Assembly (NCBI GenBank): GCA_028532985.1
Contig: JANCIK010000010.1
Coordinates: 744,001 to 808,000, forward strand
DNA from: Stropharia rugosoannulata
Taxonomy: Eukaryota > Basidiomycota > Agaricomycetes > Agaricales > Strophariaceae
Direction: 5' to 3'
Length of the DNA: 64,000 bases
Shown: positions 1 to 64,000 of the stretch, one piece after another
Position numbering within the stretch: position 1 is the first letter of the stretch
Layout of the letters: the number at the start of each line of letters is the position of its first letter
Notes under the pieces: generated by a model
What the model was told of the DNA's origin: nothing
Database searches by the model: none
Seen by the model: the letters and a program-made list of their open reading frames with translations, nothing else
Position numbers and translations under genes: made by a program

Positions 1-192
1 GCATACATTGCTGATGATACATCAGTGAACACAGTTGTATTAGAAGAAAGACCTTTTACGCCTCCCTTTTCAAGCTCACTGGTGAACTACGACGAATCAC
101 CAGTTATCCGCAAGCGCAAGGTAGATGAAACAGAAACATCTTCCAACGTTGAAGAACATAGCACCAAAAAAAGAAAGTTAAGCGAGGAATGA
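1..192 (+). CDS. 3' end of a protein with a basic nuclear-localisation-like tail (partial)
   Basis: Frame 1 is open from the first base to a TGA at 190-192, giving the last 63 residues of a protein whose start lies outside the window. The tail is rich in Ser/Thr/Glu and holds two basic clusters, RKRK and KKRKL, which look like a bipartite nuclear localisation signal. No domain can be recognised. It could be a host gene or the second gene of a neighbouring mobile element. Confidence 0.55.
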   Translation, partial: AYIADDTSVNTVVLEERPFTPPFSSSLVNYDESPVIRKRKVDETETSSNVEEHSTKKRKLSEE

Positions 193-1055
193 AATCATTT
201 GAGTGACAAGAAGTAGTTCACATAGCTTATGTCTTCGACTAGTCAATAGAATACATCCAGTAAAGTAAATGAAATACTGCAGTATCAATGTAGATGTTCC
301 CTTACGCAGCGTCCAGAAATCTCAACAAGCATTGAGATGTATTCTCAGTTAAGTAACACATGTATACCGGTGTTTCACCCCATCCACAGATAGGTATTGG
401 AGGTACGTGGTCATGCCGTGGATGGAGTGGAAACAGTTCAAAGCAGGATGTTAAAGAGGAATAGGTCAACACAATTAGCTTATAGGTCCAACCTATGCTC
501 TCAATACTTGCCGCAGCAGCCCAGATATATGAGGAAGTGCGAAACTGTTGAAAGTGTGGTTTTTAGTGTCAAGGTTAACACAGTTCTCCACTTGACATCT
601 CAGCGCGTACACAATGTCCATCTGGATCACAAACTCGATTCTTTTAATTGTGAACAATAATAAACCCTTTCCTTCAACATAATCAGCGCTTACATATGTT
701 CTTAAGCTAAACCAAAGTTGAAGAAGACACGTAAACTAGTGCTTCACCCCATCCGTGGATAGGTATTGAGGTACATGATCATGCCGTGGAAGGAGTGGAA
801 ACAGTTCAAAGCAGGATGTTAAAGAAATGAAGGTCGGCACAATTAGCCTAGAGGTCTAACTTATGCTCTCAATACCTGCCGCAGCAGCCCAGGTATACAA
901 GGATGTGCGAAATCGTTGAGGGTGTCATCTTCAAGTGTCAAGATTAGCATGGTATCTCAATGTGTCCGTGGCTAGGTATCTGAGGAGCAATTACAGAGAT
1001 CATTGGATATATTTGAAGTAAATCAATCAAAATATTTACATATCAGAGACACTGT
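193..1055. repeat. Non-coding left flank of the KDZ element with a duplicated ~215 bp unit
   Basis: Positions about 373-585 and 742-960 are direct repeats with a period of about 370 bp. Both share the blocks ataggtattg, atgccgtgga, cagttcaaagcaggatgtta and gccgcagcagccc. A shorter third match (gtggctaggtat) lies near 965. The open frame at 397-660 runs through this repeat and is unlikely to be a gene. Repeated subterminal units fit the end of a DNA transposon, but I could not locate the terminal inverted repeat. Confidence 0.5.
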
Positions 1056-3351
1056 CTACTTTTTTTTGGTTACATTGATGGCAGTACGTACGCTACGCCT
1101 CGGGGCATTAGGGTTTGAGTTAATGGTCTGGTCATTTTCTTTTTTGCTACGCTTGTTGCCACGGAGTGAGCTCCCCAAAAGCTTTTCGGCCTCTTTTATG
1201 GCTAGCTCATTTGCTCCACGCTTGCGGTTTTGCCGTGGTGGAACAACTGAAGTCCGGGAAGACTGAGCTTGGGTCTGTTCATCTTCAACAGGTCTCGGTA
1301 AAATTGATGCATGTAGTTGAACACCAGACTGCAATGCATTCTCTGGTTGGATGGACGGAGTAGGCGGGGGATGTCCCGCTAATTGCGACATTGCGGTGTG
1401 GGTTACTTCTTGAGAGGCTCCCGCGGCAGGGGCTTGGGCGGCTCCAGGGCGGGTAACACCTGGCATTACTTGAGGTAGATGAGTTGTACTATGTGGGCAC
1501 TTCTTCATGTCCTCCCATAATGACTGCAGTACCTCGTATTGTGGAGGCCCATCTGCCGGTCCATTGACTGGTGTGAAGTTTGCATTAGCCGGAAGGCAGC
1601 ACCGCATTTGCATATATTCCACTTCGGATATCCGTCGCAATGCTCCGAATGTTGGGGGGGCGGCGCCTTGAAGAAGAGGATCAATATTGGGATCCAAGAC
1701 ATGGGCTGCCGCCGAGCCGGTGCCTGCATGCGGATTTAGTGTCGTGCATGTGTGAGTGTCTCTGGCTAGCGTATCCAGGCCAGCCGCGGAGGTGCCTGCA
1801 GGTGACGGCCCGGGTGTGCACCTGTCATTATCTGGAGAGATTGTGAAGAGACCGTCAAGCATCCCCGGCTGGGGTGGCTTGCTCTTCTTTCCTTTCTTCT
1901 GCTTTCCTCGACGCTCCTTTTGTTTTGCACTGGCGAGTTTGGTCTGTTCAGTTTGTACGTTCAAGCCATACCGAGCCACCGTCAGCTTATCACTATTAAT
2001 AGACAACGCGACCTTCTTGAATAGAAAGGCATCCTTACAGCTGTGTGTATCCTGCCTCTGCCTTATATGTGCTATAATCTGCTCCAACTCATTCTTGTGA
2101 TACAAGTTTGGGTCGCAGAGACCTAGTGAGGCAATAACATATTTTCGGTCAACAAATGAAGGCCAGTCCTTCTCAATTGTCTTGAAAGGAGTGCACTGAC
2201 GCAATCTACCAGATGCCAGAACTGTGCTGGAACATTAGCTAAATCTTATTATACATTTAATCAGACCTTACAGTAGTGTTTATTGAGATATGTTCGCAAT
2301 AGGCTGGTTAGCTCTGCCTTTGTCTGGTTGACCCCAGCCGCGGGAGGGGGTGGCATGATGGGAAAGCCTGCCGCATCAACTGTAATCTGGAGGTCATGCC
2401 GCGGCACGTGTGTAGTTTGCGACGGTTCTGCACCCGGGGTTTTCAGATCAATGACATATTTGACGTAGGTCAAAAAGTCGCGCTGAAGCTCCATAATTTT
2501 TGCTTCTATTGAATGACTGAAAGGCTTTGCAGTCACACCAATGTGCTTGGATATATGATCATGCCTACAATTATGAAAGGTTTAACCATGTTACCCCGGT
2601 GGTAGAAATAGAGCATAACCTACACATCCACTACTAATTGACCATTGGATGCTTTAGCAGCCGAGATAGTGAACTGTAACATTCCCATTTCAAGCCAGTT
2701 CATCAGTGCCGCCTTTTCCACTTTAGCCGCACCGTGCCGAGCAAACACCTTGCGTTGCTTTGTTTCATCGTTCCCATACTTTGCACGTTTGGTCATAGCT
2801 GCGTCGACTTGTGCTTCTTCTTGTTCTGTGAGATGCTGAGAGACAACGCTCACAGCCTTACTAAGGGATGACAGGTACTGTGGGTTGTTAGTACTCATTT
2901 CAGAGTCGCCCAATATATCCCTATGCGCTGCAGCAACCTTGTCTTTAAAAAGGTCGCGCACTACATCATGTCGGCGGATCTTGACATGCCCATGGATGTC
3001 TACACGGACGGATCCCGGTGTTCTCCAATTGTTGCGGACATAATCACAAAGGGTCTGTAATACAAAACTGTCATAACATACGAGCCATAATGTATATGTG
3101 TATTAACGCACTTTAACAGCAGCCGCTGTGTGTTCGGGTGTTTGGGGATCCACACCGCGTTCACTCCAAAAGTTGAATAGCGCGGGTAAAATTTGCCCTC
3201 GCAATATCTGGAGTCTGGCGTGCTTATTCCGTTCGCTGACATATGCGTTGCGGAATGGATTTATAATATTTCGCTCCGCAACAGAATAGGTGCAGGGACG
3301 ATTGTGCTGTCGGGCATTTGGGATAATTTCTCCAGCAGGGCCTGAGGACAT
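1056..3351 (-). CDS. KDZ-element partner protein, 709 residues, four exons
   Basis: Exons on the minus strand are 3112-3351, 2624-3054, 2272-2564 and 1056-2221. Their lengths sum to exactly 710 codons, and all introns (50-59 nt) have GT..AG ends. The protein starts MSSGPAGEI. It has a conserved-looking N-terminal half, then a long low-complexity Pro/Ala/Ser region with a KKGKK basic cluster, and ends in basic residues (RNKRSKK). I recognise no catalytic domain. It is divergently transcribed from the KDZ transposase with only 115 bp between start codons, so I infer it is the second gene of the same element, perhaps a DNA-binding helper. It could also be an unrelated neighbour. Confidence 0.75.
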
Positions 3352-3466
3352 GACGCTGATAGTAGATGAAGCAATGAAGAAAAGTATGCACAGCCACTTC
3401 TGGAACTGTGACACAGTGGCATAAGTGACATATGAGTCGTCTAATACCACGTCAAGTGCCGCTCTC

Positions 3467-6400
3467 ATGGGACGCAGAAAAACAAAACATGCTGTTGGGC
3501 GTCTCACCGAGCATGATCTCGATGCGGCTCCTGCCATTGGTGTCTCGCTTGCATCGCTGTCTGGAGGACACTCAACTGCGCCCATACATCGCATTCCTCT
3601 GTTTCCAACCAAAGACACTGAAGAGCCCTCAAATGCACGGGCACATGTTGAGCCTCACACCGAGGATCCCACTATGGAGGATTGGCCGGAACAAGAATAC
3701 ATTGACTCAGGTGTATGGCAGCGCACACAAAGCAGCAAAGTGAGGCCGGTAGTTTCAAGTATTTTCTCTTATATCAGCTTATTGCTTCCGTACCAGACAC
3801 AAGCGGACTACATCTCAGAGTTTGTCTATAACATCGACGCATTGATGGATGGATTAATGGCACGCGAGTCACTGCCTAAAGATGACATATGCTCTAACTG
3901 TTGCGTCTCGGCTATTGCTCGGTGGAGATGTCGTGATTGCGTCAGTCCAAAAATATCCTGCCGCGGCTGCATGCGGCATGCACATACATCAAATCCCCTG
4001 CACCGTATAGAATACTGGACTGGACAGTACTTTCGTGAGGCATACATGTGGGAAGTGGGTGGTCAAATAACAGTTTTACATCATAATGGGGAAGCTACTT
4101 GCCCTTCTCTAGATTTTCAAATCAAACATCTGGAAAGCCTGCAGCAAGTCAAAGACAAAACGGAGCAGATCCATCTGCACACTGTTGCCCAAGAGTCTAT
4201 AAACAACGAGGTTGAGCAGACTAAACATAATTTGGATGGTTGGGGCTCTCTACCAGACGACGACGACGACGAACATGAATATGAGGATGCGGAGGAAGCG
4301 GAAACTGATCCCGTGGACGCTATTCCACTGCCTCCCGATCCTCCGGCAGACTGGGCGAATATCTGCAACAATTCAGGTATCCCCCTCGTCTCAGAAGAAC
4401 TGTCTCTCGGAGATGATTTCCCGACTACTTCTAGGTCTGCAGGAACCATACCAAGCACAATCTCTCTTGAAGACCGATATGTGGAGGGAGAATCAAACAC
4501 AACATCCCAGCAAGACGGCGCTGTTCTCACTGGTGCTGCACCGACTACGACATATACTAACAAGTGTCATGCCAACGGTCATGGCTATGCTGCCCCACGG
4601 TCAGATGCGATGATGAACCCGTACGTTCGCGTAGTCCATACAAACGGCATTCACTATATTGGTCTCGTTTACTGCATCTGCCGCGGAAGGGAGCATGCCC
4701 ATGCCGATATGATGCATGCACGCCTGATGCCTACAAGTTTTGAAGAATATAAGACTCTTTTTACGACCTTTGTCTTGGATGACTTCCGCCTCGCAAATCT
4801 AGAATGCAAGACTTCGGCGTATCAATATTTCCAGAAGCTCAGAAGAAAGACAGCACCTGCCTCTCCAGCGGATGTTGTGAACCGATATCACGAACTTAGA
4901 AGGCTATCCAGACAATGGCGCTGGATGAAGAAAGTAAAATGGGCCGGAAAAACAAGTTTTAACAGAGATATGAAGGATGTAAGACCTGGTGAACTGACCC
5001 TATTTTGTCCGGGTTGTCCTCAGCCTGGGATCAATCTACCGGATGACTGGAAGCAGGATGTTAACCGGTAATTATTTGTATGTTTTCCCAATTGAACAAA
5101 CACTGACATGAATGAGTAGTAAGGTGTACTACCGTACATATGTCGCAGATGGAAATTTTAAAGCGGATCATGTACGGCAAAAGCACTCTGTGGATGACAT
5201 ATGGCTGTCCGAAGGAGGCGGAATGATGCCTCGCCAGGATGAATATAAGTCTTTTCTACAAACTGCAAAAGAAAAAAGAACTGTGCATACCGTATCCTGC
5301 CGCGGCTGCCTCGGCCGCAGTGCATCAACACCCATATTCTAACTAAGTATTTAGAAAGCGCCATGCGAGAATACCTTCCGCGCAATTGAACAGGCTATGA
5401 TGTTATCCAAGGCTTGTGATGTCACTGGCATAGTATCAATAGCTTGCGCGCGCCATGGTTGCTACGCCCCCAATAGTCTTGTTAATCTCTTTAGGGGCGA
5501 GCAACAAAAGAATGTAGATTTTGCCTTTCTTTCCGCTCTCAAGACAACCAATACAACAGGAATAGAACGGGTCATTTTGATCTATGATATTGTATGTCAA
5601 TATTTCATCTATTTACAAGAACGGATCGGACATCTCCTACCAAACAATGTCATTATCGACCGAGCAATAGGAATGTTCCATGTTCACGGTCATCAAGAAC
5701 AATGCTTCTACAGGTATGCGCCATCATTTATTCCAGGCGCGGCAAACGTTGTTGGCGAGATTCTAGAATCACTGTGGTCGGAGCTGAATCCGATTGCAGT
5801 GTCGACACGTACAATGACGTTGGCGGGACGGGCTGAAGCTCTGGATGACCATACATCTGACTCTAACTTTAAAAAAGCAGTGTCAATGCGTGAGTGTGAG
5901 TACCACATAATATTTGGTTGTTGTGCTTATAACAGTGTAGCAGCAGCTCTTTGCCGGACATATGTTAAGGCACGAGCTCATGCCAAATCCGCAAATATAT
6001 ACTTTGATAACCTTCTTCAATCAATCAACCCAGCATCTATCCCTGTCTGGGAAGCGGAGATTCAACACGCTGAGGAAATAAGGTTGGAACATCCAGAGGC
6101 AATGGACGTATTAAAGGCACACCCAGTTGAGCGTGCACCTACCGCGGGAGGGGGTGGTCCCGCGGAACGCAATATGTATGGCAATAACCACCCGATACTG
6201 GCCCACAATGAAGACATATTACAGTGGTTTCAGCTTGCTATGGCTATTGAAGAGCTCCAGTAACGAATCTTACTATACTGCTTACGCTATTACTCACTGT
6301 GTTTTGTAGAATTGAAGTTATAGACAGGGTTCGGCGACTAAACAAAGATCCACGTGAAGAGGATCGCATACACATTCAGATGCTGCGTCGACGGATTGAA

Positions 6401-7425
6401 AGCCGATTTCAGGCTCTGGGAACAGTTGAGCGACTGCTGGGAATACTTCCAGAGCCAGTTACAACATTTCACGATGATGTTTCCGCGGCTGCCTTCGATG
6501 AAGTTGATGAAGCCGAAGCCGACCCTGCCGAAGACCATCCAGAAGTAACACCATCTTCAACAGGGGACGCTAGCGGGAATACAGATGCACAACTGGCAGC
6601 TGACACTGGTGCACCTGGCTGCCCTGAGGCGAGAGTAATTCAATTTCCTTCAAATATCTGGGGCAGACCTCAAGCGACTTCATCGCCAAATTCTATGGCA
6701 CGTTTCGTGCTTCAAGAGCTCGAAGTACATCTAGAAGAGGCTGCAAAACTACTTGGAAAAATCAGAGAATCCATTGCTGAAAAATCATTTCAATACTCAC
6801 ATATTCAGCGACAAGCATCCAGGAAATCTGTCAAGACACGTTCCCGGACAATAATTGGGAAAATCAACACAAATCTTGCCTTGCTATCAAAAATATACGC
6901 GAAAAATCGTGCTAGATTGGTCCGCCTGGGTGCCTCGGCAGCAGACCTCAATCGATTTCGAGTACTTGCCCCTGCCGACGTAAAGGCAAGCACGGCACTT
7001 TTAAATCCTAATCATATAGGATCTCGATCCCTAGGCCTTTCGTGGATCTGGCAAATGGACTCGCTGGATGCCAACGACAGCCCTGAAGCTTTAGAAGAAT
7101 GTGATTTATTTTTTATCTTTTGCCAAACCAAATGACTAATGTTTGAGTAGTTCGCCGCGTACATTACCTTCGTGCTCGTGCTAACAAGCAACGATGGGAT
7201 GAAGAGTACCTACTAGTGGGATATGAGATGCAGTGGACCATATGTTACTTTCAGTATCAAGATGAGAACTGGGTCAAGAGGGCACGTACAGCTGCTGCAG
7301 CTGGTCAACATGGTTATGAGGCATATAGCTGGAGGGTAAGCGCTATGTGGAGAAATTGTATTGCGCTGGCAGAGGAACGTTACAAGGCTGTTAACCCAGC
7401 CTATTTATCGCCTTCTGAGCAGTAA
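3467..7425 (+). CDS. KDZ transposase with CxC2 cysteine cluster, 1,227 residues, apparently intact
   Basis: Exons 3467-5067, 5120-5282, 5355-5889, 5941-6259, 6310-7100 and 7151-7425 sum to 1,228 codons; the five introns are 50-72 nt. The N-terminal CxC2-type zinc cluster (CSNCC, CRDC, CRGC, then HAHTSNPLHRI) is the one known to accompany Kyakuja-Dileera-Zisupton transposases in mushrooms. The catalytic region follows, with KAPCENTFRAIEQAM, LIYDIVCQY, GMFHVHGHQEQC and EILESLWSELN blocks that carry the acidic residues. A helical C-terminus with AIEELQIEV and WTICYFQYQDENW closes the protein, as in the family. An ATG at 3467 is the first in frame; an upstream GTG at 3425 is not needed. No stop or frameshift breaks the gene, so the element may be autonomous. 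Confidence 0.9.
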
Positions 7426-9024
7426 TACTACTATCTAACCACCTTACTAAATTTAAAGGCAATTTGATGTAGTGTTGTATACATTCCGGGTTGGTAAGCA
7501 ATGCACACACACGCTGCTGCCGCGCTTTCAATCTAAAATGCTGCATTCTACCTAAGTTATAAGCCCCGAAACAGGGAGGCTAAGATACATCACCGAATGT
7601 CATAGATGTGCCTTTTTACTATGCTCAACAGGTTTGTGCGCGGCACAATGCGCTGTACACAAGTGTTCAATGAAGCCCAATTACCCTGCCGCGCTGCTCG
7701 TGCGGGTTGATATTGCACAGTCTGGAGTTGTTGCATACCCAGGGATCAAGTTGTTATCACTTAGCTATTACACTGAGTCAGTAGACGTTACTTACTGATT
7801 AATGTTCAATGATCAATATTTAAGACACTCAGAGGTATTTGCTGAGCCCGCGGCTCGATGTCCTCTGTGGTCCGGATGCACCCGCACATCATACATTGCG
7901 GAAGGGTAGATGACACCACTGGAGTGGTGCCGCGCTTTCGGTGAGTAGGGTGTACACTCGCCATCTGGACTTAACTATGGTATTTACTACCTCCCTTGCA
8001 GGTGGAAAGATCCCACAAACCAATGGTTAGGTCTAAGGCAATCCCGCGGCTCAGTATCGTCTGTGGTCCGGATGCACCCGCACATCATACATTGCGGAAG
8101 GGTACATTATACCACTGGATTGGAGCCGTGCTAACAGCGAGCAAGGAGGTATGTAGCACCTGAAAGATCTTAGGTATATAGTCAGTCTTAACTATCGCAC
8201 TGCTGCCGTGCTAATATTTAGCAAGAACTGTGAACATATCCCCAAGGAAGATTCAGAAGCACACTCGTAAGGATGCTGCCGCGCGTACTTAATCAATACA
8301 TATATAATGTTGATGGATCATATGTACGCAGAAAGGAGAGTATTTGACAACATAAGTCCGGTGCACCCGGGCCTACCCTTACGTCTTGCACAGGCATTGT
8401 TGTTCTGTATCCAACCATGCCGCGCATACCAGCGCCCTAGATATTCATCTCATAGTCATGATTTCATAACATACAACCTCTAATACTAAAGGTACGCCGC
8501 ATCCGAGTCCGGCCCCTCCCCCCTTCAGTATTCTATACAAACAAAGTCTCGGCATGTCCTAGCCTGCCTCGGGGTGCCCTGTCGATAGTATAAGACCATA
8601 TCCTACAGTTACCCTGCACTGAGATGTAAGGGCACGGCCATGTGCTTACCACCATTATATATGCTGATGAGTGAATCCGGCGATGTACAGGGTCCACAAA
8701 GGCAAAGGAAAGGGATACCACCAAAGGTCCACGGCAGGTATCGTGGTGTTATGTGCTTCCGAGGTCGCTGCCGCGGGGTGGCCAAAGAGTCACGTGGGAA
8801 TATGTAAGGCCTATACAATGTATTGTGAACGGGGACATAGCGCTACATTGTAGGTGGAAGAGTACTTCCGTGTGCACTGGTACATGTAGACAGGTATTAT
8901 GCGTATACTATTCCGGTACATAGCAATACAATGTACACGTTGTATACTACGTGTTACACGGTACGTTGTAGTTGCACTACCTGCCTCCAATGGGTATGGC
9001 ATTGCCCGGCGGTTCGATGGGATC
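7426..9024. repeat. Repeat-rich right flank of the KDZ element
   Basis: No convincing gene. A block of about 75-90 bp starting ccgcggctc, with ctgtggtccggatgcacccg and acattgcggaaggg, occurs at about 7847 and again at about 8043. The short motif TGCCGCGC/TGCCGTGC recurs near 7521, 7687, 7930, 8128, 8203, 8275 and 8419, and TGCCGCGG near 8768. Arrays of short subterminal motifs are normal binding sites for DNA-transposon proteins. The exact end of the element was not found; it probably lies between 8,420 and 8,900. Confidence 0.55.
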
Positions 9025-10402
9025 ATGCTACCGGCGGGATACGATCCCGAATTTTTGCGCCGTGAAGATGAACTGCTTCTGTCGATGACGGAAACAACGC
9101 CAGTCTGGTGGTTAGCGCCGGCTGACGAAATCCTCGACTACAACGACACCGCCGCATCAATTCGGCATCACTTCGACATCCTTCTGACGTTCATGCTCGA
9201 TTTCTACGATGCTACAAACCTGATGCCTGATCTGCCAGGCAGTCCGGTGCTGTATGTGGAGATACCTGGATTGGCACGACGACCAGCGGGGAACAATGCC
9301 ACCATCGAGCAGAGGTGCGAACCATGTGCACACAAAGACGAAAAACTGGCATGGCTACATTTTTATTTCGAGTTGTTGAAGGCTGAATTCGAGAGGGGAC
9401 AGGATGGTGGGTCTCAAGAGCCCAGAGAGATGCTTTGGGAGAGGCTGCGCCTGCCACCGGCGTCGACATATGTTTACCCACTGCCGGCCCCCAACCCCAA
9501 TGTCTTGGGGAGAAACTGTCTTCTCCCGCGCTACATTAGCCCTCTGCCAGAAGAGCAGATCTCCTCGCAAACGAGCAGCATCTCGTTGTCATCAGACACC
9601 GCCGGTCCATCGGATCAACCCAGGACATTCGTCCTTCAACATGGCACAGCATCCGTTGACGAGCTGATGAGATATCTGCATGGCCGAAAGGAGGAATGCC
9701 GGCAGAATACGGCAGCCGGCATGGAGAGCAACGAAAGGGCGCAGGCCGCCGATCTCCCTATGGCCGAGGGTGAGGACATTGAGGACGAAGATGATGCACC
9801 CATGGAGGTGCCTGAAGGGGAAGTGTTGGCACAGAAGTCCAATGTGCCAATGGTGGTGCAGCACGGGAACAAACTTGAAGATGAGGACGATGCACCAATG
9901 GAGGTGCCAGCAGACGACGCGGACGAAGAAGAGGACGAGCCGCCAATGACTGTTCCGCCGGCCACCGACATCCACACTGCACAGCCACCAGCAAGCAGCA
10001 CACCAGAAGATGTCACATCAGATGAGGACGACCCCCCAATGAATGTACCTGCAAGTCAGGCCACTGCGATCACCGGCGAGGATGATGAGGATGAAGATGA
10101 GCCGCCGATGTCTGTGGCCGCAGGTCACATTATTGAGATCAGCAGTGGTGATGAAGACGACCCACCCATGAATGTGCCGGCTGCGCCCCTCATGGGCCAT
10201 TATCGTACACAAGATGACAGCGAAGATGCAGACTCGCCACCAATGAGTAAGTGCCTTGATCCACACCGAACTATTGTTTTGACCATTATCATTAGACGTG
10301 CCTGTTGATTTCGACAACGACAACGCCAGTTTGGTAGGCACTTCTCTTCCTTCCACCTGGAGCCCCAACTCAAGCTCCAATTCTGATGATTATGATGACT
10401 AG
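9025..10402 (+). CDS. Acidic repeat protein of unknown function, 442 residues, two exons
   Basis: Exon 1 is 9025-10246 and exon 2 is 10296-10402, with a 49 nt GT..AG intron; together they make 443 codons. An ATG at 8899 in the same frame is an alternative start, but the added residues look non-coding. The N-terminal 200 residues are globular-looking (PAGYDPEFLRREDELLL, then WLHFYFELLKAEFERG). The C-terminal half holds about seven copies of an acidic repeat of the form DEDD(A/P)PM(E/N)VP. The last copy is completed across the splice junction (PPM then NVP), which supports the intron. No known domain was recognised; it may belong to a transposon whose motif-rich end lies downstream. Confidence 0.7.
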
Positions 10403-11642
10403 GACGCCGATGCAGATGGGGAAGTGGACTCGCAGGTCTGAGCATCTTGCTGACCAAATATGTCCCATCGCATTGCACTGCTGGTTGTCCTTGGTCATCT
10501 TGTGTCTTCTTTTGTTTTGTTTTTTTCCTCCATTTATGTAGTTGTACATTCTTATGTACTTGCATCAATAATTTCATTGAATCTTTTTGAACATGTTTAT
10601 ATTACCCCAAGCAGGCTTTCCATCTGTTACATCTGCAATTGTAGATTTTCACCAAAAAACTAAGCATAACCACCACTTGGTTAGTCAAGGTTAATGGCCA
10701 GGAATTAGCCTGTATCCATTTGCCCTTGATGTCTTTGAGCCTTACACGCTTGAAGACAAAATCATCGAATGAAACCGGCGTGATCAACTGACACCGGCAG
10801 CCACACCGGCGGTCTCAGCATACTCTGTTAGTCATTTGATTTGCACATGTCTTTTAAATGTACCCTAATATGTGACAGTGTATATTTACTGTAAAGCAGG
10901 TAATCCGACTTTGTAATGAGAAACTGCCGGCCCAACCGCCGGCCTTGTACTAGATTTAAACACTTTCTTTAGACTAGCTCAGACTATCTTTGGGTGAATA
11001 AAACACTACTTATGTCACTGTATGCAGCATGACCTACCATACATGAACACTAGTTGATGAACCAGAACTGCTGGTCTGACTGCCGGTGTACATTCTTTTA
11101 GAACCCCGGCAAATCCATCACAAGCCTAGAAGATCATGTGACTCACTGTTGCATTTGTGCTTACGACAGCCGGCCAGATTTGTACCAGGCAGCCGGTGCT
11201 GATGCCTAATGATGCCGGCTGTGTATCTGCCAATCGCCGGTCGATCATAATAAAATTAAATGGATCGCCGGTTTCAAATGGACTATCGACCAGGCAGCCG
11301 GGTACTGAACATGAAACCGCCGGCCTAAATGACATTTGCCGGCCAATGGATACAATTTTTGAATATAGCAACAAAAATGTTTGCAGTCGCCGGTTCAAAA
11401 TCCAACATTTAGTGGAACACACCGGCGGTCACGTCCTTCAATTGCCGGTCGTCGTTCTCCCCAGTGGCAATTCCATTTGTTGAAAATAGCCCCGTAAATC
11501 ACGGTCAAATACTAGCTTTCCATTAGTCCTGTGTAGCACGGTAATATACTAGGTTTTCATTAGCTCAAAATAACTCCATGATCCACGGTATAATAATAGT
11601 TCACTGTAGCACTATAGATCACGGTACCCAGCCACTGTCCTA
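10403..11642. repeat. Motif-rich region: about 18 GCCGG/CCGGC motifs, then ATCACGGTA motifs
   Basis: No supported gene. From about 10,770 to 11,450 the motif (G/A)CCGG(C/T) appears about 18 times in both orientations in otherwise AT-leaning DNA. From 11,490 to 11,635 a different short motif, ATCACGGT or close variants, occurs about four times. The region stops abruptly where Ty3/Gypsy gag sequence begins at about 11,643. I read it as the subterminal region of a DNA transposon, possibly the one encoding the acidic repeat protein, cut by the retroelement. Confidence 0.5.
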
Positions 11643-12175
11643 TGTGGATCATGAAGTTCCGTCGTGGTCTGTCCCCCTCGCTGGATGGCCAGGTTGCCAA
11701 CCTGCCTTCGGAAAGTCGACCTGCCTCGCTCCAGGGATGGTACGAACGGGCTGTGGAGGTTGCCCGTAACCGTGAGACCAACCAGCTCTTCCGCGCGGCT
11801 CACCCAGTGCCCTCTGGTCCCCCTGCGACTTCGCGTTTCTCTGCCGCCCCTGCGACTGCCCCACGGCCTTCACTCCCTGTTGCTCCTGCTCTTCGTGCAC
11901 CGGTGGTCCCTGCTCTCCCTCTGGGTACCCCCATGGACATTGATCATACCCGCAGCACCCGGAAGACGCCCCCTACCTGTTACCGCTGCGGTAAGCCTGG
12001 TCACATCTCTCGGGAATGTCCCCAGTCCTTCGACATCTGCCACATGACCATTGCAGAGCTCCAGGAGCAGCTTGAGCATATGCATGCTGCGGAGAGTCTG
12101 GAAGACTCCGCCCTGGTGGACGAGAGGAAGGAGGATGGAGACCTGGAGGAGGATTTTGTGCATCGCGACAAGTGA
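11642..12175 (+). pseudogene. gag: Gag fragment with CCHC zinc knuckle
   Basis: The open frame joins the retroelement abruptly at about 11,643 and ends at TGA 12,173-12,175. It keeps the C-terminal part of a Ty3/Gypsy Gag: a Pro/Ala-rich linker, then the nucleic-acid-binding knuckle CYRCGKPGHISREC (CX2CX4HX4C) and an acidic tail. The capsid part is absent. The pol frame starts just at the gag stop, in a different frame, so pol was probably made by frameshifting or reinitiation. Confidence 0.85.
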
Positions 12176-12180
12176 CCGGC

Positions 12181-13469
12181 ATGCCCTTGTTCGTGCATGA
12201 CAGTCGATACAATGTGTTGTCAGTAGAATCCTGTGAATCTATCTCAGTTCCAGACCTGCCCTCACGACTGCCTGACATGCCTAAAACCCCCCTCCCCAGA
12301 CCCTTCTCCATCTCTGTGCTATGTTCTCAGGCCCGTGCTCGCTGTTGGGAACGCGCCCTCCCCACTCAGTACACTATTGCTGCCACTCCTAGCCCCAACT
12401 CTCTTCACCTGCCAGTGGAAATTGAGACCACGGACACAGGCCAGCGTTTTTGTCTCAACCCCCTGGTTGATTGTGGCGCTGATCAATGCTTCATCAATCG
12501 CAAGTACGTCCAGCAACACCGGCTGACGGAATGCCCTCTCCTGGTTCCTATTCCAGTCCACAACGTTGACGGTTCCCTCAATGAAGATGGCTCTATCACC
12601 TCGGTTGTGGAACTTATCCTTCATTACAAGGACCACACCAAACGTGCTGTCTTCCCCGTCACCAATCTTGGACGTCAGGATATGCTTCTGGGCCACGCTT
12701 GGCTCCAGGAACACAACCCTGAGGTGGACTGGAGTACCGGAGAGGTGAAGATGTCACAGTGCCCGCAGAGATGTTCTACATGCCGGGATGAGATCTGTGC
12801 AGAGAAGGCTCTGTTGCATACGGAGATCAGAGCGGTCGAGGCCTGTACCCAGGGTCCCATGCCCCTCCTCATGGAGCCAGAGGATGACAACGACGAAGTC
12901 CCCGAGATGGAACTGGAGGAAGTTGAACCGCTGCCTGCTCCTAAGGATGCTTGCAGCTTACTAGAGGCCCTTCATTCTGTCTGGGAGGATAACGACAACC
13001 AGATGTTTGTGGCGTCACTACCCCCCGAGTCTCAGTTCATTCAATCCACCTCTACTGTGTCCCAGCAGCTTGCAGAAGCCTTTGCATCCAACTCTGGACG
13101 GAAGGACTTCCGTGATGATGTTCCCAACCATTTGCATGACTTCGAGGATGTCTTTTCCAAGGAGGCCTTCGATGTCTTGCCGGAACGTCGGCCCTGGGAT
13201 CATGCAATTGAACTTGAACTTGGAGCGACCCCCAGCAACTGCAAGGTGTACCCTATGACGCTTCCTGAGCAGAAGGAGCTCGACATGTTCTTACAGGAGA
13301 ACCTCGCCACTGGCCGCATTCGTCCCTCTAAGTCTCCGATGGCGTCCCCCGTTTTCTTCATCAGAAGGATGGTTCGCTGCACCTCATCCAGGACTACCGT
13401 GTGCTGAATGCTGCAACCATCAAGAACCGCTATCCACTCCCTCTTGTCTCTGACCTTATCCAGCAGCTC
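12181..13469 (+). pseudogene. pol: Pol part 1: protease and start of reverse transcriptase, frameshifted
   Basis: The frame opens at the gag stop (first ATG 12,181). The retropepsin site reads LVDCGADQCFI, with Cys where Ser or Thr is usual. A linker follows, then the reverse transcriptase start (HDFEDVFSKEAFDVLPERRPWDH and [17 protein letters not shown]). A single missing base near 13,365 throws the frame into a stop at 13,405-13,407, while family sequence continues in another frame to 13,469, where a solo LTR begins. Confidence 0.85.
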
Positions 13470-14689
13470 TGTTGAGAGGTCTACTGCGTAGCTAGACTCG
13501 AAATTGCGAAACACAACACACACACACACACCCAGCGGAGCGAGATCCTATCCCTTAGATCGAGCGAATGCCCTCAACTAAACGGCTAGTATAATCTATG
13601 CCCTGCTCTGGTTCCTGTCCTGGGCGTGCGATGTGCACACCTCGTGTCCTCTAGTCTTTGTAATAGCAAGTAGTGCCTGCAAGTTCGTTTGTAAGGAGGG
13701 GTTTAATTCTAGTAATATCTCGAATAGAGCCCGGTTGCTAGTGGCGTGCGCTAGGCAAAATGATAAGTGAAATAAGTTGTTTTTAGCGAACAGCTTCTCT
13801 GCGTGCACTTCCGGTCCGGTGACCTCGTGCAATGCACAGACTCTCCAAAGTCCAACAATCCAAGACTCTCCAAAGTCTTTCACCCGGCGGTGCAGTCTCA
13901 CAGTCTAAACACTACAGTGCGAGTTTCCGTACACGGTTGTACTGACTCCTCACTGAGCTCTCCAAATGACCCGGTGGCCAGAAGCTATCCAAAACTCCTA
14001 TGATTCACAAACACTTCACAGTTAAGACCCTAACAAAAGCTAAACACAGCCCACTGACGGCCTGGGACAGAACCCAGCACACAGATCTAGTGGGTAGACA
14101 ATTGCTTAAATTACTATAGACAAGGATACAGGTTTATATGCGATGCACACATGTGTACTAATAATAAGGTAAAGTAAATACTAGCAACGCGCGGCCAAAG
14201 GTCCGCGCATCGCATCCGGGCTTCCCTTCAAGTGTCCCAATCCCTTGGCATTCGCTGCACGCATGTCGTTCATTCCCTCGGGCTTTTGTGCGTCTTTTGA
14301 TGCGCGCCGCCACGGTCACATGATGTGTGGACTTAGACAAATTCTGCCTTTGCGATGCGCGCATATGAGATATGCGCACAGCCCTTCACACCGCCTTTGG
14401 TATCCGCTCAGCTGTACTCACACTGCTTTTTGCTGGTGCTTAACCATTCTACGCTTCCCTGATCGCTCGCACAGACGGCCAAACTATGCACTCTAGACTG
14501 TGCAGCTTGCTGACCAATCCTTCTCGCGATACAGTGCGCGCAGGCACTTGTAGTCATGATGCTCGCATGCTGATAGCTATAGACTATGAGGCAGGCTCAA
14601 CTCTAGTCCCTCTGTGTTTCCTGCGCGCAGCTATCCCACTAACGGACCTTCTAACTGTTTACACCCGTAGCCAAAAAGCAGCCCTGTCA
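13470..14689. mobile_element. Solo LTR, about 1.22 kb, inserted in the Gypsy reverse transcriptase
   Basis: The sequence starts TGTTGAGAGG and ends CCTGTCA exactly between two parts of the interrupted reverse transcriptase. The same sequence family, in the same order, occurs at 61,474-62,891, where it is followed by a leader and gag, so this is an LTR and this copy is a solo LTR. No clear target duplication is visible (flanks CTC and CCG). Shared blocks include cccagcggagcgagatccta, aaggaggggtttaattcta and ccaaatgacccggtggccag. Confidence 0.85.
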
Positions 14690-14690
14690 C

Positions 14691-16591
14691 CGTGGTGCTA
14701 GTTACTTCACCAAACTTGACGTGCAGTGGGGATACAATAACGTGCACATCAAGGAGGGAGACGAGTGGAAGGCTGCATTCCGGATGAACTGCGGTCTGTT
14801 TGAGCCTACAGTTATGTTCTTTGGTCTCACCAACTCGCCTGCCACCTTCCAGACAATGATGAACGAGATCTTCAGTGATCTCATCCTTGAAGGTGTGGTC
14901 TGTGTCTACCTTGACGACATCCTCATCTACACCAAGACCCTTGAGGAACATCATTGGGTGACACACCTGGTCATGGAGCGTCTCCGGCTTCACCGGCTGT
15001 ATCTCAAGCCAGAGAAGTGCGAGTTCGAGAAGCACTGTATTGAGTACCTGGGGCTCATTATTTCGGAAGGCCAGGTGGAGATGGATCCCGTCAAGATCGC
15101 AGGTGTGGCGGAGTGGCCAGTACCCAAGTCACGCAAGGAGGTACAGAGCTTCTTGGGCTTCGTCAACTTCTACCGTCACTTTATTGACAACTTCTCTCAC
15201 CATGCACGTCCGCTGTTTGACCTAACGCACAAGGACACTCCATGGTCCTGGTCCTCTGATGCTCAGGCTGCCTTTGACATGCTGCACACTGCGGTGACCT
15301 CGGCTCCCATTCTGGCTTTCCCTCGTGATGACCTACCCTACTGTGTCGAGGCGGACTCATCAGACTTTGCTACAGGCGCCGTGCTCTCCCAGCAGTCCCG
15401 TGAAGATGGGAAGTGGCACCCAGTCGCTTACTACTCCAAGAGCCTCAGTCCTGTGCAGCACAACTACGAGATCCATGACAAGGAGATGCTGGCAATTATC
15501 CGAGCCTTGGAGGAGTGGAGACACTTCTTGGAGGGTGCAGCTCACCCAGTGGAGATCTGGACAGATCACAAGAACCTGGAGTACTTCATGACGGCCAAGA
15601 AGCTCAACCGCAGACAGGCATGCTGGTCCCTCTATCTCTCCCGCTTCGACTTCACGCTTCGACATCGCCCTGGTCGGTCCATGGGGAAGCCAGACGCCCT
15701 CTCACGACGTGCAGACCATGGAGATGGTACTGGGGACAACACTGAGATGACACTCCTCAGGCCTGCCTTCTTTGCAATCCGAGCACTTGAGGCTGTGGAG
15801 CTGGTTGGCAAAGAGAGGGATCTGCTCAGGGAGATCCGGAAAGGGAACCGTGACAGGAAGCAGGAGGAGATGGTGGCAAAGGCTGCAAAGGGCTTACTGA
15901 GCAGTGGAGCCTGTTCTGTGCAATCCTCGGAGTGGAGGATGCAAGACAGCCTCCTCAGCTTCAGGGACAAGATCTATGTGCCCAACGACCCCAACCTACG
16001 TCGCTGCATTGTCGCCTTACACCATGATTCCAAGGTGGGCGGTCATGCTGGACGCTGGAAGACACTAGAGCTTGTGTTGCGCAACTACTGGTGGCCCCAG
16101 ATGTCTCGGTACATCGACCAGTATTGCAAAACCTGTGACCTCTGCCTCCGCACCAAGATTCAGCGGCACCGCCCAGTTGGCGAGCTTCACCTGCTCCCAG
16201 TTCCTGAGCGGTGCTGGTCAGTTATCAGTGTGGACTTCATCGTGGAGCTTCCCCTCTCCAATGGGCATGACGCTGTGATGAACATGGTGGATTCAGCCTC
16301 CAAGAGAGCTCACTTCATCCCCACCACCACCATGGTTAGCGCACTTGGTGCTGCATGGCTCTACCTCTGTTATGTCTGGCGCCATCACGGTCTTCCTGAC
16401 ATAGTTCTCTCGGACCGTGGTCCTCAGTTCATTGCAGAGTTCACCAGGGAGCTCTACCGACTGTTGGGAATCCGTCTTGTGACGTCCACAGCCTACCACC
16501 CCCAAACAGATGGTCAGACCGCCGAGCGCGTCAACATGGAGCTGGAGCAGTACCTGCGGGTCTTTGTGAACAAGCGCCAGGATGACTGGGA
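14691..16591 (+). pseudogene. pol: Pol part 2: reverse transcriptase core, RNase H and integrase core
   Basis: After the solo LTR the frame resumes with RGASYFTKLD. The reverse transcriptase core has YLDDILIY at about 14,910. RNase H follows (EADSSDFATGAVLSQ, HNYEIHDKEMLAI, IWTDHKNLEYF). The integrase has an HHCC zinc domain (HHDSKVGGHAGRWK, YCKTCDLCLRTK) and the catalytic residues in SVDFIVELP, LSDRGPQFIAEF and TDGQTAERVN. It is cut at 16,591 within QDDW by a TIR element. Apart from the insertions this stretch is open. Confidence 0.9.
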
Positions 16592-17019
16592 CATCAGCAA
16601 ATCCAACCATTTTCTCATAGCATGTCATAATAATACCACATGATTTCATAGAACAGCATAGTAATACCGTACAATCTCATAGCATGTTATAGTAATTAGA
16701 CTAGGCTTATAATGGCCCATAGTCACGTAGCACTATATAGTATAATTATAATCGTTATATAGCATGTTGTAGTACTCTATAATAGGCTCTGCAAGTCATG
16801 CCATAAATACTAATCTAATAACAACTATAGTTATAGCTTCAGCAGTTTTCAAAGTTCGTATATCTTGTTATGTCTTTGGCTCATCTTTATATCTTTCCAG
16901 GCTTTCGAACCGCTATATACTAAGTTAAATAAAGTATACTGTGTGTAGATATAATGATATCGACATATCGTACAAGTTACAACCAGCAGTAAGCCAAATT
17001 TCATCTATGCTAACTTATT

Positions 17020-17105
17020 AAAAAATGCGACCAGCAAGAATTGAACCCCAAGCCTCAAGGGACTTATGTAGTAGAAGGCCGTAATAAACCACCTAGGCCA
17101 TACCA
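17020..17105 (-). other. tRNA-like relic with A-box and B-box matches
   Basis: Read on the minus strand, TGGCCTAGGTGG resembles a pol III A box and, about 45 bases on, GGTTCAATTCT resembles a B box; the first arm can close with GCC/GGC. The acceptor ends do not pair, so this is not a functional tRNA gene. It may be a SINE-like head or an old tRNA relic inside the TIR element. Confidence 0.3.
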
Positions 17106-17809
17106 CAATTTATTTTGATTGAACTAAAGAATACATATACCGCTTTTTCTCGGCTATTTCCGAAGGCTGTGTTATGGATATTTCTTGCCACGTTGCAGCC
17201 GTTCCCTCTTCATCCACTACCACCACCATGCCGAATTCCCCTTCCCTCTCCCCCATAGTGCAACCACCCTAACAATGTTGACGACGCCAATGACGCCAAT
17301 GACAAGATGATGATGAAGCTGCAGGGAGCCTGAGGGAACACGCACGAAAAGGGGTGAAGCATAGGTGAGTAACCGAATCCCCCAATCTGTCCATGCAGGT
17401 CCCACTGCCTCGTATGTCCCAACCACCCCATGACCCTGCCACATTGAAAAATGACTACCACGAGACCCATGCCATGCCATATACAACCCCACTGCATCAC
17501 GAAACAGCCCCTGTCTAGCCCGTGCTCTTAATGTACTTACATATATATATATATAAGTTTAATATTATGTTGTTTGTAATAGACATAAAGTGTGAATAAG
17601 TAATAAACAATATTATAGCCCTTGATCTACCTAAATGCTGCTCGAATTTAAGTACTGGTACTGTACTATGTAATTCTACAGAGTGTTATATAATACTACA
17701 TAATGTAGCCAAGTTACTATGTAGATATGAGCCTATGCTATGCCGTGCTAAATAGATAAGAACCCTTACTATGGTGCTATGGTATTATATAATGCTAGTA
17801 GGTACTATA

Positions 17810-18441
17810 CTCGTGGTCACAAAAAGTAACGGTCACATACCATTTTTCCACGGGTTGGCCTCCTCCTACTTCCGACATTTTACAAGTATATTTCATTTTA
17901 ACATCAATTTTGAGCCACAAAAACTTGTAATTAAATAGATTGATTTAATCTCTACATAAAACAAAAATTAAAATTGTGTATGACTATTTTTTGCCTCCAA
18001 AACAGCCTGCACACGCTGAGGCATTTGTAGAATGTACTTGTTGATCTTTTTGATTGGTAATTCTTCCCGTGCGGCTTGGACTGCGTGTTTGAGTGCATCA
18101 ACTGAGTTTACCGAAGGTTGAGAGAAAACAATAGCCTTGAAGTCATGTCAAACTGGCTCAATTTGCATTTAAATTGAGTTTACTTTGCAATAATCTTCTT
18201 CGCAGTTACAATTGGAATGTTTGTTGCTTCAGCTGCGGGTTTTGCTGTTTAATTGACCAAAACACGTCTGATTAATTGGTTCTTTTTTGGAGTATCATGC
18301 TCAGTATGTATAGTAATTACAGAGGACATTTTGTAGTATAGGAGTATGTAGTTGTAGAGATATGAAGTGGATTGTGCGTCGTGAATCCGAGTGAAGACGC
18401 AACGATGAAATCATGTGACCGTTACTTTTTGTGACCACGAG
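17810..18441 (-). mobile_element. Tc1/mariner-type element, deleted, with TA target duplication
   Basis: Perfect inverted repeats of 29 bp beginning CTCGTGGTCACAAAAAGTAA (left from 17,810; right ends at 18,441), each flanked by TA (17,808-17,809 and 18,442-18,443). On the minus strand 17,968-18,143 encodes the last 57 residues of a Tc1-like transposase, including KKINKYILQMPQRVQAVLEA and a TAA stop. The rest of the transposase is deleted. It is the innermost layer of the nest: Gypsy, then TIR element, then this. Confidence 0.85.
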
Positions 18442-18467
18442 TATAGTAAGTCCCAGATTTGCTGATG

Positions 18468-19253
18468 GAGGACCTCTTGCCGCTGGCTGAGTTCCAATAC
18501 AACAACCATGTCCATGCCTCCACCCAGCATACACCTTTCATGCTCAATACCAGACACCACCCTCGGATGGGCTTCGAACCCCACCAGGCCCCATCATCTC
18601 TGGAGACTGTGAACAAGTTCAAGGAGCGAATGGCCAGCACCTTGGAGGAGGCCAAGTCAGCACTGGCTAAGGCCAAGGATGACATGGCTCGCTTCTACAA
18701 CCGGCAACGTGACCCTCTGCCAGTCTACAAGCCAGGCAACAAGGTCTACCTTGATGCATCGGATATCCGCACAGCCCGCCCCTCAAAGAAGCTGTCCCAT
18801 TGCCTCCTGGGTCCATATATCATTGAGGCGGCTGTTGGATCTCATGCCTACCGTCTCAAACTGCTGGTGTCACTCAAGTGCCTCCACCCTGTCTTCCCGG
18901 TTGTCAAGCTCACACCATGTCTCCCTGACCCCATCCCTGGCCGTGTTGCAGCCCCTCCTCTGGAACCCGAGTTGGTGGATAATGAACTGGAGTACAAAGT
19001 TGAGGCCATCATCAATAGTCGACTCCACTGGAACAGGCTCCAGTTCCTGGTCAAATGGCAGGGGTATGGGTATGAAGAGAACTCCTGGGAGAATGCAGAG
19101 GACGTATTTGCACCCAAATTGGTGGCCAAGTTCTACCGGACACATCCTGACATGCCACGTGTTATTGGATCTTTGGCAATCGAACCAGGGAGGTACAGGA
19201 GGGTGGATGGTGGAGAGTGGGTTACCTTGCCACGTCGGGACGCCGTGTCTTAA
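18468..19253 (+). pseudogene. pol: Pol part 3: integrase end and chromodomain
   Basis: The frame resumes after the TIR element with EDLLPLAEFQYNNHVHAST, the end of the integrase core. A GPF-type/SH3-like region (KVYLDASDIR, LSHCLLGPYIIEA) and a chromodomain follow (YKVEAIINSRL, LQFLVKWQGYGYEENSWEN). The stop is at 19,251-19,253. Chromodomains of such elements are known to steer integration to modified chromatin. This segment itself is intact. Confidence 0.9.
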
Positions 19254-19264
19254 AGGGGGGGTGA
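19248..19264 (+). other. Polypurine tract of the Gypsy element
   Basis: A run of purines, AAAGGGGGGG, lies directly before the 3' LTR and overlaps the end of the pol stop. This is the normal primer site for plus-strand DNA synthesis. Confidence 0.75.
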
Positions 19265-19647
19265 TGTAAGGGGACACTGTGTGTCACCCTTTATTTCATT
19301 TATTTTATTCTATTTTATTTTATTTTCTATGACCGCGCATGGCCTGTACACAGCACACCACGCTCTTTAGAGAGTGTGTGTGCTTCAGCACGGGTGTGCG
19401 CGCTCTACGGCCACATGACTTTTTGATGCGGCGCGCGTGTGGCTGATCAACTATACAGCTGATTCCCACGCTGCGAATCATCACGGCTTTTATGTACTGC
19501 ACACCTCGCAGTGGGTTTCCTTAAGCTTTTGTCTTTGGATTCCCTCTGCTAGGTGCGCCCCTTTGTATGCCTTGTATATACTTTAATAAACTTCGGATTC
19601 CCTCTGCATCTCGTCTGAGTATGACAGTGCATAGAGTCACCCTTACA
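19265..19647 (+). repeat. 3' LTR of the Gypsy element, 383 bp
   Basis: It begins TGTAAGGGGACACTG and ends GTCACCCTTACA, an inverted terminal pair typical of LTRs. It contains an AT-rich box (atttattttattctattt) and an aataaa-type signal near 19,585. The matching 5' LTR is not in the window because the element is truncated at 11,643. Confidence 0.85.
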
Positions 19648-19895
19648 GTGGGAAGATCTGTTCGACCTTGACTAATGGTGTGCTGTGTTACCCTGTCTCA
19701 CAGTTGAACATAGCCCATTGTAACATCTCGCAGACAACATCCACTGACATGCCTGGGTGCATACCAAAACGTAACCAAAAGTCCCGAAACCCAACATCCA
19801 AGGTGGCAGAAAAGCTTACATTACTGGCTACAAGCTGACGAGGACTGTTCTTCCATCCCTAGTAGGATGCCATTCAAGGTCCACCAACCAAAACT

Positions 19896-22264
19896 ATGTA
19901 CGGTCTCGAAGCAACAAAAGCCACCTCAACTACTTTGAAAAGTTTGTCGAGCTTCATTCCAGTACCAGCACTGAGTCCAGTATTGGAACTTGCTACACGT
20001 ATTGTCAAAGCATGCGAGGCAAGTCAGACATGCGCTAATATGGACCGCGCTAATTTGTACTACAAGGATGCAACTTCGATCGAGGAGGATGTCAACGAGC
20101 TTCGCAAGCGGGTTGTTTCCCTGAGTGTTCTTATTGTCAACAAGGTCCCATCGGATCGCAGTGTCAACGAAGAACTGCAAGCCAGAATCAACAGTCTTCA
20201 GTTGTGTGTGATGTTCAATAAATTATTATGAGTCACTCAAGTTCCGGGTTTTCTGGGGTACTAGTAGAGATTGAACGAGCTCTAAACGCCATCAAGAATC
20301 AGCAGAGATTGCTTCTGGTACTTTTCCCGCAGTTGAATAAGGACAGAGTTGATAAGTGTGTCAGAGATCTGGGTATCGCTCTCGAAACATTTGATGTAGG
20401 TCTTTGCTCTACTTCTTTCTTGAGAGACATACAGTAATGTTTGTGCAGATGTCCCAAAGGCTCGAGGTCGAGGGAATCCTCAACAACATTCTGCAGAAGA
20501 CGAACGACATACATGAGGATATGAAAGAGGTAAAGGCGAAGGTCAACAAACTCGTGGAACTTCTACAGCCCCACACATCCCCATACACCATTGGTCGACA
20601 AGATCTGCCACCTCTGTCCAAGATATTCTATGGTCGTGATACCGATGTCTCCAGTATTCTTGATCTTTTCTCAACCAACGGTGGGTCTCAAGTATGTATT
20701 ACTGCATCTGGTGGAATGGGTAAAACGACACTAGCGCTCGCCGTAATCCACCATTCTTCCATCTGCAATATGTTTGGACGCTATCATTTCTGGGTCCCGT
20801 GTATAAATGCAACAACAGCAGATGCCTTCCGCCGACTGCTATACATCCAGCTTTCAATTACAGCTGAAACATTTGACAGCCTCGACATTCTCATAGACGA
20901 GCTGAAGGCTACAGAGGATAAACGGCTCATCCTTTTGGATAACTTCGAAACCCCGTGGCAGTCCAGTGGAGAAGGAAATAAAATCCATGACATCTTGATC
21001 AGGATCGTGCAAATTCCTCATGTTTCGCTTTTAGTCACGATGACCTCTGCATTTCCACCCACTCGTCACATCAACTGGAAGCACCATCATCTCTCCCACC
21101 TAGATTCTACAGCTGCTCGTAAGGCCTTCTTAGCAGAGTGTCCAACCTCAGATCTGAGTGGCGTCAATAAACTCATGCATGCTGTTGGATACATTCCATT
21201 GGCCATTAACCTTATGGCGCGCACTGGTCAAGAATCATATCTGCCAACAGAATCTCTTCTAAAGGAATGGAAATCAAGTGGAACAGGCATGCTAAACAGC
21301 CTGAACAACCATATTCAACGATCCATAGACCTGATTCGCGCAAATGACACCAGAGGCGACTCAGCACTAAAACTCCTCGCTATCCTGTCGACGCTGCCCC
21401 TCGGGACAACAATAAAGAGTCTAGAATCACTGTGGGCCACTGTAATATCGTCACTGTCCAGTGCCCTTAGTGATTTGCATCGCACAGCACTTGTGGAATG
21501 CGACGATGGAGAGTCTAGACGCGTTTACATTATTCCGACTATTCAAGCATACATGAAACAGCATGGGCTCATACCAAAGGATGTTCAAATACACGTACAA
21601 CGTGCTTGTCAAGAATTTGTGCTCGTACACAAATTCTACACTAGCGACGAACCGGATTACAGAGCAAGAGTGACAGCGCTTTACGAGGAACAGAACAACA
21701 TAGAGGTTCTTTTGTTTCAGGATGGTGTCGAAGATGACAAGGAACGTCTGCAGCACGCTGAGGCACTTGTGGCTTTTTGTGTCTATTTACACGATGTCAA
21801 ACTGAGTATCACAATTTCCCAGCTGGCACTAGAAGCTGCGGAAGCCACCAAGAGCTGTCGCTGCATAGCTGAAGCAAATGAAGTTCTTGCGGATATGTAC
21901 GCCATAGCTAATCAGTTTGACCCAAGCTATAATCATTATGCAGAAGCCCATCAGCACTCCATTGATATGGAAGACTTTGTGCGGGCAGGCGAGTGCACCC
22001 ATGGCATGATGGATTCCTTCATATTTTCGGGCAGCTCTTTAGCACCAGGACTGACAGTCGAATCACTCGCTGATCAAGCACAGGCCGAGCTATCCCATGA
22101 CCAGGGTGATGAATACAGTATGGCTCGTGGCACACTAGTACGCAGACATTACCTTTGGTATACCAGAAAATGGGACGACGCTCGAACAACATTAACCAAA
22201 GCGTTGGATGTATTCAAGATGTTGGGGTGTCCGACCAGCACTGTTTGTTGTCTCCGGCTATTGG
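19896..22264 (+). pseudogene. STAND/NLR-like NTPase, N-terminal and NB-ARC part, split by a transposon
   Basis: Coding parts are about 19,896-20,190, about 20,230-20,395 and 20,449-22,264 (introns with GT..AG ends; the first is placed less surely). The N-terminal helical region (FIPVPALSPVLELATRIVKACE) resembles that of fungal STAND proteins. The NB-ARC domain shows the P-loop GGMGKTTLA at about 20,710, Walker B LILLDNFETPW and the later motif YIPLAINLMA. TPR-like helices follow from about 21,700. The frame breaks at 22,265 where the terminal repeat of a Plavaka element starts; the read-through stop is at 22,294. The missing TPRs lie 10.1 kb downstream. Such proteins act in fungal self/non-self recognition and cell death signalling; the role here is inferred. 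Confidence 0.85.
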
Positions 22265-22628
22265 CTACATCAGGAATAAAAAACCGATTTATGTAGTCCT
22301 ACCCATCCTCTGTAGCGTGAGTAACTTGGTTGCACGGTCCCCCGTTATATAGGCCCCGTAGTGATATGCCAAGCATACTGGGGCATTGTAACATTGCACG
22401 TGATCTACTGTGCGCTACATATCAACGTGGTAGCCTCTTGTAGCATTGCATAGCCTGTGCTACTCAGGCTACATAGCACAATATATAACTACATGACTAT
22501 AGATGTTTAGATGTACGATGGCTACTTAGGCCAATGTAGTTTTCTTGCCTCACCGCAGTAGAATTGATATGGAATGTTTGTGACACATAAATAAAATGTG
22601 AATTGTGCAATGATTAATCTAACATAGG
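22265..22628. repeat. Left subterminal region of the Plavaka element
   Basis: No gene. It contains the terminal repeat and repeated short motifs (gctacat, atagcctgtg, acatagcac) that recur near the right end at 32,120-32,350. Confidence 0.55.
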
Positions 22629-24801
22629 CTAGGCGTCTTCGTTCTCATCCTCGTCATTCTCTTCCTCGTTGTCCTCACCCTCATCATCCTCACTCTCGTC
22701 ATCACGAGCCTTTTGTTGTTTCAACATGCTATTGTTGGCCGCTCCACTCCCAGCTTGTTCTTCCTTGCCCACACCGTCCGAGTCAGCCTCGCTATCCGTC
22801 TCACCAGTGCGACCTGCCAGCTGAGTGCGTATGCGATCCAGGGCTTCTCCTGCTAAGCTTTGATGATGGTCACAGTTGTCCAACGCCCCTGCATGACACC
22901 TGCGCGCAATTAAAGGCAGAACAGATTGCACAAAATATTGACTTACAAAGCACGCGTATGCATTTTCTTTCACAGTCCACGAACAACATCCGGATTGAGC
23001 TTTGCCCATTGCTCGACGTCCAACCGAAAAACACTGTGACGTTTGGTCATGTCCTTCTCCCACATCATAACTTTGACACGCTTTCCTGTAGTCCATTCAT
23101 CGATGCAAAAGTCAATCTGGGAAGACAAGGTAAGCATCAGAATGTAAGATGCCATTGGCTACAACATACGACGGTCATGACCAAAGCTATGGTCTCCAAC
23201 GGAATTGGGTTGAACATTTTACTAAACACGACACCTTGTGAAATTTTCCCATCAAACCAAATGGCTTGGATGGCGAGCAACAAAATCTTTCCCTCCACGA
23301 AACCAACGAGGTTAATGCGGTCCTGAACATTTCTGGTCAGTTCGATTGCACAATGGTCAAATGAAGACCTACTTTGTAATGAAAAGCAGAGTCACGTTTC
23401 AGTTCTGTAACTAACGCCATGTTATGCTTGATTGCGAGCTTTGACTCTTCCGAACGAAAACCAAAATGCCCTACAATCAACGGACGAATCGTCTGCAAGA
23501 TGTGACCTCGGATCTGTGAAGCCCGGGACCGGATCTTTCATGGTTGTAGTCAGGAAAATAATAACATGGAACACAGGTACTTACTATCACAATGATAGGG
23601 TCAATGAGTTGATATTTCTCTTCCGCATATTTGCCTGCATGTTTCCAGCTACTCCGAACCCACTTGTTACGTCTGGCAATGTCGGGGAATGCGTCTCGTG
23701 TGGAGATCATGCACTCGTATTCCGACGCGGCTCGCAGTATCAAAGCCTGTACCACATCAGAGTAATCAGCTGCTTTGGGCCGCTTACCTTGCGCCAGCAC
23801 GCAATGTAGGCAAGGTAAGAGCACTCTTCCCCTCAAGGACGGAAGCTGACTTCATGGCAATCGTCTGATTCGCAAGGTTAAGTTTCTTGGCGGCAGGCAG
23901 TTGTTCTGTAATGTCGCTATTTTGAGAGGACCGTGGTACAACGGTCTGACTGCCAGTGTTGGAGGAATTGGAGCTCTCATCTGCATGGCTGGGTGGGCAT
24001 GGTTGTTCCGGGGATGGCGGAGGGGTTTCAAAATGGTCATTTGCACTCGCACCCATAGCAAGTTTGAAGGCTGTTGATGACACGCGGGGGGTTCCGTCTG
24101 GAATTCGTGACGCAGCAGGACCAATGCGCTTGAGCTTTTTTTTCTGGGCGGTTTCCGACAGCGCAAGTGATGGAACAGGGAGCAGAGTCATCTAGGCGGG
24201 GATTTAGTGTACATATATACAATGAGTGTGGTTAACGCACCGATTGGCCATAGAACTGGGGCTCCGGCTCCTCACTTTCATACTCTGCTTCTTCCTCGGG
24301 CTCGCCATCCTTCGCAGACATGGCATGGATTTCCTTTTGGAGCTGTTTGAGCTTCTTCCTTTTGGCATCCACGGTCTCTTGAGCTATGCAGAGCATGAGT
24401 CAGTAATGACGAATATAAATCACCACCTCTTACCAGATTGTATAACCTTAACAGACGGTTTGCGCTTGCGCTTGCCATGCCCTTCAACCTCGACTTCCGG
24501 CTCTGGTTCTGTTTTGTCTCTGGTGAAAAATGTGAAAATGGCAGGCAGTACGGGCATAAAACTCACCCTCTATGGCACTAACAGTCTGGCGTCCCTGCTT
24601 GCAGCGGCAGATGCCTTGGTTATCTGATTCGGCATCAGAACCTACAGGGCATGAAAGGAACTTGGGTGAGCCAGGATATTTCTGAATAAGTAAAAACAGA
24701 CCATTGACCACAGTGCGGGCGCGTTTGGATTTGGCCGGTGGCGGTGGGGGTGTGTTCTCAGCTGATTCATCCGTCTCCGAGGAGGAAGATGCTCGTCCCA
24801 T
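22629..24801 (-). pseudogene. DUF6532-domain protein of the Plavaka element, with an in-frame stop
   Basis: Exons on the minus strand: 24702-24801, 24567-24641, 24434-24527, 24241-24383, about 23825-24191, about 23585-23790, 23373-23534, 23170-23322, 22947-23116 and 22629-22899. The first half is low-complexity with the basic cluster GKRKRK. The DUF6532 region (KRPKAADYSDVVQALILRA, RPLIVGHFGF, PIPLETIALVM, DFCIDEWTTGKR) is typical of agaricomycetes; its function is unknown. The frame changes near 23,790-23,825 without a clear intron, although a 37 nt GT..AG gap would fit. A TGA at 22,970-22,972 stops the frame, which otherwise continues into a long acidic tail. Either the tail is lost or the gene is inactive. 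Confidence 0.7.
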
Positions 24802-25178
24802 AGTGTCGGATAATGCAGATAGGGCGAGTAAGGTGGATGTTGAGGTTCAAGAACGACGACCCGGACGGCTGGATGTACCCCCAAGACTTTGTCGGAACAA
24901 TCGAGAAAATTTCTTCTATTCGATTCAAATTTTGGTTAGTCACGTCTAAAAGAAACGTATTACGCACAACACTTACCTCGGTCGTAAAAGTACGAATTTG
25001 CATCCATTTGTATGAGCCTGTGGGGGAAGGGGAGCGCTGAGCGAGACGGGTAGACGATGCGTGAGGTGGGGCAGGACAATCAAAAACTCACCTTGCAACA
25101 CTTTGTTGGTGCGTATTTGCGTACCACGCGGAACTGCTTACCTCAAACGTGATTACGCATATATGTATAGAGTCTATG
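24802..25178. other. Intergenic region between the two minus-strand Plavaka genes
   Basis: No supported gene. It holds the 3' end region of the transposase gene and presumably the promoter of the DUF6532 gene. No repeat or known site was recognised. Confidence 0.4.
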
Positions 25179-28100
25179 CTATCGCATAAGTCGACGACGT
25201 TTTTCTCTCTGAGCATCCCTTGCTTCGATTGTGTCCAGATGGCGATCAATCTGATATCGAAGCAAATAAAAATCATAATTTCGGGTGTACAGATTGAGGT
25301 AGAACGATTTTGCCTCTTCAATCACGGTGTCAGGGCTCCAACCGCAGCGCCGGCGTGTCCCAAACACTGGCATTAGATGGCAGGATTGGCGCAGAGCCGC
25401 CAATGGGATTATAGAAGCACGGCATTTGTGATTGTGTGAAGAAAAAGAACTGTGACACATGCCAATGATATTCGTAGGCGCTGAAATAGGTTTGAACCAA
25501 TGAAGATACACCAACAGGTCGGCGTAGATGCTCTCGAACTGGCGGGGCAGCCGGAAAATTAAGCGCACTTGAGCCAGACCGATTTCTACAGGGTATAAAA
25601 ATAAAATATGTCGTTAGATTCGTGCAAAGGGTCATTCAGAGAGACTTACCTTTCAGTGGATCTATTAGTGGGTCTACTAGTCGCCTGGCATTCCCGCTGC
25701 ACGCCTTCTCCTTCTCCCTTCCCGTTCCACACTCTCTGGCAGGTTGGTTCACCAATACTGTACTAAATTGGGGCGGTCCAGCCTTCTTGAGTTTTCCTTG
25801 AGGCGTCGTCCTGGCGGGCGTGCCTTGATGTGCATATATTCTGTCTCGTATGCCGTCGTGACCAATATCAGGCAATGGCGGAAGGAATAGAGTGGCACTG
25901 CAGTACACTTGAATGGTGGGCGAATTGCAAATGGCTGGAATCACAGCAGCAGGGATAACACCAAGGCCAGTCAGCGACGTTTTGAGATGGACAGCAAAAT
26001 CCAGGGCTTTGAAATGAGACTCGGCCAGGGTGGACACAGGCATCCGTGGGTGGGCTGGAGTCTTTGCCAGCGCCCATTTAACACCGTCCGGCGCGTCGTG
26101 AGACTCGAACGTGGCGAGATCATCGTCATCCTCGTTTGGATTGCCCTTGTCCCGGTCATGCTCGCCCAATTGAATACTGGTATTTGAGTTGATGAGATCA
26201 CTCTTCTGACCGCCATCATAGCCCGGAACAGCCCACTGCAGATACTTGCCAAATAGATGAACAGACTCCTGGTGCTGCAACCATCTTGTCATTTGCTCGA
26301 TGTAGTCATCGTGTTTGTTACTCGCTCGGTAACCACATTTGGCCAAATCAATGTGAAGCCACTCCGTGTTCTCAGTATTGTACCCGTCGGTAGTACCGTG
26401 AGTGCGAATGAATTCGATGTAATGACTGATGTTATGCACCTTACTGATCGCAAAATCGTCCCAGATACCTAATTCAATGAATACTTTCTTGTTCTCGTGG
26501 AAACGAATCCAGGCAGCGCGAAGGTGGTCAAGTGATTCTTCGGTATGCCTCTCCAGATGAGAATAATAAATGAAATCAATAACACCCCGGACAGCGCCCA
26601 GCACGTGTTCATCTTTGACACTGCCGGCTAAGACTCCCAGAAAGACCTTTTCCATCATTTTATGCTCTGTGCCGGTCCACTGCGTCGTCAGTGAGATACC
26701 CTTCTTGAAATTACGGATGTCCAGGTGCCACGACATGGCCTTGAAACGCGCGTCCAGTTCCGCCTGCTGATCTTTCCGTTTGGCTTCGTCGACAGCATCT
26801 GTTGCCCAGGTTGCAATGTGATCCTTGAAAACACCTTTATGTAATTGATGCAGGAGATCCGGGGTAAAGCAGTCGAAGATATTGCAGTGGGGAAGATCCA
26901 TCCAGAACGGGTTGACGAGTCTTAATTTGTTATCATTGTAATATGCCGATTTGAATCCTTTGGCTTGAGCATAGATAGCTTCCATGGTTTTTGTGGGCTC
27001 GCGACGTGGTCTGAGGGTATGCGGGTCCCCACGGTCTGTGGATGGAACGGTGCATGTCGGACAGCAGCTCTCCTTGACACAAGCCACCAGGCATTGCTCA
27101 GGGTAGTTGGCAATGTATGATGCAAGGATAGGATAAACCCTGCGTATCATTCCATCTGTGCAGGTCATATCGACCCCATTACGGCCTGCAGTGACCAAAG
27201 GCTCGAGTAACTTCTTCATGCATGTATGGAAGATTTGATGGCTCTCGTGTTTGCAGCGTTCTTTGGTTGAAAAGCAGGTGAGCTTGGGCACAGGCATGTA
27301 ACTGATTAACACCATAGCCCGCTGAGATGGTTGACGGCGAATATCTTTGCTGATGTTGCCCAATGTCAGATACACCGGCCATGCGCTCTTATCCCCGCTG
27401 AACTGTGTAAGCTGGGTCTTATCAGACGACAAGATTATTGGGGCAATGGTGGCCCCATGCGGCAAACGCCCCTGCCTCGTATGAGCCTCATAGACTCGTG
27501 TACAGGAGAACATACTCACCTGCATATTCCACCACCAGTCGCCCGTCCAAGTCTCGCTGTATTCCCGCTTGTCAAATGCGTTGTTCTTGTATATGCAACA
27601 TGGCGCATATGCCATTTTCTTCCTGAATGCGGGATTCCCCAACAGCTCAGCGGTGCATTTAACAGGATCACGGAGCCATAATTCTAAGTCTTCAATTTGC
27701 GGGTTCCCATGGGCATCCCGAACGTCACCCGTCAATCGATATGGCGCACAACGCCATCCCTCGCCCCGTGGTAACTGGTCTATGCGTTTTTGCATGGCAC
27801 GCGCATTGTGGAATGCGGGATTCACGTCGTTCCGGATCTGTTGACAGCTCAGCTCAGGATAGGCGGCTCGGAGGAGATAATGAACACTTACCGCAGATAA
27901 CTTCAGAAATTTGTCACATTGGGCGTTACTGACCCCAGAATCCGTAAGCCACTGAGTAATCTCCCATTCCTTCAACATCTCAAACGGATACCATGGCTCG
28001 ACGCCATCCGCCTCTTGCTCCTTCTTGAGTGATTCAAAGTGAGTGGTTCCTCGCCTGTATGCGATGCCGGCTGGTGTCAGATATTCTTCCAGATATGTGG

Positions 28101-28461
28101 TATGAATGTCCTCCTCAAAAGTGTCTGAGTCCCCTGTGACATCCTGCATGGTTGTACGGCGGCTGTTTGTGCTCGCAGGGTGTTGTAGGGATGCAGGTTT
28201 TCCCGCCGTTTGTGGGATATCACAGTGCTCTGGAGGAACAAAATTACCCTAAGACTCCATGGCAGAAAACTCACAATCTGGTTCTACGTCTGAATCATCC
28301 GATCCTGGTTCGCTTTGGCTGCCACTCCGAGCCAATCTGGCAGACAGGGCGGCCAGCTTCTTCTTGCATGCTTGCATTTGGATGATGTGTGTATTCAGAC
28401 CGCGTAATGTCGGCACAACCTTGCTGCAAAATTGACAGATGTAAACGCGGTTTGGGGGCAT
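25179..28461 (-). CDS. Plavaka transposase (CACTA-like), about 1,050 residues
   Basis: Exons on the minus strand: 28275-28461, 25650-28229 and 25179-25585. The short first exon encodes a Cys/His finger (YICQFCSKVV, then THIIQMQAC). The main exon holds the Plavaka core: WTGDWWWNMQ, SSDKTQLTQFSGDKSAWPVY, LVACVKESCCPTC, FDCFTPDLLHQLHKGVFKDH and NTENTEWLHIDLAKCGYRAS. The last exon gives the C-terminal GLAQVRLIFRLPRQFES and FYLNLY blocks. The 45 nt first intron fits well, but the codon formed across it is TAG (T from exon 1, AG from exon 2), a stop that a C-to-T change would create. Translation from the ATG at 28,149 would still give most of the protein. Activity is therefore uncertain. Confidence 0.85.
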
Positions 28462-28823
28462 GAGTAGCAAAGAATTTAGAAAATGTGGAATAAAACGCGA
28501 CTGGACGAGACTCAACGCGTCTCACCGGATCAAAAAATTGCCCGTGTGCCAAAAGTCACATGTGCTTTAGACTAAAGCAGTACCTATGCAATGATGTTCT
28601 CCTCTGCGCCCTGACTATCACGCACTTCGCCATGCACTACTCATGTACCACACCAGCCTTCCAATGCTACTGGTCAGCCCCACACTGCGCTATTGCTTAT
28701 GTTCGGAGCAGTAAGATCAGTTTAATTCTCTGCGGCATGAATCTCGTTATGTTTATTCCATGACCGCTATTTATTTTCTAGTACTTTGTTCCACTTTCTT
28801 CTCCAATACGCTCATCGCAACTC
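28462..28823. promoter_or_regulatory. Divergent promoter region between the Plavaka transposase and the first plus-strand gene
   Basis: About 360 bp between divergent start codons at 28,461 (minus) and 28,824 (plus). No coding sequence is supported. It is presumed to hold both promoters; no specific motif was identified. Confidence 0.35.
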
Positions 28824-29518
28824 ATGGCAAAACACGCTAAACCATCGAACAAGAAAAAGTCTCCACGACTGCGCCCGAAATTCGCTGGGGCAGCTGCCCT
28901 GTTGGCGACTCCTGCGCCCACTCCGGCCACTCCCACCCCCTTGGCGTCCCAGCCATTAGGACTCCTCGCGCAGCAATCATCCCCATCGCTCTCCATTACC
29001 CCATCAGAAGATATTTTAATGAGCCCAACTGTATCATTATTTAGGCACCATTTTGTGCGCAACAACTTGTGAGTGATGTTCTTGATTTATCAATATCTCA
29101 AGATTGACTTAGTCCTAATTTGCAGGAAGGAGCGCAATGGTGATGGGCCGCTTCGAGCTCACGTCGCGGCAGGGCTACATCAGTTCAAGGAGACCCGCAA
29201 GAAACGGTCCCCCTCTCCCGAAGGTTTATATCTCTTTACAATGACTCTATGATGTCCCAGTTCTGAAGTTATGTCACAGTTCCCATCATAATTCAGGCGC
29301 AAATTGCACGTCTGGAGCACAAATTGGCTCAGGCAAATATCCGTTTGGACGACCAGAACGTGGTTATTGGCCAGTTGTGTGAACTACTCGACAATGTATC
29401 AAAGGAGCGCATTTCCGGGCTATTGTATCGCGCTCGGAAAACCGAGAAATTGGCTGCTGCATTGACCACGGAGTTGGAGGAATTGCAAGACGATATGTTA
29501 CTGGGGCTGACTGACTAG
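28824..29518 (+). CDS. Small basic coiled-coil protein, 193 residues, three exons
   Basis: Exons 28824-29068, 29126-29223 and 29280-29518 sum to 194 codons with GT..AG introns of about 57 nt. The start MAKHAKPSNKKKSPRLRP is strongly basic, and an Ala/Pro/Thr linker follows. The last exon is an amphipathic helix (QIARLEHKLAQANIRLDDQ, then RARKTEKLAAALTTELEEL) likely to form a coiled coil. No known domain. It lies inside the Plavaka element next to two other small genes in the same direction, so I infer an element-encoded nuclear accessory protein. Confidence 0.65.
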
Positions 29519-29852
29519 GACTCATTGCTGCAGCAGCACCGATAATAGGTCCTTAATTATTATCGTACATATGCATGTTCACGTACTTAGAAAATAATAG
29601 CCCAATGCGGCCTGTGAAAGTTTGTGTCACCATCAGCCACACGATGCTTTCTTTCTTTCGTCGATCCACATTCAACTACCCAGCGTTTCCCATCCTTCGT
29701 CGCTGGGCATATCAATGACCCCTGGCATATTCATTACAGCGGCTGCCCATTGTTTTCCCCCAAAAAATCTGACTCATGCATACTCTGTCCGACATATAAA
29801 ACTGACCTCACTACCCGCCTAGTATTCGCCAAACCCGTTTTGAGATGCCCTA

Positions 29853-30749
29853 ATGCATCGCACATCCCGCCACAAGAAACCTGGTTCGCAGGTCGTGCGT
29901 GCCAGACGGACTCGAAACATCCAGATATCTGTGACTGCAGCAGGCAAAAGGCGAGCTATATCGGAGGACAGGTGAGCATCAAAACCATTGCGCTGGCATT
30001 TTACCACTGGACATTTTCATAGCACTAGCTCTCATAGATCCACGTCCGTCTTGTCTTCTCAGGCTGAGAGCAAGCAGGATGGGTATAACTTGACCCAAAA
30101 GACCCAGGTGATGCTCTTGAAAGATGCCAGGTTTGGTGTCACTCTGTCTGCAGGTCAGTCATCTGCAGGTAAGTCATTCCCAGTGTTTTCCGCTCGAGCT
30201 GTGCAGATATTCAGCAGCCGTCACTATGCAGCCTCACAATCCACCTTCGTCCAGGCATCGTCCGCCACTGCTGAAGCTATGGCGACCGTGGAGATTGGAA
30301 TAATTCCTGCTGCAGACACCTCTTACTACCCGTCGACGGGTACTGCAGGTGCTCTTCCAGTCCCCGCCATTACACCCCCCGCCATTTCAACCATATCTGC
30401 CACGGCGTCGACGTCAGCCCGGGCCGTTCCACAGGAGACCCCCGGTGTAGACAACTCGCAAGTTCAATATCTACTTGGCCTCATGATTGATCATGCACGC
30501 ACAGCGGACACACGGCGTATCAAGGAGCTCGAAAAACAAGTTGAACAACATGAAAACCGTCTGAAACACGGTCACAGCGCTGCCTGGGACATACATGCCA
30601 ATATAAGCCACTGCTTTGAAAAGGCCGAGAAGATCAATAACGACATGGCGTCCATCATCACGCGCGTCAAGGATTTGCATGACAACTTGTCCTCAATTGC
30701 GCACGACCTGGACTTCAGCATGGAGCTGTCGTTGGGCATTGCCCGTTAG
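29853..30749 (+). CDS. Coiled-coil protein of the Plavaka element, 276 residues, two exons
   Basis: Exons 29853-29971 and 30038-30749 sum to 277 codons. The start MHRTSRHKKPGSQVVRARRT is basic. The middle is Pro/Thr/Ser-rich. The C-terminal 100 residues (RRIKELEKQVEQHENRLKH, then HDNLSSIAHDLDF) form a predicted coiled coil. A further intron in exon 2 near 30,150-30,215 is possible, because GTAAGT and CAG are present, but the frame stays open without it. Function unknown; it resembles its two plus-strand neighbours in layout. Confidence 0.6.
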
Positions 30750-30954
30750 GTATTTATGTACTGTGGTACTACAATGCTGAAATTGTTATAAGTTCACTTG
30801 TTTGACCATTGTTTAAAGCTCGGAATTTAGCGTTCAGATGTGATTGATAAACAAATGATCAGACTTAAGCTGAGTCATTGTTTTCTTTTTTTTTTGGTCT
30901 TTCATTCTTCTACATTGATTCTCTGGCCACTCGACAGCATTCCCTACTGCTGCA

Positions 30955-32013
30955 ATGGCAGTATCATCGCTGTCAGGTTCCCCAAGAGGACGTTCTACCC
31001 CGTCTCGATCCAGCCGCAACTCGCCCTCGCCTTCTAAACTTCTTGCATTCCGTCCAGGGGGATACCCACGCCCAAAACGTCGCATTCCACATTCAACTGA
31101 GTTTGCATCGTTCTCAAGCTTAAGCAGGTGAGCAACTCAAATAGAGGATGTCATGCATCGTCGTTAAAACTCATTGTATTTAGTCAATCTTTTCCAGACA
31201 AGTTGCGCGGCGACATGAGCATAGGCACTGAGCAGGGCCTTTCCACCCTCAGCAGACCCGTCCCTCAAACTCCAAAAATTGAGCAGTCGGATGAGCAGGA
31301 GGGCAGAGAGCGACCAGTTGCGGGCTCACCGGGCCAGGACGAGCCTGATGATTCGGTGGCCGCAGGGTCTGGGATAACTGGCAGGTGTGTAGTACTATGA
31401 TATTCCCTTCGGCCAATGCTCCAAGTGGTCACTTTCTTACTGTTATCTTAGTATCCCAATCTTTGGTCCCGAGACGCAACATCATCTCATGAATGTCTTC
31501 TCCACCGTTCTGCAGAAGCATGGGCCGTTGTTCAAAACAACCACTCTTCCACATGATGTGGCACTGCCCCAGCCTGGCACCGATTCAATCAGTCCAGCCT
31601 TTCCAGCCTCAACCTCCGAGTTGGATGAGTCGAGTGAGACAGAAGATGAAACTCAACCTATGACTGCGAAGGGGACAACGATGGTAGTAGAGGAGTCCCG
31701 GTCTTTGGTTGAAGGCCCCGACTCACTGGGCTCTGAGGACGATTCAATGACTGCTGCGCCGCCCGTAACCTCCTTGGTGCTCATGGAGGAAATGAAGGAT
31801 ACGGTAAATGTTTTATTCGAAATATGCGGCGACCAGGAGTGCAGTTACAATGTCCTCAACTCCACATTTGAGCGGTACCTCGATGCTAGGCAGAGGGAGC
31901 TGAGGGAAGAAGCGGAGCTGATCTCTAATATGCTTGCTATTCGCTCATCATGCGCGGAGACGCAGACAGGTGTTCATAGAATAACTAATATGCTCGGTGG
32001 TATACATAAGTAG
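30955..32013 (+). CDS. Third small plus-strand protein of the Plavaka element
   Basis: Exon 1 (30955-31131) starts MAVSSLSGSPRGRSTPSRSS, a Ser/Arg/Pro-rich basic stretch. Exon 2 (from about 31,215 to 31,384) and exon 3 (31452-32013) are acidic and end in a helical region (STFERYLDARQRELREEAEL). The exon 2/3 junction is clean; the exon 1/2 junction is not settled, since the nearest good acceptor gives a stop and a weaker one at ATGAG keeps the frame. No known domain. Confidence 0.5.
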
Positions 32014-32364
32014 TAAATGTAGTAAGATAGTTAGTATTTATTGTCCGTAATGCTTATGAGAATGGTAATGAAGATATACTGTGAACAGTTAATAACTATA
32101 TTGCATAGGTATTCCTGTGTACAATTGTCCTTAGCTACTTAGGCAGCCCTGGGTCTGCATTGCCCCAATAGGCATAGGTCACATATATTGTGACCTATGC
32201 TGTGCTATGTGACTGTCTACATTATCCGAGTCGCCGTGATAGAGGCCGGGCAATCTACTGGGTGCAATGGTGCGCAGCATAGGCCGTGTAGGCATGGCAC
32301 ACATCTACTGTGGCTACATACTGGGCAGTGCATACTACATAGCAAAATGTTTTTTCCAGATGTA
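32014..32364. repeat. Right subterminal region and terminal repeat of the Plavaka element
   Basis: No gene. It holds a short palindromic stretch (cataggtcacatatattgtgacctatg) and motifs shared with the left end (ggctacata, catagcaaa), then the inverted terminal repeat ending at 32,364/32,365. In this field the palindrome is best taken as 'ataggtcac .. gtgacctat'. Confidence 0.5.
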
Positions 32365-32789
32365 GGACAGAGGCAGTAAGCGGAAACTACAAACTCGCAC
32401 TTGACCTATGTTGCGAAGCACTGGAAATTACAGAACGGCATGGTCTCAGCACTGGATTTACTGGCTCATTATTACGCCTACAGTCATCGTACTTGATAGT
32501 CCTGAAGCGCTATGACGAGGTTGAAGATGCCCTTCAAAAGTCCCTCAAATTTGCACAAATTCGAGGTTCATTCCTGAGCATTGCACAGGTTCTGGATAAG
32601 CTTGCCTATATCTCTACCAAACAAGGGAATTTAGATCAAGCTACCCAGCTCTACACCGAGGCACAGGTGCACTTTGGAAAGGTGCCATCTAAACTTGACG
32701 GATTGGGGGCGAAGTTAAGATGTGAAAGAAACATTGAAGCACTAGCTAGTGGTCGCCTTGATGACATTGAAGAGCCCTTGCTCTATTAG
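32365..32789 (+). pseudogene. Severed C-terminal TPR part of the STAND/NLR-like gene
   Basis: The frame begins inside the codon split by the Plavaka insertion (TTG G at 22,261-22,264 plus GG ACA at 32,365) and runs to TAG at 32,787-32,789. It encodes about three TPR-like helix pairs: AVSGNYKLALDLCCEALEI, RYDEVEDALQKSLKFAQ and QGNLDQATQLYTEAQVHF. A junction giving CLRLLG followed by TEAVSGNY matches the usual TPR layout of these proteins. No start or promoter of its own is seen, so it is probably not expressed. Confidence 0.8.
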
Positions 32790-34481
32790 CTTTTTGTTTT
32801 TGTTTATGTATGCCTTATATTAATTAATCCCTTTTCATGTAAGCAGGGATTGACAAATTTGCAGTTTAGGATCATTCTGAAGTTATCTTGCTAGCTGAAC
32901 TTTATACGTTGACTTTCTATTATTAATATTTTTGTACCACATTCAGACAACTTTCAGATGGAAAATTATGCTCTACCAAACAGATGTCATGGCAGGCTGT
33001 TTGATCTCGTTGATTACTCAATTATAGAGAAAAGTATGTTTATTATGTACTAAGGTTTACTTATGTACACAAATCATAGTTCATGATTACAAGGACCGCG
33101 TGGACACAGATGGCCCAACAATCAGCCATCTACAGGAGCTAAGAGATCGCGTCTGGGCCTTTTCATTGAGCTGGAGATGAACTTGAGTGCCAAATGGTTA
33201 TGGGTGACAGCTGCAGGTGGAAGAGTCGGGTAGGAGAGCGCCGGGGGGACATGCTTGTGGGGATGCAATGTCAATATGGCGGTCAGCCAAATTGACGACG
33301 GCAACAGTAACTGCGTATCAGGCGAGGACACACCCGCACCTTCCGTGCGTTCAGGATGACGAGGGTAGAGCGAGATCATAGCTATGAAGAATACGAGTCC
33401 ATATCCGCACTTTCTCTGGTGCTTGCGGACACGCGTGTGTCGGGAACACGAAGGCAGATGCGGAGACTTGACTAAGTAGGTGGGGATTCAACCACTTGCC
33501 CGGAGATAACAAGAAATAACAGGCTGAGAACTGAGACTCAAAACAAGCAGTATGAGCCGTATGTTTCAAAAACGCGTTCTGAAACGTGGCTCAGAGGAGA
33601 CAGCCATATACCACGCACCTTCACTGGAGGTTTATAATACCAAGGACGATGCCACCAGAGCCAGTGTTGGATATACAGGGCAGTGCTCAGTCGGGATATG
33701 GGCATACTATGCACATCCATTTTGGAGTCTACTGTGTCCTGGGTGAGGAAGAGGGGGTCCATAGGTCCACGAGACGTAGGGAGGATGACAGGAGAAAGGG
33801 AAGCAGACACACTCCTTGCAGACTTCGGAGGTGGCTTCGGACAAGGTTGTATATGTGCGGTCCCAGGCTCGAGATCATAGCGTGCTTCTGAACGTGGTGG
33901 GAGGCGGGTTTGCGGAAAGGGATATTGCTAGTTCGTGATATACCCATGCCAACAAACCTGGAGCAAATAAAAGATAAATTCGGTGATCAGGACTTCACTA
34001 CGAGGTGAAACAGCTACCCGAGTCAAGCCAACTGAAGAAACGGGGGTGAAACCCCAAGACTGCGCCGTATATGCCAATATCATGTCTTCATAGTGAGAGG
34101 GAGGGGAGAGCAAGGTAATGTATAGACATGGCAGGGGGTTGATGTATCCGTAAGAGGAGACTTGTATGCATTATTAGAGACCATACAGGGAGCAGGAACA
34201 GTTTCGGGACAAAGGAACACAGGTATGTGTTAGTGGGGCCGGAGTACAGACATGGTGAACTCAGATGCAGGGACAGAGGCAGAACCTGATGAAGAATCCA
34301 TGCATGGGCTGGGAGGAGAGCGAACAATTGACAGCGCGCCGTCTGCTTCGTGATTTATACGTGCTTACCGTAGAAGCCTGCCTGTGCCCCTTAGGCATTC
34401 CTTCACGTTTATATGCATCCTGCGTACAGTGTATTGTCCGCAATGGATAATCTGTACATTGTGGTTGGAGAGATGTTCTAT
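32790..34481. other. Region between the NLR-like gene and the giant element; no supported gene
   Basis: Short open frames occur on both strands (for example 33,538-33,810 minus and 33,586-33,891 plus), but none shows a recognisable motif, splice pattern or clear start. 33,120-34,470 has higher GC than the AT-rich stretch before it and could hold a decayed gene. Confidence 0.35.
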
Positions 34482-35605
34482 CACCTGGTGCACAACCAAA
34501 TAAATTACTGTAATTTATATGTAAGAAAGTTAATGATTTATTTAAAATAAATTTTAAAAAAACTACTTCATTTTCTTTGATGATTTATCTGATAAATTGA
34601 ATACATAAATACCAGTAATTTATTTGAATGTTTTTTGATAACTTATTTGGTTTTTTTTTTAAATTCATAAATAAACCATCTCATAATTATCTGCTATTTT
34701 TGTGCATAATTTATGTGAACATGTCACATAAAAAGTTACAAAATCTTTGAGAGAATTTTATTTGGAACTTTTTTGATTATATTCTTTCGATAAATGTTTA
34801 AAAAAATCCCATTAATTTATTTGAAAGTTACTTGGATATACATATCTAATTTGTGCCAAAGTACATCTGCTGTAGTAAAATCGGTGTGACAAATTTTGGC
34901 AAATGCACAGTGGGCAATTCTGTGGGTAAATCGGTATGGCAAATCAGGTGTGGCAAATTATGGCAAATGTGCAGTGGGCAATTCTGTGGCAAATTATGGC
35001 AAATGCGCAGTGGGCAATTCTGCGGCAAATTTTGGCAAATTGGCAGTACCTGCTCCGCTCGTCCAATGGTGAATTTATGCAAGTTGTGGCCGTGAAAGTC
35101 GAATTGGTCGTCCTCATGTTTTCACTACTGCAATGTACTGTTTAAGTGCCATATTTGGACACCCGTTAGTGCGGTACGCGGCGCGGCGGCGCTCTCCATT
35201 AAAAAGAGCAATGACTGCATGTCCTCCAGATCAGCTGCAGGCGACAAAGCATCATTCTGGTGAGGCAAAATGGAAATAAAAATAGAGTTGATTTAACGCG
35301 TTGCGACAGGTTGCCGCGACCAGGGATTCCCAGCATCGTCTCAGCCTCCTTGACCATACCAGCGCGGTGTACATACTTCCTACACTTGGTGTTCAGGAAA
35401 CGGTCAAGACCATTGAGTACTAGATGAGCCTCATTTGTTGCACGTGCCCAGCAGGTCTCCTGAGCGTTTTAAGGTACGAGCGCGCTGACAGGTGTAGTTC
35501 CGGAAGGGTAGGTGTGTGCTCCTTACCGCCCACTGTTCACCTTTGTCATCCGCGGTTGTCGTAGCTTCATCCAAAGACAATGCAGGCTGCTGTCCATAAC
35601 GCCTG
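34482..35605 (+). repeat. Left terminal inverted repeat of the giant element
   Basis: The outer 370 bp are very AT-rich with many AATTTATTTG-type motifs. Next come tandem units built on TGGCAAAT and GTGGGCAATTCTG (34,890-35,045), then about 550 bp of unique sequence. The reverse complement is at 60,020-61,143; one mismatch was seen near 34,843 (ACAT versus ATAT). Similarity fades beyond 35,605. Open frames inside this region are repeat translations, not genes. Confidence 0.85.
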
Positions 35606-36128
35606 TATCGTTTATACCTCAAGTCAAGTAACTGCAGGAAGATTCCAGCCAAATGTTTGCATATTCAAGCAGTGTCTGCGCTCACCACCTCCCGATCGGA
35701 TACAATTTCACTGCAGAATCTTCCTGTACAAGGATTCCCCCACCTGTGAACCCGAAAAAGTGTGCCCGCGCCATTAAGAAAATGTTAATGATCCTGCCCA
35801 TCACAGGCTCGCTCTTGCTCGCTCCCGCACACGCACACACGGTCTCCCTCCTTCCCATCCTCCCTTGCTCTTCACACGCTCGCTCCCGCCTGCCTATGGC
35901 TCCTCCTCTCTATATGCGTGCAATACTTTACCGTGTTCATACTTGGCCCCTTTACTCGTCGTCCCCTTGCTCTCGCGCGTCGAGACTCGCACCCTTGCTG
36001 CGCCCTCAGACAGAAAGCCCAGACACGCATACGTCTCCAGGCACTGTGTCCCTGCTGCACAACGTAGGTGCGCATCGCCGTGCATGCACCGTCAACGAGC
36101 GGCAAGCGCGGCTAGTTCCCCAGCAAGA
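35606..36128. other. Inner flank of the left repeat, no supported gene
   Basis: A pyrimidine-rich stretch with several tcgctcccgc-like motifs near 35,800-35,890. Open frames here lack motifs. It probably includes the promoter of the gene starting at 36,129. Confidence 0.35.
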
Positions 36129-37246
36129 ATGGAGGTTACCAGTTCACATGACGTGCCCGGGGGTACCGTAATACATGTGCTTCAAAACACAACTTCGGCC
36201 ACACTTTGGCCACACTACAGAATATTAGTGAACCGCAAGTTATGGCTTCTTTCTCATCTCATAATGATTTCATACCTGATGCTGAACCAACTTTCACGTT
36301 GAACTTGAAGTTCTCCACTGAAAACGTGGCTGACCCTTTCATCCTACCTCAACTAGTTGACCGAGGCGCCACTGCTGGGGACCGGGATGCCGCTTTGCAG
36401 TTAAACAGCGACAGTGGATCATATGTTAAACTGACCTCGGAAGACACAACTCTGCCTTTCTATTCAGGTAGCTTAAGGATCCTTGAAAATGCATCAGAGT
36501 AAGCCTACCATGCATGCTATGCTCCTCAGCGATATCGATCTAAGATCTAAATTACAGCGCAAAATTCGTTGAGCCTTTGAAGAATATAGCTAAGGGGAAT
36601 GGGAACATACGGCTTAACAGTCTGTGAGTAGCTATATTTTTATGTATCAGTCAACTGACCCAATTGTACATTGTAGGTGGAATAGCATTCCTCTTCCGAA
36701 GTCAAACTTGTCTGAGCCAGTGTCGCAGGATCAATCAATAGATCACATCGATCAAGTGTCAATAATAACTTCGGAATCGAGCAGAACTGCGCAGCATATT
36801 AGCACGCAAAGAAGCGTTGTAAGAGTCCCAAATACCCTATCCATAGCTATTTTTTGTCAGCATTTGAACAAATTTTTATGTAGGAACCAATCTACGACGT
36901 TTATTCACATCCCAAACCAAAAAAAATATATGACCGTGGTACTTTTCAATGGTATGCACTGAAAGGGCCAGGTATGCTGGAGAAGCCCCCCGCTTTTCCT
37001 AGCGGCGACTGCAGTGGAAAGACTATTGCAGTCAGAAATGGTGACATGTTTATATGCAGCAGTAGCAATGCTTTGCCGGCGCAGGCATGGATTTGGGATG
37101 GGAATGATTGGTGTTCAATTTCAGCAGGCCAACATCGAAGCATAGGAGGGATGGAATACATTTTCAAATTTGGGGACGACTTCTCGCCAAACTGGGTAAG
37201 ACTCTCGACAATGAAGCGACGCCTTCGGGCCTCCCGACGCAGTTAG
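36129..37246 (+). CDS. Orphan cargo protein, 295 residues, five exons
   Basis: Exons 36129-36167, 36221-36498, 36558-36623, 36677-36818 and 36884-37246 sum to 296 codons; all introns are 53-66 nt with GT..AG ends. The perfect phase of four junctions supports a real gene. The protein is mixed, with an N-terminal Ser/Asp-rich part and a C-terminal globular part (GPGMLEKPPAFPSGDCSGKT, VRNGDMFICSSSNALPAQAW, IWDGNDWCSIS) ending in a basic tail. No known domain. Confidence 0.65.
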
Positions 37247-40092
37247 ACCACCTATTTCTATAGACGCATTCACTTGTTCACTTGATACATACATAGTACA
37301 GGTCTACCTTATTGTTGGCAAACAAATATAAATAGCTACGGATGTTCGGAGGGATGAGAAAATGTCTCAGCTGGAAGCGAGAGATCGTAGTACACACTAG
37401 GGTTTTTCTCGGATAACTATGGGGATTCTTTCCGTTATCAGTTTTGACTTTACATATTAATATCTGTGAATCAATCTCTGAGTTGTATAGTAGTCAAAGT
37501 CACAAAATATACTGCCATAGCCCAAGTAGTTGGGCCCAAGTTTGGTTTGCTAAGAAGGCGTCGACTTTACCATAGATTCAAAATCAACAAGACTTGGAGA
37601 TGTCCACCCAATGCCTACTGACTACAGAAACGACGAAGGAGTCGAATTCTGGTCTATCATAACTATCACAACCAGATACTTGCCAGATACACCAACTAAT
37701 TTGATAACCTTTCTCGAGTCCTGTTTGTTTCTTGCTTGAGTCACTGTATGGGACGAAATTTACCCAAGACTTCACCAAGAGTGAGAATGGTCCGCTGAGT
37801 AAGTGGCCTGGGATTTCCCGGAGCTTTCAAAGTCAGCCACACCGTGCATCGGCCATGTTTCGCTGGCAGATGTCCGACTAGTACTCCATGTCCCCCATTC
37901 AGTTTGTCCAGTTATTCAAACTTGCCTTGCCTCTTGCCTTGCCTGCTGTCTTCTGGGTATAAGCTATGGGTCTACTTAGAATGCTCCACGGAATATTCAG
38001 CGATTTCCAGTTGTCACCATTCATTTGCACACATCTGAAGAAATGCTTGATACTGTAGGTTCAGCTTCATACTCAATATATTTCCGAGAACTGACAGTTG
38101 GTGTTCCAAAGACATATGGTGATCAAGGCCTCTACTCCCCAAGTTGTTGCAACCTAAATGATCACTCTGGGGACCCTGAGTTTGTTTAACATGTTCGGAG
38201 CAGTGAGCACCCATATCTCAGTACTTAAAAAGTCTAACGCATCTTGCTGAGCCTCAGAACTCTTGTTGTAGTGCGGTCAGCACCCGGATTCATCATCCTC
38301 GGCCTCATCCACATGTCACAGTGCCATGAATATTCTGTAAGCAAAGTAAGACAGTTCAGAAGCTTCAACTTATTTCACTCATGACGGTAGAACTGTGCTC
38401 TATGCAAGGTTGAACGTTGACGTGCAAAGGTGGTCCTCTCAATGCAGGTGCTCCGACTAGTCCTGATTCATTCGGCTCGAACGACACTCATATTCTCTTC
38501 TACCTGCCAACCTGGACTAGATAATTAAGGTCCCTGACCTTCATAGGGCGCCCTTACTGAACAGCACTGCTCACCTCGTGTAATTGCTTTGGTTTGGGTC
38601 CGGCTCCAGCAACTCTCCTCCATCCCTTCCACCCCCAGCCTGGACTGGGTGACTGGGTACCTCGAGTCCCTGCACTTCAGTTTGGGCTTTGCTTGAGCAA
38701 CATACCTTTGCTTACAGACCTGACTGGGTACCTCTTGTGCTTCGGTTTGGGTCCGGCTCCAGCAATCTCCTCCATCTCTTCCACCCCCAGCCTGGAATGG
38801 GTCAGTGCTTGGGTCCAAGTTTAAGTTTTCGAGCATTGGTTACATGGGTACAGTCTCCTCATTGTATCTGATGTCTCTTTTATCTTCGCCTTTTCCCCTG
38901 GCTCCATACCGGCATTAATACCTCCCTGAGCCGAAGGATTTTCCTAATAACTTCGTCGTTTTTTACTTTTATCCTTTTGGTATGTTTCCTGGGCAGCGTG
39001 ACACAGACCAGAGATGAGGAATTCAACGGTAAAGCTCTTCCTAGGCAATTTCGATGCTGGATTGACGGAAGAGTCTGCAATTTCTGGACCACCTAACGCC
39101 GCGACCTGGAGGCAGGTGCAGTTACCAGGTGCAGTTACCAGTACTCTTTATCTTATGCAGTCTTAGGTACATAATATAATAAACAACGGATCTTATCCGC
39201 ATTACTTGCAGAGTCCTGTAGAGTACCTATACTTTACATATACATCTTTAGAGGTCAGAGCCTATTAATATTATAGCAGGCCTCAGCTTCTTATCATTGG
39301 CACCCACGTGCGCGTTGCCCACCGAGAACATCCAGCCGTCGTCCGAGTAGCTAGCACTGAGCAGCGAGGAATTGGCGAGGAAAGCGGGTTGTTGTTGTTG
39401 TTGTTGTTAGAGCTTGTTCAATGTCAAAAACATGTGAAGATTCGGTGGGGGTCGTGACTGGAGGTCGAACTCGATAGACGAAGATAGACGGTTGCAAGAC
39501 GGTTGTAAGCTCTATAAACTCTAGCCAAATGGATGTGCTTAGGTTCGGAACAAGCCCATTTGTCAGCAGCCGGTGTTTATTTGTATGTAATTATAGTTGG
39601 TTGCATGCTGGTGCCGCTGCTTGCGCTCGCGCCGGAGCAGCCAGCGGCTTGCTCCGAGCCTAGGAATATTACTTAATAAATACAGGCCCTGCCAAGTAAC
39701 AGCCGCTTTAGCGGCATTTCCTAGTAGGATGTGCTATATATACTTGTAAAGCTGGAGGCCTCTAGCAAATACATAGATACGTAGGCAAACAGATCAACGT
39801 AGGCAAACAGATCAACTAATCAGACAGAGGGCCTGACAACGGCGCAACAACGGCGGGTTGTTGCTGAGCCCAAGGCAGAGGTAAGCCAAAGGGTCTGATT
39901 CGTGAATCGTTACATTAATATTGGGCAACGTCTTATCACAATATTATTGGCATTAATCGAGATTGAGAAGAACAATGTCGTAGTGCTAGGGAACCCCATG
40001 GTTCGTCTTGGATAGAAAATCAAAATATGCTCGTCAAGCCAGTCGACTCAAATGTTCCTGTTATGAATATTCTACATCTGCTTTAGCGGAAC
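37247..40092. other. Long gene-poor stretch within the giant element
   Basis: No gene supported. 38,595-38,665 and 38,745-38,800 share a direct repeat (gggtccggctccagcaa, cttccacccccagcctgga). A (gtt)n run sits at 39,391-39,409. 39,402-39,915 could be an LTR-like unit (TGTTAGAGC to GTTACA) with the duplicated block cgtaggcaaacagatcaac near 39,780-39,815, but no partner copy is in the window. Any genes here would be too decayed to recognise. Confidence 0.35.
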
Positions 40093-41147
40093 TCAGGGCG
40101 GAGCGGAGAATGAAGCTGAAGAGTCAGTCGGTGGTTGCGGTTGAAGTCGACGTCGTGGTCGTGGTCGCGGTCGCAGTCTAGTTGTTTCAATGTCTGAAAC
40201 CGCCATGTTTCTAAACTCATCCTCCAACAAATTAGTTTGCCCCTTTTCTTCTACCCTAATCTCATGGCGACGTCTCTTGGCCTGTTCTAACACTATCTTA
40301 TCGCTTCTAGTAAGTTCGCCTTCACGGAGTTCGTTACTCTCGGGAAACATGCCAATCCCGTAAGCACTGCTGTCTCGCAAGGTCCTGAATGCCTCTTCTA
40401 TCTCTACATCACGCTCACCCTGGTCGTTCATGTCTTCTAGAATCAGACAGAGTGCCACTTCAGGTATAAAGATCCGCCTCAAAAACTCTTGTCGGGTTAA
40501 TGGATGGACAAGAGAAGGGTCTATATCTTGCAAAGGGAACAAGTCATACAGCATCTGGGCAATGATGCAATAACCTTGCTCGCCATAGCTAAGTATAATT
40601 TTGAATGAGAAAATAAGTCATAATAGCAATTCTGGTGACTTACTATCCTGTTAATCCATTCTTGAAAGTTGAATATTCCTGTATAGGCGAAAGAGGAGTC
40701 TTTTTGAGTTTCCCATTGCGCACAATCTCTAACCAAAAGATGTTAGCTCGACCTGGCGAATCCTCTAGTATGGCCTGAAGATGTGCTTTCAACCCCAAAA
40801 CACGCTCGGGAAGGCTATCCCAGTTAATTTCCTTTGGCCAACCCTTCAACTCTGCTTCAATGAGAACTTTGTTCTCAAAATTATGGCGCGCACAAACGTC
40901 GACAAACGCGGTAAACGGTGCACGTAACCCGGCAGGATTATCCGGCCTTGGTGACAGGGTAGAATATTTGCATGCATTGTCAATCAGTTGCAATAAGCGT
41001 CAAGATGGAGGTAATTCAAGGACCGTGTCGCAGTATGGGCAGAGAGTAATGCCTGACATTAGTGAGGGTTTGTGAGGTCGTCAGTGGTAAGAAAGGTGGA
41101 ACATGGACTGATTACTTACCCCGTTCAGTGGTTGTGACCGAGTCCAT
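40093..41147 (-). pseudogene. RTC4-like domain protein, three exons, with an in-frame stop
   Basis: Exons on the minus strand 41120-41147, 40644-41052 and 40093-40588 sum to 311 codons. The protein shows the agaricomycete RTC4-like pattern: an N-terminal CPYC finger, then PDNPAGLRAPFTAFVDVC, LKGWPKEINWDSLPERV, YYGEQGYCIIAQMLYDLF and PLTRQEFLRRIFIPEVALCL. The C-terminus is Arg/Pro-rich. RTC4 is named from yeast telomere-capping screens; its molecular function is unclear. A TGA at 41,000-41,002 interrupts the frame right after the finger (PPS, stop, RLLQLI); a CGA-to-TGA change would explain it. Otherwise the gene is complete, so it was probably broken recently. Confidence 0.75.
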
Positions 41148-41603
41148 TCTAAATTCTGAAAGAACCGATGAGCTAACAGTTGACGGTTGATGCATGAGGC
41201 GTGGTATATATATGTATACAAACCGGTCCTCTATATGGCCTCGACGTTTTCATGACCTAAGTGTGGCCCAAGCCTCCCTGTTTTTGTATTGTCGCCGAAG
41301 GATATCTGTCTGCCCAGTGGAGTCGTCACTATATCTTGAAAGACAGTGTTTTTGGGATCCGGGCTAGGCTTTTGTGAAGAAGAACATGCCTTTGATGGTA
41401 TAGATACTGCATTTTTTTTCTCTTTGACAAACTTTGACATGATGCGACATGAAAGACTCGATCTAAAGGAGATTCAGGTTGCAGTTCGTTAGAGACATTT
41501 CCCTTGCGCCACATCACTTTGTTCGCACCAGTACAAATATCCAATCCAAATGCACTTATTGTTACATACTGGAACAGATCAAAACTCCTTTTCTCCTTTT
41601 TCA
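41148..41603. promoter_or_regulatory. Divergent promoter region between the RTC4-like and RING genes
   Basis: About 455 bp between start codons at 41,147 (minus) and 41,604 (plus). The open frames inside look non-coding. It is presumed to contain both promoters; no motif was recognised. Confidence 0.35.
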
Positions 41604-42369
41604 ATGCCAGTGACAAGGTTGCATGCCAAAAATTCGTCAGATTCCAAGGCTGTTAATATCGCCGCATCCGGTAATGCGGTCCGAGAGACCCGCTATCACT
41701 TACGCCCACGATTCCCAAGAGACCATGATGCTGTCCAAGCGTCAACAGGAATAACCAGCTCTGCAGCAGCTCGCGGGTCAAAGGCACCAGTACTAGTAAG
41801 TGCAATGAACTCTATAAAAAATCGCGTTAGATTCTTTAACTAACACAGAGTATATTAACAGGTCCGAAGCACAGCTTCTACTAGTGTCACCAAACGGTAC
41901 AAAGCCGAGTACAGGAAAGCAAAAGAGCAGCTGGATGCACTAAAACGAAGTCTCGAGGAACAACATTCTGTAAGTCTCTTTAAAGATGTTGATTGAGAGC
42001 TGTGTTCTTATTTTTACCAGATCGTTGAGGCCTTAACAAATTTTAGCACCTGCCGTATATGCCTAGAAATAATGAGGAACCCAATTGTGTATGTAATTAT
42101 AAATGCATTTGCCTTACATTGAATTTGTTATCTAACGCGTTGTGGTACTCAGGCTGACATGCGGGCATATATTCTGCAATTTCTGTATAGTTCAGCACTC
42201 CAAGTTCTCTGCCGCCTGTAAAGACCTTGCAGAAACATCTAATATGGTGACATATGGAGGATATTTCAGTTGCCCTTGTTGTTTTGTCCAAGTACATCGA
42301 CGCATAAATTTTGCACCTGTGTGGGGTCTTAGCGATGTAGTAGCCAAGCTGCCGTGCTTGGCTGATTGA
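41604..42369 (+). CDS. RING-finger protein, 194 residues, four exons
   Basis: Exons 41604-41795, 41862-41969, 42021-42088 and 42153-42369 sum to 195 codons with GT..AG introns. The N-terminus is basic, the middle a helix (RYKAEYRKAKEQLDALKRSL), and the C-terminal half a C3HC4-like RING split by an intron: CRICLEIM, then LTCGHIFCNFCIVQH and, after a spacer, CPCC. RING domains bind two zinc ions and usually recruit a ubiquitin-conjugating enzyme, so an E3 ligase role is likely. It is cargo of the giant element, divergent from the RTC4-like gene. Confidence 0.75.
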
Positions 42370-44075
42370 TCAACATCTGTGTAAAGTAGGCGACCTTGTA
42401 TTGTATTTCATCGAATACGATTTAGATACGACATTTATTCAACTTGTTTGACGCACTGATCAATTCTAGTACTGTGATTTGTACAACCCAGTTTAATCGG
42501 ATAAGATAAGATCACAGAGAGGGATGGCGGACCTTCCCTCTACATAATTCATCCTCTCAGTGCTTGCCTCTTGCTACCGCGTAGACTCCCGACCTCATTA
42601 CTACACCTGGCTCATCAGCTTGTTCAACACGTTCTCGCTGCAAGTTTCTGGATTGACGCCTCGGGCTTTTGACTTTTGAGTTCGCAGAGCAGGTCTGTCA
42701 AAGTTCTGCGCCCTCAAGTAACCGAGCTATTGAGCGAGCCAAGACCGTCGTTTTCACTTCAAGGACGCATGATTGACGCTCTATCTTATGAGAACGTGTC
42801 AACGTGTGGTTTCCCTGAATGCGAGGGTAATACATAAGTAAAGAGTAAGCAAATTCGTGCCCACTTGCGCATATATGACGATTCATTGATCCCCAGGAAA
42901 ACTATGTCCTACCAGTTTTCACGAGACATAAATATGACTCAAGATTCAACCTTCTGCTTTAAACTGTACTTGTAAAGGCCTCGCTAATAATTAGGTACGC
43001 CAAGTTCTCGTATAGAAATCCATGCTCATCGGGGTGCACTGACAGCTTCCATCCATCGACTCTCAGCTAGTGCCCAGCGTCCGAGCAAGATATTGAGAGG
43101 TGGCCGCGTCCTCAACTGCATCGCCATTGTAGAATATCCCCGATGATCAGTATCTCAACTACGAATAAGGTTGAAGAAGGCTTTTGTCGTCGATGTTATT
43201 GATGTCCAACGGGAGAGCATTCCAGTATCGCTCAAAGGCAAGGTAGTCCTGTGCCTGCGGAGGCCCTGCAACTGTTCGACGTTCTGCCTTGAACAGGTGG
43301 ATACCATCCATTTCCTCATTCCCTACTGACCTTGTCATTGGTAGGAAACACCTGAAGGACGGCTAAAAAACTCCCATCGACCGTCATATTCGGATATCGT
43401 AGGTACGTTAACTACCTCTATTTGCGCCGATTACTCATTGTCACAGCAGATAAGATCAAAAAATGGCAGTGTCGGAAATGCCTTGACGTCACCGGCTGTC
43501 ATCCAGCCTCAAGGTCTCCTCGTATTTGACTATTCTCGATGATTTACGCGTCATTTGTGGTCCCAACTGGCTGCAGGTCCGTCTGCCGTTCTTTGCCATG
43601 TTCGCGTTCATGGATTTCTTCGACAGCAGATTCACCAATAGTGTTATTACTTAGGCAACGGTCCCGTTATTGTTATTGTTATGGTTTGCTTCTCCCTGCG
43701 ACCCTAGTTCGAGTCGAGGCATGCGTCTAAAGAGCGACAGCATTGCGCAAACCTAAGCGTTTTATGGGTCCCCCTGGCAAGGGATGCCTGTGCGGCTCAT
43801 TTGAACAGCTGACATTAAGCGCTCTCGTCCAGAGTCCAGGAAACATGAAAATTGGAGGCAGCAAGGATGGAAATGCAGCAGTCAGCGACGGAGATTCCCT
43901 TTCATGCAAGCATAGTGTTACTTCCATGTTAGCCTTGTTGGCATAGGAAATAAGGTGGTCATGGTAGCTAAATTCTTATCTCGGCCAGATATACGACTCC
44001 CTCTTCTCTAATAGCGATGTTACCAACATACAATGTTATCAAAATATTATACATGGTAGCGCAAGGCAGTGGAAT
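42370..44075. other. Gene-poor stretch including one arm of an inner inverted repeat
   Basis: 42,936-43,265 is the reverse complement of 54,058-54,387 with scattered mismatches. Parts look like decayed coding sequence. The rest holds no gene I can support. Confidence 0.4.
42936..43265 (+). repeat. Inner inverted repeat, arm 1 (~330 bp)
   Basis: Matches the reverse complement of 54,058-54,387 over about 330 bp, with roughly 5-8 percent mismatches by eye. Shared blocks include cgctaataat, gcggccacctctcaatatct (in the partner's orientation), gttattgatg and caaaggcaaggtagtcctgt. Similarity stops sharply at both ends. The partner arm lies beside the helicase-like pseudogene, so this arm may be a copied host fragment. 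Confidence 0.7.
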
Positions 44076-44474
44076 CTAATTATGCAACGCCATTGCCATT
44101 GATTGCTCAAGAGCATCCAATTTCTGCCAGCCAGAATGATGCGCGGAATCAGCAAGGATTTGAGGACTCGAGAGGCGCAGGTGCGGCTTACAGATTTTAA
44201 TTTTAAAATAGAATTCTCCTCTCTGAGTTGCTGGATATGATACCAAGCTAACTTAATTCGCTGCTCCTGTAATTCCATGTGGCTGAGGAGGCCATTCTGC
44301 CCAAGCGGCCGTGAGTTAGGGAAGATTCACGTGATGGAAAAGACATACTCTTGCATCATCGTCCCTCGACGTAGAAATGTGATTGTGGTTGCTATTCGCG
44401 GAAGCAACTGATATAAGCACAGCATCGTCTTCCACTACATCCTCTGCGGTAACCTCACTCTTATGATATTCCAT
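44076..44474 (-). CDS. Small leucine-zipper-like protein, 92 residues, three exons
   Basis: Exons on the minus strand 44349-44474, 44192-44296 and 44076-44123 sum to 93 codons. The N-terminal part is acidic (MEYHKSEVTAEDVVEDDAV). The rest is one long helix, MELQEQRIKLAWYHIQQLRE, then ENSILKLKSKLDALEQ, with Leu/Ile spacing of a coiled coil. Three phase-matched exons in so short a gene argue against chance. Function unknown; perhaps a dimerising nuclear protein of the element. Confidence 0.55.
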
Positions 44475-45120
44475 GATTTGCACTTGCAATAGTGGATACG
44501 ATAGCGAATGAAGACGCAAGAGATTGGGTGGTTTGTTGGTAGTGCAGCGGTCTAAGGATACGGAAGGACACAGGTAAAGGTGCGCGTTTATATACAATCT
44601 CAGGCGGGCCTTAGAGCAACGCTACTTTTACCTACCTTTACAGACCAAGGCGGAAAATATGTATAATGTGATCAATATTTGCATAATCGTGAAAGGACAA
44701 GTTTCGAATATGGCACTGTGGCACTGTGGCTCTTGCGACGACTTGTGTGGCTTTTGCGACGGTGGTCTTTTCAGTCCTTTCAAAGAATTTAATCAATCCC
44801 TTTCACTGTTACTTGTTCATTCTGGGTATGTCTACCTTTCCCTGGACCCTCAGGCCGCAGGTGGTAAACTAGTATTAACTTTGCTCTGCTCGATAAAGTC
44901 ATAATTATTTGCAAATCTGGAACCATCAAATGCCCTACCCTCTAAGAGGCCCCATTCCCCAACTCTGCCTGGGTTGTTGTCGGCAGTAGAACGCCCTACT
45001 GGCGTCCCCCAGCATCGATTAGAGCGCAACGTCAAGTGTACCAAATTACACTCCTCGACATCACCTCCACTCCCTCCTGCTTCCTCTCCTGCGCCTAATT
45101 CCTTTCATCTAGCATACGAT
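44475..45120. promoter_or_regulatory. Divergent upstream region of the 92-residue gene and the Tnp2 partner gene
   Basis: About 645 bp between start codons at 44,474 (minus) and 45,121 (plus). The frame of the partner gene is open upstream to 44,974 but has no ATG there, so an earlier exon cannot be excluded. Confidence 0.35.
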
Positions 45121-48100
45121 ATGCAACCAGATTTTCATGAGTGTTCTTCTTTGTGGCACGCGTCGCAGGACATTACCAGTGGCACTGCCCCTCCCGTTTC
45201 GACAGAGTTGGTGGAACTGGAGTTGGAAGACCCTTGGCAAGCTAATACGATCCATGTACCTGTAATATCCCTGGACGGAGGCACCTATTCTTGCACAGCC
45301 CAAGCACCGACCTATGGGGACGACATTATGCCTATCTTCTCACCGAATGACTCTTTAACGAATGCCACCAACACTCCTTTCCAGATCATAGCCCATTCTC
45401 ACCCGATGCAAGTAATCTCTCATGAGTCTCCTGCTCACGAGGTAAATGCTCACGAGAATGCTCACGAGGAGAACATTCATGACGAGAATACTCATGAGGA
45501 GAACACTTACGAGGAGAACATTCACGAAGAGAACACTCATGCGGAGAACGTTTACTATGCGGTGTTGCAAACGGACCTAGGAAGGAAGCGCAAGAGGCCC
45601 CCGAGCCCAGATATTCCAGGTGGATCTCCCATTCAGCAAACTGAGCCAAACCTTGCCCCGACGCCGACAATCCGCCCCCCACCTAAGCGTTTTAAACCAT
45701 CTTCTCCGAGATCCGCTGCAACGTCTACAAATGCACTGCCACCAAGGATCTTGCGTGCCAAAGCAGTCCACCGAAAGCGCGGGTCATTAGTGCCAGCTTC
45801 TCAGGATGCCTTATTGAGAACAGCGCTTCAGAATAAGCACTTCACAAGTTTTCCATCCACTGCTTTCAGTTTCACCTCTGTAGGCTCGGACTCTGCATCT
45901 GCAAGCAGTGTCGAAAGCATGAACGCATCCGACTCGCTCCCATCAATTGATGGTGTTGAAACTACCAATGCACTTCTAGGAAGAATGCCACTTAATGAGC
46001 AACCCCAATTGATGGTGCAGGCAGACCAGCATGCAAGTATTTTTCTTTGCCAAATTTCACAATCTGATTATTTATGTAAAATAGTCGAAGCCTCTATCTG
46101 ATCCCTGTGCAACCTCCGCTCTACCTCTAGCGGGGCCATCAACGAACCAACAACTTTCTCTGTTACCGAATCCCATTGAACGAGTGAGCATGTTTAGCGT
46201 TTTTTTTTACTGTGCGTTCCCAACTAACCCATCATTAGATAGCAGCCATCTCAACTAAGGCGGACGATGAAAAATTTCGTACATCTCGGGTAGCAGCGTC
46301 GAACAGCATCACTTTACTCCCCTTTCCCGTTCAGTCTGTCCAAATAGTGAGTCGCTGCATCTTTAGTATTGTATTTACAGAAAAACTAATACCACAAAAG
46401 CCCATGTCCGTCTTTCCATTAACAGAGAACAATCCCAGCACCAATTTACGCTCAACTGCAGAAAGGTCTCTTTTCAGTAATGTGCCTGCTGCTGATGTAA
46501 GCTACTATGGTGCTCCGGAAAATGTCATAAATCGATTACCACCTCCGAGCGGACTAGAATCTAGTGGCCAACCAGACATGGATGTCGATTTGCAAGAACA
46601 GGCCTCTCTGCGTAATGCAGCTCAGGGGGGCAGTCCTTCTGCTCAAGCTATAGTTGACCCCATGCTAACGCCGGTGGCCCAAGAATTGAATGAGATAGTT
46701 AGCGACTATCCAGATGCTTTTGCAAGCGCTTTCGAAAACCCTTTCGAAAACCCATGGATCCAATTTTCGGAATCATCGACAAACCCCTCCTTCGTTAGCT
46801 GTCTGGTTGAATCGTTGTCATCGTTGGAACCAACCAATATACCTGCAAATCACCTTGCATCTCACATTCAAAAAGGAAAACAAAGGGCAACTGGTATTGA
46901 AAGATCCTGGGATTGCCTCTGCAAGACAGAACCTGTGTATATAAATGTTGGGACCCCTATAACCAACATACTGTCCCGTCAGAGTCAAACCCTTCCCGAC
47001 AACGACACAAGTCTCCACACCAGTTTCAATGCTGGATTTAGCTCTCCGGGCTTTGTAAGCGCTTGAGAAGATGTCCTCCACCAAATGGCTGTTGAAGACT
47101 CCCTTCCCACTAGGCAAAGGAACACAATCGAGGAACACGAGGACACTTCTATGGAGTTAGACGATGTACGCGACCGCAGCTATGGACATGGACAATGCAG
47201 GAGTGAGACAGACTGCGATCATGATGGCCAGGTGGATGAAGAACTTTCGCCTAATGCAAGAAGACGCGAGGTTCAGGAACTTGGTGATACTCCCATGGAG
47301 GGTGGTGGTGGCAGATTCAACCAGGATTGTAATGAGAATGAAATTCCCGGATCAAGCGATAATGAAGACGCAGAAGGTGCAGAAGATGCAGAAGGGGGTT
47401 ATGAAGCTGGAGAAGAAGAAGACGATGAAGGCGAAGGCGGAGAGACTCGAATTAGGCCCGTGCGACGTTCTACAAGCTCCCAGCAATTGCCGGCACCACA
47501 CCTTCATGCCGTGGACGCAGTGAGTTTAAGTCTACATGCATACCTTTTAATACTTAGTGATAAATGTTCAGTTCCAAACCATTGAGCATCTTATGCAGCA
47601 TCCGGTACGCTTCAATTTTTTCCCGCTAGCACTTTGTGAACTAATAGTTATCAAGGATGAACCTGTCAAAAACTCTGCTATGGCGGCCCTTATAGAAGTT
47701 TTAAACGGTCTTAATATCTCCACCCAGGATGCGATTCAGCATCTAGCAGCGAGCAGTTCCAGTCCTCAAGCGTCAAACAACAGAGTTGGGAGACCGCCAG
47801 CGTCACCAAAGACGGACTTTGGCGTTGTCCGACAGAATATCCCCACTTTAAACCTTAAGGTTTGTTTTTCATCTTTGTTAGTGCATATTCTTACTTATGT
47901 GCCTCTAGGCTGACATACGATCTTTGTTGAACGAGTTACTTGACATAACTGCTAAGAAATCACACCAAAGTTTACATGTCCCTACTCCTGAAGAACTCCG
48001 TCTGCATGCGAAAAATGCGAGCAATGCCCCACATCCTGAAATTTCCAAGCTTGTACTTGACCTGGACAGCTCAGGTGTCCAAACCCCATGGAACAAAGAA

Positions 48101-48809
48101 GCCGCAGATCTCTTTGCTCAAGAATTCATATCGCGCAATGATTATGACTGCAATGACCCCAAATTAATAAAGGCGGCTTTTATGACCTATCTTTTGACTC
48201 TGTGCAAGGACTACCGAGCGGCAAATGCGAAATTGACCGAGGTTCAACAGAATGATGCCATTGACGAGAAGACGCAGACAAAGAGATATGGGCGCAGGAC
48301 TACTGTAAGTTCATAATTTCATTTGATACGACTGATTCTCAAACCTCTGTATGCAGAGGCGGCATCGTCGCTGCAAAGCTTTGCAGCCTTTTTTGCACAT
48401 ACTCGGTATACCCCGCCTCAAGAAGGAGTTGGACTCGCTGCCAGTTGATGTTATGAGCAGAGATGAAACAAGCTATGACAGCGACAGTAATGCCTATCTT
48501 GTGATCACTCGAAGTAACTGGCGCAGTAAAGATGTTGACGATCTTGTGGAGATTTGCAATGTGTTAGATCTTTCGGCCTGTTTTAGTGCTGACAGGCGGC
48601 CGGATCGCGGTAGATTCCCCACTATTAGGCATCCATCGAGTCGCCCTGATTGTGACCGGCCTGTACCACTTCGCCTCCCTCGGAACTTTTACAATCCAGA
48701 TTTTCTGTTGACTTTGCATGAAGAGGAACGGAAGAAGTTGGATATGCACCCAGCCTTCACATTTACATTTCCAATACAACTCCTTCAGTTCATATACATT
48801 CATATCTGA
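45121..48809 (+). CDS. Tnp2-element partner protein (large, multi-exon, unknown function)
   Basis: Coding blocks: about 45,121-46,035, about 46,110-46,190, about 46,350-47,060, about 47,085-47,519, 47,572-47,604, 47,656-47,859, 47,909-48,304 and 48,357-48,809. The last five are in phase; junctions before 47,085 are less sure. The first block contains about eight repeats of the form HEEN(I/T), then Pro-rich and basic KRKRP and PPPKRFKP stretches. A Glu/Asp-rich region lies near 47,350-47,450. The last two exons (KNASNAPHPEI, RRTTRRHRRCKALQPFLHIL, NWRSKDVDDLVEI, LPRNFYNPDFL) have the pattern I associate with the second gene next to Tnp2 CACTA transposases in mushrooms. A DNA-binding helper role is an inference. 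Confidence 0.65.
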
Positions 48810-49011
48810 TTTATTTTTGTATAATGGCTAATGTACAGCAATGCAGAATCGCAGAAAGATATAGGCTTTCGAAGCACTGCAAATCAGCCCCTTTACCACC
48901 TAATGATCCCCGCCTGGGTAGGTATACCAAGCCTAGTACCCACCTTTTGCCTTTAGCCTAGTATAATAGAATGTTTCTAAAACCCTGTATATACATCCAT
49001 TGGATCACATA

Positions 49012-52000
49012 TCAATACTGTAAAGGAATAATGTGGGCACAGTCTCTCCTTATACTTTTGATAGGAAGAGGTGTATATCCTACATGGCAAACTACATTTG
49101 CGAAGGGAATAAGGATAATATCTGGTAGGAGTGAGCTGTAGTAAACCTGGCCGCCGGCAGGGAGTAAGCGGTAGGGGTCTTGCGCAACATCGCTTTCTAC
49201 TAGATCCTGATATTGATGAACAAGGGCAAATGACTGGGTAACGAATTTCTTTTGGGTTGCCGACCAGCGTTCATGGGTGAACAAGGCGGTCAGAATACCA
49301 CATTGTTGAGGCGCATTGAGAGTAGTTTGGAACAAAACACGGGCATTTTTTGGGTGGGAATGGCTCTGAAAGAGCTGTCCTGCGCGATCTATGCCACCAA
49401 CCAAACAAATAGTCTTTGGGATGACACTGGTATTCCCACCTTCTATGCGCAATATTAACATGCACAATGCATCGTAGATGCGACGAGGACATTGGCCAAA
49501 CCTTGTGGGACCCTTCACGGACTCATAGGGATCCTCAGTGCCAAGGATAGCGTCTTTGATACGAATTCCATGCCGTTTTTCATACACTTCAATAATGGGG
49601 TAGGCAGCGTCAGGGAGATGTTTCTGGTGGAAGAGAATGCGAAGGTTTTGTGCCTGGCAGAATTTCATAAACATGGTTACTTCAAGTTCACCTGAGATGC
49701 GTTGAATGAGATGTATGTTCACAAGGAATTAAAATTACCAACCAAATTTATTATTAGTAGGGATGCGTTGAATAAGCCCATTGTAGCGTTCGAAAGCGTA
49801 ACATCTCCAAGAGTGTGTAGGGCCAAAGCGGCGTAATTGATCTGCAAAATGTAAAGAGAGATGCTGGTATGGAGTTATTTTAGTCCCCGGGTATAACTTG
49901 AGGAGACCTTGCAGATACGTGTTCATATGCTTATCATATGCATGAATATCATCTTCCGTGATATGGCGAAGGTTGGCGTGCTTGACAGCAGCTACCAGTT
50001 CCATGAAATTATCCAACATTTGCCGGTACCGATTGGTTTTAGGTTTGCAGCCCCACAGCCGCGTCAAAGTAATAGGAAGATTTATAGTGCAGAATGACTT
50101 CCACTCTTCAGCTTTGAAATTTCCCCACTTTACTTCGCCCAGGTGCTTAGGTGCGCGGGAAACATGTGAAGGAAGGCAGAGTAAGACCATATCATCCTGG
50201 ATAGCCTTGAGTACGTCCCTTCCCAGAACAACAGTCTGCTTTTTTTCAAAACGAACATTAGATGATTGATCATCAGCATCAGATTCATTCTCATCGTCAT
50301 AAGCTTGGTTATGAGCCTGATGCACAGAATTCGGATGAAAATGCATTTCTTTCTCGCGCTGCATTTGAAAATGAGTATTAATGTACCTAAAAGCCTAAAA
50401 GTGAGCTAGAGACATACCTTAGCAAGGATACAGTCTATTAAAGACGCTTTTTTCATCTTTGTGAAGCTTTCACCAGATTGTAGGAACAACAAGTTGCAAA
50501 GGACCAGGAGAGACTGTTTGTGTAGTTTTGCAAGTGATGTCTTTGTGCCGGATCTATACGCTTCCATTACATGTTCTTCGGGCGTAGCTGCTGTAAACGC
50601 CACGTGCGATGTGTTTTCCGCTTGCAGATCTGCAAGGGGGTCGGGAATGTGTATTCTGTCTGCGGTAAACCATCCATGATCAACTCTCTGGGTGTTGTTT
50701 GGGCATTCTAATTAGTTTAGAGAAACAAAGAATAAAACAGCAAAGGCCACTTATGTAGTGCTGGAGTAATCTAACTAACTGTTTCGGGTTATCGTTGGGA
50801 TTTATTCCAGCCTTGCGGGATAGATGTTTAAGTGGAGCTGATCAATGCTGCCATTGCGCAGCAAGTAGTTTGCCTGTATTAGATGTTCTTCACTGGCATA
50901 ATATCTTTGCCCATCTCCATCGGCAACCTTGGTGTTCATCCCCCATATTTCCCGGATATGGCGGAAGAATATATGCAGAAAGAAACCGTGCATGGGGTCA
51001 ATAACTACATGCTTTGTTGGATCCCAGTAAGGTAGTCGGAGAAGCTCAGACCAACGCACTCCGTAAGTAGTGAAGACAGTTTCCTGGTCCGCTAGAGTTT
51101 TTGCTTCTCTCCACATGTTCACGTGTTTGAGATGTTCACAGCGATCTCTCGGGATCCACGAGTCTCGGTCTAGATTGTTTATATCTTTAAGGAAAAGGTT
51201 GCACTCAGAGCAAAAATGTTTTGCGCTGTGGAAACTATGCCCGGAGGCACATCGGGCAGCAGGAAGGTCGCAGACCAATGGCAACATTGCGCTTCGAACG
51301 GGGCGTCCTAGAGGATACTTTACCGTTTTCGTAATAAACACGCCTTCAGACCACAAGACCAGCAATTCATCCACCAAAGGCCCAAGGAAATGATTTACTT
51401 GATCCAAGCTTGGCTCGTTAGGACCAGGAACAATACCAACAAGAAATACATTCTCAGACTTGTATCGCAGGTCTGGCGGCAAGTTGTAGCATACCATATA
51501 GATCCCGCAGACAGATGCCTTCTTTCCGCCCTTTTTTTTACTGTAAGGACTAAAACCATCCATATTTAGGCCGAACACTAGGCGACCCTCATTTGCTGGG
51601 CCGCCTAACCATGGTGCACCATCTGGGCCTTGAGACTGTTGTAGCATAGAGCCATGCCACATATCCTTTAGCCCGCCAGATAAAGTGCCAATATTGCACG
51701 GATAGTCGTCGAGATACTGCTCAATATCAGGCCGTGCATACATTCTGCCAATCCATTGATGTAAGTCTTGGGAGAGAAAGCAACGGATTGGCTTCCCCTG
51801 GGATGTCAGCAATGCATGATCGCACTTTGGACTTCCTGCTGTAGGCTGATACGTGCAAGTCTTTGAGCAGGAAAGTGGGTTATTGGGGTCATATTTATAT
51901 GTACAAAAGCAGGCTGGGCAGCATGTGTAAGTGGAGAAGGTAGGATCAATTTCTAGGGCTTTAATGACAGTGCACACATCAGTCGGTATTGAATGCATGG

Positions 52001-53161
52001 CCTGGAAATGATCAACTTTTTCAGGCTCCTTGAATAGTACTGTCAAGACCATTTGTAGACACGACAGGACAAAAGTACAGTCGTCCGTTGGTAGATTAGC
52101 CAATAGATATAAAGCAGCAGCGAGCATGTAACATATGCATATAACAGGCTGCATAATCTTGGTCCTGACACAGAACATGCATGCTTTGAGAAGAGCTTCA
52201 GTCAGTTAGAGTGTTTGGGCTGTAATTTAACATGGGTAGACGTATAGGTATCTATTATCGGCCTATCCAAGGAGACATCAGGCAGGGCATCGACTTTACG
52301 CTGCCACTCCTCCTGTTTAATTTGCCTGAGCTTCACAAGTTCCCGTTCAATCTTTCTCATAAGTACGGTGGCTCGAAGGCGATTGTGAACAGAGGATAGT
52401 CCAGAGCATCTATAAGATCCTTCCTTGATACAGTAGCACATGTTCGAGAGCCAGGTCTCATGACTAATGAGTCCATAGTTTTCAGCGGCATCTTCAGCCA
52501 ACTGGAGCTTCTCGACTCCCTCAAGTTCGATGGGCGAATGGCTTGTCTGGCTCGTGGGGGTATGGGTAAATTTAAGAGGCTTTTCTTGGATGGTTTCCTT
52601 GAGGATTTCGAGCGGAAAATTGTGTATTTGCATGCCGATTAGAGACAAATCAGCAGTTAGTGGCGAGATAGTTCCAACTCTGTTTGTGGGGTTAAGAGCG
52701 GAGCCACGATGTCTCTGGGGCTTACGAGAAGCAGTTGGGCTAAGGATTTTTTTGGGCATCCGAGTACATTGCAGATCAGTTGAGTTTGCAAGATCGTTCC
52801 AACCGCTATCAGCAGCAGCAATAGAACCATTGTCAAAATCTTGAGTGTTTAGTCCGTCGATGAATTCAGCCATGTCCAAAGCCGAGGCGCCAACATGACC
52901 TAATGCAGAGTATGCGGAAATGGGATTTGCATTTGACATTTCAACCTGTGCCAATTGATTGAGTTTGACCAATGCAGAGCGTCTGTTGTTCTCCTCCCAC
53001 TGATGTATTTTCCATTCATACAGTGTAATCCTCTTTTCTGAGTCCTCTCCTCTGCGGTGGCCTTCTCTCTTGGCCTCGGTACATAGAGTACAATGGCATA
53101 GAACTAAGGATAGATTTTGCTTCTGCCTTGACTTAACAGGCCTAGCCACATTCGAAGGCAT
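49012..53161 (-). CDS. Tnp2-family CACTA transposase of the giant element
   Basis: Coding blocks on the minus strand: 52202-53161, 50751-about 52197, 50418-50707, 49743-50358 and 49012-49691. The N-terminus has a Cys/His cluster (LCHCTLC). The core has a CCPACF finger, CNIGTLSGGLKDMWHGS, NEGRLVFGLNMDGFSPY, FLVGIVPGPNEPSLDQVNHF and HVVIDPMHGFFLHIFFRHI, all Tnp2 hallmarks. Later come GPTHSWRCYAFERYNGLIQR and the C-terminal domain. The reading frame shifts by one base near 52,190 and near 50,812 without an intron I can place, so there may be two small indels or non-obvious splicing. This gene makes the 1.12 kb inverted repeats plausible as ends of its own element. Confidence 0.8.
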
Positions 53162-53679
53162 AAGTAGCTGCAATAACGATCCTGGAATGGAACCCGAGTG
53201 ATGGAATGGTTGTAAGGATAGAAGTCGTATTGAAAGAAATTTAGGTACCGACCCAGTAGCAGATAACGACGAGAACGTGAACGCGAAAGAATAACTTGCT
53301 GATATGCCGAAGGTCAGAGACAGGGTTACGGTTTGATTACAGTACAAGGCTGCTACTTGAGCAATATACTTAAAAGCTCCACAGAACAAAATGCATCACA
53401 TGCCTGATAAATCTAATTATAACGGAAGGTATAGAAACCAAGACGGTAGTACTCAAGTACAATATGTATATGCTCTGCAGTGGTATACACACAATGTAGT
53501 CCGCCATAAATGCTCATTAGTTCGATATCCCATAAGTGAGCGCATACACCATCGAAAATAAAGTCTCACGGCTTGCTTGACACTGCCAATATGTTGACAA
53601 TATGAGGTGGGCAGGCCTGCGTAAGTACACAATAGCAAAAAGTAAAAGTGAAAGTACTTAACAGTCTTTTCCTTCTCTT
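53162..53679. other. Upstream region of the Tnp2 gene, no supported gene
   Basis: The frame of the first Tnp2 exon is open upstream to 53,389, but the added residues look non-coding and the ATG at 53,161 precedes the Cys/His cluster. The remaining bases hold no recognised feature. Confidence 0.35.
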
Positions 53680-54140
53680 TCCCCTTCCTCTTCCTCTCTG
53701 GCTTCTCGCTCTCGCCTCCTCCCTATCCACGACGTCTGCTATCGGCATCTTCGAGCCCTCCTTCGCGGAAAATAAATGGCCTTCTTTTTTCGCGCCGTCC
53801 AGACCGGCCTTTGCTGCATACTAGACGTCCGGGTCTGCCACCTCATATACATCGTGCGGGTTACCTTCCTCGTCAAATATGGTCTTGGTACCCATGCCAT
53901 TCTCGATAATGATGTGCTTCGCGCAACGGAGCTCAACAATAAGATCATTATCGTCGTCTGCAATCGTCACGGTTGTGAACGTAAATACAACAAACGTATA
54001 ATACGAAGGCCTACACCTGTCAGTATTCATTGAGGCAAGAAGAAAAAAATTAGAAAAAACGCAGACACAGGACTACCTTGCCTTTGAGCGATACAGGAAC
54101 GCTCTCCCGTTGGGCATCAATAACATCGACGACGAAAGCC
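53680..54140 (-). pseudogene. Fragment resembling the C-terminus of a DEAD-box helicase (Dbp4/DDX10-like)
   Basis: Minus-strand translation gives VIDAQRESVPVSLKGK, an intron-like gap, then GMGTKTIFDEEGNPHDVYEV, a TAG stop, YAAKAGLDGAKKEG and MPIADVVDREEARARSQ followed by a basic tail. The FDEEGNPH..YE block followed by a KKEG / VD.EEAR / basic sequence resembles the C-terminal extension of Dbp4/DDX10-type ribosome-biogenesis helicases. The helicase core is absent. Assignment is from memory of the family and is tentative. Confidence 0.4.
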
Positions 54141-54387
54141 TTCTTCAACCTTATTTGTAGTTGAGATACTGATCATCGGGGATATTCTACAATGACGATG
54201 CAGTTGAGGACGCGGCCACCTCTCAATATCTTGCTCGGACGCTGGGTGCTAGCTGAGAGTCGATGGATGGAAGCTATCAGTGCACCCCGATGATCATGGA
54301 TTTCTATACGGGAACTTGGCGTACCTGATTATTAGCGAGGCCTTTACAAGTACAGTTTCAACGGAAGGTTGAATCTGGAGTCAGAGA
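54058..54387 (-). repeat. Inner inverted repeat, arm 2 (~330 bp)
   Basis: Reverse complement of 42,936-43,265. Together the arms enclose 11.5 kb containing the Tnp2 gene, its partner and the 92-residue gene. This arm overlaps the helicase-like fragment and ends just before the Nup84-like pseudogene. Confidence 0.7.
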
Positions 54388-54479
54388 AGGAAGGCAGACA
54401 AGAATATAAGTATGCTTGAAAGGGATAACACCTAATTTGTAGTATGTATGTGCCGCGGTCGCAGTAACTATAAATTAAT

Positions 54480-56440
54480 AATTTGCCGCCAGACTAGAGC
54501 CAGCAGCAGCGTCACACTCAGGAAAATTGTTGATTGATTAGGTCAAATTTTCCATTCCGGAGAAGTCGTCATAAAGCTTGTAGCGGCCATGTCTATTATG
54601 ACAGTGAGCGTTAAACAAGGCATATGAGGAATAAAATCAGGGGCACGCACTACCCTCTCTGTCCTCGGAAATAAGCCATGTCGTAGTAAGCGGCTTCATG
54701 AGCTGTTCGTATTCTGCAGCTCAATTGCTCCGTGCGTTGCGCGAACCTTCGACTGTACTTTCCTCGCCCTGTCACTCTACGATACGTGCCAATGTCTCCC
54801 AGATCACGAAGAACTGGCGATAGTGCAGATATTCTGTCAACACTTCTTCCGGTTCGCCTATCAGAGCAAGCTCCGCGGGGAGAACATCCAGTAGTGCTTG
54901 GGCCACTTGCACACGTCCTCGGCCTATGTAAAACACAAACGAACGGTTGAGACTCTTGAACACGACAAATATTTCACGCATAAGCACGTACCTAGCCAGC
55001 GTCTAAAAATTACCGTGACCTGTTCCAGGGCCACGGGATGTGTAGCTTCCTCAAATGCAGTTCATTCCACTGAGCGCAGCAGTAAAAGTTCCACGTCCCT
55101 CCGGGGAGCTTGGTGCGGGTCTTGGGGGGACGGGTCAAGTTCCTCGAATGGCACCTGGATAATGCGATCCGAAAAGGTGACAGAAACGCGTGTTGGGTCT
55201 AGGCCCGGGTGATTAGGACTGCACCACAAAAAGTTTGCACGGAACATACCTCGAGAATAGTGATATATCAATCAAGAATGGCCTGAGCTGCCCGTAGGGG
55301 AGCTGCGACTTCAATATCTTCAGGAAAAGGCAGAAATGTGCAAGAAGCGGCATGTAATGTTGTACTTGATAGTACGGAGATGTGGTCAAACCGACTACTC
55401 TGGTAATCACATTTTTGAAGACCTTCTGAGAATATGCTGAGTTAGTCCTATTCAGGATAGCTGTTTCTGTTCAGCTTTATTTTCCATTGAGACATGGCAC
55501 ATATCATCTGAATTCTTATCCACTGCTTCCGCACCATTCTGCCAGTTGCTAGCTTTGCAAGTTCGCTAGCAATTTAGTCTCAGCAGACAAGATGCACTTC
55601 TGCTCGTAAGTGGCCCTCCCATGTTCTGCACGAGCTTATCAGTATGTTGAAAGTATATGGTGTGGTAAAGTGACACACGTAGAATACGCTCTTGATCATA
55701 GAGTTTGGGCTACTGTGTATCGTTAGCCGTAATATTATTAAACTATGTGTCACTTACGCTCAATACTGCACGAATGAAGGCTGCTTTCCACAGCAGTTAA
55801 CGATGGCGGTTGCCTGACCAGACCGGTGGGTCGTCTTCTTCGTCCGTCAATATCGTTTCGCTAACAGTTGCTGCCACAATGATTAGCTAAAGAGGTTTAA
55901 CAGCTTGTAAGCGGCGTACAAAGCATCCGTTTGGATCCGCATATCCGCCTAATGCCTGAATCAAACTTTCTCCATAGCTCTAATTTGCGCGTCAGACTCC
56001 GTAATTTTCACAGTCATGCGTTGATGCACTTACGACATTGTCACCTGCCAAAGGTGCCCCCTCACCTCTGCGCACCACGTCTGGATCCATCTCCGAGACG
56101 AGTCTTTGGCGGGGGGCGTACCCGATCCGCATATTTTGCATGATTGTGTGCATGCTAAACTTCCAGTACCCATTAATTGCTTCCGGGCGTATGGGCGACA
56201 GTGCGATCTCCTGTAGCCATTCTCTGACGATGAGAAGCTCTTTGTGGAGTGGGCTGACGCACATAATCGCGTTTGCAAGGGTACTAGGCGTGCCGTAAGG
56301 GTTATCAATAAAAAGTTTAGGGAAAGCATGGAGGGGTTTCAGTTTTATGTTCCCTGACAAAAATTCAGATGTATCCAAGGTTTGAAATTTGCAATATCTT
56401 ACAATAGTAGTAGCAAACCCCAAGTGTTTTGTGTGAGGCG
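54480..56440 (-). pseudogene. Decayed Nup84/Nup107 nucleoporin gene fragment
   Basis: Going down the minus strand in protein order: ELLIVREWLQEIALSPIRPE, INGYWKFSMHTIMQNMRIGY, MDPDVVRRGEG, SYGESLIQAL, DDPPVWSGNRHR, SCRTWEGHLRAEVHLVC, LLAHFCLFLK, VELLLLRSVEW, LDVLPAELALIGEPEEVLTE, YLHYRQFFVIWETLARIVE and RYKLYDDF. This is the order and spacing of fungal Nup84 (Nup107 family), a scaffold protein of the nuclear pore. Stops (for example TAA after NRHR) and frame changes occur throughout, and introns are partly kept, so it is a DNA-level copy, not a retrocopy. The N-terminus is not clearly present. Confidence 0.75.
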
Positions 56441-57230
56441 TAGAATCTCAATTCCCCCCATATGTTGTGCCTCTGTCAAACTGTTTCTCCAGTTCTTCAA
56501 TCCTGAGTGAGGTATTAGCAAGGTAGGTTCAAATAAGTAAACAACGCACTGAGTTTGGCATATATGTCGCATACGTTGCGCATACGAGCTCGGTGTCCTG
56601 TTTCTGGCTCAAGAATTCAGGACATCTGAGTTAGACAGGCATACAAAAACAGAACCTCTGTGCAGGGGGCATAAGAACTATAGTGTATTCAGGATAAGAT
56701 GAGTTAAAATAAGTTCTGGAATCTGAAGGAGCATTGCAACAATTGCCTGAATAAAGTACGGGTTACTGAAAGGTACAATTACAACTGCCCAGTCTGTAAA
56801 GTCACATCAGGTGACCCTCCACGCAACAGGATTAAGTAGTCACGCTTTGCAGGCGTAGTAATTAATTGGAATGATAAGGCCCAAGGTAGACGCGAACCTC
56901 CAGGCGAACTCTCCAGCTCTACTAGCCTCCATTCACCTCTGCCTCTCTGGACTCCGCCAGCGCAGCTTTGGCATCCGATTTCATGGACATGGACAGAACA
57001 ATATTGCGGAGAGTGCGAAGTTTAATTTTGCACCCAGAGGCCCGAGCAAGCAAGAATGGCAAGAGATGGAAGAGCATGCAAGATCAGGTACAGAAGTGTT
57101 GGACGAAGAGGAAGTGAATGAAGAGCCTGAGACACCACCAGAAGCAGATGAACCGAGGAAATGTGGGCATCGGTCGTCGACGCCTTTTTCCTTACATGCA
57201 CTAATCTATGCGTTATTTTCTCTGTAAAAG
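56441..57230. other. Region between the Nup84-like and Rad51-like fragments
   Basis: No intact gene. The plus-strand frame at 56,871-57,227 contains a charged stretch (PRGPSKQEWQEMEEHARSG, then EEEVNEEPETPPEADEPRK) that looks coding, possibly another captured fragment, but I cannot identify it. Confidence 0.35.
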
Positions 57231-57236
57231 CATATA

Positions 57237-57890
57237 GGATTGTTCCCCTAGGATTTCAGAGTGCCACGGAAGTCCATGAGCGTGGGTCAGAACTGGTTCA
57301 CGCACTACTAGGAGGTGAGTGAATCTCCCTGCTTTTACCAAAGCGCCACTAGTAAACTTTGTTCTCGTAGGCGGTATCCAGACTGGAGCTATCACAGAAC
57401 TCTTTGGTGAATTCAGTACTGGAAAGTCGCAGCCATGCCATATGCTCTCTGCACATCGAAATGGAGGGAGTTTCTGGACAACGTCGCATATGCTTTGCTA
57501 ACGAGCACAAACATGCTCATTTCCTAGTCGAGGTGCGCTTCTTTTTTATTTGCATATATGCGATTTTTAAACTGGAATGTGTAGATTCTATTTGTGAATT
57601 GTGGCTTAGTTTACAGCTCTTACCATACAGACTTCAGTGGTTGAGGCGAGCTTGCGTCGCTCCAGGACCATCTGGGCAAGTTCCTGAGGACCCTACAACG
57701 ACTACTAGCAGATAAAGTAGGCTTTTCACCGTTCCAGCAGCATTTCTGTACTGACTTTAATTGCAGTTCGGGATAGCTTTAGTAATTACAAACCAAGTCA
57801 TGTCAAGCCTAGACGCCACGGCGGGCCCGTATGTAGGGAATGAGAAGAAGCCCATCGGCGGAGATATTATGGGCCTATGGCGCAAGCATC
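57237..57890 (+). pseudogene. Decayed Rad51 recombinase fragment
   Basis: 57,248-57,312 gives LGFQSATEVHERGSELVHAL; after an intron-like gap (GTGAGT..GTAG), 57,371 onward gives [20 protein letters not shown], with a Walker A close to the Rad51 consensus GEFRTGKT. A later stretch at about 57,766 gives FGIALVITNQVMSSLDA and NEKKPIGGDIM, matching the Rad51 FGIAVVITNQV and KKPIGGNI region. Stops and frameshifts separate the blocks and much of the core is missing. Introns are partly retained, so this is a genomic fragment. It cannot encode a working recombinase. Confidence 0.75.
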
Positions 57891-58097
57891 GACGACGCGG
57901 TGAGTCGGACGTGCTGGGTGATTTTTGTCTTGCTTCGGATGCTGATGGCGGTTCTCGAGCGGGTGGAGCACCTTTGGGCGGAGGGTGTCTGTGGTCCCCT
58001 TGTGTACGCGGAAGCGGTCTTGGATGTTGATGGAGGAGGCGGAGGTGACAAGGAGGCAATGGTGGATGCCGTTCTGGAGAGAAATGAGGCTCGTTAA
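57840..58097 (+). pseudogene. Possible further captured coding fragment, unidentified
   Basis: Directly after the Rad51-like end the next frame is open and looks protein-like (WVIFVLLRMLMAVLERVEHL, then LVYAEAVLDVDGGGGGDKEA). It has no start signal or known motif. It may be a fragment fused during capture, or chance. Confidence 0.3.
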
Positions 58098-58343
58098 AGG
58101 GGCTGGAGTCATTTCGTCCACAAATCACTGTGAAGTATCTTCACAGCCGGGAAGTGGCAACATATTTGCAAACCGGGATCACTCATGCCACTCGACCACT
58201 GCTATGAAGCTCTAAGCTTTTGAGAGTCAAAGCATGGTCCAGGCCTCGGATAGATGAGTATATAAAAGGGGCCAGGGGGGTGGTTTATCCCCTTCTCGTC
58301 CTATACTACCATCTCAAACTTCGACTAGGATACAGCTTATACA
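58098..58343. promoter_or_regulatory. Upstream region of the 360-codon orphan gene
   Basis: About 245 bp upstream of the ATG at 58,344. TATAAAAGG at about 58,260, some 80 bp before the start codon, is a good TATA-box candidate. Confidence 0.5.
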
Positions 58344-59591
58344 ATGCTATCTCATGAACAAGCTGAAATTTCGGTGCCAGTGGCTGATAGTTGCATATCC
58401 ATAGAATCCAATGGCACAGGGGTAAGTCAAATTTGGTTTGCTGTTGAATCGCCTTATAAGAATGCAACAGCAGATCTCCAGCGTGTCTTATATCCCACCC
58501 GCCTTTGTTATCTTCTGTACACCGGTGAATCACAATTATACTTTGGTGTATTATTGCAATAAAACTGACTTACAAAATTGCAATAGCATGCCACCAACAT
58601 CATTAACATACCACAGAATGGCACCAGCGTCACTTCTCAAATTCCTGCTGTCTGTATGAGCGAGAACGAGGACTTCTCCATTGAAGGAATGACCCAGGAA
58701 GACATTCTGTCCTCTGCCATCAATAAATCCAAGGAGCTGTGGGACCTTGTTGCTGAGCCGAAGTTCTTTGCATGCCTTCCTGGAGACTGGCTGCGGAGCA
58801 AATCGAACTCCCTCAAGTTTACGACAAGTACTGTGAAATCAATTCTCACTGTCATTGCCGGGGAGCACGCGATGAAGACAGTGCGAATTTATGCTCCTGC
58901 AATGCAAGATCTCGACGGATCCCCCGCCAATTCGGGTGCGCATGTTGTCCCTGTCCTTGTGGGGGGTCTGCCGAAGAACATCTACGATAACATTGTTTGA
59001 GAAAAAGCCACACTATATTCTTGTCCACTTGGCACGGTCGTTACCCGCCCTTACGCCGTTCTGACTGCAAAATTCATGTTAACACTTCAACCGGACTACT
59101 ACATATCCGAGATTTCGATGTCTGACTGTAACGCTGTGTACAAGGCCGTTTGCGATATCATCACTTCTGAAGGATCGGCACTTTTCCGCGCGCTGTCAGA
59201 GCAACATGGCAGTGCTGTTTCTGTTTTGTGCGCAGAATACAATAATATTCCACAGGAATTAGCGCTAAACCCTGCAACTAGGATTCAGTATATCAATTCT
59301 ACGGTACAGGTGAAAATGTTCATAGTAAAAGGAGATGGACTTGTCTGCGGCCAGAACAATGCAAAGGCATATTTCAACGTCTACATGGAGCCCCCCAGTT
59401 GCAAAGCTAATAGCTACAGGCAATGGGTTTCCCTTTTGAAGGATCGCAATGTCACTCGCTTCGTAGTGGCCGAAGGAGAACTTACAGTGACTCACCTGTT
59501 CTGTGACCATTGCACTTCCTGTGTTCATCCTAGCCAGCTTTGTCCTTATCGAAACTTAGATGGATTCTACGACACGCCTTTCCCAGTCTGA
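58344..59591 (+). pseudogene. Orphan cargo gene with a Cys-rich C-terminus, one in-frame TGA
   Basis: Exon 1 is 58344-58421 and exon 2 is 58587-59591, phase matched. TGA at 58,998-59,000 ends a 163-residue product, but the same frame then stays open for 196 codons to the stop at 59,589-59,591, including a second protein-like part (PDYYISEISMSDCNAVYKAV). I read this as one gene of about 360 codons with a single nonsense change (GTT TGA GAA; CGA to TGA would explain it). The alternative is two genes, with the second starting at 59,076. The C-terminus has a cysteine cluster, CDHCTSCVHPSQLC, that could bind a metal. No known family. Confidence 0.55.
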
Positions 59592-60019
59592 AGTCGACAA
59601 CGTTCACCTTGTTATCGGGACGGCAGTGATTAGTGGTTGTAGACGGAGAACATGACATTACTCTAACAGTAAATTTCGTACTGCGGACAGTAGCTTTTTC
59701 CTGCAACCAGCGCCTTTCTCCTTAGGTTGATCATGTGGTCACCCTTAGTTCCTTGTGGACGTAGCTAGATCTTGAATTGTAACAATAGCTATGTACCGAA
59801 GACTTTGTCCATTAGTTAGTAAATATATTAATTGCACTTCACTTTTCCGACTTGTGTTACCATTTGCACTAAAACTTCGCGCCAACTAGCCCCTGAGCAT
59901 TTGAGCGTTAACTTGTCCATGCTGAACTCAGACCACGCTGACCGCGTCTTTGGCTAAAGTCCCCATCTGCGGGCTTCCAGGAATCTGAACTCGAGCAATA
60001 TGCCTTCATCACAACGCGC
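59592..60019. other. Downstream region before the right inverted repeat
   Basis: No gene supported. It is AT-leaning and lies between the orphan gene and the right terminal repeat of the giant element. Confidence 0.35.
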
Positions 60020-61143
60020 AGGCGGTATGGAACAGCGGCCTGCATTGTCTTTGGATGAAGCTACGACAACCGCGGATGACAAAGGTGAACAGTGGGCGGT
60101 AAGGAGCACACACCTACCCTTCCGGAACTACACCTGTCAGCGCGCTCGTACCTTAAAACGCTCAGGAGACCTGCTGGGCACGTGCAACAAATGAGGCTCA
60201 TCTAGTACTCAATGGTCTTGACCGTTTCCTGAACACCAAGTGTAGGAAGTATGTACACCGCGCTGGTATGGTCAAGGAGGCTGAGACGATGCTGGGAATC
60301 CCTGGTCGCGGCAACCTGTCGCAACGCGTTAAATCAACTCTATTTTTATTTCCATTTTGCCTCACCAGAATGATGCTTTGTCGCCTGCAGCTGATCTGGA
60401 GGACATGCAGTCATTGCTCTTTTTAATGGAGAGCGCCGCCGCGCCGCGTACCGCACTAACGGGTGTCCAAATATGGCACTTAAACAGTACATTGCAGTAG
60501 TGAAAACATGAGGACGACCAATTCGACTTTCACGGCCACAACTTGCATAAATTCACCATTGGACGAGCGGAGCAGGTACTGCCAATTTGCCAAAATTTGC
60601 CGCAGAATTGCCCACTGCGCATTTGCCATAATTTGCCACAGAATTGCCCACTGCACATTTGCCATAATTTGCCACACCTGATTTGCCATACCGATTTACC
60701 CACAGAATTGCCCACTGTGCATTTGCCAAAATTTGTCACACCGATTTTACTACAGCAGATGTACTTTGGCACAAATTAGATATATATATCCAAGTAACTT
60801 TCAAATAAATTAATGGGATTTTTTTAAACATTTATCGAAAGAATATAATCAAAAAAGTTCCAAATAAAATTCTCTCAAAGATTTTGTAACTTTTTATGTG
60901 ACATGTTCACATAAATTATGCACAAAAATAGCAGATAATTATGAGATGGTTTATTTATGAATTTAAAAAAAAAACCAAATAAGTTATCAAAAAACATTCA
61001 AATAAATTACTGGTATTTATGTATTCAATTTATCAGATAAATCATCAAAGAAAATGAAGTAGTTTTTTTAAAATTTATTTTAAATAAATCATTAACTTTC
61101 TTACATATAAATTACAGTAATTTATTTGGTTGTGCACCAGGTG
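60020..61143 (-). repeat. Right terminal inverted repeat of the giant element
   Basis: Reverse complement of 34,482-35,605, nearly base for base, including the T10 run, the TGGCAAAT tandem units and the outer AATTTATTTG motifs. The outermost bases are TTGGTTGTGCACCAGGTG, followed by TAT at 61,144. Confidence 0.85.
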
Positions 61144-61473
61144 TATTGTTGTTGTTGTAGTTGAAGAGAGAGATCAGCGGAGAGAGCAGGTAAAAGCAGA
61201 CCGGCACGTATGCCAGGACACGCTTATGTCATTGCTTGACACCGTCGAGCATTCCAAACAACGCGTCCGCGCTTCCTTGGCGTTCTCTGTTTCTGCGTCT
61301 CTCTTAGTTCTCTATGCGCGGTCTGCTGACTAGATCACTCACCCAACACGGCGCCATCCATTGCTCAAGCTCAAGCACAATAACAGACAATCGCCCATAT
61401 GCCTTGGCACTTGGACCAGTGCAATCATTCAAGAAACGGTGAAAGATGACCCGCCCGTCTCACATTGGTCTCA
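61144..61473. other. Flank between the giant element and the last retroelement
   Basis: About 330 bp with a short (gtt)n run at the start. No gene or repeat recognised. Confidence 0.35.
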
Positions 61474-62891
61474 CGTTGAGAGGTCTGCCGCGGGGCTAGA
61501 CTCAAATCACAAGAAACACAACACACACAACCCCAGCGGAGCGAGATCCTATCCCCTAGATCGAGCGACGCTCTTCAGCTAAACGGAATATAGATGTCTA
61601 TGCTTTTCCTGGTCCTCTCCGCTGAGCGGACTGTGATGTTTTAAGAGTCTCGTAAGTTCAGTCCAGATGTCCGCTGTACAGTGCCTGCAAGTTCGTTTTT
61701 AAGGAGGGGTTTAATTCTAGAAGTCTCAGATTGATGTCTGGGCGACCTCCGCTGAGCGCAGGGTATCGATAGTAATGTATAGTTTTGATGGTGGCTCCGC
61801 GGGGCTTATTCCGCTGAGTGGGTTTGAGGTCCGGTGACCGATGCAGATGCTCACACAAGCTGGTATTCCCAATTGTGCCTCGCTCCGCTGACTATCCAAA
61901 GTCGTTCTGCTGGGACTGTCCAAAGTCCTATTCCGCTGAGGCTATCCAGAACCTCGTTCACCCGGTGGTGCAGTCTCAATTCACAAAACACTACAGCGCG
62001 AGTTTTCGTACATGGTTGCACTGACTCCCCGCTGAGCTCTCCAAATGACCCGGTGGCCAGAAGCTATCCAAAACTTCTATGATTCACAATACACTTCACA
62101 GTAAAGACCCTAACAAAAGCTAAACACAGCCCGCTGATGGTCTGGGACGGAGCCCAACACACAGATCTAGTGGGTAGACAATTGCTTGATTTCCGTAGTT
62201 ACAATTACAAGTTTATATATACGCGCGCTGTGTACTAATTTAGGTGGAGAGTAAATACTAGCAACGTCGGACCAAAGGTCCGCTGAGCGGATGTGCCTCC
62301 GCTGGGCGTTTTGATGACTACTCCGCTGAGCGCGACCTGACCTCGTTGTGTTGCCAGCCTCCGCCAAGAGACGCCATTAAACTCCGCTGAACGGTTCCTT
62401 CTTGGTTATTGAGATCTGGTTACCGCTGCCAAAGTTCCCCAGCGGAGCTCGTGCTATGTGCGTTGTTTATTCCTTCGGGCATCACACGCTCCAGCGCGCG
62501 TGCCACGGTCACCTGACGAGTGGACTTAGGCAAATTTCGCCTTCGTGATGTGTTCCGCTGAGTCCCTTTGAGACGCCGTCTACACACAGTCCTGCTCGTC
62601 GCCTTTGATACTTTCCGCTCAGCTGTACTCCTGCCTTCCGCTGGGACGACAGTAACCGTTATGTGCTCCGCTGACTGCTATTCCGGGTACTTCAGCTGTG
62701 TACTTATGGCCTGTACAGTCCACTGAACCCCACACAACCGCCCGCTGAGCACACGCGTGATGATTTGTGATGCACGCGCTGAGCGCTGAGACGGCTGACC
62801 AGGCTAGTCACCGCTCCGCTGTACCCCTGCACTCCAGCCCAAACCGCCCGCTGTGGCCACTTACAGCCTTGGTGTAAACGCAGGCCTGTCA
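61474..62891 (+). repeat. 5' LTR of a second LTR retrotransposon, ~1.42 kb
   Basis: Homologous along its length to the solo LTR at 13,470-14,689, from GTTGAGAGGTCT to CCTGTCA. It carries more than 20 copies of CCGCTGAG, CCGCTGA or close variants where the solo LTR has unrelated bases. It is followed by a leader and a gag-like frame, so it is the 5' LTR. The first base of the usual TG is C here. Confidence 0.8.
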
Positions 62892-63323
62892 TCTCCCCTT
62901 CACTAAAAATTTTGACTGTCCTCAGTCAAGCTCCTCCTGTATTTTTAGACCTTAGTACTGTCCCCGCATGCACTTTTAGTGCCTCATTTTCTATTTCCAG
63001 CTTCCCCGGCGCCTATTTGCCTATTTTTAGTTCTCAGTCGTCTCCGCTGGTTACTTCCATTGTTATCTGGTTCTTCCTCCGTTTAAGGATATTCCTTCCC
63101 CTTTTCAGCAGTGCACCGTCGCTTCTGAACCGCCGCTCTCCATGTAGATTACCTGAAAGTTTATGTGACGCCGCCACACTTTATTTTATTTCCAGAAAAT
63201 TCTTTCGCTGAGGGAACTGCTGTCTTATAAACATCGCGTACTGCTTTCGGTCCCTCCACATTCTTTCTTTTCCTCCCCCTCCTGCAGACCTCCTGCCCTT
63301 CCCCTTTTCCTTCTCTCGTACTC
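62892..63323 (+). other. Retroelement leader between the LTR and gag
   Basis: About 430 bp, pyrimidine-rich on the plus strand. The frame at 62,912-63,211 is Ser/Phe/Pro-rich and not convincing as a gene. I could not identify a primer-binding site. Confidence 0.45.
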
Positions 63324-64000
63324 ATGGCTTTCCGAAACTTCGACCGCCGCCAGCGCGAGAAAGAGCGCGTTGAAGCCCAACTCGACCAGGCCGATCGATT
63401 CCGCCGTCTCCGCCCAGCGCTGGTCATATATGGGGAGTTCGAGACACTAGCAGGCGCTGAAGCTCTGGCAGAGGATGGAATGACCCGTTTGGAGGAACTC
63501 CGCAGCGTAATTGATAACGCTGTTGAGAGTCACCTTGCGTCTTATCCTTCCGACGGGCTTTACCACTCTGGAGTCCGCGAGTTCTGCATCATTTTGTCCG
63601 CCATCGCCAATATGCTCATCCGCGACGACCCTCCTCAAGGCCCGCTATTGCAGTCGCGCCGTTGGTTCACAACTGGACACTCCCCCCTCTCGTCCTATAC
63701 TAGCTTCTTCAAGACGGCTTTCCCTACTCAATGGGATGGTACCGATGGCCCCAGGCCGCGCCCGCTGGTGGGTCCCATTCCCCCATCCTCTCCTACTCCG
63801 CCGGTCGTTGAAGTCCCCTTCATTGACCTGTCGGGCGACGTCCACATGTCCTCTGGCGAGGAGTCCCCTCGTGTACCTTCCCCTTCCCCCGTGATCCGCA
63901 AAGATAAACGCAAGCGCGTCGCTAGCCCCCCCGCGGTCGTTGTACCCAAGCGTTCTCGTCAAGCTGCTATCGCCGCCAACGCGGCCATCGCTGGTACGCT
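63324..64000 (+). CDS. gag: Gag-like protein of the second retroelement (partial, runs off the window)
   Basis: The frame from ATG 63,324 is open for 225 codons to the window end. It starts MAFRNFDRRQREKERVEAQL, a charged helix, then a globular stretch (FETLAGAEALAEDGMTRLEE, REFCIILSAIANMLI), then a Pro/Ser-rich region with KRKR basic residues. The position after an LTR and leader and the composition fit the N-terminus of a fungal Ty3/Gypsy Gag. No zinc knuckle is reached. There is no stop in the visible part, so this copy may be younger than the one at 11,643. Confidence 0.65.
   Translation, partial: MAFRNFDRRQREKERVEAQLDQADRFRRLRPALVIYGEFETLAGAEALAEDGMTRLEELRSVIDNAVESHLASYPSDGLYHSGVREFCIILSAIANMLIRDDPPQGPLLQSRRWFTTGHSPLSSYTSFFKTAFPTQWDGTDGPRPRPLVGPIPPSSPTPPVVEVPFIDLSGDVHMSSGEESPRVPSPSPVIRKDKRKRVASPPAVVVPKRSRQAAIAANAAIAGT

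Follow-up and report, generated by a model that had tools for sequence, protein, structure and literature searches.

CACTA transposons are usually viewed as modest elements with short ends. At positions 34482-61143 of the window (the whole stretch of 64,000 nucleotides analysed here), a segment of 26,662 bp has at either end an inverted repeat of more than a kilobase, which raises the question of whether so long a piece of DNA has moved as one unit and, if it has, how ends of this size came about. A sequence-only reading had proposed that near-identical inverted repeats of about 1.12 kb, 24 kb apart and flanked by TAT, delimit a CACTA-class transposon moving as a whole. By self-BLAST, the arm at 34482-35605 matches the reverse complement of 60019-61143 at 99.64% over 1,125 columns, with 3 substitutions and 1 single-base indel, and such a match (1.1 kb at 99.6%) is far beyond chance. 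The interior measures 24,413 bp and TAT stands just outside both arms, in agreement with that reading, whose left-arm coordinates hold on the plus strand; the right arm, on the minus strand, begins at 60019 and not at 60020. The ends and target site are:

34479-34481, no strand: left target-site duplication (TSD), TAT, present on both sides and as a single TAT in the empty paralogs L046 and L047
34482-35605, plus strand: left terminal inverted repeat (TIR), 1,124 bp, beginning CACCTGGTGCACAACC, 99.64% identical to 60019-61143
60019-61143, minus strand: right TIR, 1,125 bp, matched to the left arm by self-BLAST
61144-61146, no strand: right TSD, TAT, the bases just outside the arm, single in the empty paralogs

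Both paralogs of the insertion site fetched from the same contig (2/2) run uninterrupted through the junction with a single TAT, their joined flanks aligning at 85% and 91%, and hence the whole segment represents one insertion with a 3-bp target duplication. These empty sites are paralogs of the target DNA within one genome, not alleles, and it is in this form that the empty site with one TAT, suggested as a check, was found. The search for other copies with related ends, likewise suggested, revealed a second giant of 77,048 bp at C7:1750793-1827840, with CACTAGG ends and AAT on both sides. Its arms of 3,054 and 3,357 bp differ by 23 mismatches in 3,054 aligned columns and one 303-bp indel, and its TIR is 75% identical to the outermost 362 columns of the window TIR. 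BLAST joined both flanks of its site in all five paralogs fetched, four of which have a single AAT at the junction letters, L037 being unmatched by exact string. The inference that the entire segment moves as a unit is thus upheld at two loci. A search for short end-only derivatives had also been suggested, and one of 277 bp lies at C12:2757755-2758031, its ends being related and flanked by ACT; since it has both tips, with similarity over only about 80 bp at each, it counts as a short derivative and not as an independent copy of the 1.1-kb repeat. Among the five genome matches of this repeat (two being its own arms, two those of the 77-kb relative and the last a gene piece at another locus resembling part of it), none is an independently ending copy with its own duplication. 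As only two giant copies were found in the genome, copy number is no sign of activity. A single, degenerate-looking end was also observed at C7:1537091, with no partner identified within 5 kb.

The transposase itself is encoded in the interior:

49015-53395, minus strand: Tnp2 DDE transposase gene in five ORF segments, PF02992 at E 4e-17, 80% identical to the copy in the 77-kb element

The earlier Tnp2 call is therefore confirmed by profile; DUF4218 was also matched, at E 2.7e-05, under its curated cut-off. In both giants, the D, D, C(2)C, H(3)H and E motifs read NMDGF, CDLPA, CSEC, HLSLH and FERYNG, and we take these residues to be catalytic on the strength of RAG1/Transib alignments. D216, D313, C332 and C335 are invariant across 15 aligned sequences, in an alignment that stops short of the last two motifs. 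Between the two giants, dN/dS is 0.12 in the core of Tnp2 and 0.41 at its N-terminus. Database relatives number 449 at E <= 0.001, among them nearest proteins at 58% and about 50% identity and one from Pleurotus ostreatus at 42%, and no match fell in viral contigs; PF18759 accompanies PF02992 in 15 of the best 120 of these 449 relatives and is not listed for the window Tnp2. Around C6:2888165 (36%), the next-scoring Tnp2 locus after the two giants and the one locus searched, two further near-identical Tnp2 loci being left aside, no inverted pair spans the gene within 30 kb; the listed inverted-repeat matches there comprise one of 30 bp (90%, E 0.005), one of 70 bp (71%, E 0.76) and three more of 16-21 bp.

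Together, the termini, TSD length and transposase motifs place the element in CACTA/EnSpm, as the sequence-only reading had it. Its termini are 5'-CAC..GTG-3', starting CACCTGG in the window element and CACTAGG in its relative, both with the mirrored end; the TSD is 3 bp long in three elements (TAT, AAT, ACT) and single-copy at the paralogous empty sites of both giants; and the transposase is of the Tnp2 DDE type. Subterminal repeats, another mark of the group, take the form of an oriented GGCAAAT motif:

34897-35040, plus strand: subterminal cluster of the left arm, 8 GGCAAAT (7 of them TGGCAAAT), 8 forward and 0 reverse
60585-60728, minus strand: subterminal GGCAAAT cluster of the right arm, at the same 8 arm positions as in the left, 8 to 0

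Across the four arms of the two giants the orientation counts are 8:0, 8:0, 16:0 and 32:0, and the density of the motif is about 25-45 times that of the interiors, the 24.4-kb interior of the window element holding 6 on both strands together. Subterminal repeats of CACTA elements are described as direct and inverted (PMC8978399), whereas GGCAAAT is direct only here. We consider it very probable that the segment is one two-ended insertion of a giant CACTA/EnSpm-type (CMC/CMCT clade) DNA transposon, moved by its Tnp2. For the group it is unusual in its size, its kilobase TIRs and its conserved accessory core: TIRs of tens of bp, which are typical of CACTA elements and not defining (28 bp in lettuce LsC1; PMC8195511), are replaced by arms of 1,124/1,125 bp and 3,054/3,357 bp.

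The sequence-only reading had placed at least five genes in the interior besides Tnp2 and its partner; five non-transposase genes, the candidate partner among them, are common to the window element and its 77-kb relative:

36152-37243, plus strand: core gene 1, several open segments, no assigned function, shared with the 77-kb element, dN/dS 0.19 and 0.37
40096-40999, minus strand: core gene 2, RTC4-like domain protein in two ORF segments, PF14474 at E 1e-09, dN/dS 0.23
41859-42366, plus strand: core gene 3, tentatively a RING-like zinc-finger protein, shared with the 77-kb element, dN/dS 0.22
44905-48958, plus strand: core gene 4, candidate transposase partner, four segments 49-80% identical to the 77-kb element, dN/dS 0.11-0.64
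58587-59588, plus strand: core gene 6, LINE-ORF1-like protein, 61% identical to an uninterrupted 333-aa frame in the 77-kb element

With Tnp2 included, six genes are shared, with dS of 0.69-1.18 and dN/dS of 0.11-0.64 over 16 segments, and they are mostly under purifying selection; values of 0.64 (N-terminal segment of gene 4), 0.33-0.45 (gene 6) and 0.41 (N-terminus of Tnp2) indicate weaker constraint at these places. Gene order and orientation at genes 1 to 3 differ between the two giants. Segments 36884-37243 of gene 1 and 48336-48806 of gene 4 have genome matches only in the two giants. A structure model of gene 1 (mean pLDDT 62.4) gave 442 PDB matches at E <= 10 and none at E <= 0.001, so that no fold is claimed. 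A third RTC4-like homologue, at C6:1113698-1114445, is probably a host gene. The label of gene 3 is tentative, its RING families being at E 0.002 and weaker, all under curated cut-offs. As for the partner gene that had been placed beside Tnp2, gene 4 is there and is shared with the 77-kb element; its role as a DNA-binding partner is probable, and its exon at 48336-48806 found no protein-database homologue at E <= 0.001 among 18 candidates, in a weak search with a single exon. Gene 6 is interrupted in the window copy by an in-frame TGA at 58998-59000; its C-terminal 91 residues are similar to an ORF that precedes an endonuclease-like ORF at C2:3776359. No Pfam family matches gene 6, and its segment 59001-59588 gave no protein-database match at E <= 0.001 among 29 candidates, again a weak single-segment search; its structure model (mean pLDDT 30.8) was discarded.

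Outside the shared genes, the sequence differs between the two giants and includes fragments of host genes. Such fragments had been proposed, and pieces of no fewer than three genes that occur at other loci of the genome (Nup84/107, Rad51-family and a NatA auxiliary subunit, which we take to be the gene usually named NAA15) were recovered:

55500-57154, no strand: captured host segment with a Nup84/107 gene fragment, three collinear pieces 79-83% identical to C12:377733-380203
57169-57900, no strand: captured segment with a Rad51-family gene fragment, 78-86% identical to C3:3146596-3147487 (a match by sequence alone)
35065-35521, no strand: captured fragment of the NatA auxiliary subunit gene, left TIR arm, 83% identical to C7:1175026-1175504, which encodes PF12569
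60104-60560, no strand: NatA-subunit gene fragment, right TIR arm, identical to the left copy in a three-way alignment

The Nup84/107 fragment matches PF04121 (E 2.3e-12 at 55995-56447), as does its C12 donor locus, over profile positions 20-402 in three frames; the Rad51-family fragment matches PF08423 (E 1.1e-06, with 1.3e-07 and 1.3e-08 in two frames); and the left-arm frame 35202-35468 matches PF12569 at E 1.9e-05, under the curated cut-off. Over arm positions 584-1040, the NatA fragment, left and right copies agree letter for letter. In the 77-kb element, the inner part of the TIR gave no Pfam match. One share of the cargo is a core common to the two giants at the depth of the transposase and another consists of gene fragments carried as passengers; the TIR is itself made up in part of captured DNA.

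Could the segment instead be a composite, in which two oppositely oriented 1.1-kb elements flank host DNA that never moved? The 277-bp derivative, with its own duplication, shows that ends can occur without an interior. However, the TAT copies lie outside the full 26.7 kb, and the paralogs run without a break through the point where it is inserted; the interior genes recur in a second element elsewhere, with its own duplication and empty sites, and only the two giants contain genome matches to the segments of genes 1 and 4 used as queries, all of which makes such a composite extremely improbable. An assembly artefact, through a false inverted repeat or mis-joined haplotypes, is hardly credible either: near-identical kilobase repeats misassemble easily, and the assembly was judged without reads, but misassembly would not be expected to yield matching 3-bp duplications, empty paralogs with the target in single copy, or a second element that has arms of its own. 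In size, at 27 and 77 kb, the two giants come within or close to the range of transposon-virus hybrids such as Teratorn and of Starship-like tyrosine-recombinase elements, yet TSD and ends are CACTA-type, and Pfam scans of selected frames of both giants gave Tnp2 and neither tyrosine recombinase, viral replication or capsid families, nor piggyBac and herpesvirus genes; we give an origin of this kind next to no weight.

More serious is the view of an ordinary CACTA element swollen by passive captures, whose extra genes would be passengers in decay and whose long TIR would be a one-off accident. Several captured pieces are fragmentary (Nup84/107, Rad51, NatA subunit), gene 6 of the window copy holds a stop, dN/dS reaches 0.4-0.64 in some segments, and there are precedents in plants for large CACTA elements that contain host fragments (PMC8195511). 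On the other hand, five non-transposase genes are shared at the synonymous depth of Tnp2 with dN/dS mostly well below 1, and in each giant the two kilobase arms resemble one another far more closely than they resemble those of the other giant, so that we hold passive swelling to be rather unlikely.

For the giant two-ended CACTA transposon preferred here, we propose that a second element-encoded protein probably binds the directional TGGCAAAT repeats near each tip and thereby aids Tnp2, which would join the two ends, move the whole 26.7 kb and leave the 3-bp duplication (TAT). Conserved accessory genes (RTC4-like, RING-like, LINE-ORF1-like and one of no assigned function) accompany the transposase, mostly under selection, and the family gathers passenger pieces of host genes. 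Both the protein-DNA binding and the cut-and-paste chemistry of the element are what we infer, and the same holds for what the accessory genes do and for activity at present. Kilobase TIRs may arise when DNA captured near one tip is later copied to the other, by gap repair or by gene conversion between arms. Such arm-to-arm copying would account for arms that are nearly identical within an element and diverged between elements, and the NatA-subunit fragment in both arms, the captured-gene evidence of one element, suggests that long repeats lengthen when DNA taken up at one end is then copied to the other. It is quite possible, and we put it forward tentatively, that these elements (27-77 kb) belong to a giant self-encoded CACTA lineage, the DDE-transposase counterpart of the fungal Starships, which would keep a selected accessory core (RTC4-like, RING-like, a protein taken from LINE ORF1 and one orphan) and lengthen its ends with host DNA, taken up at one tip and then copied onto the opposite one; growth of the TIRs and uptake of cargo would then be a single process.

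Among known systems, the fungal CACTA/EnSpm elements of Kojima 2025 (PMC12730594) have the same CAC..GTG ends, 3-bp TSD and C(2)C and H(3-4)H transposase; their extra genes are TET/JBP dioxygenases, in contrast to the accessory set here, and the main-text parts compared have no kilobase TIR, with 0 occurrences of RTC4 in the main text. Plavaka elements belong to a related CMCT transposase clade, but their termini (TGT..ACA with a 2-bp TSD in PlavakaA, CATCA..TGATG in PlavakaB; PMC12730594) differ from the CACCT/CACTA ends seen here. Plant Tpn1-type and Pack-CACTA elements (PMC8195511, PMC13317346) have in common CACTA ends, 3-bp TSD and captured host gene fragments, and the longest of them reaches 40,619 bp (Hoshino 2016, cited in PMC8195511). 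The plant elements of PMC8195511 were found via 28-nt TIRs, whereas the window element has its own transposase, a shared accessory core and captured DNA inside the TIR; it would not qualify as a non-autonomous, host-fragment-filled Pack-CACTA, since beside its fragments it holds a predicted Tnp2 gene with all five motifs. The enlarged CACTA example of a 2019 review (PMC6431247) is the EnSpm of a red alga, Chondrus crispus, also a multi-gene CACTA, which has 16-20 kb and 4-5 ORFs against 27 and 77 kb here. Starships are likewise giant cargo-carrying fungal elements (eight in Tremella fuciformis, of 41,942-605,797 bp; PMC13066641), with a tyrosine recombinase as captain and not a DDE Tnp2. Teratorn (41-182 kb; PMC6431247) is also giant, with transposase and long inverted repeats, but is a piggyBac-herpesvirus fusion with 18-bp TIRs, and the window element has no viral family in the frames scanned. 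The open-licence PMC titles and abstract starts listed yielded no prior report of giant or long-TIR CACTA elements in fungi, and in a literature search on RTC4 together with transposons, RTC4 was absent from the 10 matches listed of 736.

The 27- and 77-kb copies, with their kilobase TIRs, 3-bp duplications, empty sites and shared core, demonstrate that a CACTA-class transposon has carried very long DNA, and the host gene fragment in both TIR arms points to a concrete and testable way in which long TIRs may come about. Should the accessory genes aid movement or escape from silencing, such elements would be a second kind of giant fungal cargo carrier besides Starships. Finally, the 77-kb element contains, in Pfam scans of selected frames, the Tc1-type transposase domains of a nested element, and fungal-type transposons also occur in the window.

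The 26.7-kb CACTA-type transposon at 34482-61143 of the window is delimited by terminal inverted repeats (TIRs) of 1,124 and 1,125 bp, whose alignment, at 99.64% identity (three substitutions and one single-base indel), bears out the near identity of the arms proposed in the sequence-only reading, and TAT lies immediately outside either end. In the genome searched (47.97 Mb, 20 contigs), the 1.2-kb left flank has at least 31 matches including itself, these counts being lower bounds, all those listed lying on contig C10, which carries the window at 744001-808000. Besides the element's own flank, two matches reach the insertion point; both were excised, and in both the joined flanks align uninterrupted across the junction (85% and 91%) with one TAT. 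The proposal that the whole segment moved as one is thus sustained by two uninterrupted sites with a single TAT, against TAT at both edges of the element; these empty sites are paralogous rather than allelic. Of note, the listed matches of the recipient repeat (window 33282-34481) are confined to C10, 697,578-1,132,078, and the repeat looks specific to this one chromosome region.

Searching the genome with the TIR returned five matches, namely the element's own two arms, a piece of a gene on contig C7 and an inverted pair, also on C7, about 77 kb apart. The search for further copies that the sequence-only reading proposed thereby yields one with related ends: the pair bounds a larger relative at 1750793-1827840 (77,048 bp), with tips CACTAGGTGCAC, arms of 3,054 and 3,357 bp that differ by 23 mismatches over 3,054 aligned columns plus a single 303-bp indel, and AAT on either side. 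The repeat family flanking this relative differs from that flanking the window element. Its left flank has 22 genome matches, from which six loci were excised, one being its own flank; BLAST found both flanks joined in all five others, and the letters of a single-AAT junction were recovered by exact string in four (L033, L034, L035 and, twice, L036), the same search of L037 giving no match. The 77-kb element is itself nested within another repeat (C7:1750406-1750792 and 1827841-1828227), and the DNA surrounding this outer repeat has an uninterrupted counterpart at C10:734023-735565, where the BLAST coordinates show an 8-bp overlap, a hint that the outer element made a target duplication of that length. 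A 24-base tip pattern, allowing up to three mismatches, has seven genome matches and its reversed control none. Four are the ends of the two giants, two bound a 277-bp element on contig C12 with ACT at each side, which supplies the short end-only derivative also looked for, and the last is a lone end on C7, degenerate in appearance.

Compared frame by frame, the giants hold the same six genes, namely gene 1, an RTC4-like gene, a RING-like gene, gene 4 (a putative Tnp2 partner), Tnp2 and gene 6, the first three differing in order and orientation. In the 16 segments aligned, dS ranges from 0.69 to 1.18 and dN/dS from 0.11 to 0.64. The ratio is lowest in the core of Tnp2 (0.12) and at the C-terminus of gene 4 (0.11-0.13), intermediate in RTC4 (0.23), RING (0.22) and gene 1 (0.19-0.37), and highest at the N-termini of gene 4 (0.64) and Tnp2 (0.41) and in gene 6 (0.33-0.45). 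Judged from these segment-wise ratios, purifying selection is clear in most core segments and weaker in the last three. The similar dS across the shared genes suggests that a single common ancestor of both giants already held the set.

Pfam scans covered part of the frames in both giants. The RTC4-like gene matches PF14474 and has three genome matches, the third being a longer gene on contig C6, probably that of the host itself; since the family matches of the RING-like gene fall under curated cut-offs, its label is tentative. The searched segments of genes 1 and 4 have genome matches exclusively within the two giants. Gene 6, which carries an in-frame TGA in the window copy, the corresponding frame being open in the 77-kb copy, is 26% identical over 91 residues (E 5e-09 as a single-comparison value) to an ORF at C2:3776359 that lies upstream of an endonuclease-like ORF. 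As the endonuclease match also falls short of its cut-off, a LINE ORF1-like nature is likely but not firm for gene 6. The C2 locus, whose first ORF has its C-terminus in common with gene 6, is a probable non-LTR retrotransposon.

The C7 gene piece found with the TIR gives an indication of how such long ends may arise. TIR positions 584-1040 match C7:1175026-1175504 at 83%, within the host gene for the NatA auxiliary subunit (PF12569, E 4.6e-20). This piece is identical letter for letter between the two arms of the window element, both showing the same changes relative to the host gene, which suggests a single capture followed by arm-to-arm copying or by ongoing conversion between arms. Arm identity of 99.2-99.6% within elements, indels aside, against only 75% tip identity between the giants, points the same way. 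Long TIRs may hence grow when host DNA is captured in one arm and copied to the other; the evidence from a captured gene comes from one element, as the inner part of the TIRs in the 77-kb relative had no match in a Pfam scan. The four arms hold 8, 8, 16 and 32 copies of GGCAAAT in a single orientation, none reversed, at 5.2-9.5 per kb versus 0.21-0.25 per kb in the interiors. Repeats below the tips are described for CACTA elements (PMC8978399), and the GGCAAAT copies are putative protein binding sites.

Host DNA is also found in the interior of the window element, where the captures may extend beyond 55500 and 57900, the limits of the sequence used as query:

55500-57154, captured segment containing a Nup84/107 fragment, matching C12:377733-380203 in three collinear pieces (79-83%)
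57169-57900, captured segment containing a Rad51-family fragment, matching C3:3146596-3147487 (78-86%)

At the C12 locus, PF04121 profile positions 20-402 are split over three frames, as they would be in an intron-containing gene. The 77-kb element holds a Sad1/UNC fragment, an RPB1 fragment and a weak WD40 match, together with a retrotransposon region with 301-bp direct repeats (99.7% identical), copia-type by eye, and a 1.6-kb element that has inverted ends of 223 bp and is present twice, one copy showing Tc1-type transposase domains. An inverted pair inside the window element (42935-43259 and 54060-54383, about 325 bp, 94.8% identity) probably represents a different small repeat present twice, with no evident common flanking duplication.

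The window element shows all the defining CACTA/EnSpm features examined and departs from what is usual for the class in TIR length. In excerpts of published accounts, Chondrus EnSpm elements measure 16-20 kb, a plant CACTA element of 40.6 kb was found via 28-nt TIRs, Pack-CACTA elements are reported to capture host genes and Starships are known in a basidiomycete; among the titles and abstract beginnings listed from the open-licence PMC literature, no earlier account of kilobase TIRs in CACTA elements was found.

Across the genome, 27 Tnp2 matches are listed, headed by the giants at 1,132 and 872 bits. The locus ranking third (36%) scores 269 bits, and no inverted pair spans it in the 30 kb examined. 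Two further Tnp2 loci, C7:2688129 and C13:926651 (183.1 and 183 bits, with 677-aa frames each), possibly belong to a recently active ordinary CACTA family. Outside the element, the window holds:

3425-6260, + strand, KDZ transposase with a CxC2 cysteine cluster
11618-19253, + strand, retrotransposon region with zinc knuckle, reverse transcriptase, RNase H and integrase frames (11618-12172 and 14655-16640 by domain scan, the remainder by eye)
25639-28248, - strand, 870-aa open frame strongly matching the Plavaka transposase (PF18759, E 1.1e-121)
20395-22293, + strand, 633-aa frame whose weak NB-ARC/AAA matches narrowly miss the cut-off, perhaps encoding a fungal NLR-like protein
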